A DNA stretch of 64,000 bases from Apostichopus japonicus (lineage: Eukaryota > Echinodermata > Holothuroidea > Aspidochirotida > Stichopodidae): NCBI RefSeq assembly GCF_037975245.1, contig NC_092572.1:21998489-22062488 (forward strand). Reading direction: 5' to 3'. The translations under genes were made by a program, and so were the position numbers. Positions 1 through 64,000 of this stretch are shown piece by piece. Below the pieces are notes generated by a model. The model was not told the origin of the DNA. It worked only from the letters and a program-made list of their open reading frames with translations, and did not search any database. Within the stretch, counting starts at the first letter, position 1. Every line of letters begins with the position of its first letter.

Positions 1-237
1 TTTACGAGTGTGTTACGTTTCACGGAATAAATAATAACATTCAACATTTATTATTATTTTTACGACGCTTAAGCGACCACAAATGTGGGAGAATCCCGCA
101 AGTGCTTATGGATTACAACTTACACGTCGGGTGGCATCCAGTTCAACATTTATTACTCAAATTTGGAATGTTTTCAATTAATAAAGTCATTTCAGATAGG
201 AAAACCGTAGATTGCCCTTGAAGGAAAACTTCATCTT

Positions 238-335
238 ACTATGACCCGGTCTGGTTTCGAGCCCGGAACCTCCCGATAGCTAAGCCTAATTGTTTCAAAT
301 GCAACCGCCTTGATGCATTCGGCCACAGCACCCAT
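238..335 (-). mobile_element. tRNA-derived SINE fragment, Leu/Ser-tRNA-like head
   Basis: Read on the minus strand this starts with a tRNA-like sequence of the long-variable-arm kind. An A-box-like stretch (GTGGCCGAATG) and a B-box-like stretch (GGTTCCGGGCTCGAAACC) are about 55 bases apart. The cloverleaf is degenerate, so a SINE relic is more likely than a tRNA gene. It lies in an intron of gene A. Confidence 0.5.
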
Positions 336-531
336 CAATGAAGACAGTGAATCTGAACGACTTTACAATTTTTACATTTTCAAGATCTATAAATTTCCCT
401 CAGTTGACAAAATCCTGTTTTGCCTGTGTGTGCTGTCTTCGTAAGACAGACGTATTATTTAAACTAGTACCCCGCAATCCATATTTTGAGTTATGTTGCG
501 TTAAATGACATGAATGAATCACACAACGTAC

Positions 532-1195
532 CTGTGTTTCTCCTCATATGTGTGTAAGTTTCAGCAGCAGTGCCTTTGTGTAATATCCCAAGCCAACGCT
601 CTCGCATCATGTCCTTGTTCAGCTGTACAACAAAAGCCACATCTTTTCTGTCGAATTCCCTAAGCTTTTGTGTTTCCGGATCAGTGTCTTCTTTATCCAT
701 GCTCATATACTGGTCTGGATTTTAGGGTAAATAAATTTTATAGAGACGAAACAGTTCTCATCAACCATAGAAAAAATGTTTCGAAATAATAATATTCGAA
801 AATTGGTCAAGAGTGGAAGACAGATGTTTACGACGCTAAACAGCCACAAATGCATAAGACGGAAGCTCAGTGGCGTATTGCTGAAGCGTGTTCCTTAAGT
901 TCATATTGGATATTATCGGGATAAAGACAATATCCCTAAGAAATAAGTCCATAGCATTTGCCAGTCTGTGGTACAGTACGGACTCGAATCCATTCTCTAT
1001 GGACTAGGTATTGGATTCGAACACAAGTTGGCTTATAGACTGGACGTATCGCGGACTCAGGGACCCCAAAGCTCGGACTTCAGAGTTCTGGCGAGTCATA
1101 AATAACTTATGTCCCCTCCATTTCAAGGTTCTTTAGCATAATCTATAGAGTGGCTGCATAGTTATATAGATACGACTTATATCATATATATATAA

Positions 1196-1229
<34 letters not shown>

Positions 1230-4200
1230 TATATAAATATATATATTATATATATAACATAGGGGTTTAATTGAAGTCCGTTCCTCACGTCCGAGCTGTG
1301 CACTTGTGGCAGGTCAAGAAGCAAGATAGACAACAAATACAGCCTGAACGAGATCCCAGAAAGACACAACATATAGGCCAAGAACTCCTTCTCAGCACTA
1401 GACTTAACTGAGAGGGAACCGGATGAGTTGTGGCAGGAGGGAGAAGACATCATGAAAAAAGCAGCAGAAAAGAACATCCCAATGGCTAAAAAACAAAAGA
1501 AAAGCAAGTGGCTGTCGAAGAAAGCAATAGAAATTGCAGATAAAAGAAGGGAGGTAAAGAAACAAGGGATTCACAATAGAGAGTTACGACAACTGAATGC
1601 TGATTTCCAATATCAGGCAAGAAAGGCAAAGAAAATCATCTGAATAGAGCTGAAATTAAAGGAGAGATGGCGTGTTTATACAATGGACTTGTACAGAAGT
1701 CATCACAATATCACCACACAATTTACGAAAGGGATCTACGAAGATGAAGCACCGATAATTGAGGAAGAAGTCAGGAAGCTGTAAAGTCAGTAGCAAATGG
1801 AAAGTCTCCAGGATCGGACAAATAACCCATTGAACTCTTTAAGGAAATGAGTGAAGAGGGTGTAACAGTAATAACTGTAATTTGTCAGCGAATCTGGTGC
1901 ACAGGTGTTTGGCCAAAAAGATTGAAGGAATCCATATGCATCCCGATTCCGAAGAAAGGTGATCCCCAAATTTGCTCACACAACCGAACGATAGCACTGT
2001 GCTCACATGCAAGTAAAGTCATGCTGAAGGTAATTCAACACAGACTAGAGGGATATATGGAACTCGAAATGTCAATAGAACAAACAGGCTTCCGGAAAGG
2101 CAGAGGCACTCGGCACCAAATTGCCAACCTTCGATGGATTTTGGAAAGGTCAGGAGAGTTCCAGCGTCCCGTTTATATGTGCTTCATTGACTACAGTAAA
2201 GCTTTCGATTGTGTTGACCTTCCAACACTGTAGACCATGTTGACGGAAATGGGAATTCCCAATCACCTGGTACATGTGATTAAATCATTATATATTGAAC
2301 AGGAAGCGAAAGTTCGAACCGAATATGGGGATACAGAAAGTTTTAACATCGGCAAGGGAGTTCGACAGGGGTGTATCCTTTCACCTTACCTTTTTAACCT
2401 TTATAGCGAGTACATAATGAGACAAGCCAATCTAAACAATGTAGAGCTAGGGGTGAAGATAGATGGCAGAAGAGTCAACAACCTCAGATATACTGATGAA
2501 ACCACACTGCTCGCAGAAAGCAAAGAAGACCTACTTTATCTGATGGAACGTGTGCAGACATATAGCGCTCAGGCTGGTCTACACCTGAACCTAAAGAAGA
2601 CCAAGGTTATGTGCAAAGAGGAGCTGGACGAAATTTTTCTTAATGGAAGCAAAGTTGAAATAGTACACGACTCTAACTTTCTCGGTTCTAGAATTGATGA
2701 CAATGGTACCTGTAAAGGAGAGATTGTGAGACGGCTAGCTCTTGGTAGAGCTGCTGTGACGGGGCTAAACAAGATTTGGAAGGACAAAGCAATTTCAAAA
2801 ATAACGAAGAGTCAACTGATGAGAGTAACAACTGATGAGAGTACTAGTTTTCCCAGTTGTGCTTTATTGGAGTGAATCATGGACAATAACAAAGGGAATG
2901 AGGGAAAGAATAGACAGTTTTGAATTATGGTGCTGGCGCAGTCTATTGAGAATCCCTTGGACTGCACACAGAACGAAAATCTCGATTATGGAGCAAGTAA
3001 AACCCTCACTTCCACTGGAAGCACAGATCCTGAGGCAGCAACTAAATTATTCCGGCCATATCATGCGAGCGGACGACTCCCTGGAAAAATCAATAATGGT
3101 GGGAATGCGTGATGGATCACGGAAGAGGGGCAGGTCACGAGCACGATTGATGGTTGGTGTCAGGAAGGCGACTGGGCTGACTCTGGATGGACTGCGAGGG
3201 GCAACCAGGAGCCGGATGGATTGGAGGATGAAAGTCATGGTCATCACCAGGGGTCGGACACGACTCGACGGCACAAGTTAACAAGTTAATACATAACACG
3301 ATTACTGTACATTAGGCTGTTATGAACAATATTCTCATAAAACATATGATAAGCCCACTACGAACTTCTGAAGGGAGCGATACCAGCTGTGTACTGTTCA
3401 CCTCTTAAAAGTCAGATCAAAAGGCGTTCAACTTGTTATTGCTGATGTGTCAAGAGATTTTGTTCCAGAATTACAGTACTGGTTGAGACTTAGTTGTACT
3501 CATATCTAGTATAGCAGGTTTTGAAATTTCAAAAAAAAGTTAGAACTGATATTTATTAAGAAATAAACGGCATTTATATGTTGCATTTGGACTATATAGG
3601 TGTGTTGCCTTTTATACATAACATCCTTCTACACCATACTCTCTACAAGAAACGTTTGGATGGCCAAGTAATTTCAAATAATCTGTTATCAGTCAATCAC
3701 GTATTACGGAACTAAATCATGTTTCACCTAGAGAATTCTAACTCCAGAGCGGGTTGACCTCATGTTCAGTCTGGTTATCGCCATACACGTGTACCGTGGT
3801 TCTGCATGTCCACAGTATGTTCGTTACTGCAAGATCACGTATATTAGTCTAGGTTCAACACATTTATGCCAAAAGTGTTTCGCGAACTATTCCGTCGGCG
3901 TAACCTTCCAGCCGATTTACTTCAAACTTGGTGGGTTTGCGCCTGTGCATGCATCGATGTAATACCCCCAATGAATTATCGTGCCATTGGGTCAAAGGTA
4001 AGACAAGCAAAAAGTAGTCGTTGTGCCAAAACGCATATTACAATATGACAACATAGTCGAAAGCATTCAAACCGTGTTGTATATCATCATTTTAATGTCT
4101 TCAATGTATTAATTAATTGATTAATCAATGCATAACGCCTGAGATCACTTGATCTTACGAGGCAGACGGTTTGGCTTTGCCAAGCTTGGGCACGCATCAA

Positions 4201-7200
4201 AACGACCGAAAAGGTGTGACTAGCTTTGAATGTGTAAATTATTTTAATATAACTGTTAAAGGTCACGAAGCTCGTGTACTTCAAACTTGATGAGTCCAAA
4301 CTTTTGGGAGGAGATTTGGAACTCTTTGGATTTCCTGCTTGTGTTTCCTTTTCTCCATTTTAGTTTTGTTGCTCTTACGTTATGTTTGTTACACCTTGCT
4401 GAAATCGGCTCCAATTTGGAAACGGCTTCACCAATTTCAGACCGACTTTGGTAGTTCATTGAGGTATGAACCCGAAATACAGTCTCAATAAACTAGAACA
4501 TACATCTCAAGAACAGAATCGAACATATGTTCAAACGTACCAAGATAATATTTGGTGACATTGTCAACAGGCGTAAGTACAAAATCTTGGGTTTGGGAAA
4601 CTTCTCGTCTGTTTGAAAAAGAGTTGAACAAAATATATTTACTCTAAGTATGCCAATGAAAGAGAGACAAAACTATTGGTGTATAGTTTAAAATCAAGAT
4701 TATACTAATCTCTTGAATACTACGTCTACCTATGGCGTTTATGCCAAGATCTACTTCGTGTGCAATTGTTGACATAATATATGTATATACAGAGAAAGCG
4801 CCGATATTTTCTCTCTCAGGAAAATTGCCGAAAGGCAACATGAGAACAGCTTTTTCGATATGTTATCAATCAGAATCTTGTGGCTTTGATATAACAGAAT
4901 ATAAAAGGAAGTACATGATGTGAAAAAACTTGGGAAAATGTATTCAATTGTAGACCACTCTAAGGCTTCCAAGAGCAACGTTTACTGATGAGAATTGATG
5001 CTTGTTTTCTAAAACGTTTCGCTCTCGTAACTAAAATGAATTGAGATGCCATGAGTAGTCAACCTGTCACAGTTATCCATCTTGGTGTAGGGTTTAGCTA
5101 GTAAGAGCTTCAACAAGGACATAGTGATCACATACATTTGACTACTAACTGCTTAATTCAATGCAGAAATGTCAGACTTTCTTCATTATGACGGACATTT
5201 GAATCAACTTTTGCTCATAATCATTCTTAAGCAAAAATTGAATGTTTTACTCCATATGTGTGTGTTTACTTACATACTCGATTGACTGAAATGCTATGGA
5301 AAATAGATACATAAATAAACAATAACTGATTAAAATATTAAGAGAGTGAGGCAATGGAAACATATTAAATAATATAAAACATAGTTACCGCACCGACCTA
5401 AGGCTAGCGTACCGTGAAAAACATCTTTCTGGAAAAAGAGAAATTTTATGAGTTTACTTAAAGGAAAGTTGTGACTGTAATCATGAGTTTTATGGCTTAA
5501 ACTTGACTGAGATGTAAAAATCCTCAAACCAAGGTGTCCATTAAAAATGTTGCGTATTAGTTGTTGCGTATAAGTTTAGGCATTTAAATGTTAATTATGA
5601 ATAAATGAAGGAAATAGAGATATAAGAATGCAGAAGGAAAGGATGAAGAATCCGAAGTTACGATGTGTCGAATACTGCAAAACGTTTAGGCTTCACTTTC
5701 AGTAAGAAGTCAAGTCTAGTGCATTCGGCGCTGTAACTTATTACAGTCTGCTCGAGACCAAGACTGAAAACAGCAGAGATGTGTTACAGACGTGTCGTGT
5801 GATATTTTGGCATTACTTGGTTTAAATGTATAAAAAGAACAACCCTGCTTTTGTTAAAGTTTACATTACAATTACATCAATTTAGTTTATCCCGATTCGA
5901 CGCAGACTAATGTTTTACTTACGAAGTGTCCAGGAAGCTGGAAAATTTCCAAATACTGAAAGGCCTATACAAAATCGTCGTTACAGTATAGCAACCCGTA
6001 CTTGAAATGAGCTAATAAATAACTATACGCACTGTTTTATACGTTGGATTGCATCATTCATATTCAAAATGTTAATTATTCAATTGTTTACAATGAAGTT
6101 CTATCAAGTGCAAGTCGAAACAAAAAGCATTCAGCCATTAAAACTATTATCAATAGAGATACTTGCTCTGAGTTGACCTGGTGAATATAACAGCAAGGAT
6201 AAAGGTAGCACACACTACCAAGGCGTAAGTCATCCAGGAATTATCACTCCGAGATATCGACGAGTTTTCTGTCAGAAAGGAACCAAATTAATCGCCAAAA
6301 TAAATTTAGTTGTGCTATTAACATAAATAAATTAAAATCCGCAGGCCAAATAAATATAAGAAATGAAATATCTGCGGATAACTACAATCACGCATAACCA
6401 AAGACATAAATAAAATGTGTGATTGGTAGAATGTTCACAATATAAAAAATAACATTAGTTAGGTCATAAAACTAATGTTTCAGATAAGTAAAAATAAATG
6501 AACTACGTTTATTTGAGAAATGCGTCTTAAAATTGCAATGGACATGGGAGACGAAGATACCACAAAAATATATTTTGAAAAGGCAAAATTGCTATACAAA
6601 AAGACAACAGCCGTTTTTCACGTGACCCCCTTTACTTACTTTCCGTTTCTACACTGACGATGCTGCTCACGTCAATATTACCGAGGGCGTTGCTAGTTGT
6701 ACACCTGTACATTCCATTGACGTAGTTGTCTTTACTTGGCAACTGAAATTCCCACAATTGAGTTGTAAGGTTTGACTTGTTCAGAGGTTTTAAGTCAATT
6801 GTTTGCCATTCAAACATATCATCTAACTTCTGAAGGAAAACATCCGGTGTTGGATTACCCTCCACCATGCAGATAACCAACAGGATGTCTGCATCATTAG
6901 CAACATTTATAGTGGATGAAGAAACCATTTGGACGGTAGGTGGATCTGTTTAAGGGGAAGAAACGGTGGTATTTCCTTGTTCTAGAAATATCATTTTCTT
7001 GAGCTAAATGAGCAATGTCAATTTAGAAAATAAAATAATATTTTGCTTTAGGTCAGCCAACAAAAAGCACAAGGAAGTTAAGAATGAATTATTCCACAGA
7101 AGTGCCGAAACTACACTTAGTTAATGACAAATAAGAACAGTTAACTCTGTTGAGTTCAACAAACCCTAGTTTTAAATAAAAAGGGAATTATCGGCATATC

Positions 7201-9338
7201 CTACGTTAATCAGTGACTGAAAAAAAGCATTAATCAGCTTTTACAAGTAATATTTCTTGCTTCGGACTGAAAATGGGGAAATCACCTTGTTTTTTCCAAA
7301 ATGATCCTTAGAGGATATCAACCTGGTTTTGTTTTGACAGTGACCAATATTTTTGTGTGTACCGTTATGAGGTGTAGACGGAAATTCTGTTCCTCAGAAA
7401 GGTACACATTCATGTCAAATTCTTTCAGTGTAGAACATTCAAGAGTAAAAGATGGTTGTATAGAGCACACTTACACCAAATATTTAACATCTGTTTGGAT
7501 ATACCCTTCCAGTCATCATTCGCGACACAAAATAACTCCTTATTATGTTGTGTGCGAACGGGTCGAAAGAATGCAAAGCTACATAGATGCGACAAATGGT
7601 AACTGATGTTAGTCTGCGTGTAATAAGTTACAGGGGAAAATGTTATGTTGTCTAGAATCCAGGAAAACTCAACACTGGTCGATATAGGTGTAACATCAAC
7701 ACAGCAAACTGCTGTAAGCGTCTCGTTTACTATGATGGACTTGTTTGCTCTAAGCTCCGTCTGACCTGTTCATCAATAATCAAGATTATAATATGGTAGC
7801 GTTTGCATGCAAAGTTACTTTTTTTGTCATCAGAACACCCGATACACACAGAGAACACAGATACTACTGTAAATCTTAAAGTTTTTTACCAAAGTAAAAA
7901 GCGGATGGTGCTATAAATCGGTAGCATGTGCTATTAGGATCACAGTAAGGACTGAGGATATCTGTTATCGCAACAAATCCAGTTGTTGGGGTTTGTTGGG
8001 ATTACACATACTGTCAGTTCTTACTGTAATCCTAATACTAGCGCATGCTCCCGATTCATCAGATTTGTCAGCACAATCCCGTTTCAACTGTGGTACAAAG
8101 TTTTAAGATTTACAGTAATTACTGTAATCTATGTGTGAAACGGCTGATCAGAATTTAAAAAAAACTGATTTCAATCCAAAATACATTCAACTTCTGTAAC
8201 AAACCCACATTGTAGCTATACTGATTGCTTTAGTTAAGCATCGCAACTATATAAAAAGAAAGATATTTCTCTTTATTAGTTTGTAAAGTTATAAAACGAT
8301 TAGTTATGAAAAGTTATGAAATGACAAACGCTAATTTAATTTGGAAATCCTCATAGGTATATCAAATGGCATATGTACATAATATAAATTTATTGATCTA
8401 TTTGTTACTCAACATGTTTTTTCTCTCTATCATATTGACCAGGTTATTCCTTCTGGTAGGTGCGCTTACCGTAAACGTTAAGCAAAATGTTTTCTTTCCA
8501 CATCTTCAGGGATCCTGTGTACATCACACATGAATACCTACCAGCGTCACTGAAAGAAATATTTGAAATCCACAATGAGGCAGATCTGCCATCGTCTGAT
8601 CGTTTTGAGGTGAAGCGGCTGTCCTGGTTGTAAGATTTATTCAAGTGACTGACAAGAGGATCCAATAAAGTCTGATTCTCGAAATACCACCAGGATGTCA
8701 CATCTTCTCCGGTTAAGTTATTCGTGCATGACAGCTTCGCGCAACCGCCGATTGCCTCTGTCTGTATTTTGATACCAAGGCAGCCTAGTATTGTAGAAGA
8801 GAAATGTTATTTAACCAATTCAACAGAGACTTGATCGCATGTTTTTCGTTTGCTTTTTGCGTTTCCGTCTGTCAACGATATTTATGAATTCATTTGACCG
8901 ACCTGTATGTTCGTTATATTCTATGAGTATTTTAATTTTTAATTTTTATTGCCTTACATCAGTTTGATATCTGCTTGCTCAATCTGTCAACTCTTCTTTC
9001 AACTCTTTCAATGACAAATGGTATTGTAAGAGACTTATTGAACTAATAAAGTTATATTAATATAATACCCTGCATTTGCCCAAGAAACTTTCAAAAAACA
9101 TTCTTAAAAATGAGATCTAAGCAATTTTTATACATGGCAAGCGATAAACTGCGCAAAAAGGCCAAAGAACTAAATTGTTCATCAGAGAAATGTTCAGTCT
9201 AACTTCCGTATACTTAAAGGTAGAAAATTAACAAACTTTGTTTAAAGAAATGCCTTCTTCTCTACGGTTACCTGTAAGTAGGTCGCCCTGGAGGATAAAG
9301 TACGCCATCGTCAAAGCCGCTACTTCATTAGAGACCAT
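532..9338 (-). CDS. Ig-domain receptor pseudokinase, gene A (3' end outside window)
   Basis: First member of the array; transcription runs leftwards and the kinase exons after 532 are off the edge. Coding exons seen, in transcript order: 9338-9272 (signal-peptide-like start), 8784-8470 (Ig1), 7765-7475 (Ig2), 6945-6640 (Ig3), 6268-6167 (membrane segment), 5428-5389 (juxtamembrane), tentatively 4334-4267, then 714-532 (start of the kinase-like domain). All firm exons have AG acceptors and GT donors except the GC donor after the membrane exon, and keep phase 1 through the Ig exons. Ig domains show the Cys-Trp-Cys pattern; Ig3 ends in the typical YRCT-SNALG form. The kinase-start exon contains RERWLGILHKGT, a degraded glycine loop. 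The signal exon differs from those of B and C. An RTE LINE lies in the intron before the kinase exon. Extracellular ligand unknown; function is inferred from domains only. Confidence 0.75.
1170..1260. repeat. AT-rich (TA)n microsatellite
   Basis: About 90 bases of nearly pure TA dinucleotides with ATA interruptions, immediately before the 5' end of the LINE copy. It may have been the insertion target. Confidence 0.85.
1262..3290 (+). mobile_element. 5'-truncated RTE/Bov-B-like LINE with dead reverse transcriptase
   Basis: A non-LTR retrotransposon copy of about 2 kb. Open pieces at 1428-1643, 1847-2233, 2237-2875 and 2835-3281 together give the linker, reverse transcriptase and C-terminal region. 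Recognisable blocks are TGFRKGRGTRHQIANLRW, FIDYSKAFDCVD and GVRQGCILSPYLFNLY; the catalytic YADD box reads YTDE. The endonuclease is missing. The ORF is broken by a stop after TGA 1643, a TAG at 2231, and a 16-bp tandem duplication at 2813-2844 that shifts frame. The 3' end carries GGGGTCGGACACGACTCGAC, resembling the known Bov-B/RTE tail, followed by AAGTTAAC-type repeats. It lies antisense in the gene A intron. RTE clade is inferred from the tail and RT motifs. Not functional. Confidence 0.85.
3291..5388. other. Gene A intron sequence
   Basis: AT-rich intron between the LINE and the juxtamembrane exon. Apart from the tentative exon at 4267-4334 I see no coding pattern, repeat family or RNA gene. 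Confidence 0.6.
4267..4334 (-). other. Tentative juxtamembrane exon of gene A
   Basis: On the minus strand, an acceptor (AAGCAG) precedes 68 open bases that end at a GT donor (CTTC then GTGACC). Entry phase 2 and exit phase 1 are exactly what is needed to join the 40-nt exon at 5428-5389 to the kinase exon at 714-532. B and C carry an 89-nt exon at the corresponding place, and the peptide here is not clearly alike. Phase and position support it; sequence similarity does not. Confidence 0.35.
7830..8165. mobile_element. Fold-back (imperfect palindrome) miniature element
   Basis: The left half (ACTGTAAATCTTAAAGTTTT, ATTAGGATCACAGTAAGGAC) reappears inverted in the right half (AAAACTTTGTACCA read in reverse, ATTAGGATTACAGTAAGAAC read in reverse). 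The arms are about 150 bases and diverged. It sits in the intron between Ig1 and Ig2 of gene A and is absent at the same place in B and C. No coding capacity. Confidence 0.55.
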
Positions 9339-11481
9339 TTTATTCTTCTAGAGAACCGTCCTGGCAAGATATGGAAAGATTAGCACTACGTATCTACCTG
9401 CAACTGACTGTAATCTCTTCGTATGTAATATTAGAGACATAGCTTCCTGGTTCGTGTATTTGATGGTCTATTAACAAAACGAAAGCAACCATAAATAAGC
9501 AATGGGGCATATCTCGAACGTTTGACGCAGCTAAAGTGACGGTGCATTGGTTTAGGATTCGAATCTAGTGTAGACACTCACGTTTCTGCAAAAGGGGCAC
9601 TTTGTAAGTTTCTCACAAGCCTGGAGGCACTTGCCCCACCACCCACCAAGTTAGCTTCCCTTCAAAACAAGGACAACTGTTCCTCCTCGTAATCCTCTCC
9701 CCCCCCCCCTCCCCTCTCTTTTTCTCTTCTCTCTCTCTCTTTACAGTCAAACTTTTTGTGATGCCAGTTAAATTTAGTAAATTTGCTTGCAGAAAAATGT
9801 TCATTTTATCCAATGGGCCTTCTAATTAACGCGCTAAAACCTGGATATTCAGTGAGGCTTTCCCGTGGAAGAGAGTGATCCGTCCTTTGTCTAATATTTC
9901 GCTCCTGTCTGGTGGTTTCTAGGTTCACCATTATATCATGTGCATACTAATTTTTGTCGAGGAAGAAATTTTCCATCTGAATGTTTTTATGAGTAGATCT
10001 ATTAGTTTCAGGTGACATGCGGGTGAATCGAAACTACTGAAACTGGATGAAATTAGAACTTTTGAAGACTTAATTACACTTCAGAAGAAGTATTGTGATC
10101 CATTAACTGAGCTACTCAATCCACAGTCTCCCCCCCCCCCCCCCCTATGTAACCATTCATTTGCTGGAGTGAAGAAAAAAAACAGTACTTAACAGGCAGG
10201 TCAACCAAGACCCACACCACATTGCATCCCGTACTGCAAAAAAAGGCAATGAATGGTCTTGACGATAAATTCAGCTGAAATGGATTGTATCAATGAGAAT
10301 AAACAAAGTAAACCGTTTTTCTTTTAAGTATATGTTCCCTAGTCGAATATATTTATGCGACATTCTAAGTTCTCACCAGAACTTGGGTTCTGGATATTCA
10401 ACTACCACAGTGCGAGTACTGTTTTCGCGATTGAAGTGCGGCTTTTAAATCTGAGCACTGACTACGAGAATTGTTTCATCCAAGTGCATAGGTCACACAA
10501 TCAAAACCCAACACTTTGGGCGTAACATGCACGTCAAAATGGTAATATAACCGAAACCATCCAACCCATTAAGGATAACAGACAGAGTAATATCCATAGT
10601 CCTTGATTAAAGGAAACCAAAAGACAAACTTGTCATATCGGTACGAATAAGTCTGTCACGACTTCCAGCTAGGCCTTTGTTATGTTAATTCGTAATTAGA
10701 CTCTCTGGAAGAAGGTACGATTAAAGTAGGGGTTGATTGGAAGGGTCGGTTACAAATCTACAGAAAAAACAGATTCAATCACTCCAAATAAACGATTAAT
10801 AGTACCCGTTGAATTCATGTCGGTTTATTATCTTCAATTTCTCTTAATTAATGTTGGATTATAAAATGATCAATCAAATGATGTTACACAGCCTTGTATG
10901 GTAAATAAAATAATAATAATGAGATCGTTCTCTTTCGAACATAATTCCAGTTCTGAAGAGCCTGTGCAATTTGGATGAACTTGCTGGGTAGACTAGAGTG
11001 AAGCTATATACGACGATATATCATTAACTAACTGTTGAGTAGTGGAGGCTATCGCAACCCCCCCCCCCATTTCCCCACCGTACACGCAAAGTGTGACTAC
11101 TTATTAGCACATAGCTCCAAAGAGCCAATCAAAAGTGAAGCCAATAAATATCAGCCTGCACAAGTGTAAATATCTGGATGGAACATATGTGTCCTAAACT
11201 CACATTGCTCTGGAAGAATTTAATATAGATCAAGTAAAAAACAAACGAGCGTGACACCAGAGGAGTCAATGTCTTCCAAGGATGTATTTCAATCGGAGGT
11301 TATCTTCATGCTGGCTATAAGAGGCTTACATGGTTAATTTAATATATTACAGACCATTACATGACACTAAACAGTACGTTCGGTGTCATTTCCCCGAGGC
11401 TGATGACGTCATAGGTTTAAAGGCCAGGGCTCAAAGGTCAAACAGTACCTTATTAATAATTATGTGTGCATATTGCTAGTG
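9339..11481. other. Intergenic region between gene A and gene B
   Basis: From about 9617 this is the left end of the tandem-duplicated unit and matches 22017-23828 at roughly 90 percent by eye. It holds poly-C runs (9699-9712, 10131-10145, 11059-11069) and pyrimidine-rich tracts, but no gene. It must include the 3' untranslated region of B and the 5' flank of A. An AATAAA-type signal on the minus strand near 10825 could serve gene B. Confidence 0.5.
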
Positions 11482-14400
11482 TTAATTGGATACTTTATAG
11501 ATTTCTTTGTTATAGATATCAGGCTGGGGTTCCATTGCTGATGATGCTGCACCTGTGCCAGCCTGAAACAGAGCAAACCAATAGGAAAAGGTAAACAAAT
11601 AAATTTCTCAAAGACCATGTCTGGAGGAAATGACATTAAAATGTATCTTTATAAACTGTTCATGTCTAGAATCAAGCTTGAAATACTTCTTTTGCAAACT
11701 AAATGAATTCAGATAGGTCCATATGCATATGCAGTTCCTAGCGACATTGTGTGCCAGTGCATCTCATGAACCCTTTACAGCTGACAGGCTGAGTACAGAC
11801 TTATTATATCGTTTAACGTTGTACTTTGCGATGACGCGCAATGTCTTACAAAGTTATGGTAATGTATATTATGGTAGTTCATACTTTATCAATTCAATGT
11901 AGTTAGTTGTCTTGAGATTAACTAACTTCAAGGGAAAATACTACACTATATAAAATCAGAACGATAAAAAAAAAACTTTTGTTCTCGCACTTTCATGTTT
12001 TTCTTGCTTTCATTTTTCTTATTTGCTCTTTGTTGCACATTTGTGTTACATTTATCAGTTACAACTATAGCTTTTACTTTCTCAAATTTGTAAACTTATT
12101 TGTGGATTGTTCAAAGTTGAATTGTTTCATGACAGACTTTCGTCGTTATTTTTGATTACTTGCGTGTAATTACTTTTACTTGTATTCTTAGTTTTACATC
12201 GCACCTGTTGATTTGTCGTTGCCATGTAAGTCTCTGTCGTACTTTGTAAATATTCATGAAGCTCATCGAAGCTTAAACGAGATTGTTGATCCCACTGCCA
12301 GCAAAGTGACATTGCTTCATACCTATAAATAGAATCAATAAAAGAGTTGCTGCAATCAGATATTTTCAGGTTATTGAAGTTATCGTTGTCTTCAGTATCC
12401 TACTAGGTAAAGTTAATAACAGTTTGGAAATGTAAAACAATGCCAAATGCGTTTATTGATACCTATGTTTACAGCGGCCGTACGCAAACCGTCAGTCTAT
12501 GGTATGTGTTTGGAGTGTGAACAACCAATGTGCATCCAAACATAGTAGTTTATGTATTTTTGACGTTTTTTCAGTAAAATGGCGAGTTTATCATAACTTC
12601 TAGAAGTGTGTCCTTGCATCAACCAAATAAGTTAGCTTAACCACAATGTCGGACATATTTTTAAAAACTATTTAGATGTTGTACAAACGTCTTGGCCTGT
12701 CAAGCTCACTTACGCCAGCATAATTCATGAAAGGCCTAAATTCTTAAACATAAAGCACATACATTACTTTTTTGGTAACTTCATGTACACATTTGTTTCT
12801 CTACAAATTTGAAAAAAAATTGTAATATAAATATTTTAGTGCAAAGGTCACAATTAGAGTCAGCCATTAACTGAGCAGCATAATGATATCGAAAGCTTAT
12901 TAAACTGAAAGCTGATCGTTGATGACAAGTTTTAACTTACATTTGTCCAGGACAATTGCCAGGCCGTGTTAGTTTTCCTAAAACGTCTTTTGGTTTTAGT
13001 ATGTCTTTATATTGTGGTATTTTAGCACCTACAATAAAAATGGAGCACAAAAAGACATAGCAAGATCGCAGAACTGATGTGTCAACATCTATAATGAAAC
13101 AACCCTATTGACTAATGCAAAATATTGTGTTAATTAAATTCTGAATTATAATAAGTTAGAAATATTATCCACTTTCAGATGGTTTTCATAGTAGAAGCTC
13201 TGAATAGATAGTATTACTGTTCATCTTAAGTAAAAACTTATCGTGAAGAAATAAATTGAATTGTTAATTTTCAGTCTCAACAACACTGCATATTTCCCGT
13301 TTATATTCTGACCATGTTTTGTATTAAATCCTTTACTGTTAATATCATAACAACGTAACAATTGTATAGAATAAACATATGTCAGAATATAATGGCTTTC
13401 TCCATATGTGTGCATGATGCAGATTGTACAACTAGTAGGTATTCTAGTACGGTCTTATTCGATCTACGATCTTCTAGACTGAGAAAAACACGACAACACA
13501 AATGTCAACTATAGAAAGCTTTACAAACAAATCATAAATATTCTGAATAAAAGCAATACTTAATACCTCTATGTGAAAGGAACGGTAATGCAAAATAATA
13601 CTTACCATACGAAAATATTTCCCACAGGACAACACCAACAGCCCAGAGATCGCTTTCTCGTGTATATTCTCCTTTTCGCTTCGCTTCCGGTGGGAAATTC
13701 AAATGAACTATTCCATTATTCTAAAATAATAGAGGAAATGCATTAAACGAAAACTAGATAACAAATATAGAAATTTTGTTTTACTTTGAATCGAATTGTA
13801 AATTTTTCTGGCGGATGTAATAAGAGTTATTAGAGTATATATCATGCAGCGTTAAGCGAAACACAAGTCGAGTTTCCATAGTAATTTTTCATATCAAGCA
13901 ACAAGAAATTTTAATGAATTTGTATAAGGCAGCTTAAGTCACGAATTTTGATACATGCAGGAGCTTACCTTTTCAAGTTCCTCTTTAAGTCTGCCTCTTG
14001 AACACATTACGTAACAAAAGTCATAAAGTTTACAAGAAAAGGAAGAGTTTCCAGTTTGAGAAATAAGTAGTTTCTCAGTACTTAATCCGGGATGTATCCA
14101 CTGAAAAATTCATGAAAAAAAGAACCCAGAAATTTGAAAAATGATTAGTCAAGAAAGTTTTAGAAGACACAAACTTTGCATTTCTCAAAGGATATTTGTA
14201 CACAACGAAATTCAAGTAATTTTAAAAACATATCAAGAAAATAAAAACCGGAATATAATTCTTACATGTACAGTAGTTGGACTATACAACTTACATTCGA
14301 AGTCATCATTTCAAATTTAGTAACACTCACATATGTGATACTTTTTACAACTATTGGAATATTGCTACTACAAATCAGGATGTTATTTCGCAGGATTTTA

Positions 14401-17400
14401 TTTCGTCATCACTCTCAATGTATTAACCAACACCAGACTTCCAACTGTTTAAAACGTTTTGCTTTATCTGTAATTCATATTTGATAAGATTTGGCTCGAT
14501 GCAACCTAAACCAGTGTGTTCTTTAAATAATTGACAATACACCTTATGACAAATTAACCGATCAGTTGGAAAATAAGACATCATCACATATATTTGATAT
14601 TATTCTATAGATCAACTTTTACAAGACTAGTCTAAAAGAACTTGGCACTTCTATGAACCTGGTTCTAGCGAAAATGGATCGATGTACCGAACTTCATGAC
14701 TCCATACTTTACATTATAACGCAATAATTTGTATCAACCCCGAAGATATACTGAATGTAAAAACACTCATTCATTTCCATATTAAGATATCTTACACCAT
14801 TCTGATGAAGAAACTTCATGCCGTCGATAACGTTAGATGCAAATGTTAGAAAGTGCTGCGGTACCGGTTCCATTGCATTCCCGTAGAGAAAGCTTTGTCC
14901 AAACGTAATTTCAAGATACGTTCTGACGGTGCCAAAAGCCATATATTCTTCCAAGCAGTATGTAACACCTGCAATATGTAATAATAATATTTTTGGCCAA
15001 TATCACCACTACATAATGGTATGTTGCGAAATCAACATTTCAAGAAATGTCATATTTCTTATATTTTATCATGCACAAACTATATACGAATACATTTATG
15101 AATGAACCAACATTTTCATCATGCATTATTAATGTTGATAAAATATCATGCTTACAACCACTGATGATGGTGAACTTAAATGATGAGAGCAAAAATCTAC
15201 CTGACTTCTCAAAAACTCCAAATGTTTTGACAACATTTTCGTTTTTGGGGAGGGTGGCAATGTGTCGAAGGAAGTATTCCGTTTCCTCGGAAGCTTTTGT
15301 AACATCTGTAAAAGAAAAATATCAAGTACAAAACAGACGGTCTGCATTGTAAACTAAGGCCAATCCCCTTTAACATATAGCTAAGATAACTTCATATTCT
15401 TTAAGTCTTAATATACAACCAGTAGTCCGAGTGTGTGTAATCGTTGTATAATCTATATATAAAGTCATTAAAACCAGGCTAACACTGTGTTGCAAGTGAC
15501 TGTAAGAGTAAGATTGCACACCATTCTCTTGGTTGTAATGTTATTGTTATAGCCACGCTATGCTGGCATACCATCGTATTGTTACTTTCTTTGTATATGT
15601 TAATTTTCACGTATTGTTGTAGTTGTAAGCATCTCAGTTATGTTGGTAATTGTGTCAGTGTAATTGTGTGTTCTTTGTTAAGTGTCTTAGATATATATTG
15701 TAAGGAGCTGAGGCTCGGGTAGTCTGGATTGCGTCTCATTGGAATGGATATGGATTGGGCCGACGCACATTGTCGTATATAGTTAATAATTACGTATTAG
15801 AAAGAGTTCCACGCAGTCTCAGTTTCGTGTTTAGTTGTGTACATATAATTTAACTGTCTCGTACTACTACGACAGGAACCATGTCGTAGCCGAATTAGCT
15901 GGTGAATGAATAATCATATATAGTTACGGTGCGTATAATGACACAGTGCAAGTTCTCAGAACATACCTGTGCAACTCCTCATGTGTGTATAAGTTTCATT
16001 TACAGTCCCTTTATTTAATATCCCAAGCCAACGCTCTCGCATTGTTTCCGGGTTCAGTTGTGCAACAAACGTTACATACGCTCCGTCGAATTTCTTCAGC
16101 TTGTGTGGCTCCTGTGTATGGTCTTCTTCATCTATGCTTGCATACATGTCTGGATCATTAATGGAAATAGTGATACCTCATGAAGTGAGAATGTGGATAT
16201 ATAATAAACCAATCTAAACGACCAAATAATCAAACATTTGCCATGCAGGGGACTGCTGATTTTACAACGTTAAGCAATCATAACAGCATAAGGAGGAAGC
16301 TTATAGGTGACGTAGTACGCATAGGTTAACTATAATCAGCATGTTTTTCTTGATATCTTATATTCTATGCAGAAAGAACGCTTTATAAATGTTTCTACAG
16401 CTTTTTCACTGTTCGTTTTTTTTTTCTTTAGGTGGTGGCGTTTTTCACTTAAATTTTAGGAATGATTTTCCTTTCAGGCAAAACTAATCAACTATTTTTT
16501 ATAATGAGTTTAATTTGATTCAATGAACGAGATCCTACAACGAATGAACATTACCACGCATACAGAAAATAATACGTACGAAGATCATTTTTCGCAACAG
16601 TCTCCGAAGAATTTACAAGAGTATCGATACGTTGAAGTGGAAAATCTGGGGTTTGCGGAAGATCTCGCCTGTCGAAAAGAGTTGAAAATTTGCATCACTT
16701 GTTGTAAAGTAATGAAAAAAAGACCAAAAAATCAATTGTGAAATACTTGTTATATAGTAATGAAAGATAGACCAACAAATCAATTGTGTATCACTTATTA
16801 TATAGTAATATAGGAAAGACAATCAATTGTGCATGACTTGTTAAATAGTAATGAACGAGAGACTTACACAGTCAAATGTGCATCATTTGTTATATGGTAT
16901 TAAAAGAAGTATCAAAATATACAAAGGTGCATCACTTGTTATATAGTAATGAAAGAAAGACCAACAAAATCAAATGTGCATCACTTGTTATATAGTAATG
17001 AAAGATAGACCTACAAATCAATTGTGTATCACTTATTATATAGTAATGTAAGAAAGACAATCAATTGTGCATGACTTGATAAATAGTAATGAACGAGAGA
17101 CCTACACAATCAAATGTGCATCACTTGTTATATGGTATTGAAAGAAGTATCAACAAATACAAAGGTGCATCACTTGTTATATAGTAATGAAAGAAAGACC
17201 TACAAAATCAATTGTGAAATACTTGTTATATAGTAATGAAAGATAGACCTACAAAGCAATTGTGTATCACTTATTATATAGTAATGTAAGAAAGACAATC
17301 AATTGTGCATGACTTGTTAAATAGTAATGAACGAGAGACCTACACAATCAAATGTGCATCACTTGTTATATGGTATTGAAAGAAGTATCAACAAATACAA

Positions 17401-20400
17401 AGGTGCATCACTTGTTATATAGTAATGAAAGAAAGACCAACAAAATCATGTACAATTTCGCAGCTGTGCTGCCGGTGATGTGTTCTACTTGTGGTAGCTA
17501 TTCAATGATCTAGCTGACATTGTTTAGTATTTATCATTTAAATGGTTAGTATCGTCGTCTAATCTATATAGTTCATCATGTCCACTATATCGTTCGACGC
17601 CGAGTGAAACCATCCATACTTGGATGTTTTGTATTTTATTTCACTGAGATATTTCGAAGCCTTCCTCATAGTAGACAAATACTGCAATTTATTCGTAGTC
17701 ATTCAATGTATCATAAATGATAAGATATTAATATGTGATAATTACGGAGTATAATCATAAACAGAAAAAGGGAAAACGGCAATGAAAATTAAATAAGGAG
17801 TAAATCAAAAAAAAAAAAAATACATTACCTTATTGCTCTTAGATTAGAGCACCACGACAAACATTTTTCTGAAAATACATGAAAAGCTTATTAAATAACG
17901 AAATAATTGATTGAGAACATAATTATATGCAACGACCGTAACGGCTTCAATTGTTTGCCGTGTAGAGGTACGGTATTATTTTCATCTTAATTTATGTGAC
18001 CATTACGCATGTTATGAAAAACTAAATTGGTTTAATAAATATATCGTATGCAACTAACCTAAAAGTAAACGTTAATAATCCCTTTCTTTCTTTTTTTTTA
18101 AGTGTGCCATTCAGTAACTAAGCACTATTGTAACGATGGCATAATTAATTAATTACTGATTGTTAAAAGCATACTGCTTTAGTTGACTATTTTATAAGGT
18201 AGTGCAAACACAGATACATCTACACGCATAAGTATAACAATTATAGCTGTTTATTAAAAAATGGATACTTGCTTTTAGTTGACATGGTGACTAGCAAAGC
18301 AAGGATGAAGGTAGCAATCACTGACAAGGTGTAAATTATCCAGGAACTATCTCTCCGATATATCCACGAGCTTACTGCCAGAAAAATAACACTTTAACCG
18401 TTTAGTTAAAATACATGATGTTTTTCGGGGAATTATAATAATATTAGGCCACCCTCTTTCCCGCCACCGTTTTCCACACTAACATTACTCCCACCATCCC
18501 CTCCATCACGGGACATCACATATTTGGTGATTTAAAAAAAAAGGTAATAGGTTGGACAATTCAGAACAATTAAAAATCTTCCAGCCTCACTTGGGGTTCG
18601 AACCCAGGCCTCCCCGGGGATTGCTAGACCTGCCATAACCCACAAACTATCGATTGAAGGAATATTCCAAATTTGGAAAGTCGTTATTTAAACGAGGATG
18701 GAAACAATTTCTTTTCGGATAAGAAATGGATCAAAATTGCGATAATTTGAACAGCGCATTTTGAATTGTAGTATGAAATAGAAATTAGAAATACCAAATA
18801 CATATTTAAAGAGCTGTCGGTTGAATTAGAAGTTAATACCAAGTAATTTATTAATGTGCCCTTACATAATATCCTTTCTTGGCATAAACCGTTGACCGTT
18901 TTTCCTTATATGGAAGTAGGCAATAATATAAAGGATTTTTTTCTTTATGGTTGTTGGAAAATTTAATATTTTTCCGCTAATCATTTTTTTAAAAGGATGC
19001 GTACATTACATTAACTTACATTCCTTTTCTACATTGACGATGCTGCTCACGTCAATATTACCGAGGGCGTTGCTAGCTGTACACCTGTACATTCCATTGA
19101 CGTAAGTGTCTTTACTTGGCAACTGAAATTCCCACAATTGAGTTGTAATGTTTGACTTGTTCAGAGGTTTTAAGTCAATTGTTTTCCACCCAAACATATC
19201 ATCAAACTTCTGAAGGAAAACATCCGGTGTTGGATTACCGTCAACTTTGCAGATAACCAACAGGATATCTGCATCATTCGCAACATTGATAGTGGATGGA
19301 GTAACCATTTGGACGGTAGCCGGATCTGTTAAAGGAAAAAAAAAACATGACATTCTCGATGTAAGATGATTGGGGTTGAAAGTGGATCAAATTCGTTGGT
19401 TTTTCTTGCCCAGATGAAAAGTTGCATATGTATAAGATGTGTTCATGTTATGTATGTACCTTGGGTGATATGGTTAGGCAAGGGAAAATTTCAAATTAGG
19501 AAAAGCACATATAAATCTTAACGTTTAAGTAGTGTAAGACCCGTTCTTGTAATAGAGAAGGTTCTCTTAGGCATACTCACACCAAACATTTAACATCTGT
19601 TTTGACATTCCCTTCCGGTCACCTTTCAATTCACAAACTAAGTCTTTATTATGATGTTTGCGGTCACTTTGAAACGATGCAAAGCTGCATAATCTCGATA
19701 CACTGTCACTAGTGTTAGTCTGTGTACCATGCTCTTCAGGTGTGCATGTAATGTTGTCTAGAGTCCAGGAAAACTCAACAATCGTCCCTATGGGACTAAC
19801 ATCAACACAGCAAACTGCTGTAATCGTCTCGTTTTCTATTATGATCTTATTTGCTCTTAGCTCTGGCTGACCTGTTGTAGGAAGCAAAATTGCAAATATG
19901 ATAATTTCAATGTACACATTTACTGTTTATCATCAAAAACACAATTAATTTATAAAGTAATTTAGATTAGCTTTAATTGCATTAAGTTTTTTGGACAAAA
20001 CATATTGAAAATCAGGTGTAGAATAAGACCGAATTAAAGTTTAAAGACATATATGTCCACTGTATTCATGTCTGACTCTGCTTCATTCGAAACAAGGGAG
20101 ACGTCTTGGTGGAGGGGGGGGGGGGGCAGCCTTACAATATAAACTAACGATTTAAGTTGTCAACAACCGATGGTGTGCATATGTGATTTGACGGATGTAC
20201 GTTTAGTACGGGTGTTTTTATACTGTTTCTTTAGGCTTTCACATTTTTTTGCCTTATTGGTTCTATATATTCAATATTTTGGTTTTTGTTACTATTTGGT
20301 TTTATGTTTTACATTTGCAAAGCGCTTTGAGCAGCTTTGCTTATTATGCGCTATATAAGTATTACTTAATATTATTACGTTGTTATGTAAACAATAAATG

Positions 20401-21444
20401 CACATTGCGGTCTAATTTGGAAGCTGTTCGGGTGTTTCAGTCGGTAGGTCTATATGTACTGCTGTTCTTAACAGTGGCCTGATAAGCTTATTTAACAGAC
20501 TATTCTTCATGGTTTGCTTACTGTAAATTTGAAGGAGCGCGTAATCCATCCATAACCGTAATCCTGTATACATCGCACAGACATACATGCCAGCGTCAGC
20601 CACTGTAACATTAGTAATCTCCAATGACGCATATCTACCATCGTCTGATAGCTTTGATGTGTACCGATCATCCTGGTTATATGGTTCCTTTTTGTGGCTA
20701 TGGCCGGCATCAGTTATGGTTACATTCTCGAAGAACCACAAGGAAGTCACATCTCCGGTGAAGTTGTTCGTGCATGCTAGCTTTGCACAACTACCGATTG
20801 CCTCTGTATGTGTTTGGATGCCAAGACAGCCTAATTTTCGAGAAGAAAATCAAAAATTGCATTTATTCATTTCATTAACTCAATTTTTTGTTATGTTTGT
20901 TTTTGGCTTCCGTCCCTCACTTTCGATATTTTTGAACTCATTACAACGACCTGATAGTTCCTTCAATTCGATGATTGTTTTATTTTCTTCTTCTTTTTGG
21001 CGTTAATTGGTACTTATACGATATGCGGTATACTTGTTTGATAAATGTCCTCGGACTATTTCTGTCAACATCAAAGCCTATCTATCCCACGCGTGATGAA
21101 AGCAGGCTTACTGAATTAATAACGTTATGTTAGTTACCCTGGATTTGCCACAAAAAAAGGGGCGATAAAACATTCAATTGGTCAAAAGGAAAACCATCAT
21201 TTTAGATTGCAAACACCTAATTAGAAACAATTAACGTAGCTATACGAAGCCCACGATATCAATAGTTTGTTAAAGAAAGATTAAAGGAAGTATTGCGACC
21301 CAACAAGAAAAGGTGCGGCTGAAAAAGAAAAAAAAAATATCATCTTCAAAAGTGGTTACCTTCAAATATGAGAAAACACGCCAGAGTCCAGACGGCAGAA
21401 GTGATCTTGTAAGGACAGGTAACCGATAGATCGATCTTCATCAT
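11482..21444 (-). CDS. Ig-domain receptor pseudokinase, gene B (complete)
   Basis: Fifteen coding exons in transcript order: 21444-21360, 20830-20522, 19871-19581, 19325-19020, 18374-18273, 17868-17829, 16668-16580, 16149-15967, 15305-15201, 14968-14796, 14100-13969, 13720-13606, 13028-12941, 12322-12205, 11562-11482. They sum to 2217 nt (738 residues) and every phase matches. Protein order: signal peptide (h-region ITSAVWTLACFLIF), three Ig domains (about 30-330), membrane helix (WIIYTLSVIATFILALLVT), juxtamembrane, kinase-like domain, short tail. Kinase landmarks: LGILNKGT for the glycine loop, no VAIK lysine, a possible alpha-C glutamate in SEETEYFLRHI, WIHPGLSTEK for HRDLAARN, DFC for DFG, an intact SDLWAVGVVLWEIF, and LCWQWDQQSRLSF. 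The catalytic Asp and Asn are gone, so it is probably inactive. Likely a cell-surface receptor that signals through partners; the ligand is unknown. The ATG at 21441 is an alternative start. Confidence 0.85.
16687..17445. repeat. 49-bp minisatellite in gene B intron, about 15 units
   Basis: Unit core: CATCACTTGTTATATAGTAA then TGAAAGAAAGACC and a variable end. Variants follow a higher-order order: the GAAGTATCAACAAATACAAAGG-type unit recurs at about 16908, 17146 and 17384, a 238-bp super-period. It lies between exons 6 and 7's downstream sequence and the 40-nt juxtamembrane exon. Direct repeats without spacers of varying sequence; not a CRISPR array. Confidence 0.9.
18530..18665 (-). mobile_element. 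tRNA-derived SINE copy
   Basis: Minus-strand reading gives a B-box (GGGTTCGAACCCC) followed by GAGGCTGGAAGATTTTT and a CTGAATTGTCCAACC tail. The same tail follows the tRNA-like head at 50245 and the copy at 32010, so these three define one SINE family. It occupies the same intron position in B and C, so it predates their duplication. Confidence 0.6.
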
Positions 21445-21707
21445 GTTCTTTCGTCCTGGAAACAACCGGATGCTTATGTATTAACCTGTAACTGATCATA
21501 CTCGCGTCGTAGTAAATATGGCGGACTAATTTAACTTCCTGGTTCGTTTATTAATTGATCATGTATGAAAAGTGATCGCAAACATGATTGTCTGTTGTTA
21601 ATGCGAAAGTGAAATGAAACATGTTTGACGTGTGTCTGTGTTTGATGTGGGTGCTGCGTGGTGTATTAGTGTAGGAGTCAAAATGGCCGGCCACGGCCCC
21701 TGGTGAT

Positions 21708-22016
21708 CAGTGGCGTAGCTAGAAGTTTTGGCGCCCGGGTGCAAGAGTAAAAAATTGCGCCCCCACCTCCACTACTAAAAGAAAATGAAATTGCGCGCGA
21801 AAAATGTTGGTTTTTTATTTCGGGTAAGCGGTTACAGCCCCCCCCCCCCTCTTCCCCCTAAATCAAGTTGTGCTCATACGCCTATGAAATTTCCACCTAT
21901 CGAAATCTACTGCCTTGGAACTGTTTAATGAAATACCGAAATTTCCGTGACATGTTGTTATTACAGAATACAGAACAGAATTAAAAAAAGAGAGAAAGCG
22001 GTCAACATGGACTGAA
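21708..22016. mobile_element. hAT miniature transposon, truncated at duplication junction
   Basis: Starts with CAGTGGCGTAGCTAGA directly after CTGGTGAT, exactly as the complete copy at 36712. Similarity to that copy stops after GGACTGAA (22016), and the next bases match the left end of the duplicated unit instead. The right inverted repeat and second target-site copy are missing. Confidence 0.8.
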
Positions 22017-23828
22017 CAACATGGAGGCACTTGCCCCACCACCCAACAATTTAGCTTCCCTTCCAAACAAGGACAACTGTTCCTCCTCGTAATCCTCTCT
22101 TGCGCGCCACCTCTATCTCGCTCTCTCTTTCTCTTCTCTCTATTTACAGGCAAACTGTTTGCAAGGCAGTTAATTTGAGTAAATTTGCTAGCAAAAAATG
22201 TTTATTTTACCCAGTGTTCCTTCTAATTAACGCGCTAAAACCTGGATATTCAGATATTCCCGTGGAAGGAAGTGGGTCCGTTCTTTGTCTAATATTTCGC
22301 TCCTGTCTGGAGGTGTCCAGGTTCATCATTATTTCATTTGCGTACACATTTTTGTCAAGGAAGAAATTCTCCATCTGAATGTAATTATAAGTAGACCTAT
22401 TAATTTCAGGTGACATGCGGGTGAATCGAAACTACTGAAACTGGATGAAATTAAAACTTTTGAAGACTTAATTACACTTCAGAAGAAGTATTGTGCTCTA
22501 TTAACTGAGCTACTCGATCCACAGTTTTTTCCTTTGCTGGAGTGAACAACAGTACCTTGCAGGCAGGTCAACCAAGACCCACACCCCTTTGCATCCCGTA
22601 CTGCAGGAAAGTGCAAGCAATGGTCTTGAAGATAAATTCAGCTGAAATGGATTGTATCAATGGGAATGTATCAATGGGAATAAACAAAGTATACCTGTTC
22701 AATTGAAGTATGTGTTTCCTAGTCGAGTATATTATGCGTGTTCTAAGTTCTCACCAGAACATTGGTTCTGGCTATCAAGTACCACAGTGCGAGTACTGTT
22801 TTCGGGATTTGGAGTACAAGTGTCCAAGTGCTGCTTTTAAATCTGAGCACCGACTACGAGAATTGTTTCATCCAAGTGATAGGTCACATAATCAAAACCC
22901 AACATTTTGGCCGTAACATGCACGTCAAAATGGTAATATAACCGAAACCCTACAACCCATTAAGGATAACAGACAGAGTATTAATTATAGTCCTTGATTA
23001 AAGGAAATCAAAAGACAAAGTTGTCATATCGGTACGAATAAGTCTGTCACGACTTCCAGCTAGGCCTTTGTTATGTTAATTCGTACTTAATTCAGTTGGA
23101 AGAAGGTACGATTAAAGTAGGGGTTGATTGGAAATCTACAGAAAAAACAGATCCAATCAATCTAAATAAACGATTAATAGTTCCCGTTGAATTCATGTTG
23201 GTTTATTATATCTATTTCTCTTAATTAATGTTGGATTATAAAAAGATCAATCAAATTATGATATACAGCCTTGTATGGTAAATAAAAATAATGATTATAA
23301 GATCGTTCTCTTTCGAACATAATTCCAGTTCTGAAGAGCCTGTGCGATTGGGATATACACTTGCTGTGTAGACTAGAGTGAAGCTATATACGACGATGCA
23401 TCATTAACCATTTCCCCCACTCTACTCACAAAGTGTGACTACTTATTAGCACATAGCTCCAAAGAGCCAATCAAAAGTGAAGCCAATAAATATCAGCTGC
23501 ACGAGTGTAAATATCTGGATGGAACATATGTGTCCTAAACTCACATTGCTCTGGAAGAATTTTATGCTCAAGATCAAGTAAACAACAAATTATTCTAAAC
23601 GAGCGTGAGACCAGAGGAGTCAATGTCTTCCAGGGATATATTTCAAATCGGAGGATATCTTCATGTTGGCTATAAGGGGCTTACAGAGTTAATGTAATAT
23701 ATTCCAGACTAATCAATGGCACTAAACAGTAAGATCAGTGTAATTTTCCCAAGGCTGATGACGTCAAAGGTCAGGGCTCAAAGGTCAAACAGTACCTTAT
23801 TGATAATTACGTGTGCATATTGCTAGTG
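22017..23828. other. Intergenic region between gene B and gene C
   Basis: Second copy of the sequence at 9617-11481, carrying pyrimidine tracts. No open gene. It contains the 5' flank of B only near the junction, and otherwise what was the 3' flank of the ancestral gene. Confidence 0.55.
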
Positions 23829-26800
23829 TTAATTTGATACTTTATAGATTTCTTTGTTATAGATGTCAGGTTGCGGTTCCATTGCTGATGCTGCTGCACG
23901 TGTGTCAACCTGAAACAGAGCAAACCAATACGAAAATGTAAAAAAAAAAAATTCTTAGAGACCATATCTGGAGGAAATGACATTAAAAATGTATCTTAAT
24001 AAACTGTTAATGTCTATGAAGCATAAAATAACTTCTTTGGCAAACCAAATTAATTCAGATATGTTAATATGCATATGCAGTTCCTAGCGACATTGGGTGC
24101 CAGTGCATCCCATGAACCCTTTACAGCTGACAGGCTGAGTAAAAGACCTTATTATATCATTTAACGTTATTGCATGTACTTTGCGATGACGAGCAATGTC
24201 TTACAAAGTTATGGTAATGTATATATGGTAGTTCATACTTATCAATTCAATTTAGTTAGTTGTCTTGAGATTAACTAACTTCAAGGGAAAATACTACACT
24301 ATATAAAATCAGAACGATCAAAAACTTTTGTTCTCGCACTTTCATGTTTTTCTTGCTTTCATTTTTCTCATTCGCCTCTTTGTTGCACATTTGTGTTACA
24401 TTTATCAGTTACAACTATAGCTTTTACTTTCTCAAAAGTTGTTAACTCATTTGTGAAGTTTTCAAAGTGGAATTGTTTCATAATAGGTAGTCGTCGTTAC
24501 TTTTGGTCACTTGCGTGTAACTACTTTACTCGGCCTTTTGGCTAAGATCATATGTAGTACATGTTCCCTTTCAAGGGGAATGGTGATGCACACCCGACGA
24601 TGATCACACAGTCACAGTTCCGATGCAAGGGGACTGGGGTTTAGAGCGGATCAGTCGTTCGGTAGTTAGGTTTTCGTGCCCAGGTTCATTCCTGGGCGAC
24701 TTTTTCTTAAAAAGTACTTGACGTATATTCTTAGTTTAACATCGCACCTGTTGGTTTGTCGTTGCCATGTAAGTCTCTGTCGTGCTTTGTAAATATTCAT
24801 TAAGCTCATCGAAGCTTAAACGAGATTGTTGATCCCACTGCCAGCAAAGTGACATTGCTTCATACCTATAAAAAGAATCAGTAAAAGAATTGCTGTAAAC
24901 AGATCATTTGAAGTTTATTGAAGTTATCGTTGTCTTTAGAATCCTACTAGGTAAAATTAATAATGGTTTGGAAATGTAAACAATGCCAAATGCGTTTATT
25001 AGTACCTATCTTCAGCGCCGTACACAAACCTACAGTCTATGGTATGTGTTTGGAATTTGAACAACACATGTGAATCCAACAATAGTAGTTTATGTAGTGT
25101 TGTCGTTTTTCCAGTAAAAAAAAGGAAGTTTATCATTAACTTTTTGAAGTGTGTCCTTACATCAACCAAATAAGTTAGCTTAACCACAATGCCGGACATA
25201 TTTTAATAAACTATATATATGTGGTACAAACGTGTTGGCCTGTCAAGCTCATTTACGCAAGCATAATTCATTATAGGCTTAAATTCTTAAAACATAAAGC
25301 ACATAAATGACTTTTTTGGTACCTTCATGTACACATCTGTTTCTTTGAAAATTTGAAATACACTTACAATATAGAAATATTATAGTACAAAAGCCACAAT
25401 TAGAGTCAGCCATTAACAGAGCATTATAATGATATCGAAAGCTTATTAAGCTGAAAACTGATCGTTGATGACAATTTTTAACTTACATTTGTCCAGGACA
25501 ATTGCCAGGTCGTGTTAGTTTTCCTAAAACGTCTTTTGGTTTTAGTATGTCTTTATATTGTGGTATTTTAGCACCTACAATAAAAAAGGAGCACAAAAAG
25601 ACATAGCAAGATCGCAGAACTGATGTGTCAACATCTATAATGAAACAACCCTATTGATTAATGCAAATATTGTGTTAATTAAATTGTGAATTATAATAGG
25701 TTAGAAATATTATCCACTTTCAGATGGTTTTCATAGTAGAAGCTCTGAATAGATAGTATTACTGTTCATCTTAAGTAAAAACTTATCGTGAAGAAATAAA
25801 TTGAATTGTTAATTTTCAGTCTCAACAACACTGCATATTTCCATTTTGTATTCTGACCATGTTTTGTATTAAATCCTTTACTGTTAATATCATAACAACG
25901 TAACAATTGTATAGAATAAACATGTGTCAGAATATAATGGCTTTCTCCATATGTGTGCATGATGCAGATTGTACAACTAGTAGGTATTATAGTACGGTCT
26001 TATTCGATCTACGATCTTCTAGACTGAGAAAAACACGACAACACAAATGTCAACTATAGAAAGCTTTACAAACAAATCCTAAATATTCTGCATAAAAGCA
26101 TTATTTAATACCTCTATGTAAAAGGAACGGTAATGCAAAATAATACTTACCATACGAAAATATTTCCCACAGGACAACTCCAACAGCCCAGAGATCGCTT
26201 TCTCGTGTATATTCTCCTTTTCGCTTCGCTTCCGGTGGGATATTCAAATGAACTATTCCATTATTCTAAAATAATAGAGGAAGTTCATTAAACGAAAACT
26301 AGATAAAAAATATAGCAATTTTTGTTTTACTTTGAATCGAATAGTAAATATTTCTGGCGAATATAATAAGAGTTATAAGAGTATATATCATGCAGCGTAA
26401 AGCGAAACACAAGTCGAGTTTCCATAGTAATTTTTCATATCAAGCAACAAGAAATTTTAATGAATTTGTATAAGGCAGCTTAAGTCACGAATTTTGATAC
26501 ATGCAGTAGCTTACCTTTTCAAGTTCCTCTTTAAGTCTGCCTCTTGAACACATTACGTAACAAAAGTCATAAAGTTTACAAGAAAAGGAAGAGTTTCCAG
26601 TTTGAGAAATAAGTAGTTTCTCAGTACTTAATCCGGGATGTATCCACTGAAAGATTCATGAAAAAAAGAATCCAGAAATTTGAAAGATGATTAGTCAAGT
26701 AAGCTTTAGAAGACACAAACGTTGCATGTCTCAAAGGATATTTGTACACAACGAAATTCAAGTAATTTTACAAACAAATCAAGAAAATAAAAACCGGAAT

Positions 26801-29800
26801 AAAATTCTTACATGTACAGTAGTTTGACTATACAACTTACATTACCAGATTACCAGATAAATTTAGTAACACTCACATATGTGATACTTTTTACAACTAT
26901 TGGAATATTGCTACTATAAATCAGGATGTTATTTCGCAGGATTTTATTTCGTCATCACTCTCAATGTATTAACCAACACCAGACTTCCAACTGTTTAAAA
27001 CGTTTTGTTTATCTGTAATTCATATTTGATAAGATTTGGCTCGATGCAATCTAAACCAGTGTGTTCTTTAAGTAATTGACAATACACCTTATGACAAATT
27101 AACCGATCAGTTGGAAAATAAGACATCATCACATATATTTAATATTATTCGATAGATCAACTTTTACAAGACTAGTTTGAAAGAACTTGGCACTTCTATG
27201 AACCTGGTTCTAGCGAAAATGGATCGATGTACCGATCTTCATGACTCCATACTTTACATTATAACGCAATAATTTGTATCAACCCCGAAGATATACTGAA
27301 TGTAAAAACACTCATTTATTTCCATATTAAGATATCTTACACCATTCTGATGAAGAAACTTCATGCCGTCGATAACGTTAGATGCAAATGTCAGAAAGTG
27401 CTGCGGTACCGGTTCCATTGCATTCCCGTAGAGAAAGCTTTGTCCAAAAGTAATTTCAAGATATGTTCTGACGGTGCCAAAAGCCATATATTCTTCCAAG
27501 CAGTATGTAACACCTGCAGTATATAATAATAATAATTTTGACCAATATTAACACTACATAATGTAATAGAAATGTCATTTTCTTGTATTTTATCATGCAC
27601 AAACTATATTCGAATACATTTATGAATGAACCAACATTTTCATCATGCATTATTAATGTTGATAAAATATCATGCTTACAACCACTGATGATGGTGAACT
27701 TAAATGATGAGAGCAAAAATCTACCTGACTTCTCAAAAACTCCAAATGTTTTGACAACAGTTTCGTTTTTGGGAAGGGTGGCAATGTGTCGAAGGAAGTA
27801 TTCCGTTTCCTCGGAAGCTTTTGTAACATCTGTAAAAGAAAAATATCAAGTACAAAACAGACGGTCTGCATTGTAAACTAAGGCCAATCCCCTTTAACAT
27901 ATAGCTAAGATAACTTCATATTCTTTAAGTCTTAATATACAACCAGTAGTACGAGTGTGTGTAATCGTTGTATAATCTATATATAAAGTCATTAAAACCA
28001 GGCTAACACTGTATTGTAAGTTACTGTAAGAGTAAGATTGCACACCATTCTCTTGGTTGTAATGTTATTGTTATAGCCACGCGATGTTGGCATACCATCG
28101 TATTGTTACTTTCTTTGTATATGTTAATTTTCACGTATTGTTGTAGTTGTATGCATCTCAGTTATGTTGGTAATTGTGTTAGTGTAATTGTGTGTTCTTT
28201 GTTAAGTGTGTAAAAGTAAGTTGGCCTGACGTTTCGATCCTAGCAGGATCTTCTTCAGAGGCTAAATGACAAGTTACAGTAACAGAGGGGACAAAAAAAC
28301 CCCTTTGTCCCCTCTGTTACTGTAACTTGTCATTTAGCCTCTGAAGAAGATCCTGCTAGGATCGAAACGTCAGGCCAACTTACTTTTACACATTCTATTA
28401 CACAGGCTCTCTAGTGGATAAGCAGTTTGCTAACAGTTTTATTTCATTTTCTTTGTTAAGTGTCTTAGATATATATTGTAAGGAGCTGAGGCTCGGGTAG
28501 TCTGGATTGCGTCTCATTGGAATGGATATGGATTGGGCCGACGCACATAGTCGTATATAGTTAATAATTACATATTAGAAAGAGTTCCACGCCGTCTCAG
28601 TTTCGTGCTTAGTTGTGTACATATAATTTAACTGTCTCGCACTACTACGACAGGATGCATGTCGTAGCCGAATTAGCTGGTGAATGAATAATCATATATA
28701 GTAACGGTGCGTATAATGACACGGTGCAAGTTCTCAGAACATACCTGTACAACTCCTCATGTGTGTATAGGTTTCAGTTACAGTCCCTTTATTTAATATT
28801 CCAAGCCAACGCTCTCGCGTTGTTTCCGGGTTCAGTTGTGCAACAAACGTTACATACGCTCCGTCGAATTTCTTCAGCTTGTGTGGCTCCTGTGTATGGT
28901 CTTCTTCATCTATGCTTGCATACATGTCTGGATCATTAAATGGAAATAGTGATAGCTCATGAAGTGAGAATGTGGATATATAATAAACCAATCTAAACGA
29001 CCAAATAATCAAACATTTGCCATGCAGGGGACTGCTGATTTTACAACGTTAAGCAATCATAACAGCATAAGGAGGAAGCTTATAGGTGACATAGTACGCA
29101 TAGGATAACTATAAGCAGCATGTTTGTCTTGATATTTTATATTCTATGCAGAAAGAACGCTTTATAAATGTTTCTACAGCTTTTTCACTGTTCGTATTTC
29201 TTTTTTTTCTTTGGGTGGTGGCGTTTTTCACTTAAATTTTCTGGAATGATTTTACCTTTCAGGCAAAACTAATCAACTATTTTTTATAATGAGTTTAATT
29301 TGATTCAATGAACGAGATCCTACAACGAATGAACATTACCACGCATACAACAATAATACGTACCAAGATAATTTTTCTCAACAGTCTCCGAAGAATTTAC
29401 AAGAGTATCGATACGTTGAAGTGCAAAATCTGGGGTTTGCGGAAGATCTCGCCTGTCGAAAAGAGTTGAAAATTTGCATCACTTGTTGTATAGTATGAAA
29501 GAAAGACCAAAAAATCAATTGTGAAATACTTGCTATATAGTAATGAAAGAAAGACCAACAAATACAAAGGTGCATTACTTGTTATATGGTAATGAAAGAA
29601 AAACCTACACAATCAAATGTGCATCACTTGTTATATAGTAATGAAAGAAAGACCTACACAATCAAATGTGCATCACTTGTTATATAGTAATGAACGCGAG
29701 ACCTACACAATCAAATGTGCATCACTTGTTATATAGTAATGAAAGAAAGACCAACAAATACAAAGGTGCATCACTTGTTATATAGTATTGAAAGAAAAAC

Positions 29801-32800
29801 CTACACAATCAAATGTGCATTACTTGTTATATGGTATTGAAAGAAAATCCTACACAATCAAATGTGCATCACTTGTTATATAGTAATGAAAGAAAGACCT
29901 ACACAATCAAATGTGCATCACTTGTTATATAGTAATGAACGCGAGACCTACACAATCAAATGTGCATCACTTGTTATATAGTAATGAAAGAAAGACCAAC
30001 AAATACAAAGGTGCATCACTTGTTATATAGTATTGAAAGAAAAACCTACACAATCAAATTTGCATTACTTGTTATATAGTATTGAAAGAAAAACCTACAA
30101 AATCAAATGTGCATTACTTGTTATATAGTAATGAAAGAAAGACCTACAAAATCAAATGTGCTTCACTTGTTATATAGTATTGAAAGAAAGACCTACAAAA
30201 TCAAATGTGCATCACTTGTTATATAGTAATGAAAGAAAGACCTACAAAATCAAATGTGCATCACTTGTTATATAGTAATGAAAGAAAGACCTACAAAATC
30301 AAATGTGCATCACTTGTTATATAGTATTGAAAGAAAAACCTACAAAATCAAATGTGCATCACTTGTTATATAGTAATGAAAGAAAGACCTACAAAATCAA
30401 ATGTGCATCACTTGTTATATAGTATTGAAAGAAAAACCTTCAAAATCAAATGTGCATCACTTGTTATATAGTAATGAACGAGAGACCTACACAATCAAAT
30501 ATGCATCACTTGTTATATAGTAATGAAAGAAAAACCTACAAAATCAAATGTGCATCACTTGTTATATAGTAATGAACGAGAGACCTACAAAATCAAATGT
30601 GAATCACTTGTTATATAGTTATGAACGCGAGACCTACACAATCAAATGTGCATCACTTGTTATATAGTAATGAAAGAAAAACCTACAAAATCAAATGTGA
30701 ATCACTTGTTATATAGTAATGAAAGAAAGACCTACAAAATTAAATGTGCATCACTTGTTATATAGTAATGAACGAGAGACCTACAAAATCAAATGTGCAT
30801 CACTTGTTATATAGTAATGAAAGAAAGACCTACACAATCAAATGTGCATCACTTGTTATATAGTAATGAAAGAAATACCAACAAATACAAAGGTGCATCA
30901 CTTGTTATATAGTAATGAAAGAAAGACCAACAAAACCATGTACAATTTCGCAGCTGTGCTGCCGGTGATGTGTTCTACTTGTGGTAGCTATTCAATGATC
31001 TAGCTGACATTGTCTAGTATTTATCATTTAAATGGTTAGTATTGTCGTCTTATCTATATAGTTCATCATGTCCACTTTATCGTTCGACGCCGGGTGAAAC
31101 CATCCTTACTTGGATGTTTTATATTTTATTTCATTGAGATATTTCGATGCCTTCCTCATTGTTATTCGTTCGTAGTCATTCAATGTATCATAAATGATAA
31201 GATATTAAACATGTACTAATTACGGAATATAATCAATGCAAAAAAAAAAGGGAAAACGGTGATGAAAATTAAGTTAAATTAAGAGTATATCAAAATGAAA
31301 AAAGAAATACATTACCTTACTGCTCTTAGATTAGAGCACCACGACAAACATTTCTCTGAAAATACATGAAAAATTGATTAAATAACGAAATGCTTGATTG
31401 TGAACATAATCATATGCAACGACGGTAACAGCTTCACTTGTTCACCGTGTATTATTTTCATCTTTATTAATGTGACCATTACGCACGTTATGAAAAACTA
31501 AATTGGTTTAATGAATACATCGTTATGCAACTAACCTTAAATAAAAAGGTTTATTATCCTCTTTTGTTAAGTGTGTCATTCAGTAACTAAGCACTTTTGT
31601 AACGATGGCTTAATTATTTAATTAATGATTGTTAAAAGTAAACTGCTTTTAGTTGACCATTTTATAAGGAAGTGCAAACACATGTGATAAGTCTAAACGC
31701 ATAAGTGTAACAATTATATAGCTGTTATTAAAAAAAAATGGATACTTGCTCTTAGTTGACATGGTGACAAGCAAAGCAAGGATGAAGGTAGCAATCACTG
31801 AGATGGTATATATTATCCAGGAACTATCACTCCGTAATATCGACGAGCTTACTGCCAGAAAAATAATACATTAACTGTTAAGTTCAATTCAATGATGTTC
31901 TTCGGGGAAGTAAAATAATATTAGGCCACCCTCTTCCCCATCGCCGCTTCCACACAAACATTACCCACCCTCCCCCTCCCCTCCATCACGGGACATCACA
32001 TATTTGATGATTTTTGTAAAAGTAGGTAATAGGTTGGAAAATCCAGAGCAGTTGAAAATCTTCCAGCCTTTATCGGGATTCGAACCCAGGCCCGGGATTG
32101 CTAGATCTGCCATAACCCACAAACTATCGATTGAAGGAATATTCAAATTTGGAAAGTCGTCATTTAAACGAGGATGGTAACATTTTTTTTCGGATTAGAA
32201 ATGGATCGGAAATGCGATAATTTGAACAGCGCATTTTGAATTGTAGTATGAAATAGAAATTAGAAATCCCAAATACATATTTAAAGAGCTGTCGGTTGAA
32301 GTAGAAGTTAATACCGAGTAATTCATTAATGTGCCCTTACAATGCTTACATAATATCCTTTCCTGGCATAAACCGTTGACCGTTTTTCCTTATATCGATA
32401 TACGCAATAAAATAAAGGATTTTTTCATTATGGTTGTTGGAAAATGAAATATTTTTCGGTTAATAATTTTTTTAAGAGGTTGAGTACATCACATTAACTT
32501 ACCATCCTTTTCTACACTGATGATACTGCTCACCACAATATTACCGAGGGCGTTGTTAGCTGTACACCTGTACATTCCATTAACGTAGGTGTCTTTACTT
32601 GGCAACTGAAATTCCCACAATTGAGTTGTAAGGTTTGACTTGTTCAGAGGTTTTATGTCAATTGTTTTCCATTCAAACATATCATTTAACTTCTGAAGGG
32701 AAACATCTGGTGGGGGATTACCGTCGACTTTGCAGATAACCAACAGGATATCTGCATCATACGCAACATTTATAGTGGATGGAGTAACCATTTGGACGGT

Positions 32801-35800
32801 AGCCGGATCTGTTAAAGGAAAACAAAACATGAAATTCTCAATGTAAGATGACTGGGGTTGAAAGTGGATCAAATTGTTTGGTTTTCTTGACCAGATGAAA
32901 AAGCTGCATATGGGCATCAGGTATACTGTAAAGACAAGATCCTTGTTCAAACAGTCAACATTAACATTGGTCAGGGTTTGGATTATACTAAGGAAATTAG
33001 GGCAATAGGATTGGGGTTGAGATAAGGGGTTGTGGTTAGGTGTTGGTGTTTGGATAATGGTAAGGAGTTGATTGGTGGGGTTAGGCATTTAGGGTCGGGT
33101 GATAATACGGTGATTCGTAATCATAACTAAGAATATTATTGATGTGAACCATTAGTGATATATCTTGATGTACTGTTAGCCCGTGATACAATTTTAATAG
33201 CCATGATATTTTAAAGTGCTGAAAACCCCCCATATTTACTTCCAAAGGAAAATTCAATTGGAGTAAAAATCTTTCCTGGTAAATTTAACTAAAAAAAGGA
33301 GACATCCACAGGGTTGCTGCAATGAAGTATATATAAACTGGTAAAATCAAATTGATTACTAAGACGATTAGATCTCCAATTCTGCAATGAGTTATCTACA
33401 AGAAAGTTGACTCATAACATTCCTTTAAAATTATAGTAACATAAGCTAGCTTAAAAATGAGACATTTAAGTGCACCTATTTGGATTTCTACAATGCTTCA
33501 CCACACAATATACAATATGTGTACATGTAATGTATGTAAATTGGGTGATATGGTTAGACAATTTCAAATTAGGAAGAGCAAATATAAATCTTAACAATTA
33601 ACGTATCCAGTATTAATCAGTGGAGGACCCGTTCTTGTAAAAGAGAAGGTTCTGTAAAAAATATACTCACACCAAACATTTAAAATCTGTTTGGACATTC
33701 CCTTCCGGCCACCTTCCACGTCACAAACTAAGTCTTTATTATGCTGTTTGCGGTCACTTTGAAACGATGCAAAGCTGCATAATCTCGATACACTGTCACT
33801 TAGGTTAGTCTGTGTATCATGCTCCACAGGTGTGAATGTAATTTCGTCTAGAGTCCAGGACAACTCAACAATCGTCCATATGGGAGTAACATCAACACAG
33901 CAAACTGCTGTTATCGTCTCGTTTTCTAAGATGGACTTGTTTGCTCTTAGCTCCGGCTGACCTGTTGTAGGAAGCAATATTGCAAGATATGATAGTTTCA
34001 ATGTACACATTTACTGTTTATCATCAACATATATCATATAAAGTAACATATAGGGTAATAAAGATAACTCAAAGTTCACATTTCAAAAGAAACTTATGAA
34101 AGTAATTTAACTTAGATATAAATTTGTACAACTGGTTTGTATCTTGTCTTCTCTTAGATACGGCGGAAGTCCAAAAATAGATATCTTAATTGTCGGTGCA
34201 GTTAAATAGCCAATAAAAGGCAGATGTTGTTTTCTATCAGTTAAGGCTTGTGTGATGCGCAAGGCGCAGCCCATCAAGTTCTTTGTCTAACAAGAGTACC
34301 ATTTTCGTGACTTTCACGCATGTATAACCTAAGCACGTTGACAGAGGGTCTCCGGATAGTGTCTGCAGCTAACGTCCACCACAAAGTAATTTCTGTAAGT
34401 CCTTTGAAAATGTAGTTGTACGTAAATCATTGATAAACGTATTTGGCGTGACCATCGTAATGTTTATTTAATTTTAAGAGTAGTAGCGTGTGTAACTGAC
34501 ATAACTAAGCCCTTATAGTTATTATCATTAGTTTGACAGGTCTCGCTTTCTTAGAATTTCTTTTATCTCCATAAGAAATAATTGACAAGTTAATTAAACG
34601 AACGATCTGGCATGAATCAGTCTTTGTGACGAATTTACTTCAATCGAAGTTTTTACATAAAATATCTTAGGACTAGGCTGACTTAACTATGCACACAACC
34701 TATGAACAGTACTGTGTTCATCGTACAACCTGTCCTAGAAGCAAGTCTGAATATTTTGGGAATTCTCTCGTTCTCTCTAGTAGAGGATAAATGCTTATAA
34801 AGTAGTGACTGCATTCTGGTATTGGCAGATGTTCGAAAGAGGAAGTGAGAGTGCACTCATATTTAATTATAACAGACTAGGTAACAGCAGATTGCCGGGG
34901 TCTTGAACAAGACTAAGTTTAAACATGTTGCATTGCGTTTTTGACGCAGTGGGTACGTTTTGCGTTATTGTTGCGGTGCGTTCGTTTCGCGCTATTGGTT
35001 CAATGCGTCTAAATTTCGTCGATTATTGTACTGAACTAGTATGTTAGGACAAGATTGAATACATTTACTCAGCTAACAGATAATGTGTTAGTCTGTTCTA
35101 GTACTTAGTCCCTTCCTTACGCTAGCTTGTTCATCGATTCTGTACTTTGATTGCATTAATATTTTGAGGCAAATCACATTGAAAATCAGGTGCAGAATAA
35201 GACCGAATAAAACTTTAAAGACATATATGTCCACTGTATTCATCTCTGGCTGTGCTTCATTGAAAACAAGGGAGACGTCTTGGGGTCGGCCAGCGTTACA
35301 ATATAAACTATAACGATTTAAGTTGTCAACAACCGATAGTTTGCATGTGAATATGTGATTTGACGGATGTATGTTTGTTATGTAAACAATAAATGCACCT
35401 TGTGGTTTAATTTACAGTTGTTTCTGTCGGAATAGGTCTGCATGTACTGCTGTACTTAACAGTGGCATGATAAGCATATTTAACAGACTATTCCCCATGA
35501 TTTGCTTACTGTAAATTTGCAGGAACATGTACTCTTTCCATAACCGTAATCCTGTATACATCACACACGAATACGTGCCGACGTCACCCACTGTAACATT
35601 TGTAATCTCCAATGAGGCAGATCTACCATCGTCTAATAGCTTTGATGTGTACCGATCATCCTGGTTATATGGTTCCTTGGTGTGGCTATGGACGGCATCA
35701 GTTATGGTTACATTCTCGAAGTACCACAAGGAAGTCACATCTTCTCCGGTGAAGTTATTCGTGCATGTTAGCTTTGCACAACTACCGATTGCCTCTGTCT

Positions 35801-36436
35801 GTGTTTTCATGCCAAGACAGCCTAATTTTTGAGAAGATAATCAAAACATTGCATTTATTCATTCCATTAATTCAATTTTTGATATGTTTGTTTTAGCTTC
35901 CGTCTCTCACCATCGAACTCATTAGAACGACCTGGTAGTTCCTTTTATTCGATATGTTATTTTATATTTCTTCTTTTGGGCGTTAATTAATTGGTACTTA
36001 TGCGATATACGGTATACTTGTTTGATAAATGTTCTCAGATCCTTTCTGTCAACATCAAAGCCTATCTATCCCACGCGTGATGAAAGCAGGCTTAATTAAT
36101 TAATAAGGTAATGTTAGTTAACCTGCATTTGCACAACAAAAAAAGAGCGATAACACATTCAATTGGTCAAAAGGAAAACCCATCATTGTCGATTGCAAAC
36201 ACCTAATTAGAAACAATTAACGTAGCTATACAAAGCCCAAGGTATTAATATATGTTCGTTAGAGAAAGATTAACAGCAGTAACGCTACCGTACAAGCAAA
36301 GGTGCGGATGAAAAATTAAAAAAAAACATGATTATCATTTTTCAAAGCGGTTACCTTCAAATATGAGAAAACACGCCAGAGTCCAGACGGCAGAAGTGAT
36401 CTTGTAAGGACAGGTAGCTGATAAATTGATCTTCAT
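23829..36436 (-). CDS. Ig-domain receptor pseudokinase, gene C (complete)
   Basis: Same 15-exon plan as gene B: 36436-36355, 35821-35510, 33961-33671, 32808-32503, 31851-31750, 31355-31316, 29452-29364, 28927-28745, 27829-27725, 27513-27341, 26646-26515, 26265-26151, 25574-25487, 24865-24748, 23909-23829. Total 2217 nt, 738 residues, all phases consistent. It differs from B by about 19 residues in Ig1, 16 in Ig2 and 13 in Ig3, but by only two or three across the exons from 28927 to 26515. It has the same kinase defects (WIHPGLSTEK, DFC, degraded glycine loop), so it is inferred to be a pseudokinase receptor. An extra T in the intron after 24748 makes an early stop if that donor is skipped. 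Insertions in its introns (U2-headed SINE, ribozyme element, minisatellite) do not touch coding sequence. A second possible first exon lies at 38425-38476. Confidence 0.85.
24529..24713 (+). mobile_element. U2-snRNA-headed SINE-like insertion
   Basis: Begins CTCGGCCTTTTGGCTAAGAT, identical to the 5' part of U2 snRNA, then a variant of the GUAGUA branch-site region (TGTAGTACATGTTC). The rest is not U2 and lacks its Sm site. It ends with a stable hairpin (GCCCAGGTTCATTCCTGGGC) and TTTTTC. The block is absent from the same place in gene B, so it is a recent insertion into the last intron of gene C. snRNA-headed SINEs are a known class; membership here is inferred. A decayed U2 pseudogene fused to unknown sequence is the alternative. 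Confidence 0.6.
28224..28262 (-). ncRNA. Hammerhead-ribozyme-like motif, minus-strand copy
   Basis: Exact reverse complement of the plus-strand motif at 28337-28375, in the left arm of the palindrome. Same core (CTGAAGA, GATCC stem, GAAACGTC). Confidence 0.5.
28337..28375 (+). ncRNA. Hammerhead-ribozyme-like motif, plus-strand copy
   Basis: Stem I GCCT/AGGC closes on both sides of CTGAAGA (28341-28347), a 5-bp stem II (GATCC-TGCTA-GGATC) and GAAACGTC, with cleavage expected after C 28371. ACGT is self-complementary, giving a minimal stem III that would work as a dimer, as known for Penelope-element ribozymes. One extra A (28348) between the core and stem II departs from the strict consensus, so activity is uncertain. 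Confidence 0.5.
29467..30936. repeat. 49-bp minisatellite in gene C intron, about 30 units
   Basis: Same unit and same intron as the array at 16687-17445 but about twice as long, with units such as CCTACAAAATCAAATGTGCA then TCACTTGTTATATAGTAATG. The unit order differs from B, so copy number changed after the gene duplication. Confidence 0.9.
32010..32140 (-). mobile_element. tRNA-derived SINE copy
   Basis: Orthologous to the copy at 18530 in gene B: the B-box GGGTTCGAATCCC in minus orientation followed by AGGCTGGAAGATTTTCAACT. It has decayed at the head. Confidence 0.55.
32910..33500. other. Intron block specific to gene C
   Basis: About 590 bases between Ig3 and Ig2 with no counterpart in B. 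It has a GT-rich stretch of irregular TTAGG/TTGGGG-like words (32960-33095) that resembles a degenerate simple repeat. No ends of a known element found. Confidence 0.4.
34040..35150. other. Intron block specific to gene C
   Basis: About 1.1 kb between Ig2 and Ig1 missing from B, where the intron passes directly from the shared CATCAAAA region to GAAAATCAGGTG. No open frame, terminal inverted repeat or SINE head is evident, so it is either an unrecognised insertion or a deletion in B. Confidence 0.4.
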
Positions 36437-36631
36437 CTTGTTCTATCGCCCTGGCAACAACTGGATGCTTATGTATTAACCTGTGATTGTACATACTCTC
36501 GTCGTAGTAAATATGGCGGACTAATTTAACTTCCTGGTTCGTTTATTAATTGATCATGTATGAAAAGTGATCGCAAACATGACTGTATGTTGATATTGCG
36601 AAAGTGAAATGAAACATGTTTGACGTGTGTC

Positions 36632-36654
36632 TGTGTGTGTGTGTGTGTGTGTGT
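36632..36654. repeat. (TG)n microsatellite
   Basis: Uninterrupted TG dinucleotides in the 5' flank of gene C; gene B has only a short interrupted version at the same place. Confidence 0.85.
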
Positions 36655-36711
36655 TGTGTGCATGGTGTATTAGTGTAGGAGTCAATATGGCCGGTCACGG
36701 CCCCTGGTGAT

Positions 36712-37211
36712 CAGTGGCGTAGCTAGAGCTTTTGGCGCCCGGGTACAAGAGTAAAAAATTGCGCCCCACCCCCACTACTGAAAGAAAATTAAATTGCGCG
36801 TGAAAAATGTTGGTTAGTTATTTCGAGTAAGCCGTTACAGCCGTTACGCCTATGATATTTCCACCTTTTAAAATCTACTGTCTTGGTACTGTATAATGAA
36901 ATACCCGAAATTTCCGTGACATGTTGTCATTACAGAATACAGAACAGAATTTAAAAAAAAAGGAGAAAACGGTCAAAATGGACTGAAAAGAAATCACAAT
37001 CTATAAATTTGCTAATTAAAACAACTACATTCAGTTCAGATTCTTATTAGTAACTGGAAAATGTTCATGCCTGATGACATACATCAATTTCGTCATGTTT
37101 TTCTAAAAGTGCCTATTTTTAAACTCTCATTCTCCAATTTCAGCGCCCCCTTAACCCGGCGCCCGGGGCACGTGCCCTCCTTTGACCTCCCCCTCCCTAG
37201 CTACGCCATTG
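36712..37211. mobile_element. hAT miniature transposon, complete (500 bp)
   Basis: Left end CAGTGGCGTAGCTAG, right end CTAGCTACGCCATTG, flanked by the perfect 8-bp target duplication CTGGTGAT (36704-36711, 37212-37219). Eight-base duplications and CA-starting ends are typical of hAT elements. No transposase, hence non-autonomous. Confidence 0.85.
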
Positions 37212-37219
37212 CTGGTGAT

Positions 37220-39835
37220 TGCTCTCGTTTACTGATGAAGGAGCTGGCGGTTGTTAAGGTTATAGGGTTATGGTTAGGACCCATACTTTTTCAATCCTTT
37301 TCCGTTACCGTGAAGCCGGGCTTAGTAACGTCCTTCCACGTTGTCAGTATTGTAAGGAACAATATATATGCATTGCACTGTAATGAATAATAATTCAATG
37401 TTTTACTATATTATTATCAATGTAATCAGTAAAGTAATAAATCAGTCAATGATTGGAAGCAGCGACCACCGCAAAACACACGCATGCATTCATCAAATAG
37501 TATGTAGTGAAGCATTGTGAAGATGCTGATGGTAAAACAAGTCATGCAGCTCAACATGAGATCAACCATCCATACACACAAATGATACGGAATGTTTCAA
37601 ACACCATTTTCAACAAGTAATTATTTAACACATGAATCATCTCAATCCAACACTCAAATATGATTTCTTTTCAGGGGAACATGATGTTATTTTAATTTAA
37701 AAAATATTTTACGATATATAAAAAAATTAATATTAATTTTAGTACTATTAATTTTAATATTAAAAATTTTACGATATGCTATATCTTATACTAAGACAGA
37801 TCTGAACGGCGAGATTCGCATTTTTATGATAGCTATAGCTGTGTGGAATTGTTCAATACATATTTCTACAAATAGGTAAACTCAGAGGTGCTACAGAAGT
37901 GGTATTGATAGTTGCTTCACGTATTTCTCGATAGGAGAGGCATGAAACCTTACAATCTAACATTAAGGTCACCAGTCTTGTCCCCACATAAACTCAAGAA
38001 GTCAAATAAGGGTCACGAAATATGTTCATACTTCAACGCGCATTTGAATGTCACACTCAAATCATTTTTAAGCGTGTAGACTTATAATACCCTGACTAAA
38101 TGACTTTCTATTGCATTTAGTAAAGTAACTTGTGGAAGGACAGCTGAGTCTGCGTGAAGGAACTTTTAAAACTTTTAGTAATTTGACTTTTACAAATAAT
38201 TAGTGATTGAATAGTCAGAGGTCATAATCATTTATGGCATATAAGTTTAGATACACAATTATAAATAGTATCGTGGCATTTGCATTACTTCTGGCTTATA
38301 AATAAACATATACATATGACGGTAACGGATATTTGGTAGACATTACGTATCAAGATCTTACCATTTAGTCAAACGATACAAACCTAACCAATAAATTAAT
38401 TAACTTATAAATTTCAAAGTTTACCTGAATTAGAGACCAGCACTGTGAGAATATCTGGTAGAATTATCAGCTTCATATCTTCCTTAATTTATAAAAAGTA
38501 AAGTAAACTAAACAAAATGTATTATGATCACACTACACGGAGATGATTGTATGCTCTGAAATCATAGAATGACTCTTCACGATTAAACATCAAAATACTT
38601 TAGTAGTAGGTCAAACAATTACATGATATATAAACAGTTATAACGTTAATAATATGGTATCGTTTTGCTTTCACTTCATTCTAAAGAATTGATTTATGAC
38701 AATTTCTAATAAAACTAGTAACATAATCCACACTAATGATTTAATAATTAGTAAGTCATGAACAGAACTGACAGTGTTCTCTGTACGATCGTGTCTATAA
38801 TCGAGTCTCCACGAGACCAAATGCTATAAGGATATGGTATTGATCAACAGTTTTCTGCAATTAGGCGAACAATCAATTTCAGCCACTGAAAAACCTTCAA
38901 ATCATTCCTGTTACCGATTTGACTGCATAGAATGCAAATTATGCGGGTACCCTATCATTACGTAAGCTACATATGTCTGAAGTGATAGTCAGTCAAAGAA
39001 TATGGGATGATTTTGCACTGATTTATTCCGATTTTTATTTCATAGTTAGCAGAGCAATAATATAGATACAGTACGATCCTTGATCAAATGTTGACAACTG
39101 GATATCACACAGTTCCATTTCTATGATATCACACCACATCCGAGCTAACCCCTGCAAATGTTAAACTTTGCAGAATTTGCTCAGAATGCAGTGCTCAATT
39201 TGTATAGGAATATAGTCTGCTGGTATCAACACATGTCAGGTGATCGCCTTGCTACCTTCCGTCCTTGTTCACAACGTTCACACTAGTTCCCAAGTGTTTC
39301 GTGTTCATGCTCAGTACATGATCAATGGCTTTCGGTGACCAGTATGCAGCCTTTTATTTACATTCAGTTTGCTGCTGAAATGTAGCTACTCCGATGACAA
39401 TTAAAGAAACAATGAGTTTCAATTAGAGTTAACTTTTCTCTCCCTCTAATCGTGTGACAACAAAGAGAAGTTCATGATTCAAACGATGTTATGAGCATAT
39501 CTGCATCAGCAAACATTAACAGCCGTCCGTCCGAGCAACGTGATCGCCCCCTCCCCCCTCGCTCTCCCTCCGCCTGAGTGTCCCATATCAACTGAAAAGG
39601 TGTGTATGTGCACATAATCGATTAAGGAATGAGCTACTTGACGAAGTCTCGAGTTGGTTTTGTAAGCTTTTCACTACGCATCCAACTAAGTTACAGTTTT
39701 GGACTAGGGCACGAAACATGCATGAAACACTTGGTATGTAAACTATGCTACTCCCTGTTCTGTGGTTCAGAAATCGAACCCGCAAGTCTACACTCAAAAC
39801 ATTTCACTGAAGCTTCGTTGTCAACTCCAAGAGAC
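37220..39835. other. Intergenic region between gene C and VPS26C
   Basis: AT-rich, with a local inverted AT-rich patch at 37725-37765 and 5' flanks of two divergently transcribed genes. Apart from the possible first exon at 38425-38476 nothing looks coding. The stretch 39629-39835 must include the VPS26C 5' untranslated region; no clear TATA box was found. Confidence 0.5.
38425..38476 (-). other. Possible distal alternative first exon of gene C
   Basis: ATG followed by 17 codons with a hydrophobic run (MKLIILPDILTVLVSNS) and then a GT donor (TTCAG, GTAAAC) in phase 1. That is the phase of the normal signal exons and would join directly to Ig1 at 35821. A TATA-like TTTATAAATTA lies just upstream on that strand. 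It may instead be a relic of a fourth array member. Confidence 0.4.
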
Positions 39836-42800
39836 ATGGCCACACTCGACATTAAGCTTAAGCGAGTCCACAAAATATATCACGAAGGGGTAATTTCTTG
39901 TCATTATATCTTCTATAGAGGCTAATAACAGCAATGGCAGTGGTTACATTGTTTGGAGGTTCTACAGAAGCTGCTGCAGCAGTGCATACTACAGTACAAC
40001 TATAAGCCTAACGTTAGAATAGTCATTACAACTGTTTCGTGGAACTAGGCCAGTGTCTGTTATGTAGCTGTGGGCTGCGCAAAAACACTAAACCCGCACA
40101 CACTGTACGACATATAACGGCCTGACTCAACTCGACCGTCGTTAAATGGACCAATTATTGGTTCTTGTTTGAATTATATACATGTCCTATTGCATGACTG
40201 TATACTGATTATACTTGTGAAAGCAAGCATCTGTCATTTAATGTTAATGAAGAACCAGCAGTCCAGCAGAATATTATTATTATATACAATCATGGCCATC
40301 TAACTGTATGATTAATGGCAATAAAAATAACCAAATATTGCCAATTATGGATGACATATGTTTTTTATCTACATGTTAAAGTCAAAGAGCTGTGATGATG
40401 CCATTGAAACTTCATTTCTAAAATAATCAAGATTCTCCTGCCTATCTGTATTCCCCAACTGATTTAGGTTGGAGGGAGGGATGCTGAACTTGTGTGGAAA
40501 TTAAGGGCCCCCAGAAAAAAAAAAACATAAATTGACATTTAGTCAAATGGTGCATTCTGTGGCAAGTTTAGAATATAATTTAGGTCTTTTAAAATTAGCT
40601 CTAAACTTAAGGTATTGCTACTGTTTACCTTGTGTTGGTTGAAAAACAAGAGGAGGGGATGGTTCACCTGAAGTAGTGGTCCAATTCTTCTCTGGCTACA
40701 TGCACAACCCTCCCCTCCCCCCGACTGACAATTGTTGGTAGGGGTTGGGGGATGGGCCCTCCCCTAATCCCTCACACTTTGTGTTCACCAGTGCTATGCA
40801 AAAAGGTTGGCAAAAATTGTACTCATGCAGGCAAGTACAAACATGTTCCTGAAGAATCAGTAGGCATTACACAGTTCATAGAGGTAAATTCTCCAGTTAA
40901 AAGCCTGCTGAAGAGTGGTTTGATTTATATTATGCAAGCCCACCATAGTTTCTCAACCTAACATGAATACTTTTGTTTTAATGTTTTGTTTGATACTGTA
41001 TGTCTTTTGTTCTGTTTTCTTTCTTTCTTTGTTCCCTTTAGGAAGTGCTTGCTGGAGTTGTCATTGTTCAATGTAAGAGCGATGTCCAGCATCAGGGTAT
41101 CACTCTGACCTTGGATGGATCGGTCAACTTACAGCTCAGCAGCAAAAGTGTCGGATTATTTGATGCATTCTACAACTCGGTCAAAGTAAATCTCTTTCAC
41201 AATTACATTCCATGATCAGTGTATTTCTCGTCGGTAATTTTAGTCGGTTCTGTAGTGTCTCATTGTTTGCTGTTATTGTGTGAGTAGTGAATTTGGTTAT
41301 TGATGCAGGGAGGTTTCTATTCCTCTAAACAGGTTGTACTCACTTCTGCTTACATTTGGCTATATAGGCACATACCCATACTAACTTACATTTGTGATGT
41401 GGGAATCCCATGTGACCTGTCTTGATGGTAAAAGATGGCTGCAACAATAACAACAAACACAAGTGCAGAAAGTAGCTATGCTTGGAGCCAATAATCGCCA
41501 AAGTAAAGAGCACATCAGATATCTAAGGTGTCCTGCTGAATAATTTGATAAAAACAAATATGTAGTTTATGAGAATTTTAAATTTCATACCTGTTATCAA
41601 GAACAAGATATGAGCTTCCAAACGCAGAACACAACGGACACAAGCCCAGAGTGGCTAAAAGGGAGTTTGAACCAAAATTCACAGAGCCATATTCCAGAAA
41701 CCAAATTGAGTATAAAGTTTTTGTGTGTGTTCATTGTGGTCACATTGCATTATTCTGATAAATATTCAGATATATAAAGAGGATTACCAGGGACCTCTCA
41801 ATTGCTTACATATTCACTGCAGGAAATGTGTTACATCCTTCCACCTAACTATGAAATGAAATTTTCTACACAACCTTTGGTCAAAGTTTTGAATGCCTGG
41901 GTAAATCTGTCCACTTGGCCTTGAGGCCTTCCGATAGCAATCACTTTGCAAAATATTCTGTGGAACCAACTTTGGTGTCTGTTACTACCAACATTTGCTC
42001 TAGATAATAGCCATACTGGCAGATAATACTGAGCCATAATATTGAGATACTGTACTTAGGTTTCAGCATAGGAACCACAAATGTCTGAAATGTTTTAGTT
42101 AAAGATGCCTTTCTGCTTCAAAGCAAAAACTGTTTTTATTCCTGTTTTGTAACTTATTACAATCAAAAAGATATTAACAGCCCATAGTGGAAAAATTGTG
42201 CTGGCGACATTAACTGTAAAAATATGGTATTGCAAAAAACATTGAGGGCCATAAATTTTTACACGGTTGGTTCGAGGGGTTACAATATTCTGTGACTCTA
42301 ATTTGTGTATAGTGGTAGAACCATGTGGAGTTTCTGGAAAATGAGATGCAATTATCCCTTGTACCACATGATGATTTGGCAAAGAAAAGCTAGGTTCTGG
42401 TCAGGAATGGACAGATATATCTGGTTAGGATTAGCCAGGTATCTGATCAGGAATAGTCAGGTACTGTATCTGGTTAGGATTAGCCAGGTATTTGGCAAGA
42501 AATAGACAGATATACTGTATCTGGTAGGAATAGTCGGTTTCTGGTCAGGAATAGACAGATATCTGGTTAGGAATAGCCAGGTATTTGGCAAGATATATAG
42601 CCAGGTTTTTTTGGTAAGTAGTAGCCAGGTATCTTGTTTGGAATAGCCAGGTATTTGGTTGTCTCAGTAATTTGGATGTACTGATGAGATACTAACATAT
42701 GATCTATAAACAGGTTTAAAGAACATGTTTTATTGTTTTTACTTACACAAAAGGTAGTAATTGTTGCCAAAACCTGCTGCTACTAATCACCATTAAATAT

Positions 42801-45800
42801 TTGAACATTCACAAAAATCACAAACTCTTAAATCCTGCTTTAAGGTCATCCAAATTTATCATTTGGTTGTTCATCACCATGGATTATAAGTGAATAATTA
42901 CTTGTTGCAATTCTTCAAACCCCCACCCCACCCCCAAAAAAGGCCCAAGTTCATAGAAGTTTTATATAAAAAAAAAATTATCTTTTGTATTATATTCTCT
43001 GTCACACATTGAATGGGATTATATATATCTTGCATATTTAAATTAGTCATTTTGAACGATTTGTTTTAGACATAATTTATCTATGACTTATGTTAGTGTA
43101 ATCTTACTCTTATTTGCATTTCCTTTATTTCCACAGCCCATTCAGCTTTTGACCGGTGTTCTTCAAGTTGTAAAGCCTGGTAAATTTCCAGCTGGAAGAA
43201 ATGAATTACCTTTTGAATTCCCATTAAAAGCAAAGGGAAGCAGGAAGCTATTTGAGACTTATCATGGAGTCTTTGTGAATATACAGGTAATAATACCCAA
43301 AAATAGGAATATTAATTACATTATTGCCGTTTAATTGTTTTAGCGCATACCTGATGGTATTTGTGGTGTTTAGTCTTCGTTTTATGAAATTCAAGTGAGG
43401 TCATAAGTAAACTTTCTATTTCTGAAATTTTGTCTGAATTAACTTAATTTCAGATTTAAATGCAACTAGGATATATTTACTTCTTTCATTACCAGCTCAA
43501 AGGTAACAAAGTCGTTTATGAAATGTCAAGAAAAATCATGTTTTGTGCAATACTCACTTTGACATACTATGCTCATAGTAATGATCAGCCCAGACAAAGG
43601 TTAACAATACCAATGAAGGATTTCACTACTGTGTTGCTAAAGCTTTTTAAATAGGTTATAAGAAAATGGAGAAAACCACATGCATCGTTCATTTTTTTCC
43701 ATCATCTATTTTATTTTATAAGAGCTCTCCATTGTTGTTCTTTCAATACTAAACACATACTTCCATAGACATGTTCTTTAATTTGTTGTTAACATATATA
43801 TAAAATTATCATGAGCAGAAGTGTGTTTACTTATCTGCAAACAAAACTATCTTAGTGAGACGAAAGAAGTTTTTCTCAGATGTCAAATACTGTTATTGGA
43901 ATTATGATGTAATATTTGAGATATTATTATTATTATCATTAACCAGCATTTAGAACGCTATTCACATGCCAAAGAGTGTACCATAGCGTGTACAACTTAG
44001 CCCTGGTAACTTGTCATACTTACACACCAAAGTGTGCAAAATCCAATCAATATCTCCTGGGGCACCACATTGCATCACAACCACGTGTCCCCCAGGGGAC
44101 TTACCATAGGGTGCAGCCACAAACCGGCGCACGCAACTATATTTACAAATTACCTAGCAAGTCCCCATTTATACACCTGGGTGAAGAGAGGCAATGGAGA
44201 TAAATAGCCTTGCCCAAGGACACAGCGTAATGATCTGGCCAGGACCCCAACCTGTAATCCTTAGATCACAAGTCCACTGCCTTAACTACTTGACTACAAC
44301 GCTCTCTCTATTCCATAATTGTTTAAACAATAGTTTGAATTTGTACCTGCCTGTTTCTTTGTTTTTCAGTATACTGTGCGAGCTGATATGAAGCGGCCAT
44401 TGCTGGCAAAAGATATGGCCAAAACAGTAGAGTTTATCATAGAGTACACTAGCAAGAACGCCAAAGCTGAGACCAAACCAGTAACATTTACAATTACCCC
44501 TGAGTCATTACAGAACATTAAAGAGGTAAGGGAAATTAAGAAGCATATGGTTGAATTTGAATTGGTTTTCACCTAGAGATGAGGGAAGTTCTCCTTGTAT
44601 GGATGAGAAAAAATTAAGAATATTCGAATATTAGGCTTTTGAATATTTAACGCTGCATTTGTAAGGATCAAGAATGTTACAGTAAGGCTTAATAATGTAA
44701 CTTATCATTCCTAAAGGAAAGCTTCCATAGAGGATGAAATTCATGAAAAAGAGACAAATTTCTAATTATGTTTACGTTCTTTCATATGTATGTACACAAT
44801 GTTTGCTTCACCCCAAGTTTCAGCCTTTAAATCATCCAACACTTTCCTAAAATACTATTGAAAAACGAGCAGTTATGGACATGTTTTGTTGCCTCTCTAG
44901 TAGGATTATGCTAATAGATGGGAGATGAACAACTTTTGTGGGGTGTACTAGATGCTTGCTGGATCTTGGTCCTTGATGTGTTGTTTGGCTTTTACTTGTA
45001 GTATGAATTTATTAGTCACTTTTATATTTGACTTGTAACTTGACTTGCAATAACATCAAGTTACTTGTGTCTTGACAGGACTTGATGACAATAATGTCTT
45101 ATGTCTTCACAAACATTGACTTGTGAATTGACATGACTTGATGACATTAATGTATTGTGTCTTCACAAACATTGACTTGTGAATTGACATAACTGAAATT
45201 ACTTGGTTACAACACTATGAGATGAACCCACTGTGATCACTTTGGTAGCTAAAGTGGCTGTTAGCATTGTTTTGATTAAAGTTTCTATCCAATTAAAATA
45301 TGCCCATGAAAATGTCGTTCAGTAGCCAGTTCATCCTGCAGGTGATTAATATGAGATGTTTCTGGGTAAAGAAATTTATTAAATTGAACGGAATCATTCA
45401 TTTCTTTTTTAGTTTCTTTTTGTTTCTTCAAATTTAGGATGTGTTTTACTTGTACCAATTGCAATCCTCTTGAGTTCCATGGGTTACCACACTCAGTTAC
45501 TACTAGCAACACTGTCTGGTATATGTTTTAAAGTTTTAAACCATGTCCTCTACAGAAAAAAAAGTGGACTTTTGTATGAGTGTATGTATGTATGTATTTT
45601 AGATCCTCCTGCAAGCAGCAACTCCTGAAGAAGCCGTCATTGGCTTATCAAAGCCGCATGCAGACCGAAGTCAGTCTCTTAGATTCATATTTAACGTCCA
45701 TGATTATGAATTGTCAATTGTCAACAACTCTGTAACTGGACGACATACATTAATCTTGGAGTGACTCGAACTCGGGACCTTATCATTGAAAGGCACCAGC

Positions 45801-48800
45801 GTTAACCACTGAGCTAACACTCGTAACTTTTAACTTGATTTATTTATTTCTTTCATTTATTTATTCATTTATTTGATTTATTTCATAGTTGTAACATATT
45901 TCTGATTCTGTGAAGATCATTCATATAGCAAGGTAGATAGACTGGCCATTGGTTTCATTGTTTAAACTCTACCGCTACATCATATGTTGTTTTTGATGGT
46001 TTGATCTGTTTTGTTCCGTTTGCAGCAAAAGTCTAACATGCCAAAGTTTAAAGTGAAAGGGAAGCTGGACTCCTCATCGTGTTGCATAACAAAACCACTG
46101 ACCGGTCATGTGGTCGTAGAAGAATGTGTGGTTCCAATCAAGTCCGTCGAGATACAATTGGTGAGAGTAGAAACCTGTGGCTGTGCAGAAGGATATGCTC
46201 GAGATGGTGAGAATAAACTTGTACAAAAATGAAATTGTAATATCTCCCAAAAAAGGTCAATGTTTAGCTGTAATGTTGTATCCAGAAGACAATTTCAATT
46301 TGGAGAAATCAACGAGATATTGTGTAACTTTAAAGAGAACATGTGGCAAAATGTTGTTAGAAATTTCCTGAACACATTTGCCTGTGAAATGGATTTAAAA
46401 AGGATGCTGGAAATATATAGGCAAAAGAAGGTAATAAAAAGCATCAGTGCACTCTTTGAACAGGCCTGGATGTTTGGATATTGAATGGTTATAGTAAAAA
46501 AAATATGTTTATCTGTATTAGAATAATTGTGAGCCCAGAGTCTGTATATTGCTTAAGATAAACTCCTCATTGTATTCATCATGAGAGACACACCATTCAA
46601 TCTTATTATACTTCTAGAAAAAAGACTTTTCACTTCTTTCCATTCTCCAATCTAAAACTAAATATTGTCCATTCATATCGATTTATCAAACAGCGACAGA
46701 GATACAGAATATCCAGATAGGAGAGGGCGATATTTGTAGAGGCATCACGATTCCAATCCACATGGTCTTCCCACGACTCTTCACATGTCCCACAGTAGCC
46801 ACGACTAACTTCAAAGTTGGTGAGTGTTGTTTGATATTGAAGCTGAATGCAATGCCACTTTATGTTTTTATATCAATAACATCTTCATGAGGTAGCATAC
46901 TCCATATAATGCCCCATATAACCTACACACTAGCTCATCAAAGTATGGTGGTCTCATAAGTCTAGATAGAATTTATCTATTTGAAGTTATCTATCTATCT
47001 ATCTAAACCCTACCCATCACTGGATAGCTGACAAGTTGGCCATTCACGGCACTATCAATTTTCCATATCAGACCATTGGTATGAGAGCCTGAAGTTTTCG
47101 TCTCTTATCTATTTGAAGTTATCTATCTATCTATCTAAACCCTACCCATCACTGGATAGCTGACAAGTTGGCCATTCACGGCACTATCAATTTTCCATAT
47201 CAGACCATTGGTATGAGAGCCTGAAGTTTTCGTCTCTTGTAAAAACAATATTTGTATGCTGCTCTCGGGAGACCGTAAGTGGTCTAAAATTGGTCCAATT
47301 GTCGCACGACATGTACTTTCATTCATGCTCTTCAACATCCAAGTCACAAAAAACTAGATTTTGTTTGATAAATATATAAAAAAAATGTTCTCTTGATGCT
47401 TTTCCACACATTTTGAGAGGAAGGATAATTAGGCTGTTTGATATATACTCTATATGGAGTATGCCACCTTACGCATACAAAAGACTCTCAGAATTAATGT
47501 GATTTAGCTTAAATCATATGTGCATATAAAAGGAGTGTTACTTTAAACACATGCACTTTATGGTCACTAACGTCCTGGTTTTACAATCAATAACTCTTTT
47601 TGTTTTGTTACAGTTTTGGGTTTCAGGTTCTATCATGGGACCAGCAAGTAAAGCCTAGCTCTGATAGTTGTAATGTATTAAGAGAGTATTAGAGTTTTGA
47701 GGATCTAATCATGTACGAGATGTATATTAAATGGCCACTGTACCTTTACATGAGGAATACCTTCGTTGCTGTATACTCTCCTTAGCAGACAGGTTACTGT
47801 GACTTTGTGAGGGTATCTTACAAAATGTAAAGAGAAGTTAACCACATGACAGGAATACTAGTCCACAAGTGTCTTTCATAAATCTTGGTACTCACAAACA
47901 CATCCTTCCAGAGCAAAAGTGGACTTTCTGAATGGTAAAGAAAGTCCGGCTTATCAGGTTTCATTGACTCAAGTGCAGTCTGTGCCGAACAGATCAAAAC
48001 GTAAAACCGTAGCCACTTAATATACTAACCTATAGTCTCTATTTAGGTAATACTCCATCTACCCCCCGGTCATTGATAAACTGTGCAGGTCTATATGGAT
48101 GAAGTATGAACTGTGACATAGTGAGCGGTAGTGTTGATATACAGAGTGTACAGATGGTTGGATATCAACTAATATCAGCAAATTTAATTTGTGCCTCAAA
48201 TTTCTTTTTGCATTTTCTTTACTTCCTTTCTCTGTTCTTCTGTTATGCTTTTTCTTCCAGTTTCCTTGCTCTTTACTTTTATGAATATTATTCAGTTTAA
48301 TAACTTTCACCATATTCCTAAAAGCTGATCTTAAAAACTACTAACCTAGCATGGCATGTTTTTCATCATTGTGCTAATAATAGTTTTGAAAGCTAGTCCT
48401 CCCTTTTTTTGTTTTTGCATATTTAACTTTGCACTGCACCTTTAGAGCAATTTTTTTTTTTCTGATGCAGACTTTGAAATCAACATTGTAGTTGTCAAAC
48501 TTGTCATGAAAAATGATTACCTTTTGCATTGCTCTTAACAGTAATGAATATTATTCAGTTAAAATTATAACTTTCACAATATTCCTTAAAGCTGATCTTA
48601 TAACTACTAACCTAACATGTCATGTTTTTCATCATTGTGCCTAATAATAGCTTTGGAAAGCTAGTCCTTTGTGTTTGCATATTTAACTTTTATTTCTTTT
48701 GCACTGCTCCTTTAAAGCATGTTTTTGTTGTTTTCCTTCTTATGCAGACTTTGAAATCAACATTGTAGTTGTCATGAAAGATGATTACCTTATCTCAGAG

Positions 48801-50359
48801 AACTTTCCGCTCTCTATCTATCGCAATTAGTTTGCTCTTACTCTTCCCAGCTGAAGCGATTTCTGGTATTGGTTTGTTTTCAAATCATGCACTGCTGCTA
48901 TGCATACCACATATAACTGTGATGTTGTTACTGTCCAGTATGCATAATCCTATGTGTTATTTGTTGCATCATTCCATGAGAGGAAACCTTAAAATAAAAC
49001 TAGGAGAAAGCATTGTTTACTATGTTTACATACATGGAGAAAGAGTCTTGTGATTTACCATTCATATGCAAATTCATGTTATTTACAATTCATATGCAAA
49101 TTTTTGACAAGCCTCTGACATACTGTTCAAGGAGACTAGTAAAAAATACTTTATAGAGAAAGTATTTACTTGCATTGAAGATAAGGCACCTAAAATGCAA
49201 ACAAATTATCTCTAACTTAAAAATTATAAAGGGTAAACTTGGGAATATGTTGAACAATCAGTGAATTGAATATTTTGTTTGTTGGATTCAGAGTCTGGTT
49301 ATAGAACTCACTATTTAGAAGTATTAGTTTGGATGTAGCTACAAAGATATCTTTGTTAGGTTGAACCTAGAACTGAAAAGAATTAGGCAAAGCTACAACC
49401 TCATGCAAAGCCAGTGGCACAGCCTCTGCCCCCCCTATGCCCCCTGCCCCCCTCACAGAAATTTTCAGGGACGAAGCGAGGACTGCAGAAAATGGCACAC
49501 GCATGCAAAGTTGTATGAGCTGGGAAATGTAGTAAATATTATAAAATATGATAGCAGCATGATTTTGCATCTGAGCCCAGTTATGGAAACAAAATCTCTC
49601 AAAAGAGAGCCAGCCCAACCATCTAATTTCAAGTTTTTAACTAAAGATAGATACCATATGGTGTCATGAAAAGACATATCAAGGTAAAACAAAATGTCAG
49701 ACTCTGAAAATGGGGAGAACATTTGGCTTTTCCCTCTCACCCCTGTGCAATGCCTGTGCAATGAAAAGACAGAATCTACCGTTGGTTTTTGTTCCCATTT
49801 TACCATGTCTCTGTATTCTGTAACATTGCACCATGTCTATGTATTCCTTAACAGTGCACCATGTTCTCAATGCATATTTTATCACCTGCTTTTTTATAAT
49901 CTCTCCTTCTTGTTAATATCATGTTTTTAGTTTATTGAATTGTAAGAAAAACTTCAAACAGAACCAAGGATAGGATATGATGAAATAGTCATTGAAAAAG
50001 TGCCTAATTCAGGCTAGCACTTCACTTCAATTTCTTAGATAAACATACATTCATATAGATAGATAAAGATATCTCGAGATCCGGCTTTAGGAATCACAAA
50101 TGATTTCGAGTTGGTTAGCATCATGTTTGATCTCTAGAGTAAGGCAAATATGTCACCAAGACAGAACTAGTATTGTTCGATACAGGTGACAAACGCCTAC
50201 AGTGGAAGTACACCTTCCTTACCGGTTTCGAACCTCTGGACATACAACCAGTGTCCATAGCCTAGTGGTTAGGGTGTCCGCATATAATGCGGTAGGCGAA
50301 TCCCGGTGGAGGCTGGAAGATTTTTCACTGTTCTGGATTTGCCAACTCACTACGATTTC

Positions 50360-50401
<42 letters not shown>

Positions 50402-50603
50402 ATTATTATTACTAACCTCTTTCGTCTCTCATGTCATACAATTAAACGTAGACGATCAATACACTTGCTTTCACAATACATACATCATACAGTCATATAT
50501 GTTTCGTTGTTGTCTATCTGAACAATATCTGTGATATTTGTGATAATAAATTCTATACGTATATAATAAATATAAATATATATATATATATATTTATATA
50601 TAG

Positions 50604-50642
<39 letters not shown>

Positions 50643-53103
50643 TATAGAGACTCACTACAATATGTACCTGGCACAAACAGTTACTCTGTTAGTTTGGTAT
50701 GGTAGTTACCATGGTTTTAAGTCAATATATAAATAGCACTGACTGACTGTGTCACATGATCGTATTGTTGCATTTTCCGGCAGTCTTTCATCACAGGCAA
50801 CCAATTTAAAATTGTTGATGCTTTTATTGTGAAGAGTTACAAAGGCATGGCAATACGTGATTGGGTCATTGTGTATTCTTCTGTGAGGACAATGAATGGC
50901 TTTTTATGGGTTGAAAGAGGCTTGTAAACTATAGTAAAGCAGTGATGAGGTGTTAGTATAGGTAGTATGATATGGCTAATTATGCAGGAAACACCATGGT
51001 GTAACTGATGGTGGTGTGATATGGCTTGTAATGCAAGAACTACAATTTCTGTAACTAATGGTGGTATGATATGGCTAGTTATGCAGGAAATACCATGGTG
51101 TAACTAATGGTGATATGATATGGCTAGTTATGCAAGAAATACCATGGTGTCACTATATTGTTGGTGTGATATGGCTAGTTATGCAGGAAATACCATGGTG
51201 TAACTAATGGTGACCGTATGATATGGCTAGTTATGCAAGCAGGGGCGGCGATCTGTTTCAAATATTGGGGGGACATTTGCTTGGATGCAGGCGAATTACT
51301 ATCAAAGCGGAGCGCCACCATTGGTTGGCGCGCACCATACAAGAAAATGTTTGGTTTTGATAGCCCCCCAGATCACTGGAAATGGCACTTCTCGGGCTTG
51401 AAAATGACCAACCAGATGTACACTTTTGCCTGAGAACCAAGTTTTACCTAATAGATTTTTTTCTTCATTCATCATACCTTTTTTCAAGATTGTCACCAGT
51501 CACACATGTTCGACCTCATTGCATCTCCTGTGGATCATTGCTTTTGTAGGTAATTCTACGTAACGCCCCTTAATACCCGTCAGCCCCACTTTTCAAGGTT
51601 TTAAGCCCATTATTTGTTCAGAATTTGAATAATAAATTCACTTCAAAACATACCCATAATGTTGCACAAAATTTAATCTATTGACAACCAATATAGAAAA
51701 CCCCCCTCAACCCCTAACAGACCGGTCAAAATTGCACGAGTAGAGGGAAGTATGATGAAGAATGTTGTTCAAAGAATTTTCGAAAATTCAGACACAGTTA
51801 AATTATTGGTGTAAAAATATTGAAACCTCTTATAACGGCTACTATAAAACTTCGATATCATAGAAAATACCAAAAAAATATGCTTGAAGGGGAGGGCGGT
51901 CTCCACCCTTCACCCCCCCCCTCCCTTGGCTAAGCACCTGCGGTTAGAAATCTTGTAGGAAACAGGCCAAATGGAAACCCAGTGAACCCATATCGATGTG
52001 GATCATATGTATGATTGTACGTACTTACACTCATACACAAGATTCCAACCAAATTTCATTACGGATGCGGTCCGTCTAGCTATTCATTTCGAAAAAAAGT
52101 AAAAACTACTTTCGGTCATATATAGTAACAAATTGTGACACGGTTAAACAGGCGCCTTGTGAGGAATTTGCCAAGGGAGGGGCAAAGCTTGTACCCAGAC
52201 TATCTAAGCGTAGCGCCACCATAAGTTGGCGCGAAGCGCAAAAGAAAATTTTGGCCGAAAATGCCTCCCAGATTGCTGGAAATGGCACTTCCCAGGCCTT
52301 TTAAGTTGCATCTAAGCATTTTCTATTTTGAAATTACTAGCAATATCATAAAAAAATACAAAACATATGCTTAAAAAAAAACTATGCCACCAAATATTGG
52401 GGGGGATATTAGATACTATATCCCCCCAACAAAAATATTGGGGGGGACATGTCCCCCCATCCCCCCCCATGATCGCCGCCCATGTATGCAAGAAATACCA
52501 TGGTGTAACTAATGGTGGCGTGATATGGCTAGTTATGCAGGCAATACCATGGTGTAACTAATGGTGGTTTGATATGGCTAGTTATGCAAGAAATACCATG
52601 GTGTAACTAATGGTGACCGTATGATATGGCTAGTTATGCAAGAAATACCATGGTGTAACTAATGGTGGTGTGATATGGCTAGTTATGCAAGATATACCAT
52701 GGTGTAACTAATGGTGGTATGATATGGCTAGTTATGCATGATATACCATGGTGTAACTAATGGTGGTATGATATGGCTAGTTATGCAAGAAATACCACTA
52801 TTTACCACTATGCCAGTTTCAGTGCTGCATAAAGTTAGTAACAAAACATCGTTCCCTTCAGTAGTAACAGGATAATGGTTCCTCTCTGTTTGCATGTACC
52901 ATTACATCAATGATCAAAATTAGCAGTAATTTTATTGCCATAGGTTACCTTCATAGGTGAATCTTCTATTATGTCATCATATACTTCATTGCAATTTCTT
53001 TTTCCTTTTTTCTCTTATAGGATTTGAAGTCAACATGGTGATCGTGTTGAAAGACGAACATTACATTACTGAGAATTTTCCACTGGAACTTTTTAGATTT
53101 TAA
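39836..53103 (+). CDS. VPS26C: VPS26C (DSCR3), retriever complex subunit
   Basis: Seven coding exons: 39836-39889, 41042-41185, 43137-43286, 44370-44525, 46026-46206, 46694-46819, 53021-53103. They sum to 894 nt, 297 residues, the length I recall for the human protein. All junctions are GT-AG and in phase. Diagnostic blocks: VQHQGITLTLDGSVNLQL, KPGKFPAGRNELPFEFPLK, ETYHGVFVNIQYTVR, RVETCGCAEGYARD and TENFPL near the C-terminus. VPS26C has an arrestin-like fold and, with VPS35L and VPS29, forms retriever, which recycles membrane cargo from endosomes to the surface with the CCC complex. The start is the only ATG in exon 1 and gives the expected MATLDIKLKRVHKIYHEG. The last intron is over 6 kb and contains a second intact version of the last exon (48748-48830). 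Confidence 0.95.
42386..42662. repeat. About 22-bp minisatellite
   Basis: Degenerate repeats of CAGGTATCTGGTTAGGAATAG with alternating AGCCAGG and AGACAGA versions, in the VPS26C intron 2. The short ORFs here are by-products of the repeat. Confidence 0.75.
43921..44312 (-). mobile_element. tRNA-derived SINE, full length
   Basis: Minus reading starts AGAGAGCGTTGTAGTCAAGT with an A-box-like region, then a B-box-like GGTTGGGGTCCTGG. Next comes a body containing GTGTCCTTGGGCAAGGC and ACCCAGGTGTATAAATGGGG, ending in ATT/AAT trinucleotides (43921-43940). The body resembles the conserved middle of many marine-animal SINEs. In VPS26C intron 3. Confidence 0.7.
45068..45190. repeat. 56-bp direct duplication
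   Basis: CTTGATGACA...CTTCACAAACATTGACTTGT occurs twice, 56 bases apart, with few differences, in VPS26C intron 4. Confidence 0.75.
45601..45830 (-). mobile_element. tRNA-derived SINE (family with copy at 61066)
   Basis: Minus reading: GTTAGCTCAGTGGTTAACGC (A box), then GGTCCCGAGTTCGAGTC (B box), a body with GTCGTCCAGTTACAGAG, and the 3' end GCTTGCAGGAGGATCT next to a GTAT repeat. It shares both head and body with 61066-61296. Confidence 0.8.
46973..47236. repeat. Perfect 132-bp tandem duplication
   Basis: 46973-47104 and 47105-47236 are identical as read. Each copy contains (CTAT)n and CCCTACCCATCACTGGATAG. Located in the last VPS26C intron. Confidence 0.9.
48471..48538 (+). pseudogene. 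VPS26C: Decaying third copy of VPS26C terminal exon
   Basis: After an acceptor (TGATGCAG) the bases match the alternative exon at 48748 (ACTTTGAAATCAACATTGTA), but an extra AAACTTGTC is inserted. The frame ends at TAA 48536-48538 without the ENFPL motif. The upstream intron sequence is also duplicated (48300-48470 against 48543-48747). Confidence 0.75.
48748..48830 (+). CDS. VPS26C: Alternative terminal exon of VPS26C
   Basis: A polypyrimidine-AG acceptor (CTTATGCAG) precedes 83 nt that continue in phase 1 from 46819 to TAG at 48828. The encoded end DFEINIVVVMKDDYLISENF then PLSIYRN parallels the conventional end (GFEVNMVIVLKDEHYITENF, PLELFRF) and is of exactly equal length. A poly(A) signal follows at 48993. 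Using it would give a second 297-residue isoform differing only at the C-terminal strand. Whether it is used needs transcript data. Confidence 0.75.
48993..48998 (+). terminator. AATAAA poly(A) signal after alternative exon
   Basis: Canonical AATAAA 163 nt downstream of the stop of the alternative VPS26C exon. It fits an independent 3' end there. Confidence 0.45.
50245..50355 (+). mobile_element. tRNA-derived SINE copy
   Basis: tRNA-like head CATAGCCTAGTGGTTAGGGT with a B-box-like GGCGAATCCCGG, then GGAGGCTGGAAGATTTTTCA, CTGTTCTGGATTTGCCAACT and a (TA)n tail. The clearest head of the family also seen at 18530 and 32010. Confidence 0.7.
50362..50645. repeat. (TA)n microsatellites
   Basis: Two TA-rich tracts, 50362-50398 and 50568-50642, with TAT/ATT edges. 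Short ORFs here are repeat artefacts. Confidence 0.85.
50966..51239. repeat. 49-bp minisatellite, left block
   Basis: Units of GATATGGCTAGTTATGCAAG, AAATACCATGGTGTAACTAA, TGGTGGTAT, about 5-6 copies, interrupted by the hAT element at 51240. Confidence 0.9.
51240..52484. mobile_element. hAT-type non-autonomous transposon (1245 bp)
   Basis: Ends CAGGGGCGGCGATC and GATCGCCGCCCATG (inverted), flanked by the 8-bp target duplication TATGCAAG (51232-51239 and 52485-52492). Subterminal regions repeat ATATTGGGGGGACAT. The interior shows no transposase ORF, and has two internal parts that resemble each other (GCGCCACCATTGGTTGGCGC near 51311 and GCGCCACCATAAGTTGGCGC near 52211). Confidence 0.85.
52485..52800. 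repeat. 49-bp minisatellite, right block
   Basis: Continues the array from 51239 with about six more units after the transposon. Confidence 0.9.
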
Positions 53104-53622
53104 GGAAGCAAGAAATTATTGAACTTTGAATATCATCTACTTGCCAATAGACTGAAGATCTTAAATACTTAAAAGTCTGGAAGAAATGGTATTGTAAATT
53201 ATGTAGTCTGTGCAGCAGAAATAAGACTTGTAATGGCTCTTGATTTACAACTCATATTACAATTCTCCAAATGCTGGTATGAGCCATCTTGATGAGAGAA
53301 AAGGATTTGCATAGTTTTACACGCAAAGTTTTACACGCGATAATTATATATTATTTTTGATTCCCGGGCGTTTGTGTGTGTTTGGTGGGGGGGGGGGATG
53401 GCTGGGCTGGGGGTGCATGGGTGTGAGTTTGACACATGTAAACATTGCACATCTCAAAGTAGCCTACCATCTGCTGACAGAGCATGTACTACACATGCTG
53501 CTTGTTTGGGAGGTCAAAGGTCATGTGCGGCCATATAAGAAGTCAATGTTTGAAATCCTTTAATAATTTGACAGGAATACTACCATGGACACAGTTTACA
53601 ATAATGTCAAGTGTATCTCACT

Positions 53623-54396
53623 CAAGGGCGGCGGAACCGGGGGGGCACAGGGGGCACGTGCCCCCCCACTTTTCCTCAGGTTAAAAATGTGCCCTTTTTC
53701 TACATAAATATTTCTAAATAAAAAAAGAGTTTACAAAGCGAAACCCACGTCGAATGAATTATTTCGGGAAGTTTTAAATGTTTACTACCACAGGCGTAAG
53801 AGCCCAATTTGATTTGGGGGGAGGGGGGCTGTAACGACTTGCCCGAAAAATATTACCGAAATTTTTCGCGCGCTTCGCGCGTTCAACATGTTAATTTGCA
53901 TATCATATAGTCATGCGTTGGTTATTACATCGCATGCCAATAACTTACAATCATTTGCCGTGTTATAACCCTTCCAAATTGGTTATAATTATTGGGAAAG
54001 TCGTTACAATCATAATGATCATAATAATATCAGTTTAACCATTGAAAAACACATAGAAAATTATTTTTCTTTCAGTATTTTGACATATTTCATTTGCTTT
54101 CATGCATGTATCGATCGCGTGTGCAGGGACTTGGACTTTATAATGATTTCACCTCATTTTGTCTTTTTCCTTGTTTCCCAATTTGCACATTAGATATTGC
54201 AGTGCTAGTATGCATTGTTTCCTTGAGGGGGGGGGGGGGGTGGCGTTGATGGAGTGATGTGTATACGCAAATAAGATAATACAATAAGAGTTATAAAGGG
54301 TACTAAATATCAGGCTGCATCAGTCCAATCGAATTTCTGCAAAGTGCCCTTCGACGTTGGTGCCCCCCCAGATTAAAAGTGCTTCCGCCGCCCTTG
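53623..54396. mobile_element. hAT-type non-autonomous transposon (774 bp)
   Basis: Ends CAAGGGCGGCGGAA and TTCCGCCGCCCTTG (inverted), flanked by perfect ATCTCACT duplications (53615-53622, 54397-54404). Just downstream of VPS26C; it carries an AATAAA (about 53714) that could serve that gene. No transposase. Confidence 0.85.
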
Positions 54397-54404
54397 ATCT
54401 CACT

Positions 54405-56154
54405 GTCTAATAGATGACAGAGGTTTGCATTAATTAAGTATATAGGCCAAGTAAGGTCAGTTGAGGTCAATGTAGGAATACCATGGAAGTAATGTGGTTG
54501 GTAGAGTGCCTGAGGTCAAACTTGACAGGTAACTCTCCTTTGTAAACTACAAGAACGTTATTATTATTATCAATGAAAGTCAAGGACAATATGTGTTAAT
54601 TAGGTGATAATGTGTAAGATTTTTTCTTAAACACTATACCAGTTAAGAATGCTGTCATAGGCAGTTCATTGTGTGAGTGATAACTTGCATTGTAAGCAAA
54701 TTGATGATGTACAAAACATTTGAGCTTCAGAGGTCAATTAAGGTCAATAAAAGTTAAATTATAATTTCCAGATAAACATCTCAAAGATGGGAAAGGTTAC
54801 TATACAGTAGCTCATAGTGAAACAGTTTGTTCCTCAATTTTTTTTTTTTTTTGGGTCACATAGCTGTATAATACCAGACCAAACATGTTTTATTCAACCT
54901 CAAAGAGGCCCACTGATTAATTATGTGCAAAATAATGTTATGAAATGTTTCTCTTTGTTGTGTGAAATGGAATGTGATTCACTAATGCTCTGTACTGTTA
55001 TTAAGTTTAATTATCCAACCATGTGGAATATGTACCAAGGCTGGCTCAAAGTTTATTCCATTGTGATATAGCACAATTTGTAAAAAATAAAATGAAAACT
55101 TTTGTATTAAAACTGAAAGAGGTTAGATGGCTTCTTTCATATCACAACTTACACAATTATCTAGTTTCTACTTGGAGGAATTTCCTTCACAAAAAATCTA
55201 TTCCTTGTTTCTAGGAGAGGTCATTCTCTGCCATTTAAAATAGCTAATTGCACCCATTAACCATCAACAGGTGATTTTCTTTAATCACAAGGTACAGGCT
55301 GTGAGTTAGTTTGTAGAGTCTCTGTATTTACTAATGTCAAAAATATTACAAATACATTTATCATCTTATTATTAAAAGAAATCTTGTGTTTGTTTTTGTT
55401 TGTCCTTCTTAAATGTTCAATGAATCTATGCAATCATGTTAGCATGAGGGGGGGGGGGGGCTTGTTAAAAACTCCCCTGACTGATCAAGTTAGGAAGGTG
55501 CATGTGCAACTTAATGGATGGACCAGAGGTGAATCAAGGTATTTTTAAAGAGTAAGTGCGACACCTGTGGTCATTGAGGCCGACTACCATGTGGGGGGTG
55601 GGTTCTAAAACAGCAAAAAAAGTTTATATGTCAAAAAGTGCATTCTGAGGTATGTTTAGACTAAAAGTTAAGTCTAAGTAGTTAGCCCTAAATGAAAGGT
55701 TGTGCTAATAAATTACTTTGGGTGAGATTGAAAAAGTGAAGGGAGTCGGTGTACACCTGTAGCAATATGCTCATCGTGACGGGTACTTTTGTGACTGCAA
55801 TTGTACGGTAGGTAGGATGTGTCGGTTGAAACGTTTATCCATGTTCAAATGGACCATACAAAGTGACGTTTTTTATATAAAATGACAACGGAGGGATAAA
55901 CCATGGAACTATCCCAGGATTATAGCTCCATGGATAAGCACTGTACCGTGTACCCTCTATACACGTTCGACTAACTAGCTAGACACCAACGTTGAGTTGG
56001 CATATTATCGCCCTGTAAATTGACCTCATAGTAAAATCGTCATAAACTCGTAAATACGACTATGACAGCCGAAAATACAAAATTCTTCAAAACCAACTGA
56101 ACTGTACACACCGCTGACCTAGCCCAGTACGTGTATTTGTGTGTATACCGCTAA
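54405..56154. other. Intergenic region between VPS26C and RABAC1
   Basis: No coding gene seen. It contains homopolymer G and T runs (54836-54852, 55448-55460), scattered AATAAA words (54748, 55087) and the RABAC1 promoter and 5' untranslated region. A GGATAAACCATGGA/TCCATGG-like inverted patch is near 55890-55935. Confidence 0.5.
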
Positions 56155-59100
56155 ATGGACGATTTTGGAACGAGCAAGGAATCTAGTTCTGCCTACGATA
56201 TTCCGACAGAACTAGGACTAGAAGGAAATATTGAGATACCCGAGAGTGTGAAAAAGTAGGTTTCGTAATGTTCACGTCTATGTCGTAGCACACACAGCAG
56301 TCTATCAATTAAGGGTTTAGTTAGCTCGATCTGTGCTGAGGTGGGCTATAGTATAAAGGCCTAAACGTATAACGTATTTCCGGAATTACACGTTGCACGA
56401 TCTTGTTTTGGTTATACAGTAGCAATACTGTAGAGATTATCGCACAATTTAGTGTAGGCCCTGGCCGCGTCAATTCTTAGTCGGAAATGTGGTAGAAGTA
56501 GCTCACTCCTATATTAGCCTATCTTTAAGTTAAATTGTCTTGTTATGCACATATGAATCAAGCCTAGATATATATCACCTAAAAATAGAAGTAGACCTAC
56601 TGTAGGCCTAGGTATGTTGTTAAATAAAGCAGCCATGTTTCAGTTGTCTGTAACTGATGTGTAAGTAGATATGTCATGGTCTACTACTATAATTTTTCAG
56701 TTGATTTTAGATCACCAAGAATTCTTGAGACAAGCATTCTCGAGACATACAAGATTAAGGTATTATTCCGAGTTGCAAACTGGTAAACTAGTAATGAATA
56801 ACTCACAACGTACTGTAGGCTTGAAAAAGGGTTTAACAGATTTTTTGAACATTTTCAATATTTGCAGACGACTACTGCAGAGCCATATACAGTCTGTTAT
56901 TGCAATAAATGCAACTATACTCAATATTAACTAGTTTTCCAGTAGTACTTTTTAAGAGAACTCACCCAAGAAAGAACCTGGCCATGGAAATCAAACAACC
57001 AAATGACTGACCGCTTTCAACCCCAGTCCCCTCCCATCGAGACTGAATGTGTGATCATCGTCATGTGTATATCACGATACCCTTAGAAAGGGAACAGATC
57101 CTACGCATGATCTTAGACAAAAGTTTTCCAGTGGTGTAGATAAAAACAGCAAACAAGTTCAAGATATAACTTCTGTATGTGGGGTTGATTTATAATATAA
57201 ATCTTAACCTACTAGCACTGATAATACAAGTGTAGGATCTGAAACGTTCCTTGGTAGAGATACTGTAGCAGACGGGTCATTCCATGTCAAATCAACCAGT
57301 GGTCTCTACATGAGCTACAGAGCTCTCTTCATGGTATAAAGACTGAATTATGAGCTTTCAAAGTCGGAAAATATCACAAAAGTGGCTTTCCGCAAATTGT
57401 GCATGCACAAACGGCCATTTCGACCAAATTTCAACGGGCCATATCTCGAAAACGACATGGAGTATGACTTTACTTTTTTGTTTGTGTTCATTTGGGCCAT
57501 ACTCAATCATTCTTATGAAATTTCATTTAAATCTGAGAGGGTCACCTGGGAAATCTTTCAGAAAATTGGTTGATTTGAGACAGAATGACCCAGATGTTCA
57601 ACCTCTTGGGTTCCATGTTTCTGAACATGTTACTAATCCAATCATTTCTGTGACCAGTGTAAGAATGTTGCTCTAGTAAATACTGTACACTGTGTTATGT
57701 TGTTTGTTTTATTTTGTTTGTTTGCTTTTATTTTCATGATAAGTAGAAGACAGATAAAACATTAATGATGACAAAGAAAGATATTCATGCATCAATCTGT
57801 ATTGCAAACCTCAACAGAAAGGAATCATTTAGCAGGAAAATAAAAGTTGCTCTCAGTTATAATGTAAAACTGAGAACAACATTGTATTTTCCCGCCAAAT
57901 GTTTTAAAACTTGGAATATAAGTTACATAAAAACATAAACTCTTAAGTTTCAGTTTTGACCAAAATCATATATTGACAAGGGCAAATAACTACTTTGTGG
58001 TTTTCAATAGCACACCTAAACCATTTCAAGTATATAATTCTTTAAAGGCATTGAAGACTCGCCCCAAACAGCGTGCCACCATCTTTAAAAAGTTAACTTT
58101 CTGTTGCTTGCAAGTGATGTTTTGTTTGTGTCGCTACAAAATGCAGACAGTAATGAAATGTGAAACCTTGTTATCGTTAGCTGGACCTGAGATGTCCATC
58201 GCTGTATCGTTTGTACACTGTGCTGTGGGTATTGACCGCAGCTGTTTGTACTGACTGTACACTAATGTCTAATTACCGACGGTAGCAAGCTATGTGTGTG
58301 TATTTTCTGGGATCGATGGTGGTGTCTAACACTTCTGTTACACCTCATTCTAAACTAGGCCAGATTACCGGCATTAGACGTTTCTTTTTGCGCGAGTCTT
58401 CACACCCTTTAATGGTTTGTGATCATCCCAGAGGTTGCTCATATACAGTAGTTTTAGATTCAATAAAAGTTCAGCAGGTCATTCCACATTTTCTGTTAAT
58501 ACAGTCAGTGCTTAAATGATATATTTGTGATTTTTCTTCATTTTCACAGGATGTCTCTCAGTCTTTCCAATGCTGGAGTTCGGGACTGGATATTCCGTCG
58601 CAGAGAAACCGTTCGACCTTGGGGGGAATTCCTGTCTTCAGCGAGGTTCTCAAAGCCATCTAGTGTTGCCAATGCAAGCCAACGGGTTGTAGCAAACATT
58701 GAACACTTTCAGAGCAACTACATCTTTGTTTTTGTTGGCCTTCTACTTTATTGTTTGTAAGTGCACACATAATTGTACATTTTACTGCAGGATTTTACAT
58801 ACAGTGGAAATATTTAGTTTTAATACTGTTTGATAGAAGAGACTATTAAGAGGTTAAAGATTCTAAAGGCAAATTCATCTGTAAATTTGTTAGAAACTTG
58901 AAAAGCTTCATTCCTGGTGAGGATGAGGCAATTCATCTGTAAATATGTTAGAAACTTTCAAAGCTTCATACCTGAGGAAGTTTTAGAGGCATTTTCATGT
59001 TAAGTCACCAGCATGCTTTATTGCTACCCTTGCTTGTGGAATTTAACATGTGTTCTACTTACTTGCATAGGCAATCATTTACAGTTTTCTGAATTAAGCT

Positions 59101-61469
59101 GGTTGTTAGAGAAGATATTCAGTATATAACTGTTAATTGCTACTAGTTGTGTATATAATTTACACAAAATCTATCTGCAAAATAATCTAGCAAATTGTAA
59201 CATTAATGATTCTTCCTCTGTTAAGTGGTAAATGAAACTACAAATTTATTATTCCTCCTCAGAATCACATCTCCTCTCCTGCTGATAGCATTGGCTGGAG
59301 TGTTTGGTGCCTTCTACTTTGTGAGCGTGAAAAATTCTGGACAAAAGCTGAATATTGCAGGTACAGTAGAAAATATTGTTCCATACTTTTTGTAAATTGT
59401 GTTATGCTAGAATAATTAGCAGAAAGACTAACAGAGTTTCATTAAAAGTCCAGTATATATAAGCACAAATAGGATACTGAAGAGATTCTGTAATACCACT
59501 CTGAAGTTCCCTTTAATTCACACTATATGCATCCCAGCTACCATCCTATTGTTGATTCTTGTAACATATATATCTGAGACATACATAAGATAACATTATG
59601 ACCATGTTACGAACATCATCCCCTCCTAGCACATCTGGTACATAAATTTCAATTGTAATTTTCTCACTCGTCTGAAGGTGAGTTATCTTTTGCTTTTTGG
59701 TTATGTGTGTTCAGGTCATTAGAGTTACAAATAAACTTGGTGAATAAAATATTTGAGCATTTTTAATTTTTTGGGGTCATGTCACAATTTCTGTTGCAGT
59801 ATCATATTTGTGCATTTATATATATGCCAAAATGAATCGGAAAAAACGCGACATACTTTCAGAGTGAATTGCTGCCATTGTACAGTTAGACTAGTTAGTC
59901 ATTGGTAGATTCCAGCTGTTAGGAATGTTTGTCAAACCCATCATGTGATGATATGACAGAGTTGATTACTCAGCATCAATATCTGAAGTGTGTTTTTTTT
60001 TTAATGTTTTTTTTTTAATGCTTTGTATGTTACTTTGGAAAACACCTTTGTCCACATTCACCTGCAGTAACTCCAGAATATATGTGAACCTACATATATG
60101 CTGTGGGGTATATACAGTAGCATCATTCAAACATACATTTACCTACAGTAACTTCAGAATATATGTGAACCTACATATATATGCTATGCGGTATATAGCA
60201 TCATTCAAACGTACTGTACATATCATTCAAGCATACAATTTTATAAATGTAGTTCATTACCATTGGTTGTATGGATATAGAAAACAAGCCACACCAATGT
60301 CAAGATGAGAGAATCACTTAGTGATTGTAGGGCACAGAGGTCAGCAGTGGCGTAGGAAGGTACTTTTGAGTGGGGGGGCTGAAGACTGATGGCCGGCCTG
60401 GGGGAGGGGTCTAAGGGGAGGGGGTGTCCCCCTCCCCTTTGGAATTTTTTGCATTTCCAGGTAGCCTCAGATGCAATTTGGTGCAATATAGCACACTTCA
60501 ACACCCACTCCATTTTGTAAACTTAATTTTGTATTTTCACCAGGCCTTAGATGCAATTTGGTGCTCCAAATGAGATTTTTTTTCTCATTTGGAAATGAAA
60601 AAGGGGTTTTCTGACTTGCAAAGCGGGGGGGCGGAATGATACTTCCGCCCCTCCACATTTTTCACTGGGGGGGCTGGCGCCCCCCCAGCCCCCCCGGTTC
60701 CTACGCCCTTGGAGGTCAGGATAACATTACCATTACTGTTGTTCTTGAAAGTACAGTACAAGTTGTGAACTTACATTTTATTTTATATTATTTTTCAATT
60801 TAGGTTATGAGTTGACTTTATTCCAGCAGTACGTAGCCATCGCTGCATGTTCTCTTCCGATCTTCTTCTTCATCGGGGCAGGGTCAGCCTTCTTTTGGGT
60901 CATAGGTGAGTTGTGAGCATTTTCATGTATATGTGGGGAAGGGCATTTTTTCATCGGTAAAGGAAGCCCATTTCACATGCATCAGTTGCCCCATTTAAGA
61001 ACAATCAGGAACCAATTCCTATAGACTTTAATCTGTGTTTATCAGGGCTCGAAATAGACGGGGGCGAAGGGCGATTCAGTTGTTAACGCCGGTGCCTTTC
61101 AATCATAAGGTCCCCAGTTCAAGTCACTCCAAGATTAATGTATGTCGTCCAGTTACAGAGTTGTTGACAATTGACAATTCATAATCATGGACGTTAAATA
61201 TGAATGTAAGAGACTGACTTCGGTCAGCTAGCAGCTTTGATAAGCCAATGAGGCTTCTTCGCGAGTTCCTGCTTGCAGGAGGATCTTAAAAATCCAGTAG
61301 ATGAAGGTTTGTTTATCCTGTGATATCATCATTTCATGGTTTTTTCTTGTTTCTCTTCTCTTCTCCAGGAGCATCCTTTGTGGCTATCATGCTCCACGCT
61401 GTGTTCTTCAATACACAGATTGATGGTGTGGATGATGCAGAGACTGAACTCATGATGGATGAAGTGTAA
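56155..61469 (+). CDS. RABAC1: RABAC1 (PRA1), prenylated Rab acceptor 1
   Basis: Five coding exons: 56155-56255, 58550-58756, 59263-59360, 60804-60905, 61369-61469. They sum to 609 nt, 202 residues (human is about 185), with all GT-AG junctions in phase. The N-terminal 35 residues are acidic and poorly conserved. The PRA1 domain follows: VRDWIFRRRETVRPWGEFL, QSNYIFVFVGLLLYCL and four hydrophobic segments in two hairpins (ITSPLLLIALAGVFGAFYF; VAIAACSLPIFFFIGAGSAF; WVIGASFVAIMLHAVFF). It ends in an acidic tail (DDAETELMMDEV). The protein resides in Golgi/endosomal membranes, binds prenylated Rab GTPases and helps release them from GDI (family knowledge). A GT directly at the stop codon could be an alternative donor to an acceptor near 62861, but the normal stop fits the family. 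Confidence 0.95.
57274..57591. mobile_element. TIR-bounded miniature element (318 bp)
   Basis: Begins GGGTCATTCCATGTCAAATC AACCA and ends with TGGTTGATTTGAGACAGAAT GACCC, which are inverted copies matching at about 22 of 25 positions. The interior contains the palindrome-poor CAAATTTCAACGGGCCATAT. No clear target duplication and no transposase; superfamily not assigned. In RABAC1 intron 1. Confidence 0.65.
57592..58549. other. RABAC1 intron 1, distal part
   Basis: AT-rich intron with short spurious ORFs (57973-58254, 58292-58519). No repeat family or exon pattern recognised. 56256-57273 is likewise plain intron. Confidence 0.5.
58855..58985. repeat. About 60-bp direct duplication
   Basis: AATTCATCTGTAAATNTGTT and AGAAACTT...AAAGCTTCAT occur twice, in RABAC1 intron 2. 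Confidence 0.65.
60050..60200. repeat. About 80-bp direct duplication
   Basis: ATATATGTGAACCTACATAT and TAGCATCATTCAAACATAC occur twice with small differences, in RABAC1 intron 3. Confidence 0.65.
60345..60711. mobile_element. hAT-type non-autonomous transposon (367 bp)
   Basis: Ends CAGTGGCGTAGGAAGG and GGTTCCTACGCCCTTG (inverted), flanked by perfect GAGGTCAG duplications (60337-60344, 60712-60719). Internally G- and C-rich near both ends. In RABAC1 intron 3. Confidence 0.85.
61066..61296 (+). mobile_element. tRNA-derived SINE (family with copy at 45601)
   Basis: Head CAGTTGTTAACGCCGGTGCC, B-box-like CCCCAGTTCAAGTCACTCC, the same body (GTCGTCCAGTTACAGAG) and the 3' end CTTGCAGGAGGATCTTAAAA. 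In RABAC1 intron 4, opposite orientation to the copy at 45601. Confidence 0.8.
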
Positions 61470-63282
61470 GCTACTATTCCCTTGATTCTACTCACTCCCT
61501 ACCTTAATTCCTCATCAGCAATTGATATTTTCTTTGTTACAATATTATTATATATATTTTCTTTAATATATAATTGCTAATTTCTTCTTATCTTGATATT
61601 CATATCATTGCATCTATCTTTAGGGTTCATCGTGTATTAAGAATCATACACCATATTTTTAATTGAATGCATTTAAAACCTGCATTTTTTAGGGACCAGA
61701 GGCTTTGAGATACATTGACCAGTTAATGCATTTTTCAGTACTTCAGTGTGGGTACTGTATGTCATGTAATGTTAACTTCAGTACTGTTAGGTGTTTCTCT
61801 ATTTACTTAGGCTTTAAATAACTAAATGAAATGAATGGTGCAATGGACTTCAAATAACTGGACTCTACTGTGCAGATGTATGTGCAGTAGTTTTACATTA
61901 GGAATGGTAAGATTCAAATCTGGTTAATGCAGGCAATAGAATTCTCATTAGTCCAGATTTTTTACAGTAAGCCAAAGGTTCACCAATCCTACCTACAACA
62001 AGCACAGTATCATTACAATACATTAATATGTGGCATCAAAGAATCAATACCACTGAAAAATACAAATTGGTTCTCTAATCTTGTTGGTAAATTAGTGTTG
62101 TTTTGAACACATGAAATCATACCTATTGTACAGTTACTGCAAATAGTCACAAATTTCTCAATTTTTAACATTGTCAGCTAATTTTTTGCTTTTCTTTTCT
62201 ATTTTGCTTTTTTTTTCTGTATAAGCCCCATTCACTTTCAACTTACATGAGAGAATCTGACATCTACACTCAGATTCTTGCAGCTTTTCTATTGTTTTAT
62301 TTTACAGCTATCTTTTTTAATGCTCGCTGTGTGTGTTTTCTGTTTCTTGTTTCTTAAAAACAACCAATCCAATTAGACCATCAAACGCTTTGTTTTTAGA
62401 CTTTGTCAACAACAACAAAAGTAGAAGTTTGTGTTCCTTCTCATATGTGAAATATTCTTACCTCCCTCTAATCGTCACATTGTCTGCAATGGAAATAACT
62501 CTCTTTTAGAGAGTGTCTTCATTACATTACTGAAAAAATAAGGATAAAATTGGGGATGTGAATGTTGAAAGTGCCATGTAGGTGAAACTGTTGTGATATC
62601 ATGCCAAGTCAAACCCATCAATGTGAAAATTTGTTTTGTTGCAACGTTTTTGTTCCTTTTTATATTTCATAAGGGGTAAAAAATGGGAAAATTTTGCTCT
62701 CTGGTATAAAAATTTGACCAGCGTTAGTTTTGTGATGTCATCACTTGAACGTCGTTTTGAAGTCAGAAGGGAATTGTTTCATGTGTACAAAACTGATGTG
62801 TATTCATTATCAATTTATTTTATTTTCAATATCTTTCTTTCTTCTTTTTTTTTTTTTTTAGAACTGTGGGCTAGACGGTATCCAGGACCTATCGACTTCA
62901 CCGACTTACCAACTCACAGACTTACCAACATTTGGCTGTTGGGTCTTGAAGAGGTTACGTTTGAAATAGGTTCTTTCTGTCGCTATGACAACTAAATCAG
63001 TTTGGAAATCAACAGTGTATCACAGTGAACTTTAACCCTAATAAGTTTGTGACTTCATATTTTTATATGACTGGTCACCTTGGGGTGTGTTGGAATGGGG
63101 TCTTAACCTTCCTATTGAACTTTCTTTTTAAAACTGAGGTGAAACTTAATACACTTTTAACAGTTCAAGTTTATTACAGCAAATTATAAATCTATTTATT
63201 ATCATTTATATTTCTAGCAATCTCTCTCTTTATTTAAGATATTTGTTTTCTACGTTATCAAATCAAGTCTGTTTAGTTATTA
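61470..63282. other. Downstream region of RABAC1
   Basis: Presumably the RABAC1 3' untranslated region followed by non-coding sequence. A long T-run ending in AG (62846-62861) followed by a 100-base open stretch (62862-62970) looks like a splice acceptor and could start a 3' exon of RABAC1 or of another gene; evidence is only the acceptor shape. Confidence 0.4.
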
Positions 63283-63850
63283 GGTTACACAGGAGACATA
63301 CATTACTGTGTTTCTATGTTGGTCTGACAAACATACATGAAACACACTGTTATTGATTTTTGTGGGTTTGGATACATATGGGACACACAATAATATGGTA
63401 ATGTGGGTTTGAGGTATATATGGGATGTCCCATTTATACCTCAAACCCACATTACACACATTGTCATTGAACATTATGTGGGTCTGAGGTATATAGGGCA
63501 CACTCATTGTTATTGTTATGTGGGTCGTTGGTATATATGGGACGCACATTGTTATTGTTAAGTGGGTCTGAGGTACTGTATATGTGGGACGCACAATGGT
63601 ATGGTAATGTGGGCTTGGATACATATGGGACACACATTGTTATTGTTTTGTGGGTCTGAGGTATATATGGTACACACAATGTTATGGTAGTGTGGGTTTC
63701 AGGTATATATGGGACACAGAATGTTATGGTAATGTGGGCTTGCATACATATGGGACACACATTGTTATTGTAATGTGGGGCTTAGGTATATATGGGACAC
63801 CCATTGTTATTGTTATGTGGGTCTGAGGTGTATATGGGACACACACTGTA
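63283..63850. repeat. About 42-bp minisatellite
   Basis: About 13 degenerate units of TATATGGGACACACATTGTT, ATTGTTATGTGGGTCTGAGG. The unit length is a multiple of three, so long minus-strand ORFs with repeated CVPYIPQTH appear; these are not considered genes. Confidence 0.85.
63398..63455. repeat. Near-perfect 28-bp palindrome inside the minisatellite
   Basis: GTAATGTGGGTTTGAGGTAT at 63398 is repeated inverted ending at 63455, with a 2-base centre and one mismatch. One unit of the array is flipped here. Confidence 0.8.
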
Positions 63851-64000
63851 TTCTTGTGTGGACCTGAGATACACAGTGCACATTATATATACCTAAGCTA
63901 CATAGAGTATTGGTTGTAAACCACCAGCCATGTTAATAATCTGGACTATATAATCTCAAACTGTATTCTGTTTGATTGAGTTCATTCAATTCAAGATATA

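What the first reader, a model, noticed from the sequence alone, without database searches (positions are those of the whole stretch)
532..36436. Tandem array of Ig-domain receptor pseudokinases
Three head-to-tail genes with a conserved 15-exon plan (shown fully in B and C): signal peptide, three Ig domains, membrane segment, degenerate tyrosine kinase, short tyrosine tail. I cannot name a characterised family with this exact make-up. An expanding family of variable Ig ectodomains over a conserved catalytically dead kinase could be an invertebrate recognition or immune-receptor system. The exons are seen; the function is inference.
Basis: partly seen in the sequence, partly recalled or inferred. 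Interest (0 to 1): 0.85.

Follow-up and report, generated by a model that had tools for sequence, protein, structure and literature searches.

The report
Huge family of dead-kinase immunoglobulin receptors
Three neighbouring genes of an echinoderm (probably a sea cucumber) encode cell-surface receptors with antibody-like domains outside and a kinase that has lost its catalytic residues inside, and they belong to a family of at least 175 gene loci that I could not find described and that may be a recognition system.

Summary
Rebuilt models give two complete 15-exon genes (B, C; 738 codons each) and the start of a third (A; open beyond the window, 724 codons), head to tail on the minus strand: leader, V-set, C2-like and third Ig exons, membrane segment, tyrosine-kinase fold, tyrosine tail. 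The kinase lacks the beta3 Lys, alphaC Glu and HRD Asp; HRD reads HPG and DFG reads DFC. The genome is an echinoderm's. Four searches, three of them capped, give at least 175 loci with this exon. At 47 loci that I read, neither HRD nor DFG occurs. The dead kinase is under purifying selection, and exons appear to move between copies by gene conversion. None of the eight human receptor pseudokinases has these motifs (PMC13259870). Most likely they signal without catalysis, through a partner kinase. Immune or self recognition is plausible but untested. Ten literature searches found no description.

The parts
23829..36436 (-). gene C, 15 exons, 738 codons
   Evidence: spliced open frame, splice sites, Pfam
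36355..36436 (-). C exon 1, leader peptide
   Evidence: leader judged by eye
35510..35821 (-). C exon 2, V-set Ig domain
   Evidence: Pfam V-set 8.3e-9; PDB and fold matches
33671..33961 (-). C exon 3, C2-like Ig domain
   Evidence: C2-set_2 0.004, below cut-off
32503..32808 (-). C exon 4, third Ig domain
   Evidence: Ig_2 1.3e-4 on the frame, below cut-off; 1.2e-6 on the whole protein
31750..31851 (-). C exon 5, membrane segment, GC splice donor
   Evidence: membrane segment judged by eye
29364..31355 (-). C exons 6-7, juxtamembrane part (intron holds a 49-bp minisatellite)
24748..28927 (-). C exons 8-14, degenerate tyrosine-kinase domain
   Evidence: Pfam 3.2e-31; motifs
26515..26646 (-). 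C exon 11, HPG and DFC motifs
23829..23909 (-). C exon 15, tail with DIYNKEIYKVSN
11482..21444 (-). gene B, 15 exons, 738 codons
20522..20830 (-). B exon 2, V-set Ig domain
   Evidence: Pfam V-set 6e-8
19581..19871 (-). B exon 3, C2-like Ig domain
19020..19325 (-). B exon 4, third Ig domain
18273..18374 (-). B exon 5, membrane segment, GC splice donor
12205..16149 (-). B exons 8-14, degenerate kinase domain
13061..16684 (.). stretch of B that is 95-99% identical to C, introns included; probable gene-conversion tract
   Evidence: sliding identity
532..9338 (-). gene A, exons 1-8; exons 9-15 lie outside the window
8470..8784 (-). A exon 2, V-set-like Ig domain
   Evidence: aligned with B and C
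7475..7765 (-). A exon 3, C2-like Ig domain
6640..6945 (-). A exon 4, third Ig domain, probably converted from a B/C-like copy
6167..6268 (-). A exon 5, membrane segment, GC splice donor
532..714 (-). A exon 8, start of the kinase domain

Best explanation
A, B and C belong to a large, apparently undescribed family of single-pass immunoglobulin receptors whose tyrosine-kinase fold is kept but catalytically dead. Shown: the architecture, the loss of catalytic residues, the conserved HPG and DFC motifs, purifying selection on the dead kinase, many tandem arrays, and exon identities that point to gene conversion between copies. Inferred: the outer V and C2-like domains bind ligands that differ between copies; the dead kinase and its tyrosine tail act as a switch or docking platform that is phosphorylated by, or allosterically turns on, a separate active kinase. 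Inferred with less confidence: the germline repertoire serves recognition of microbes or of self and non-self.
For: Open 15-exon frames and Pfam domains. Beta3 Lys, alphaC Glu and HRD Asp kept in 0 of 9 aligned members, while the alphaF Asp and Trp are kept in 9 of 9. HP at 47 of 47 and HPG at 44 of 47 loci read. At least 175 loci, 149 of 150 exon matches carry no stop. Kinase change below neutral in the three pairs tested (p 1e-4, 0.002, 9e-10). Discordant exon identities. Human receptor pseudokinases that act through partners (PMC13259870, passages).
Against: No expression, ligand, partner or polymorphism data. Positive selection on the ectodomain was not shown: B-C dN/dS is 0.63, and the contrast with the kinase is absent in the A-F and A-B pairs. 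The loci were found with HPG-bearing queries, so active relatives may be under-sampled. Complete genes were shown only for A, B and C.
Confidence: 0.5

Rival explanations
1. Cell-adhesion or patterning co-receptors that work like PTK7: homotypic or Wnt-type binding outside, scaffold inside, with no immune role.
For: PTK7 is an Ig-domain receptor pseudokinase that makes homotypic contacts (PMC13259870, passage). Ig domains and a dead kinase are shared.
Against: At least 175 loci in changing tandem arrays is unlike the single-copy patterning receptors (recalled). PTK7's seven Ig domains and its HKD/ALG motifs are not met.
Confidence: 0.22
2. Receptors for self recognition between individuals or gametes (allorecognition or fertilisation), diversified by duplication and conversion.
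For: Tandem arrays with exon exchange between copies; Ig receptors serve allorecognition in Hydractinia (recalled).
Against: Nothing on polymorphism or tissue of expression is available; the kinase tail has no counterpart in that system (recalled).
Confidence: 0.18
3. A decaying array of pseudogenes left after loss of kinase function.
For: Catalytic residues are gone; LINE and minisatellite insertions in introns; the joined frame of F meets a stop after exon 14, its last exon not being identified.
Against: A, B and C are fully open; kinase change is below neutral in all three pairs tested; HPG and DFC are conserved across distant members.
Confidence: 0.04
4. An active kinase with unusual chemistry in spite of the missing residues.
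For: The DFG Asp is kept in 8 of 9 aligned members; some enzymes called pseudokinases proved active (recalled).
Against: Beta3 Lys, alphaC Glu and HRD Asp are lost in 9 of 9, and the catalytic-loop Asn in 8 of 9.
Confidence: 0.04

Closest known systems
PTK7/CCK4
   Same: Ig domains, one membrane pass (here by eye), catalytically degenerate tyrosine-kinase fold
   Different: Seven Ig domains, HKD and ALG motifs (PMC13259870, passages) against three or four Ig exons with a V-set first, HPG and DFC
Other human receptor pseudokinases (HER3, EphA10, EphB6, ROR1, ROR2, RYK, STYK1)
   Same: Dead or degenerate receptor tyrosine kinases that signal through partners
   Different: None has HPG or DFC in Table 2 of PMC13259870; no Fz or Kringle domain in C
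FGFR and FLT3 type Ig receptor tyrosine kinases
   Same: Ig ectodomain; a profile of five members scores FGFR2 and FLT3 kinases highest apart from one EGFR chain counted over two stretches
   Different: Those have active-site residues; C alone scores CSK, Lyn and insulin receptor highest, so kinship is open
Echinoderm germline receptor expansions (TLR, NLR, scavenger receptors, SpTransformer)
   Same: Large tandem germline families in echinoderms (PMC13428168, passages)
   Different: No kinase-bearing or Ig receptor family is among those named in the passages seen; immune use is unproven here
Hydractinia Alr receptors, amphioxus VCBP and IgVJ (recalled)
   Same: V-type Ig receptors of invertebrates; the C V exon matches amphioxus IgVJ-C2 at 6.8e-5
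   Different: No kinase domain (recalled); no chitin-binding module was reported for C

Membership tests
Receptor tyrosine pseudokinases (broad class) | tyrosine-kinase fold lacking essential catalytic residues | tested here: met
   Pfam 3.2e-31; beta3 Lys, alphaC Glu and HRD Asp in 0 of 9
Receptor tyrosine pseudokinases (broad class) | no kinase activity in assay | not testable with these tools
   sequence only
PTK7/CCK4 | seven Ig domains | tested here: not met
   three Ig exons in A, B and C; four in L011 and L014
PTK7/CCK4 | HKD catalytic loop and ALG in place of DFG (PMC13259870 Table 2) | tested here: not met
   HPG at 44 of 47 loci read, third position of DFG is Cys at 44 of 47
ROR1/ROR2 | Ig plus cysteine-rich (Fz) and Kringle domains | tested here: not met
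   Pfam scan of C lists Ig and kinase models, no Fz or Kringle
FGFR/VEGFR/PDGFR Ig receptor kinases | active HRD and DFG motifs | tested here: not met
   no HRD and no DFG at 47 loci read
FGFR/VEGFR/PDGFR Ig receptor kinases | common ancestry of the kinase domain | tested here: inconclusive
   profile favours FGFR2 and FLT3, single sequence favours CSK; no tree was made
Germline-diversified immune receptor repertoire | large multigene family in arrays | tested here: met
   at least 175 loci on 16 contigs
Germline-diversified immune receptor repertoire | diversifying selection on the binding domains | tested here: inconclusive
   dN/dS below 1 in the ectodomain of all six pairs; raised against the kinase only in B-C
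Germline-diversified immune receptor repertoire | expression on immune cells and response to challenge | not testable with these tools
   no transcript data held

The most novel reading that the evidence does not exclude
This echinoderm carries a germline repertoire of 175 or more Ig receptors built on one conserved dead kinase (HPG/DFC), diversified by tandem duplication and exon-scale gene conversion. It would be a main cell-surface recognition system that signals only by lending its dead kinase to a shared active one. The conserved GC splice donor after the membrane exon could also yield tail-less decoys: use of the GT four bases downstream leads to a stop soon after the membrane in A, B and C (read by eye).
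Probability: 0.3. Interest if true: 0.92.

Novelty: new variant of a known kind. Interest (0 to 1): 0.75.

Why it matters
The human genome has eight receptor tyrosine pseudokinases (PMC13259870); here one animal genome holds at least 175 loci of one type, and those examined at length carry Ig-like domains outside. If they recognise microbes or non-self, echinoderms would have a large Ig-based receptor repertoire whose signalling avoids catalysis in the receptor itself. The family is also a natural series in which a dead kinase is kept by selection while its outer domains change, so the open question of what a pseudokinase is kept for becomes testable by comparing members.

Tried and rejected
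A pattern search for the HPG codons alone gave numbers near its control (1334 forward and 1666 reverse; control 1344 and 1205) and was dropped. PTK7 or ROR membership was rejected on motifs and domains. Pseudogene decay was rejected on open frames and selection. That some members are active kinases was considered: none of the 47 loci read has HRD or DFG; the HGD/DFG arrays on C17, C18, C19 and C21 (L056-L059) and the HRD/DFG copy on C4 (L060) look like other kinases. Caveats: the loci were found with HPG-bearing queries; the whole-domain Pfam search scored 139 of 1266 candidates, so active relatives may be missed. No kinase exon was recognised in the fetched 10 kb at 3.68, 6.35 and 22.99 Mb (L014, L017, L015). 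Kinship of the kinase domain stays open (disagree; no tree was made). The spliced kinase domain was not folded, because the structure tool states that it takes unspliced translations of the window or of certain loci.
Full report
What is in the window. I rebuilt the three genes from splice sites and frames. B (11482-21444) and C (23829-36436) each have 15 exons and one open frame of 738 codons plus stop. A shows 8 exons in the window (532-9338); its other 7 exons lie just below the window on the same contig (window = C12:21998489-22062488), and the joined frame is open for 724 codons with the same tail. Internal acceptors are AG; donors are GT except that of the membrane exon, which is GC in A, B, C and the neighbour F. 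Exons 2, 3 and 4 are Ig exons of phase 1-1. On the spliced C protein Pfam finds V-set (9.1e-8), further Ig models (7e-9 to 1e-6) and PK_Tyr_Ser-Thr (3.2e-31); the middle Ig exon stays below cut-off. The V exon matches an antibody light chain (7.7e-6) and amphioxus IgVJ-C2 (6.8e-5) in the PDB by sequence. Its AlphaFold model (mean pLDDT 72, three sequences) matches Ig folds, titin/obscurin Ig first (7e-5) and PD-1 third. Leader and membrane segment were judged by eye.

The kinase is dead by sequence. I aligned nine members (A, C, D, L011, L013, L016, L018, L063, L064) with two HRD/DFG kinases of the same genome. The beta3 Lys is kept in 0 of 9, the alphaC Glu in 0 of 9 (F or Y in 8), the HRD Asp in 0 of 9, the catalytic-loop Asn in 1 of 9 and the DFG Gly in 0 of 9; the DFG Asp is kept in 8 of 9, the alphaF Asp and Trp in 9 of 9. 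The alignment is weakest in the N-lobe, so the beta3 and alphaC positions are less certain than the rest. The loss is patterned: the catalytic loop reads HPG and the next motif DFC. I read this exon at 47 loci: A-F, L011, L013, L016, L018, L064, L065 and the 35 loci L021-L055. HP stands at 47 of 47 and HPG at 44 of 47 (L035 and L064 HPC, L048 HPA). Cys replaces the DFG Gly at 44 of 47 (L041 and L048 DFW, L045 DFL); the Asp is replaced in L011 (N) and L065 (G). Neither HRD nor DFG occurs. The 35 loci were picked by me for spread from the matches, so they are not a random sample, and the queries carried the motif.

What organism. Contig C35 is the mitochondrial genome (16,099 bases). Its COX1 is open under tables 4, 5, 9 and 13; table 9 (echinoderm) puts Asn and Ile where I recall them in echinoderm COX1, for instance STNHKDIG and FGNWLIP. 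nad1 and nad2 lie on the same strand as cox1, and 22 contigs have matches at megabase positions (C1-C5 and C7-C23). From recalled gene orders and chromosome numbers this points to a sea cucumber rather than a sea star; the class is inference.

How many copies. Kinase exons of C find six close copies at C12 21.88-22.03 Mb (D, E, F, A, B, C) and others at 14.06-14.56 and 23.02-23.05 Mb (129 of 386 candidates scored). The ectodomain finds 109 exon matches at E 0.05 or less, 107 of them on C12 (108 of 204 candidates scored). Divergent members find many more (138 of 440 and 150 of 496 scored). Two queries with the 41-42-residue HPG exon each scored 150 candidates (of 251 and 245) and all 150 matched, 149 of 150 carry no stop. 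The HPG-exon matches that I took, merged within 1.5 kb, are 175 loci on 16 contigs: 86 on C12, 48 on C16, the largest array 15 loci at C12 0.57-0.98 Mb. This is a lower bound for exons, not a count of complete genes; the weakest matches have E near 0.005. A V-set-like exon and an HPG exon occur together again on C20 (L065). On C16 (L063) an Ig-like exon, a membrane segment and the HPG exon follow in order; on C4 (L064) an ectodomain without introns, with Ig-like cysteine patterns, precedes the membrane segment and an HPC exon (judged by eye). L011, L014 and L017 show four Ig exons, so three may be a reduction in the window's branch.

How it evolves. By Nei-Gojobori counts the B-C kinase has 6 nonsynonymous and 11 synonymous changes (dN/dS 0.14), the ectodomain 53.7 and 22.3 (0.63); the contrast has Fisher p 0.01 on rounded counts. 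A-F (0.30 ectodomain, 0.40 kinase; p 0.45) and A-B (0.38 and 0.30; p 0.38) show no contrast, nor do A-C, F-B and F-C by their ratios. Kinase change is below neutral in the three pairs tested (p 1e-4 for B-C, 0.002 for A-F, 9e-10 for A-B), while the B-C ectodomain alone is not clearly so (p 0.07). So the dead kinase is used, but a general fast-ectodomain, slow-kinase contrast is not established, and no ectodomain ratio exceeds 1. Between C and D the two outer Ig domains share 38-41%, the third 62%, and the separately matched kinase exons 54-73%. Exon identities conflict between parts of the genes. A is closest to F in most exons (87-96%), but exon 14 of A is 93-96% like B and C and only 86% like F, and exon 15 of A is 93% like both B and C. 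Exon 4 of A is as close to B (93%) as to F (92%), with dS to B of 0.13 against 0.95 and 0.51 in exons 2 and 3 (p 4e-6). B and C are 95-99% identical over 13061-16684, introns included, and 87.5-93.5% elsewhere. Gene conversion is the simplest explanation of all three; coding constraint does not explain the conserved introns.

What it does. Shown are anatomy, loss of catalytic residues, selection and discordant exons. Inferred are ligand binding by the outer domains and a non-catalytic switch inside. [quoted passage not shown] Arrays of likely active receptor kinases exist in the same genome (GxGxFG, VAVK, HGD and DFG in L068 and L069) and could serve as partners, but nothing links them. The immune reading rests on analogy alone.

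What is known. Table 2 of PMC13259870 (passage) lists the motifs of the eight human receptor pseudokinases; none reads HPG or DFC. The 2026 review PMC13428168 (passages) names TLR, NLR, scavenger receptor and SpTransformer expansions in echinoderms; the word kinase was not found in its main text. The tyrosine-kinome survey PMC8662651 (passages) names sponge, nematode and choanoflagellate specific families; the word echinoderm was not found in it. In the Chiridota genome paper PMC8913654 the term tyrosine kinase was not found (passages). PMC7586955 (passages) gave nothing on invertebrates. Searches that found no description. The library holds open-licence papers only; the sea urchin kinome paper (Bradham 2006, seen only as a reference) was not read, so a description there or elsewhere is possible.

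Verdict. A very large, apparently new family of Ig receptor pseudokinases is well supported; its use in immunity is a fair but untested guess.

Noticed in passing
window 1826-3281 (+): Remains of a non-LTR retrotransposon reverse transcriptase (RVT_1 2.7e-19 on 2234-2872) inside the long intron of gene A between exons 7 and 8.
   Followed up: partly
window 16686-17448 and 29470-30934: A 49-bp minisatellite in the intron between exons 6 and 7 of both B and C, with a 238-bp higher-order unit in B.
   Followed up: no
window 31746-31851, 18269-18374, 6163-6268: Conserved GC splice donor after the membrane exon; the GT four bases downstream would give a receptor cut off soon after the membrane.
   Followed up: partly
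window 46618-46890 (+) and 58500-58760 (+): Exons of a Vps26-like gene (1.4e-9) and a PRA1-family gene (2.3e-17) beside the array: ordinary neighbours.
   Followed up: partly
C17 13.17-13.61, C18 8.70-8.85 and 13.97-14.26, C19 8.83-9.14, C21 13.30-13.48 Mb: Other kinase arrays; the four copies read (L056-L059) have HGDLAARN and DFG and look active; no Ig exon was recognised by eye in L068 or L069.
   Followed up: partly
C4, C9, C14, C19, C20: Dispersed, near-identical kinase matches; the one read (L060, C4) has HRD and DFG and resembles FES/FER from memory.
   Followed up: no
C12 3.59-3.72 and 6.35-6.73 Mb (L014, L017): Further arrays of four-Ig exons of the same type for which no kinase exon was recognised within the fetched 10 kb; HPG-exon matches lie at 6.47 and 6.60 Mb.
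   Followed up: partly
L041, L045, L048: Members that read DFW or DFL instead of DFC, possibly a separate branch.
   Followed up: no
C29:14745-31219: COX1-like pieces on a second contig besides the mitochondrial C35.
   Followed up: no
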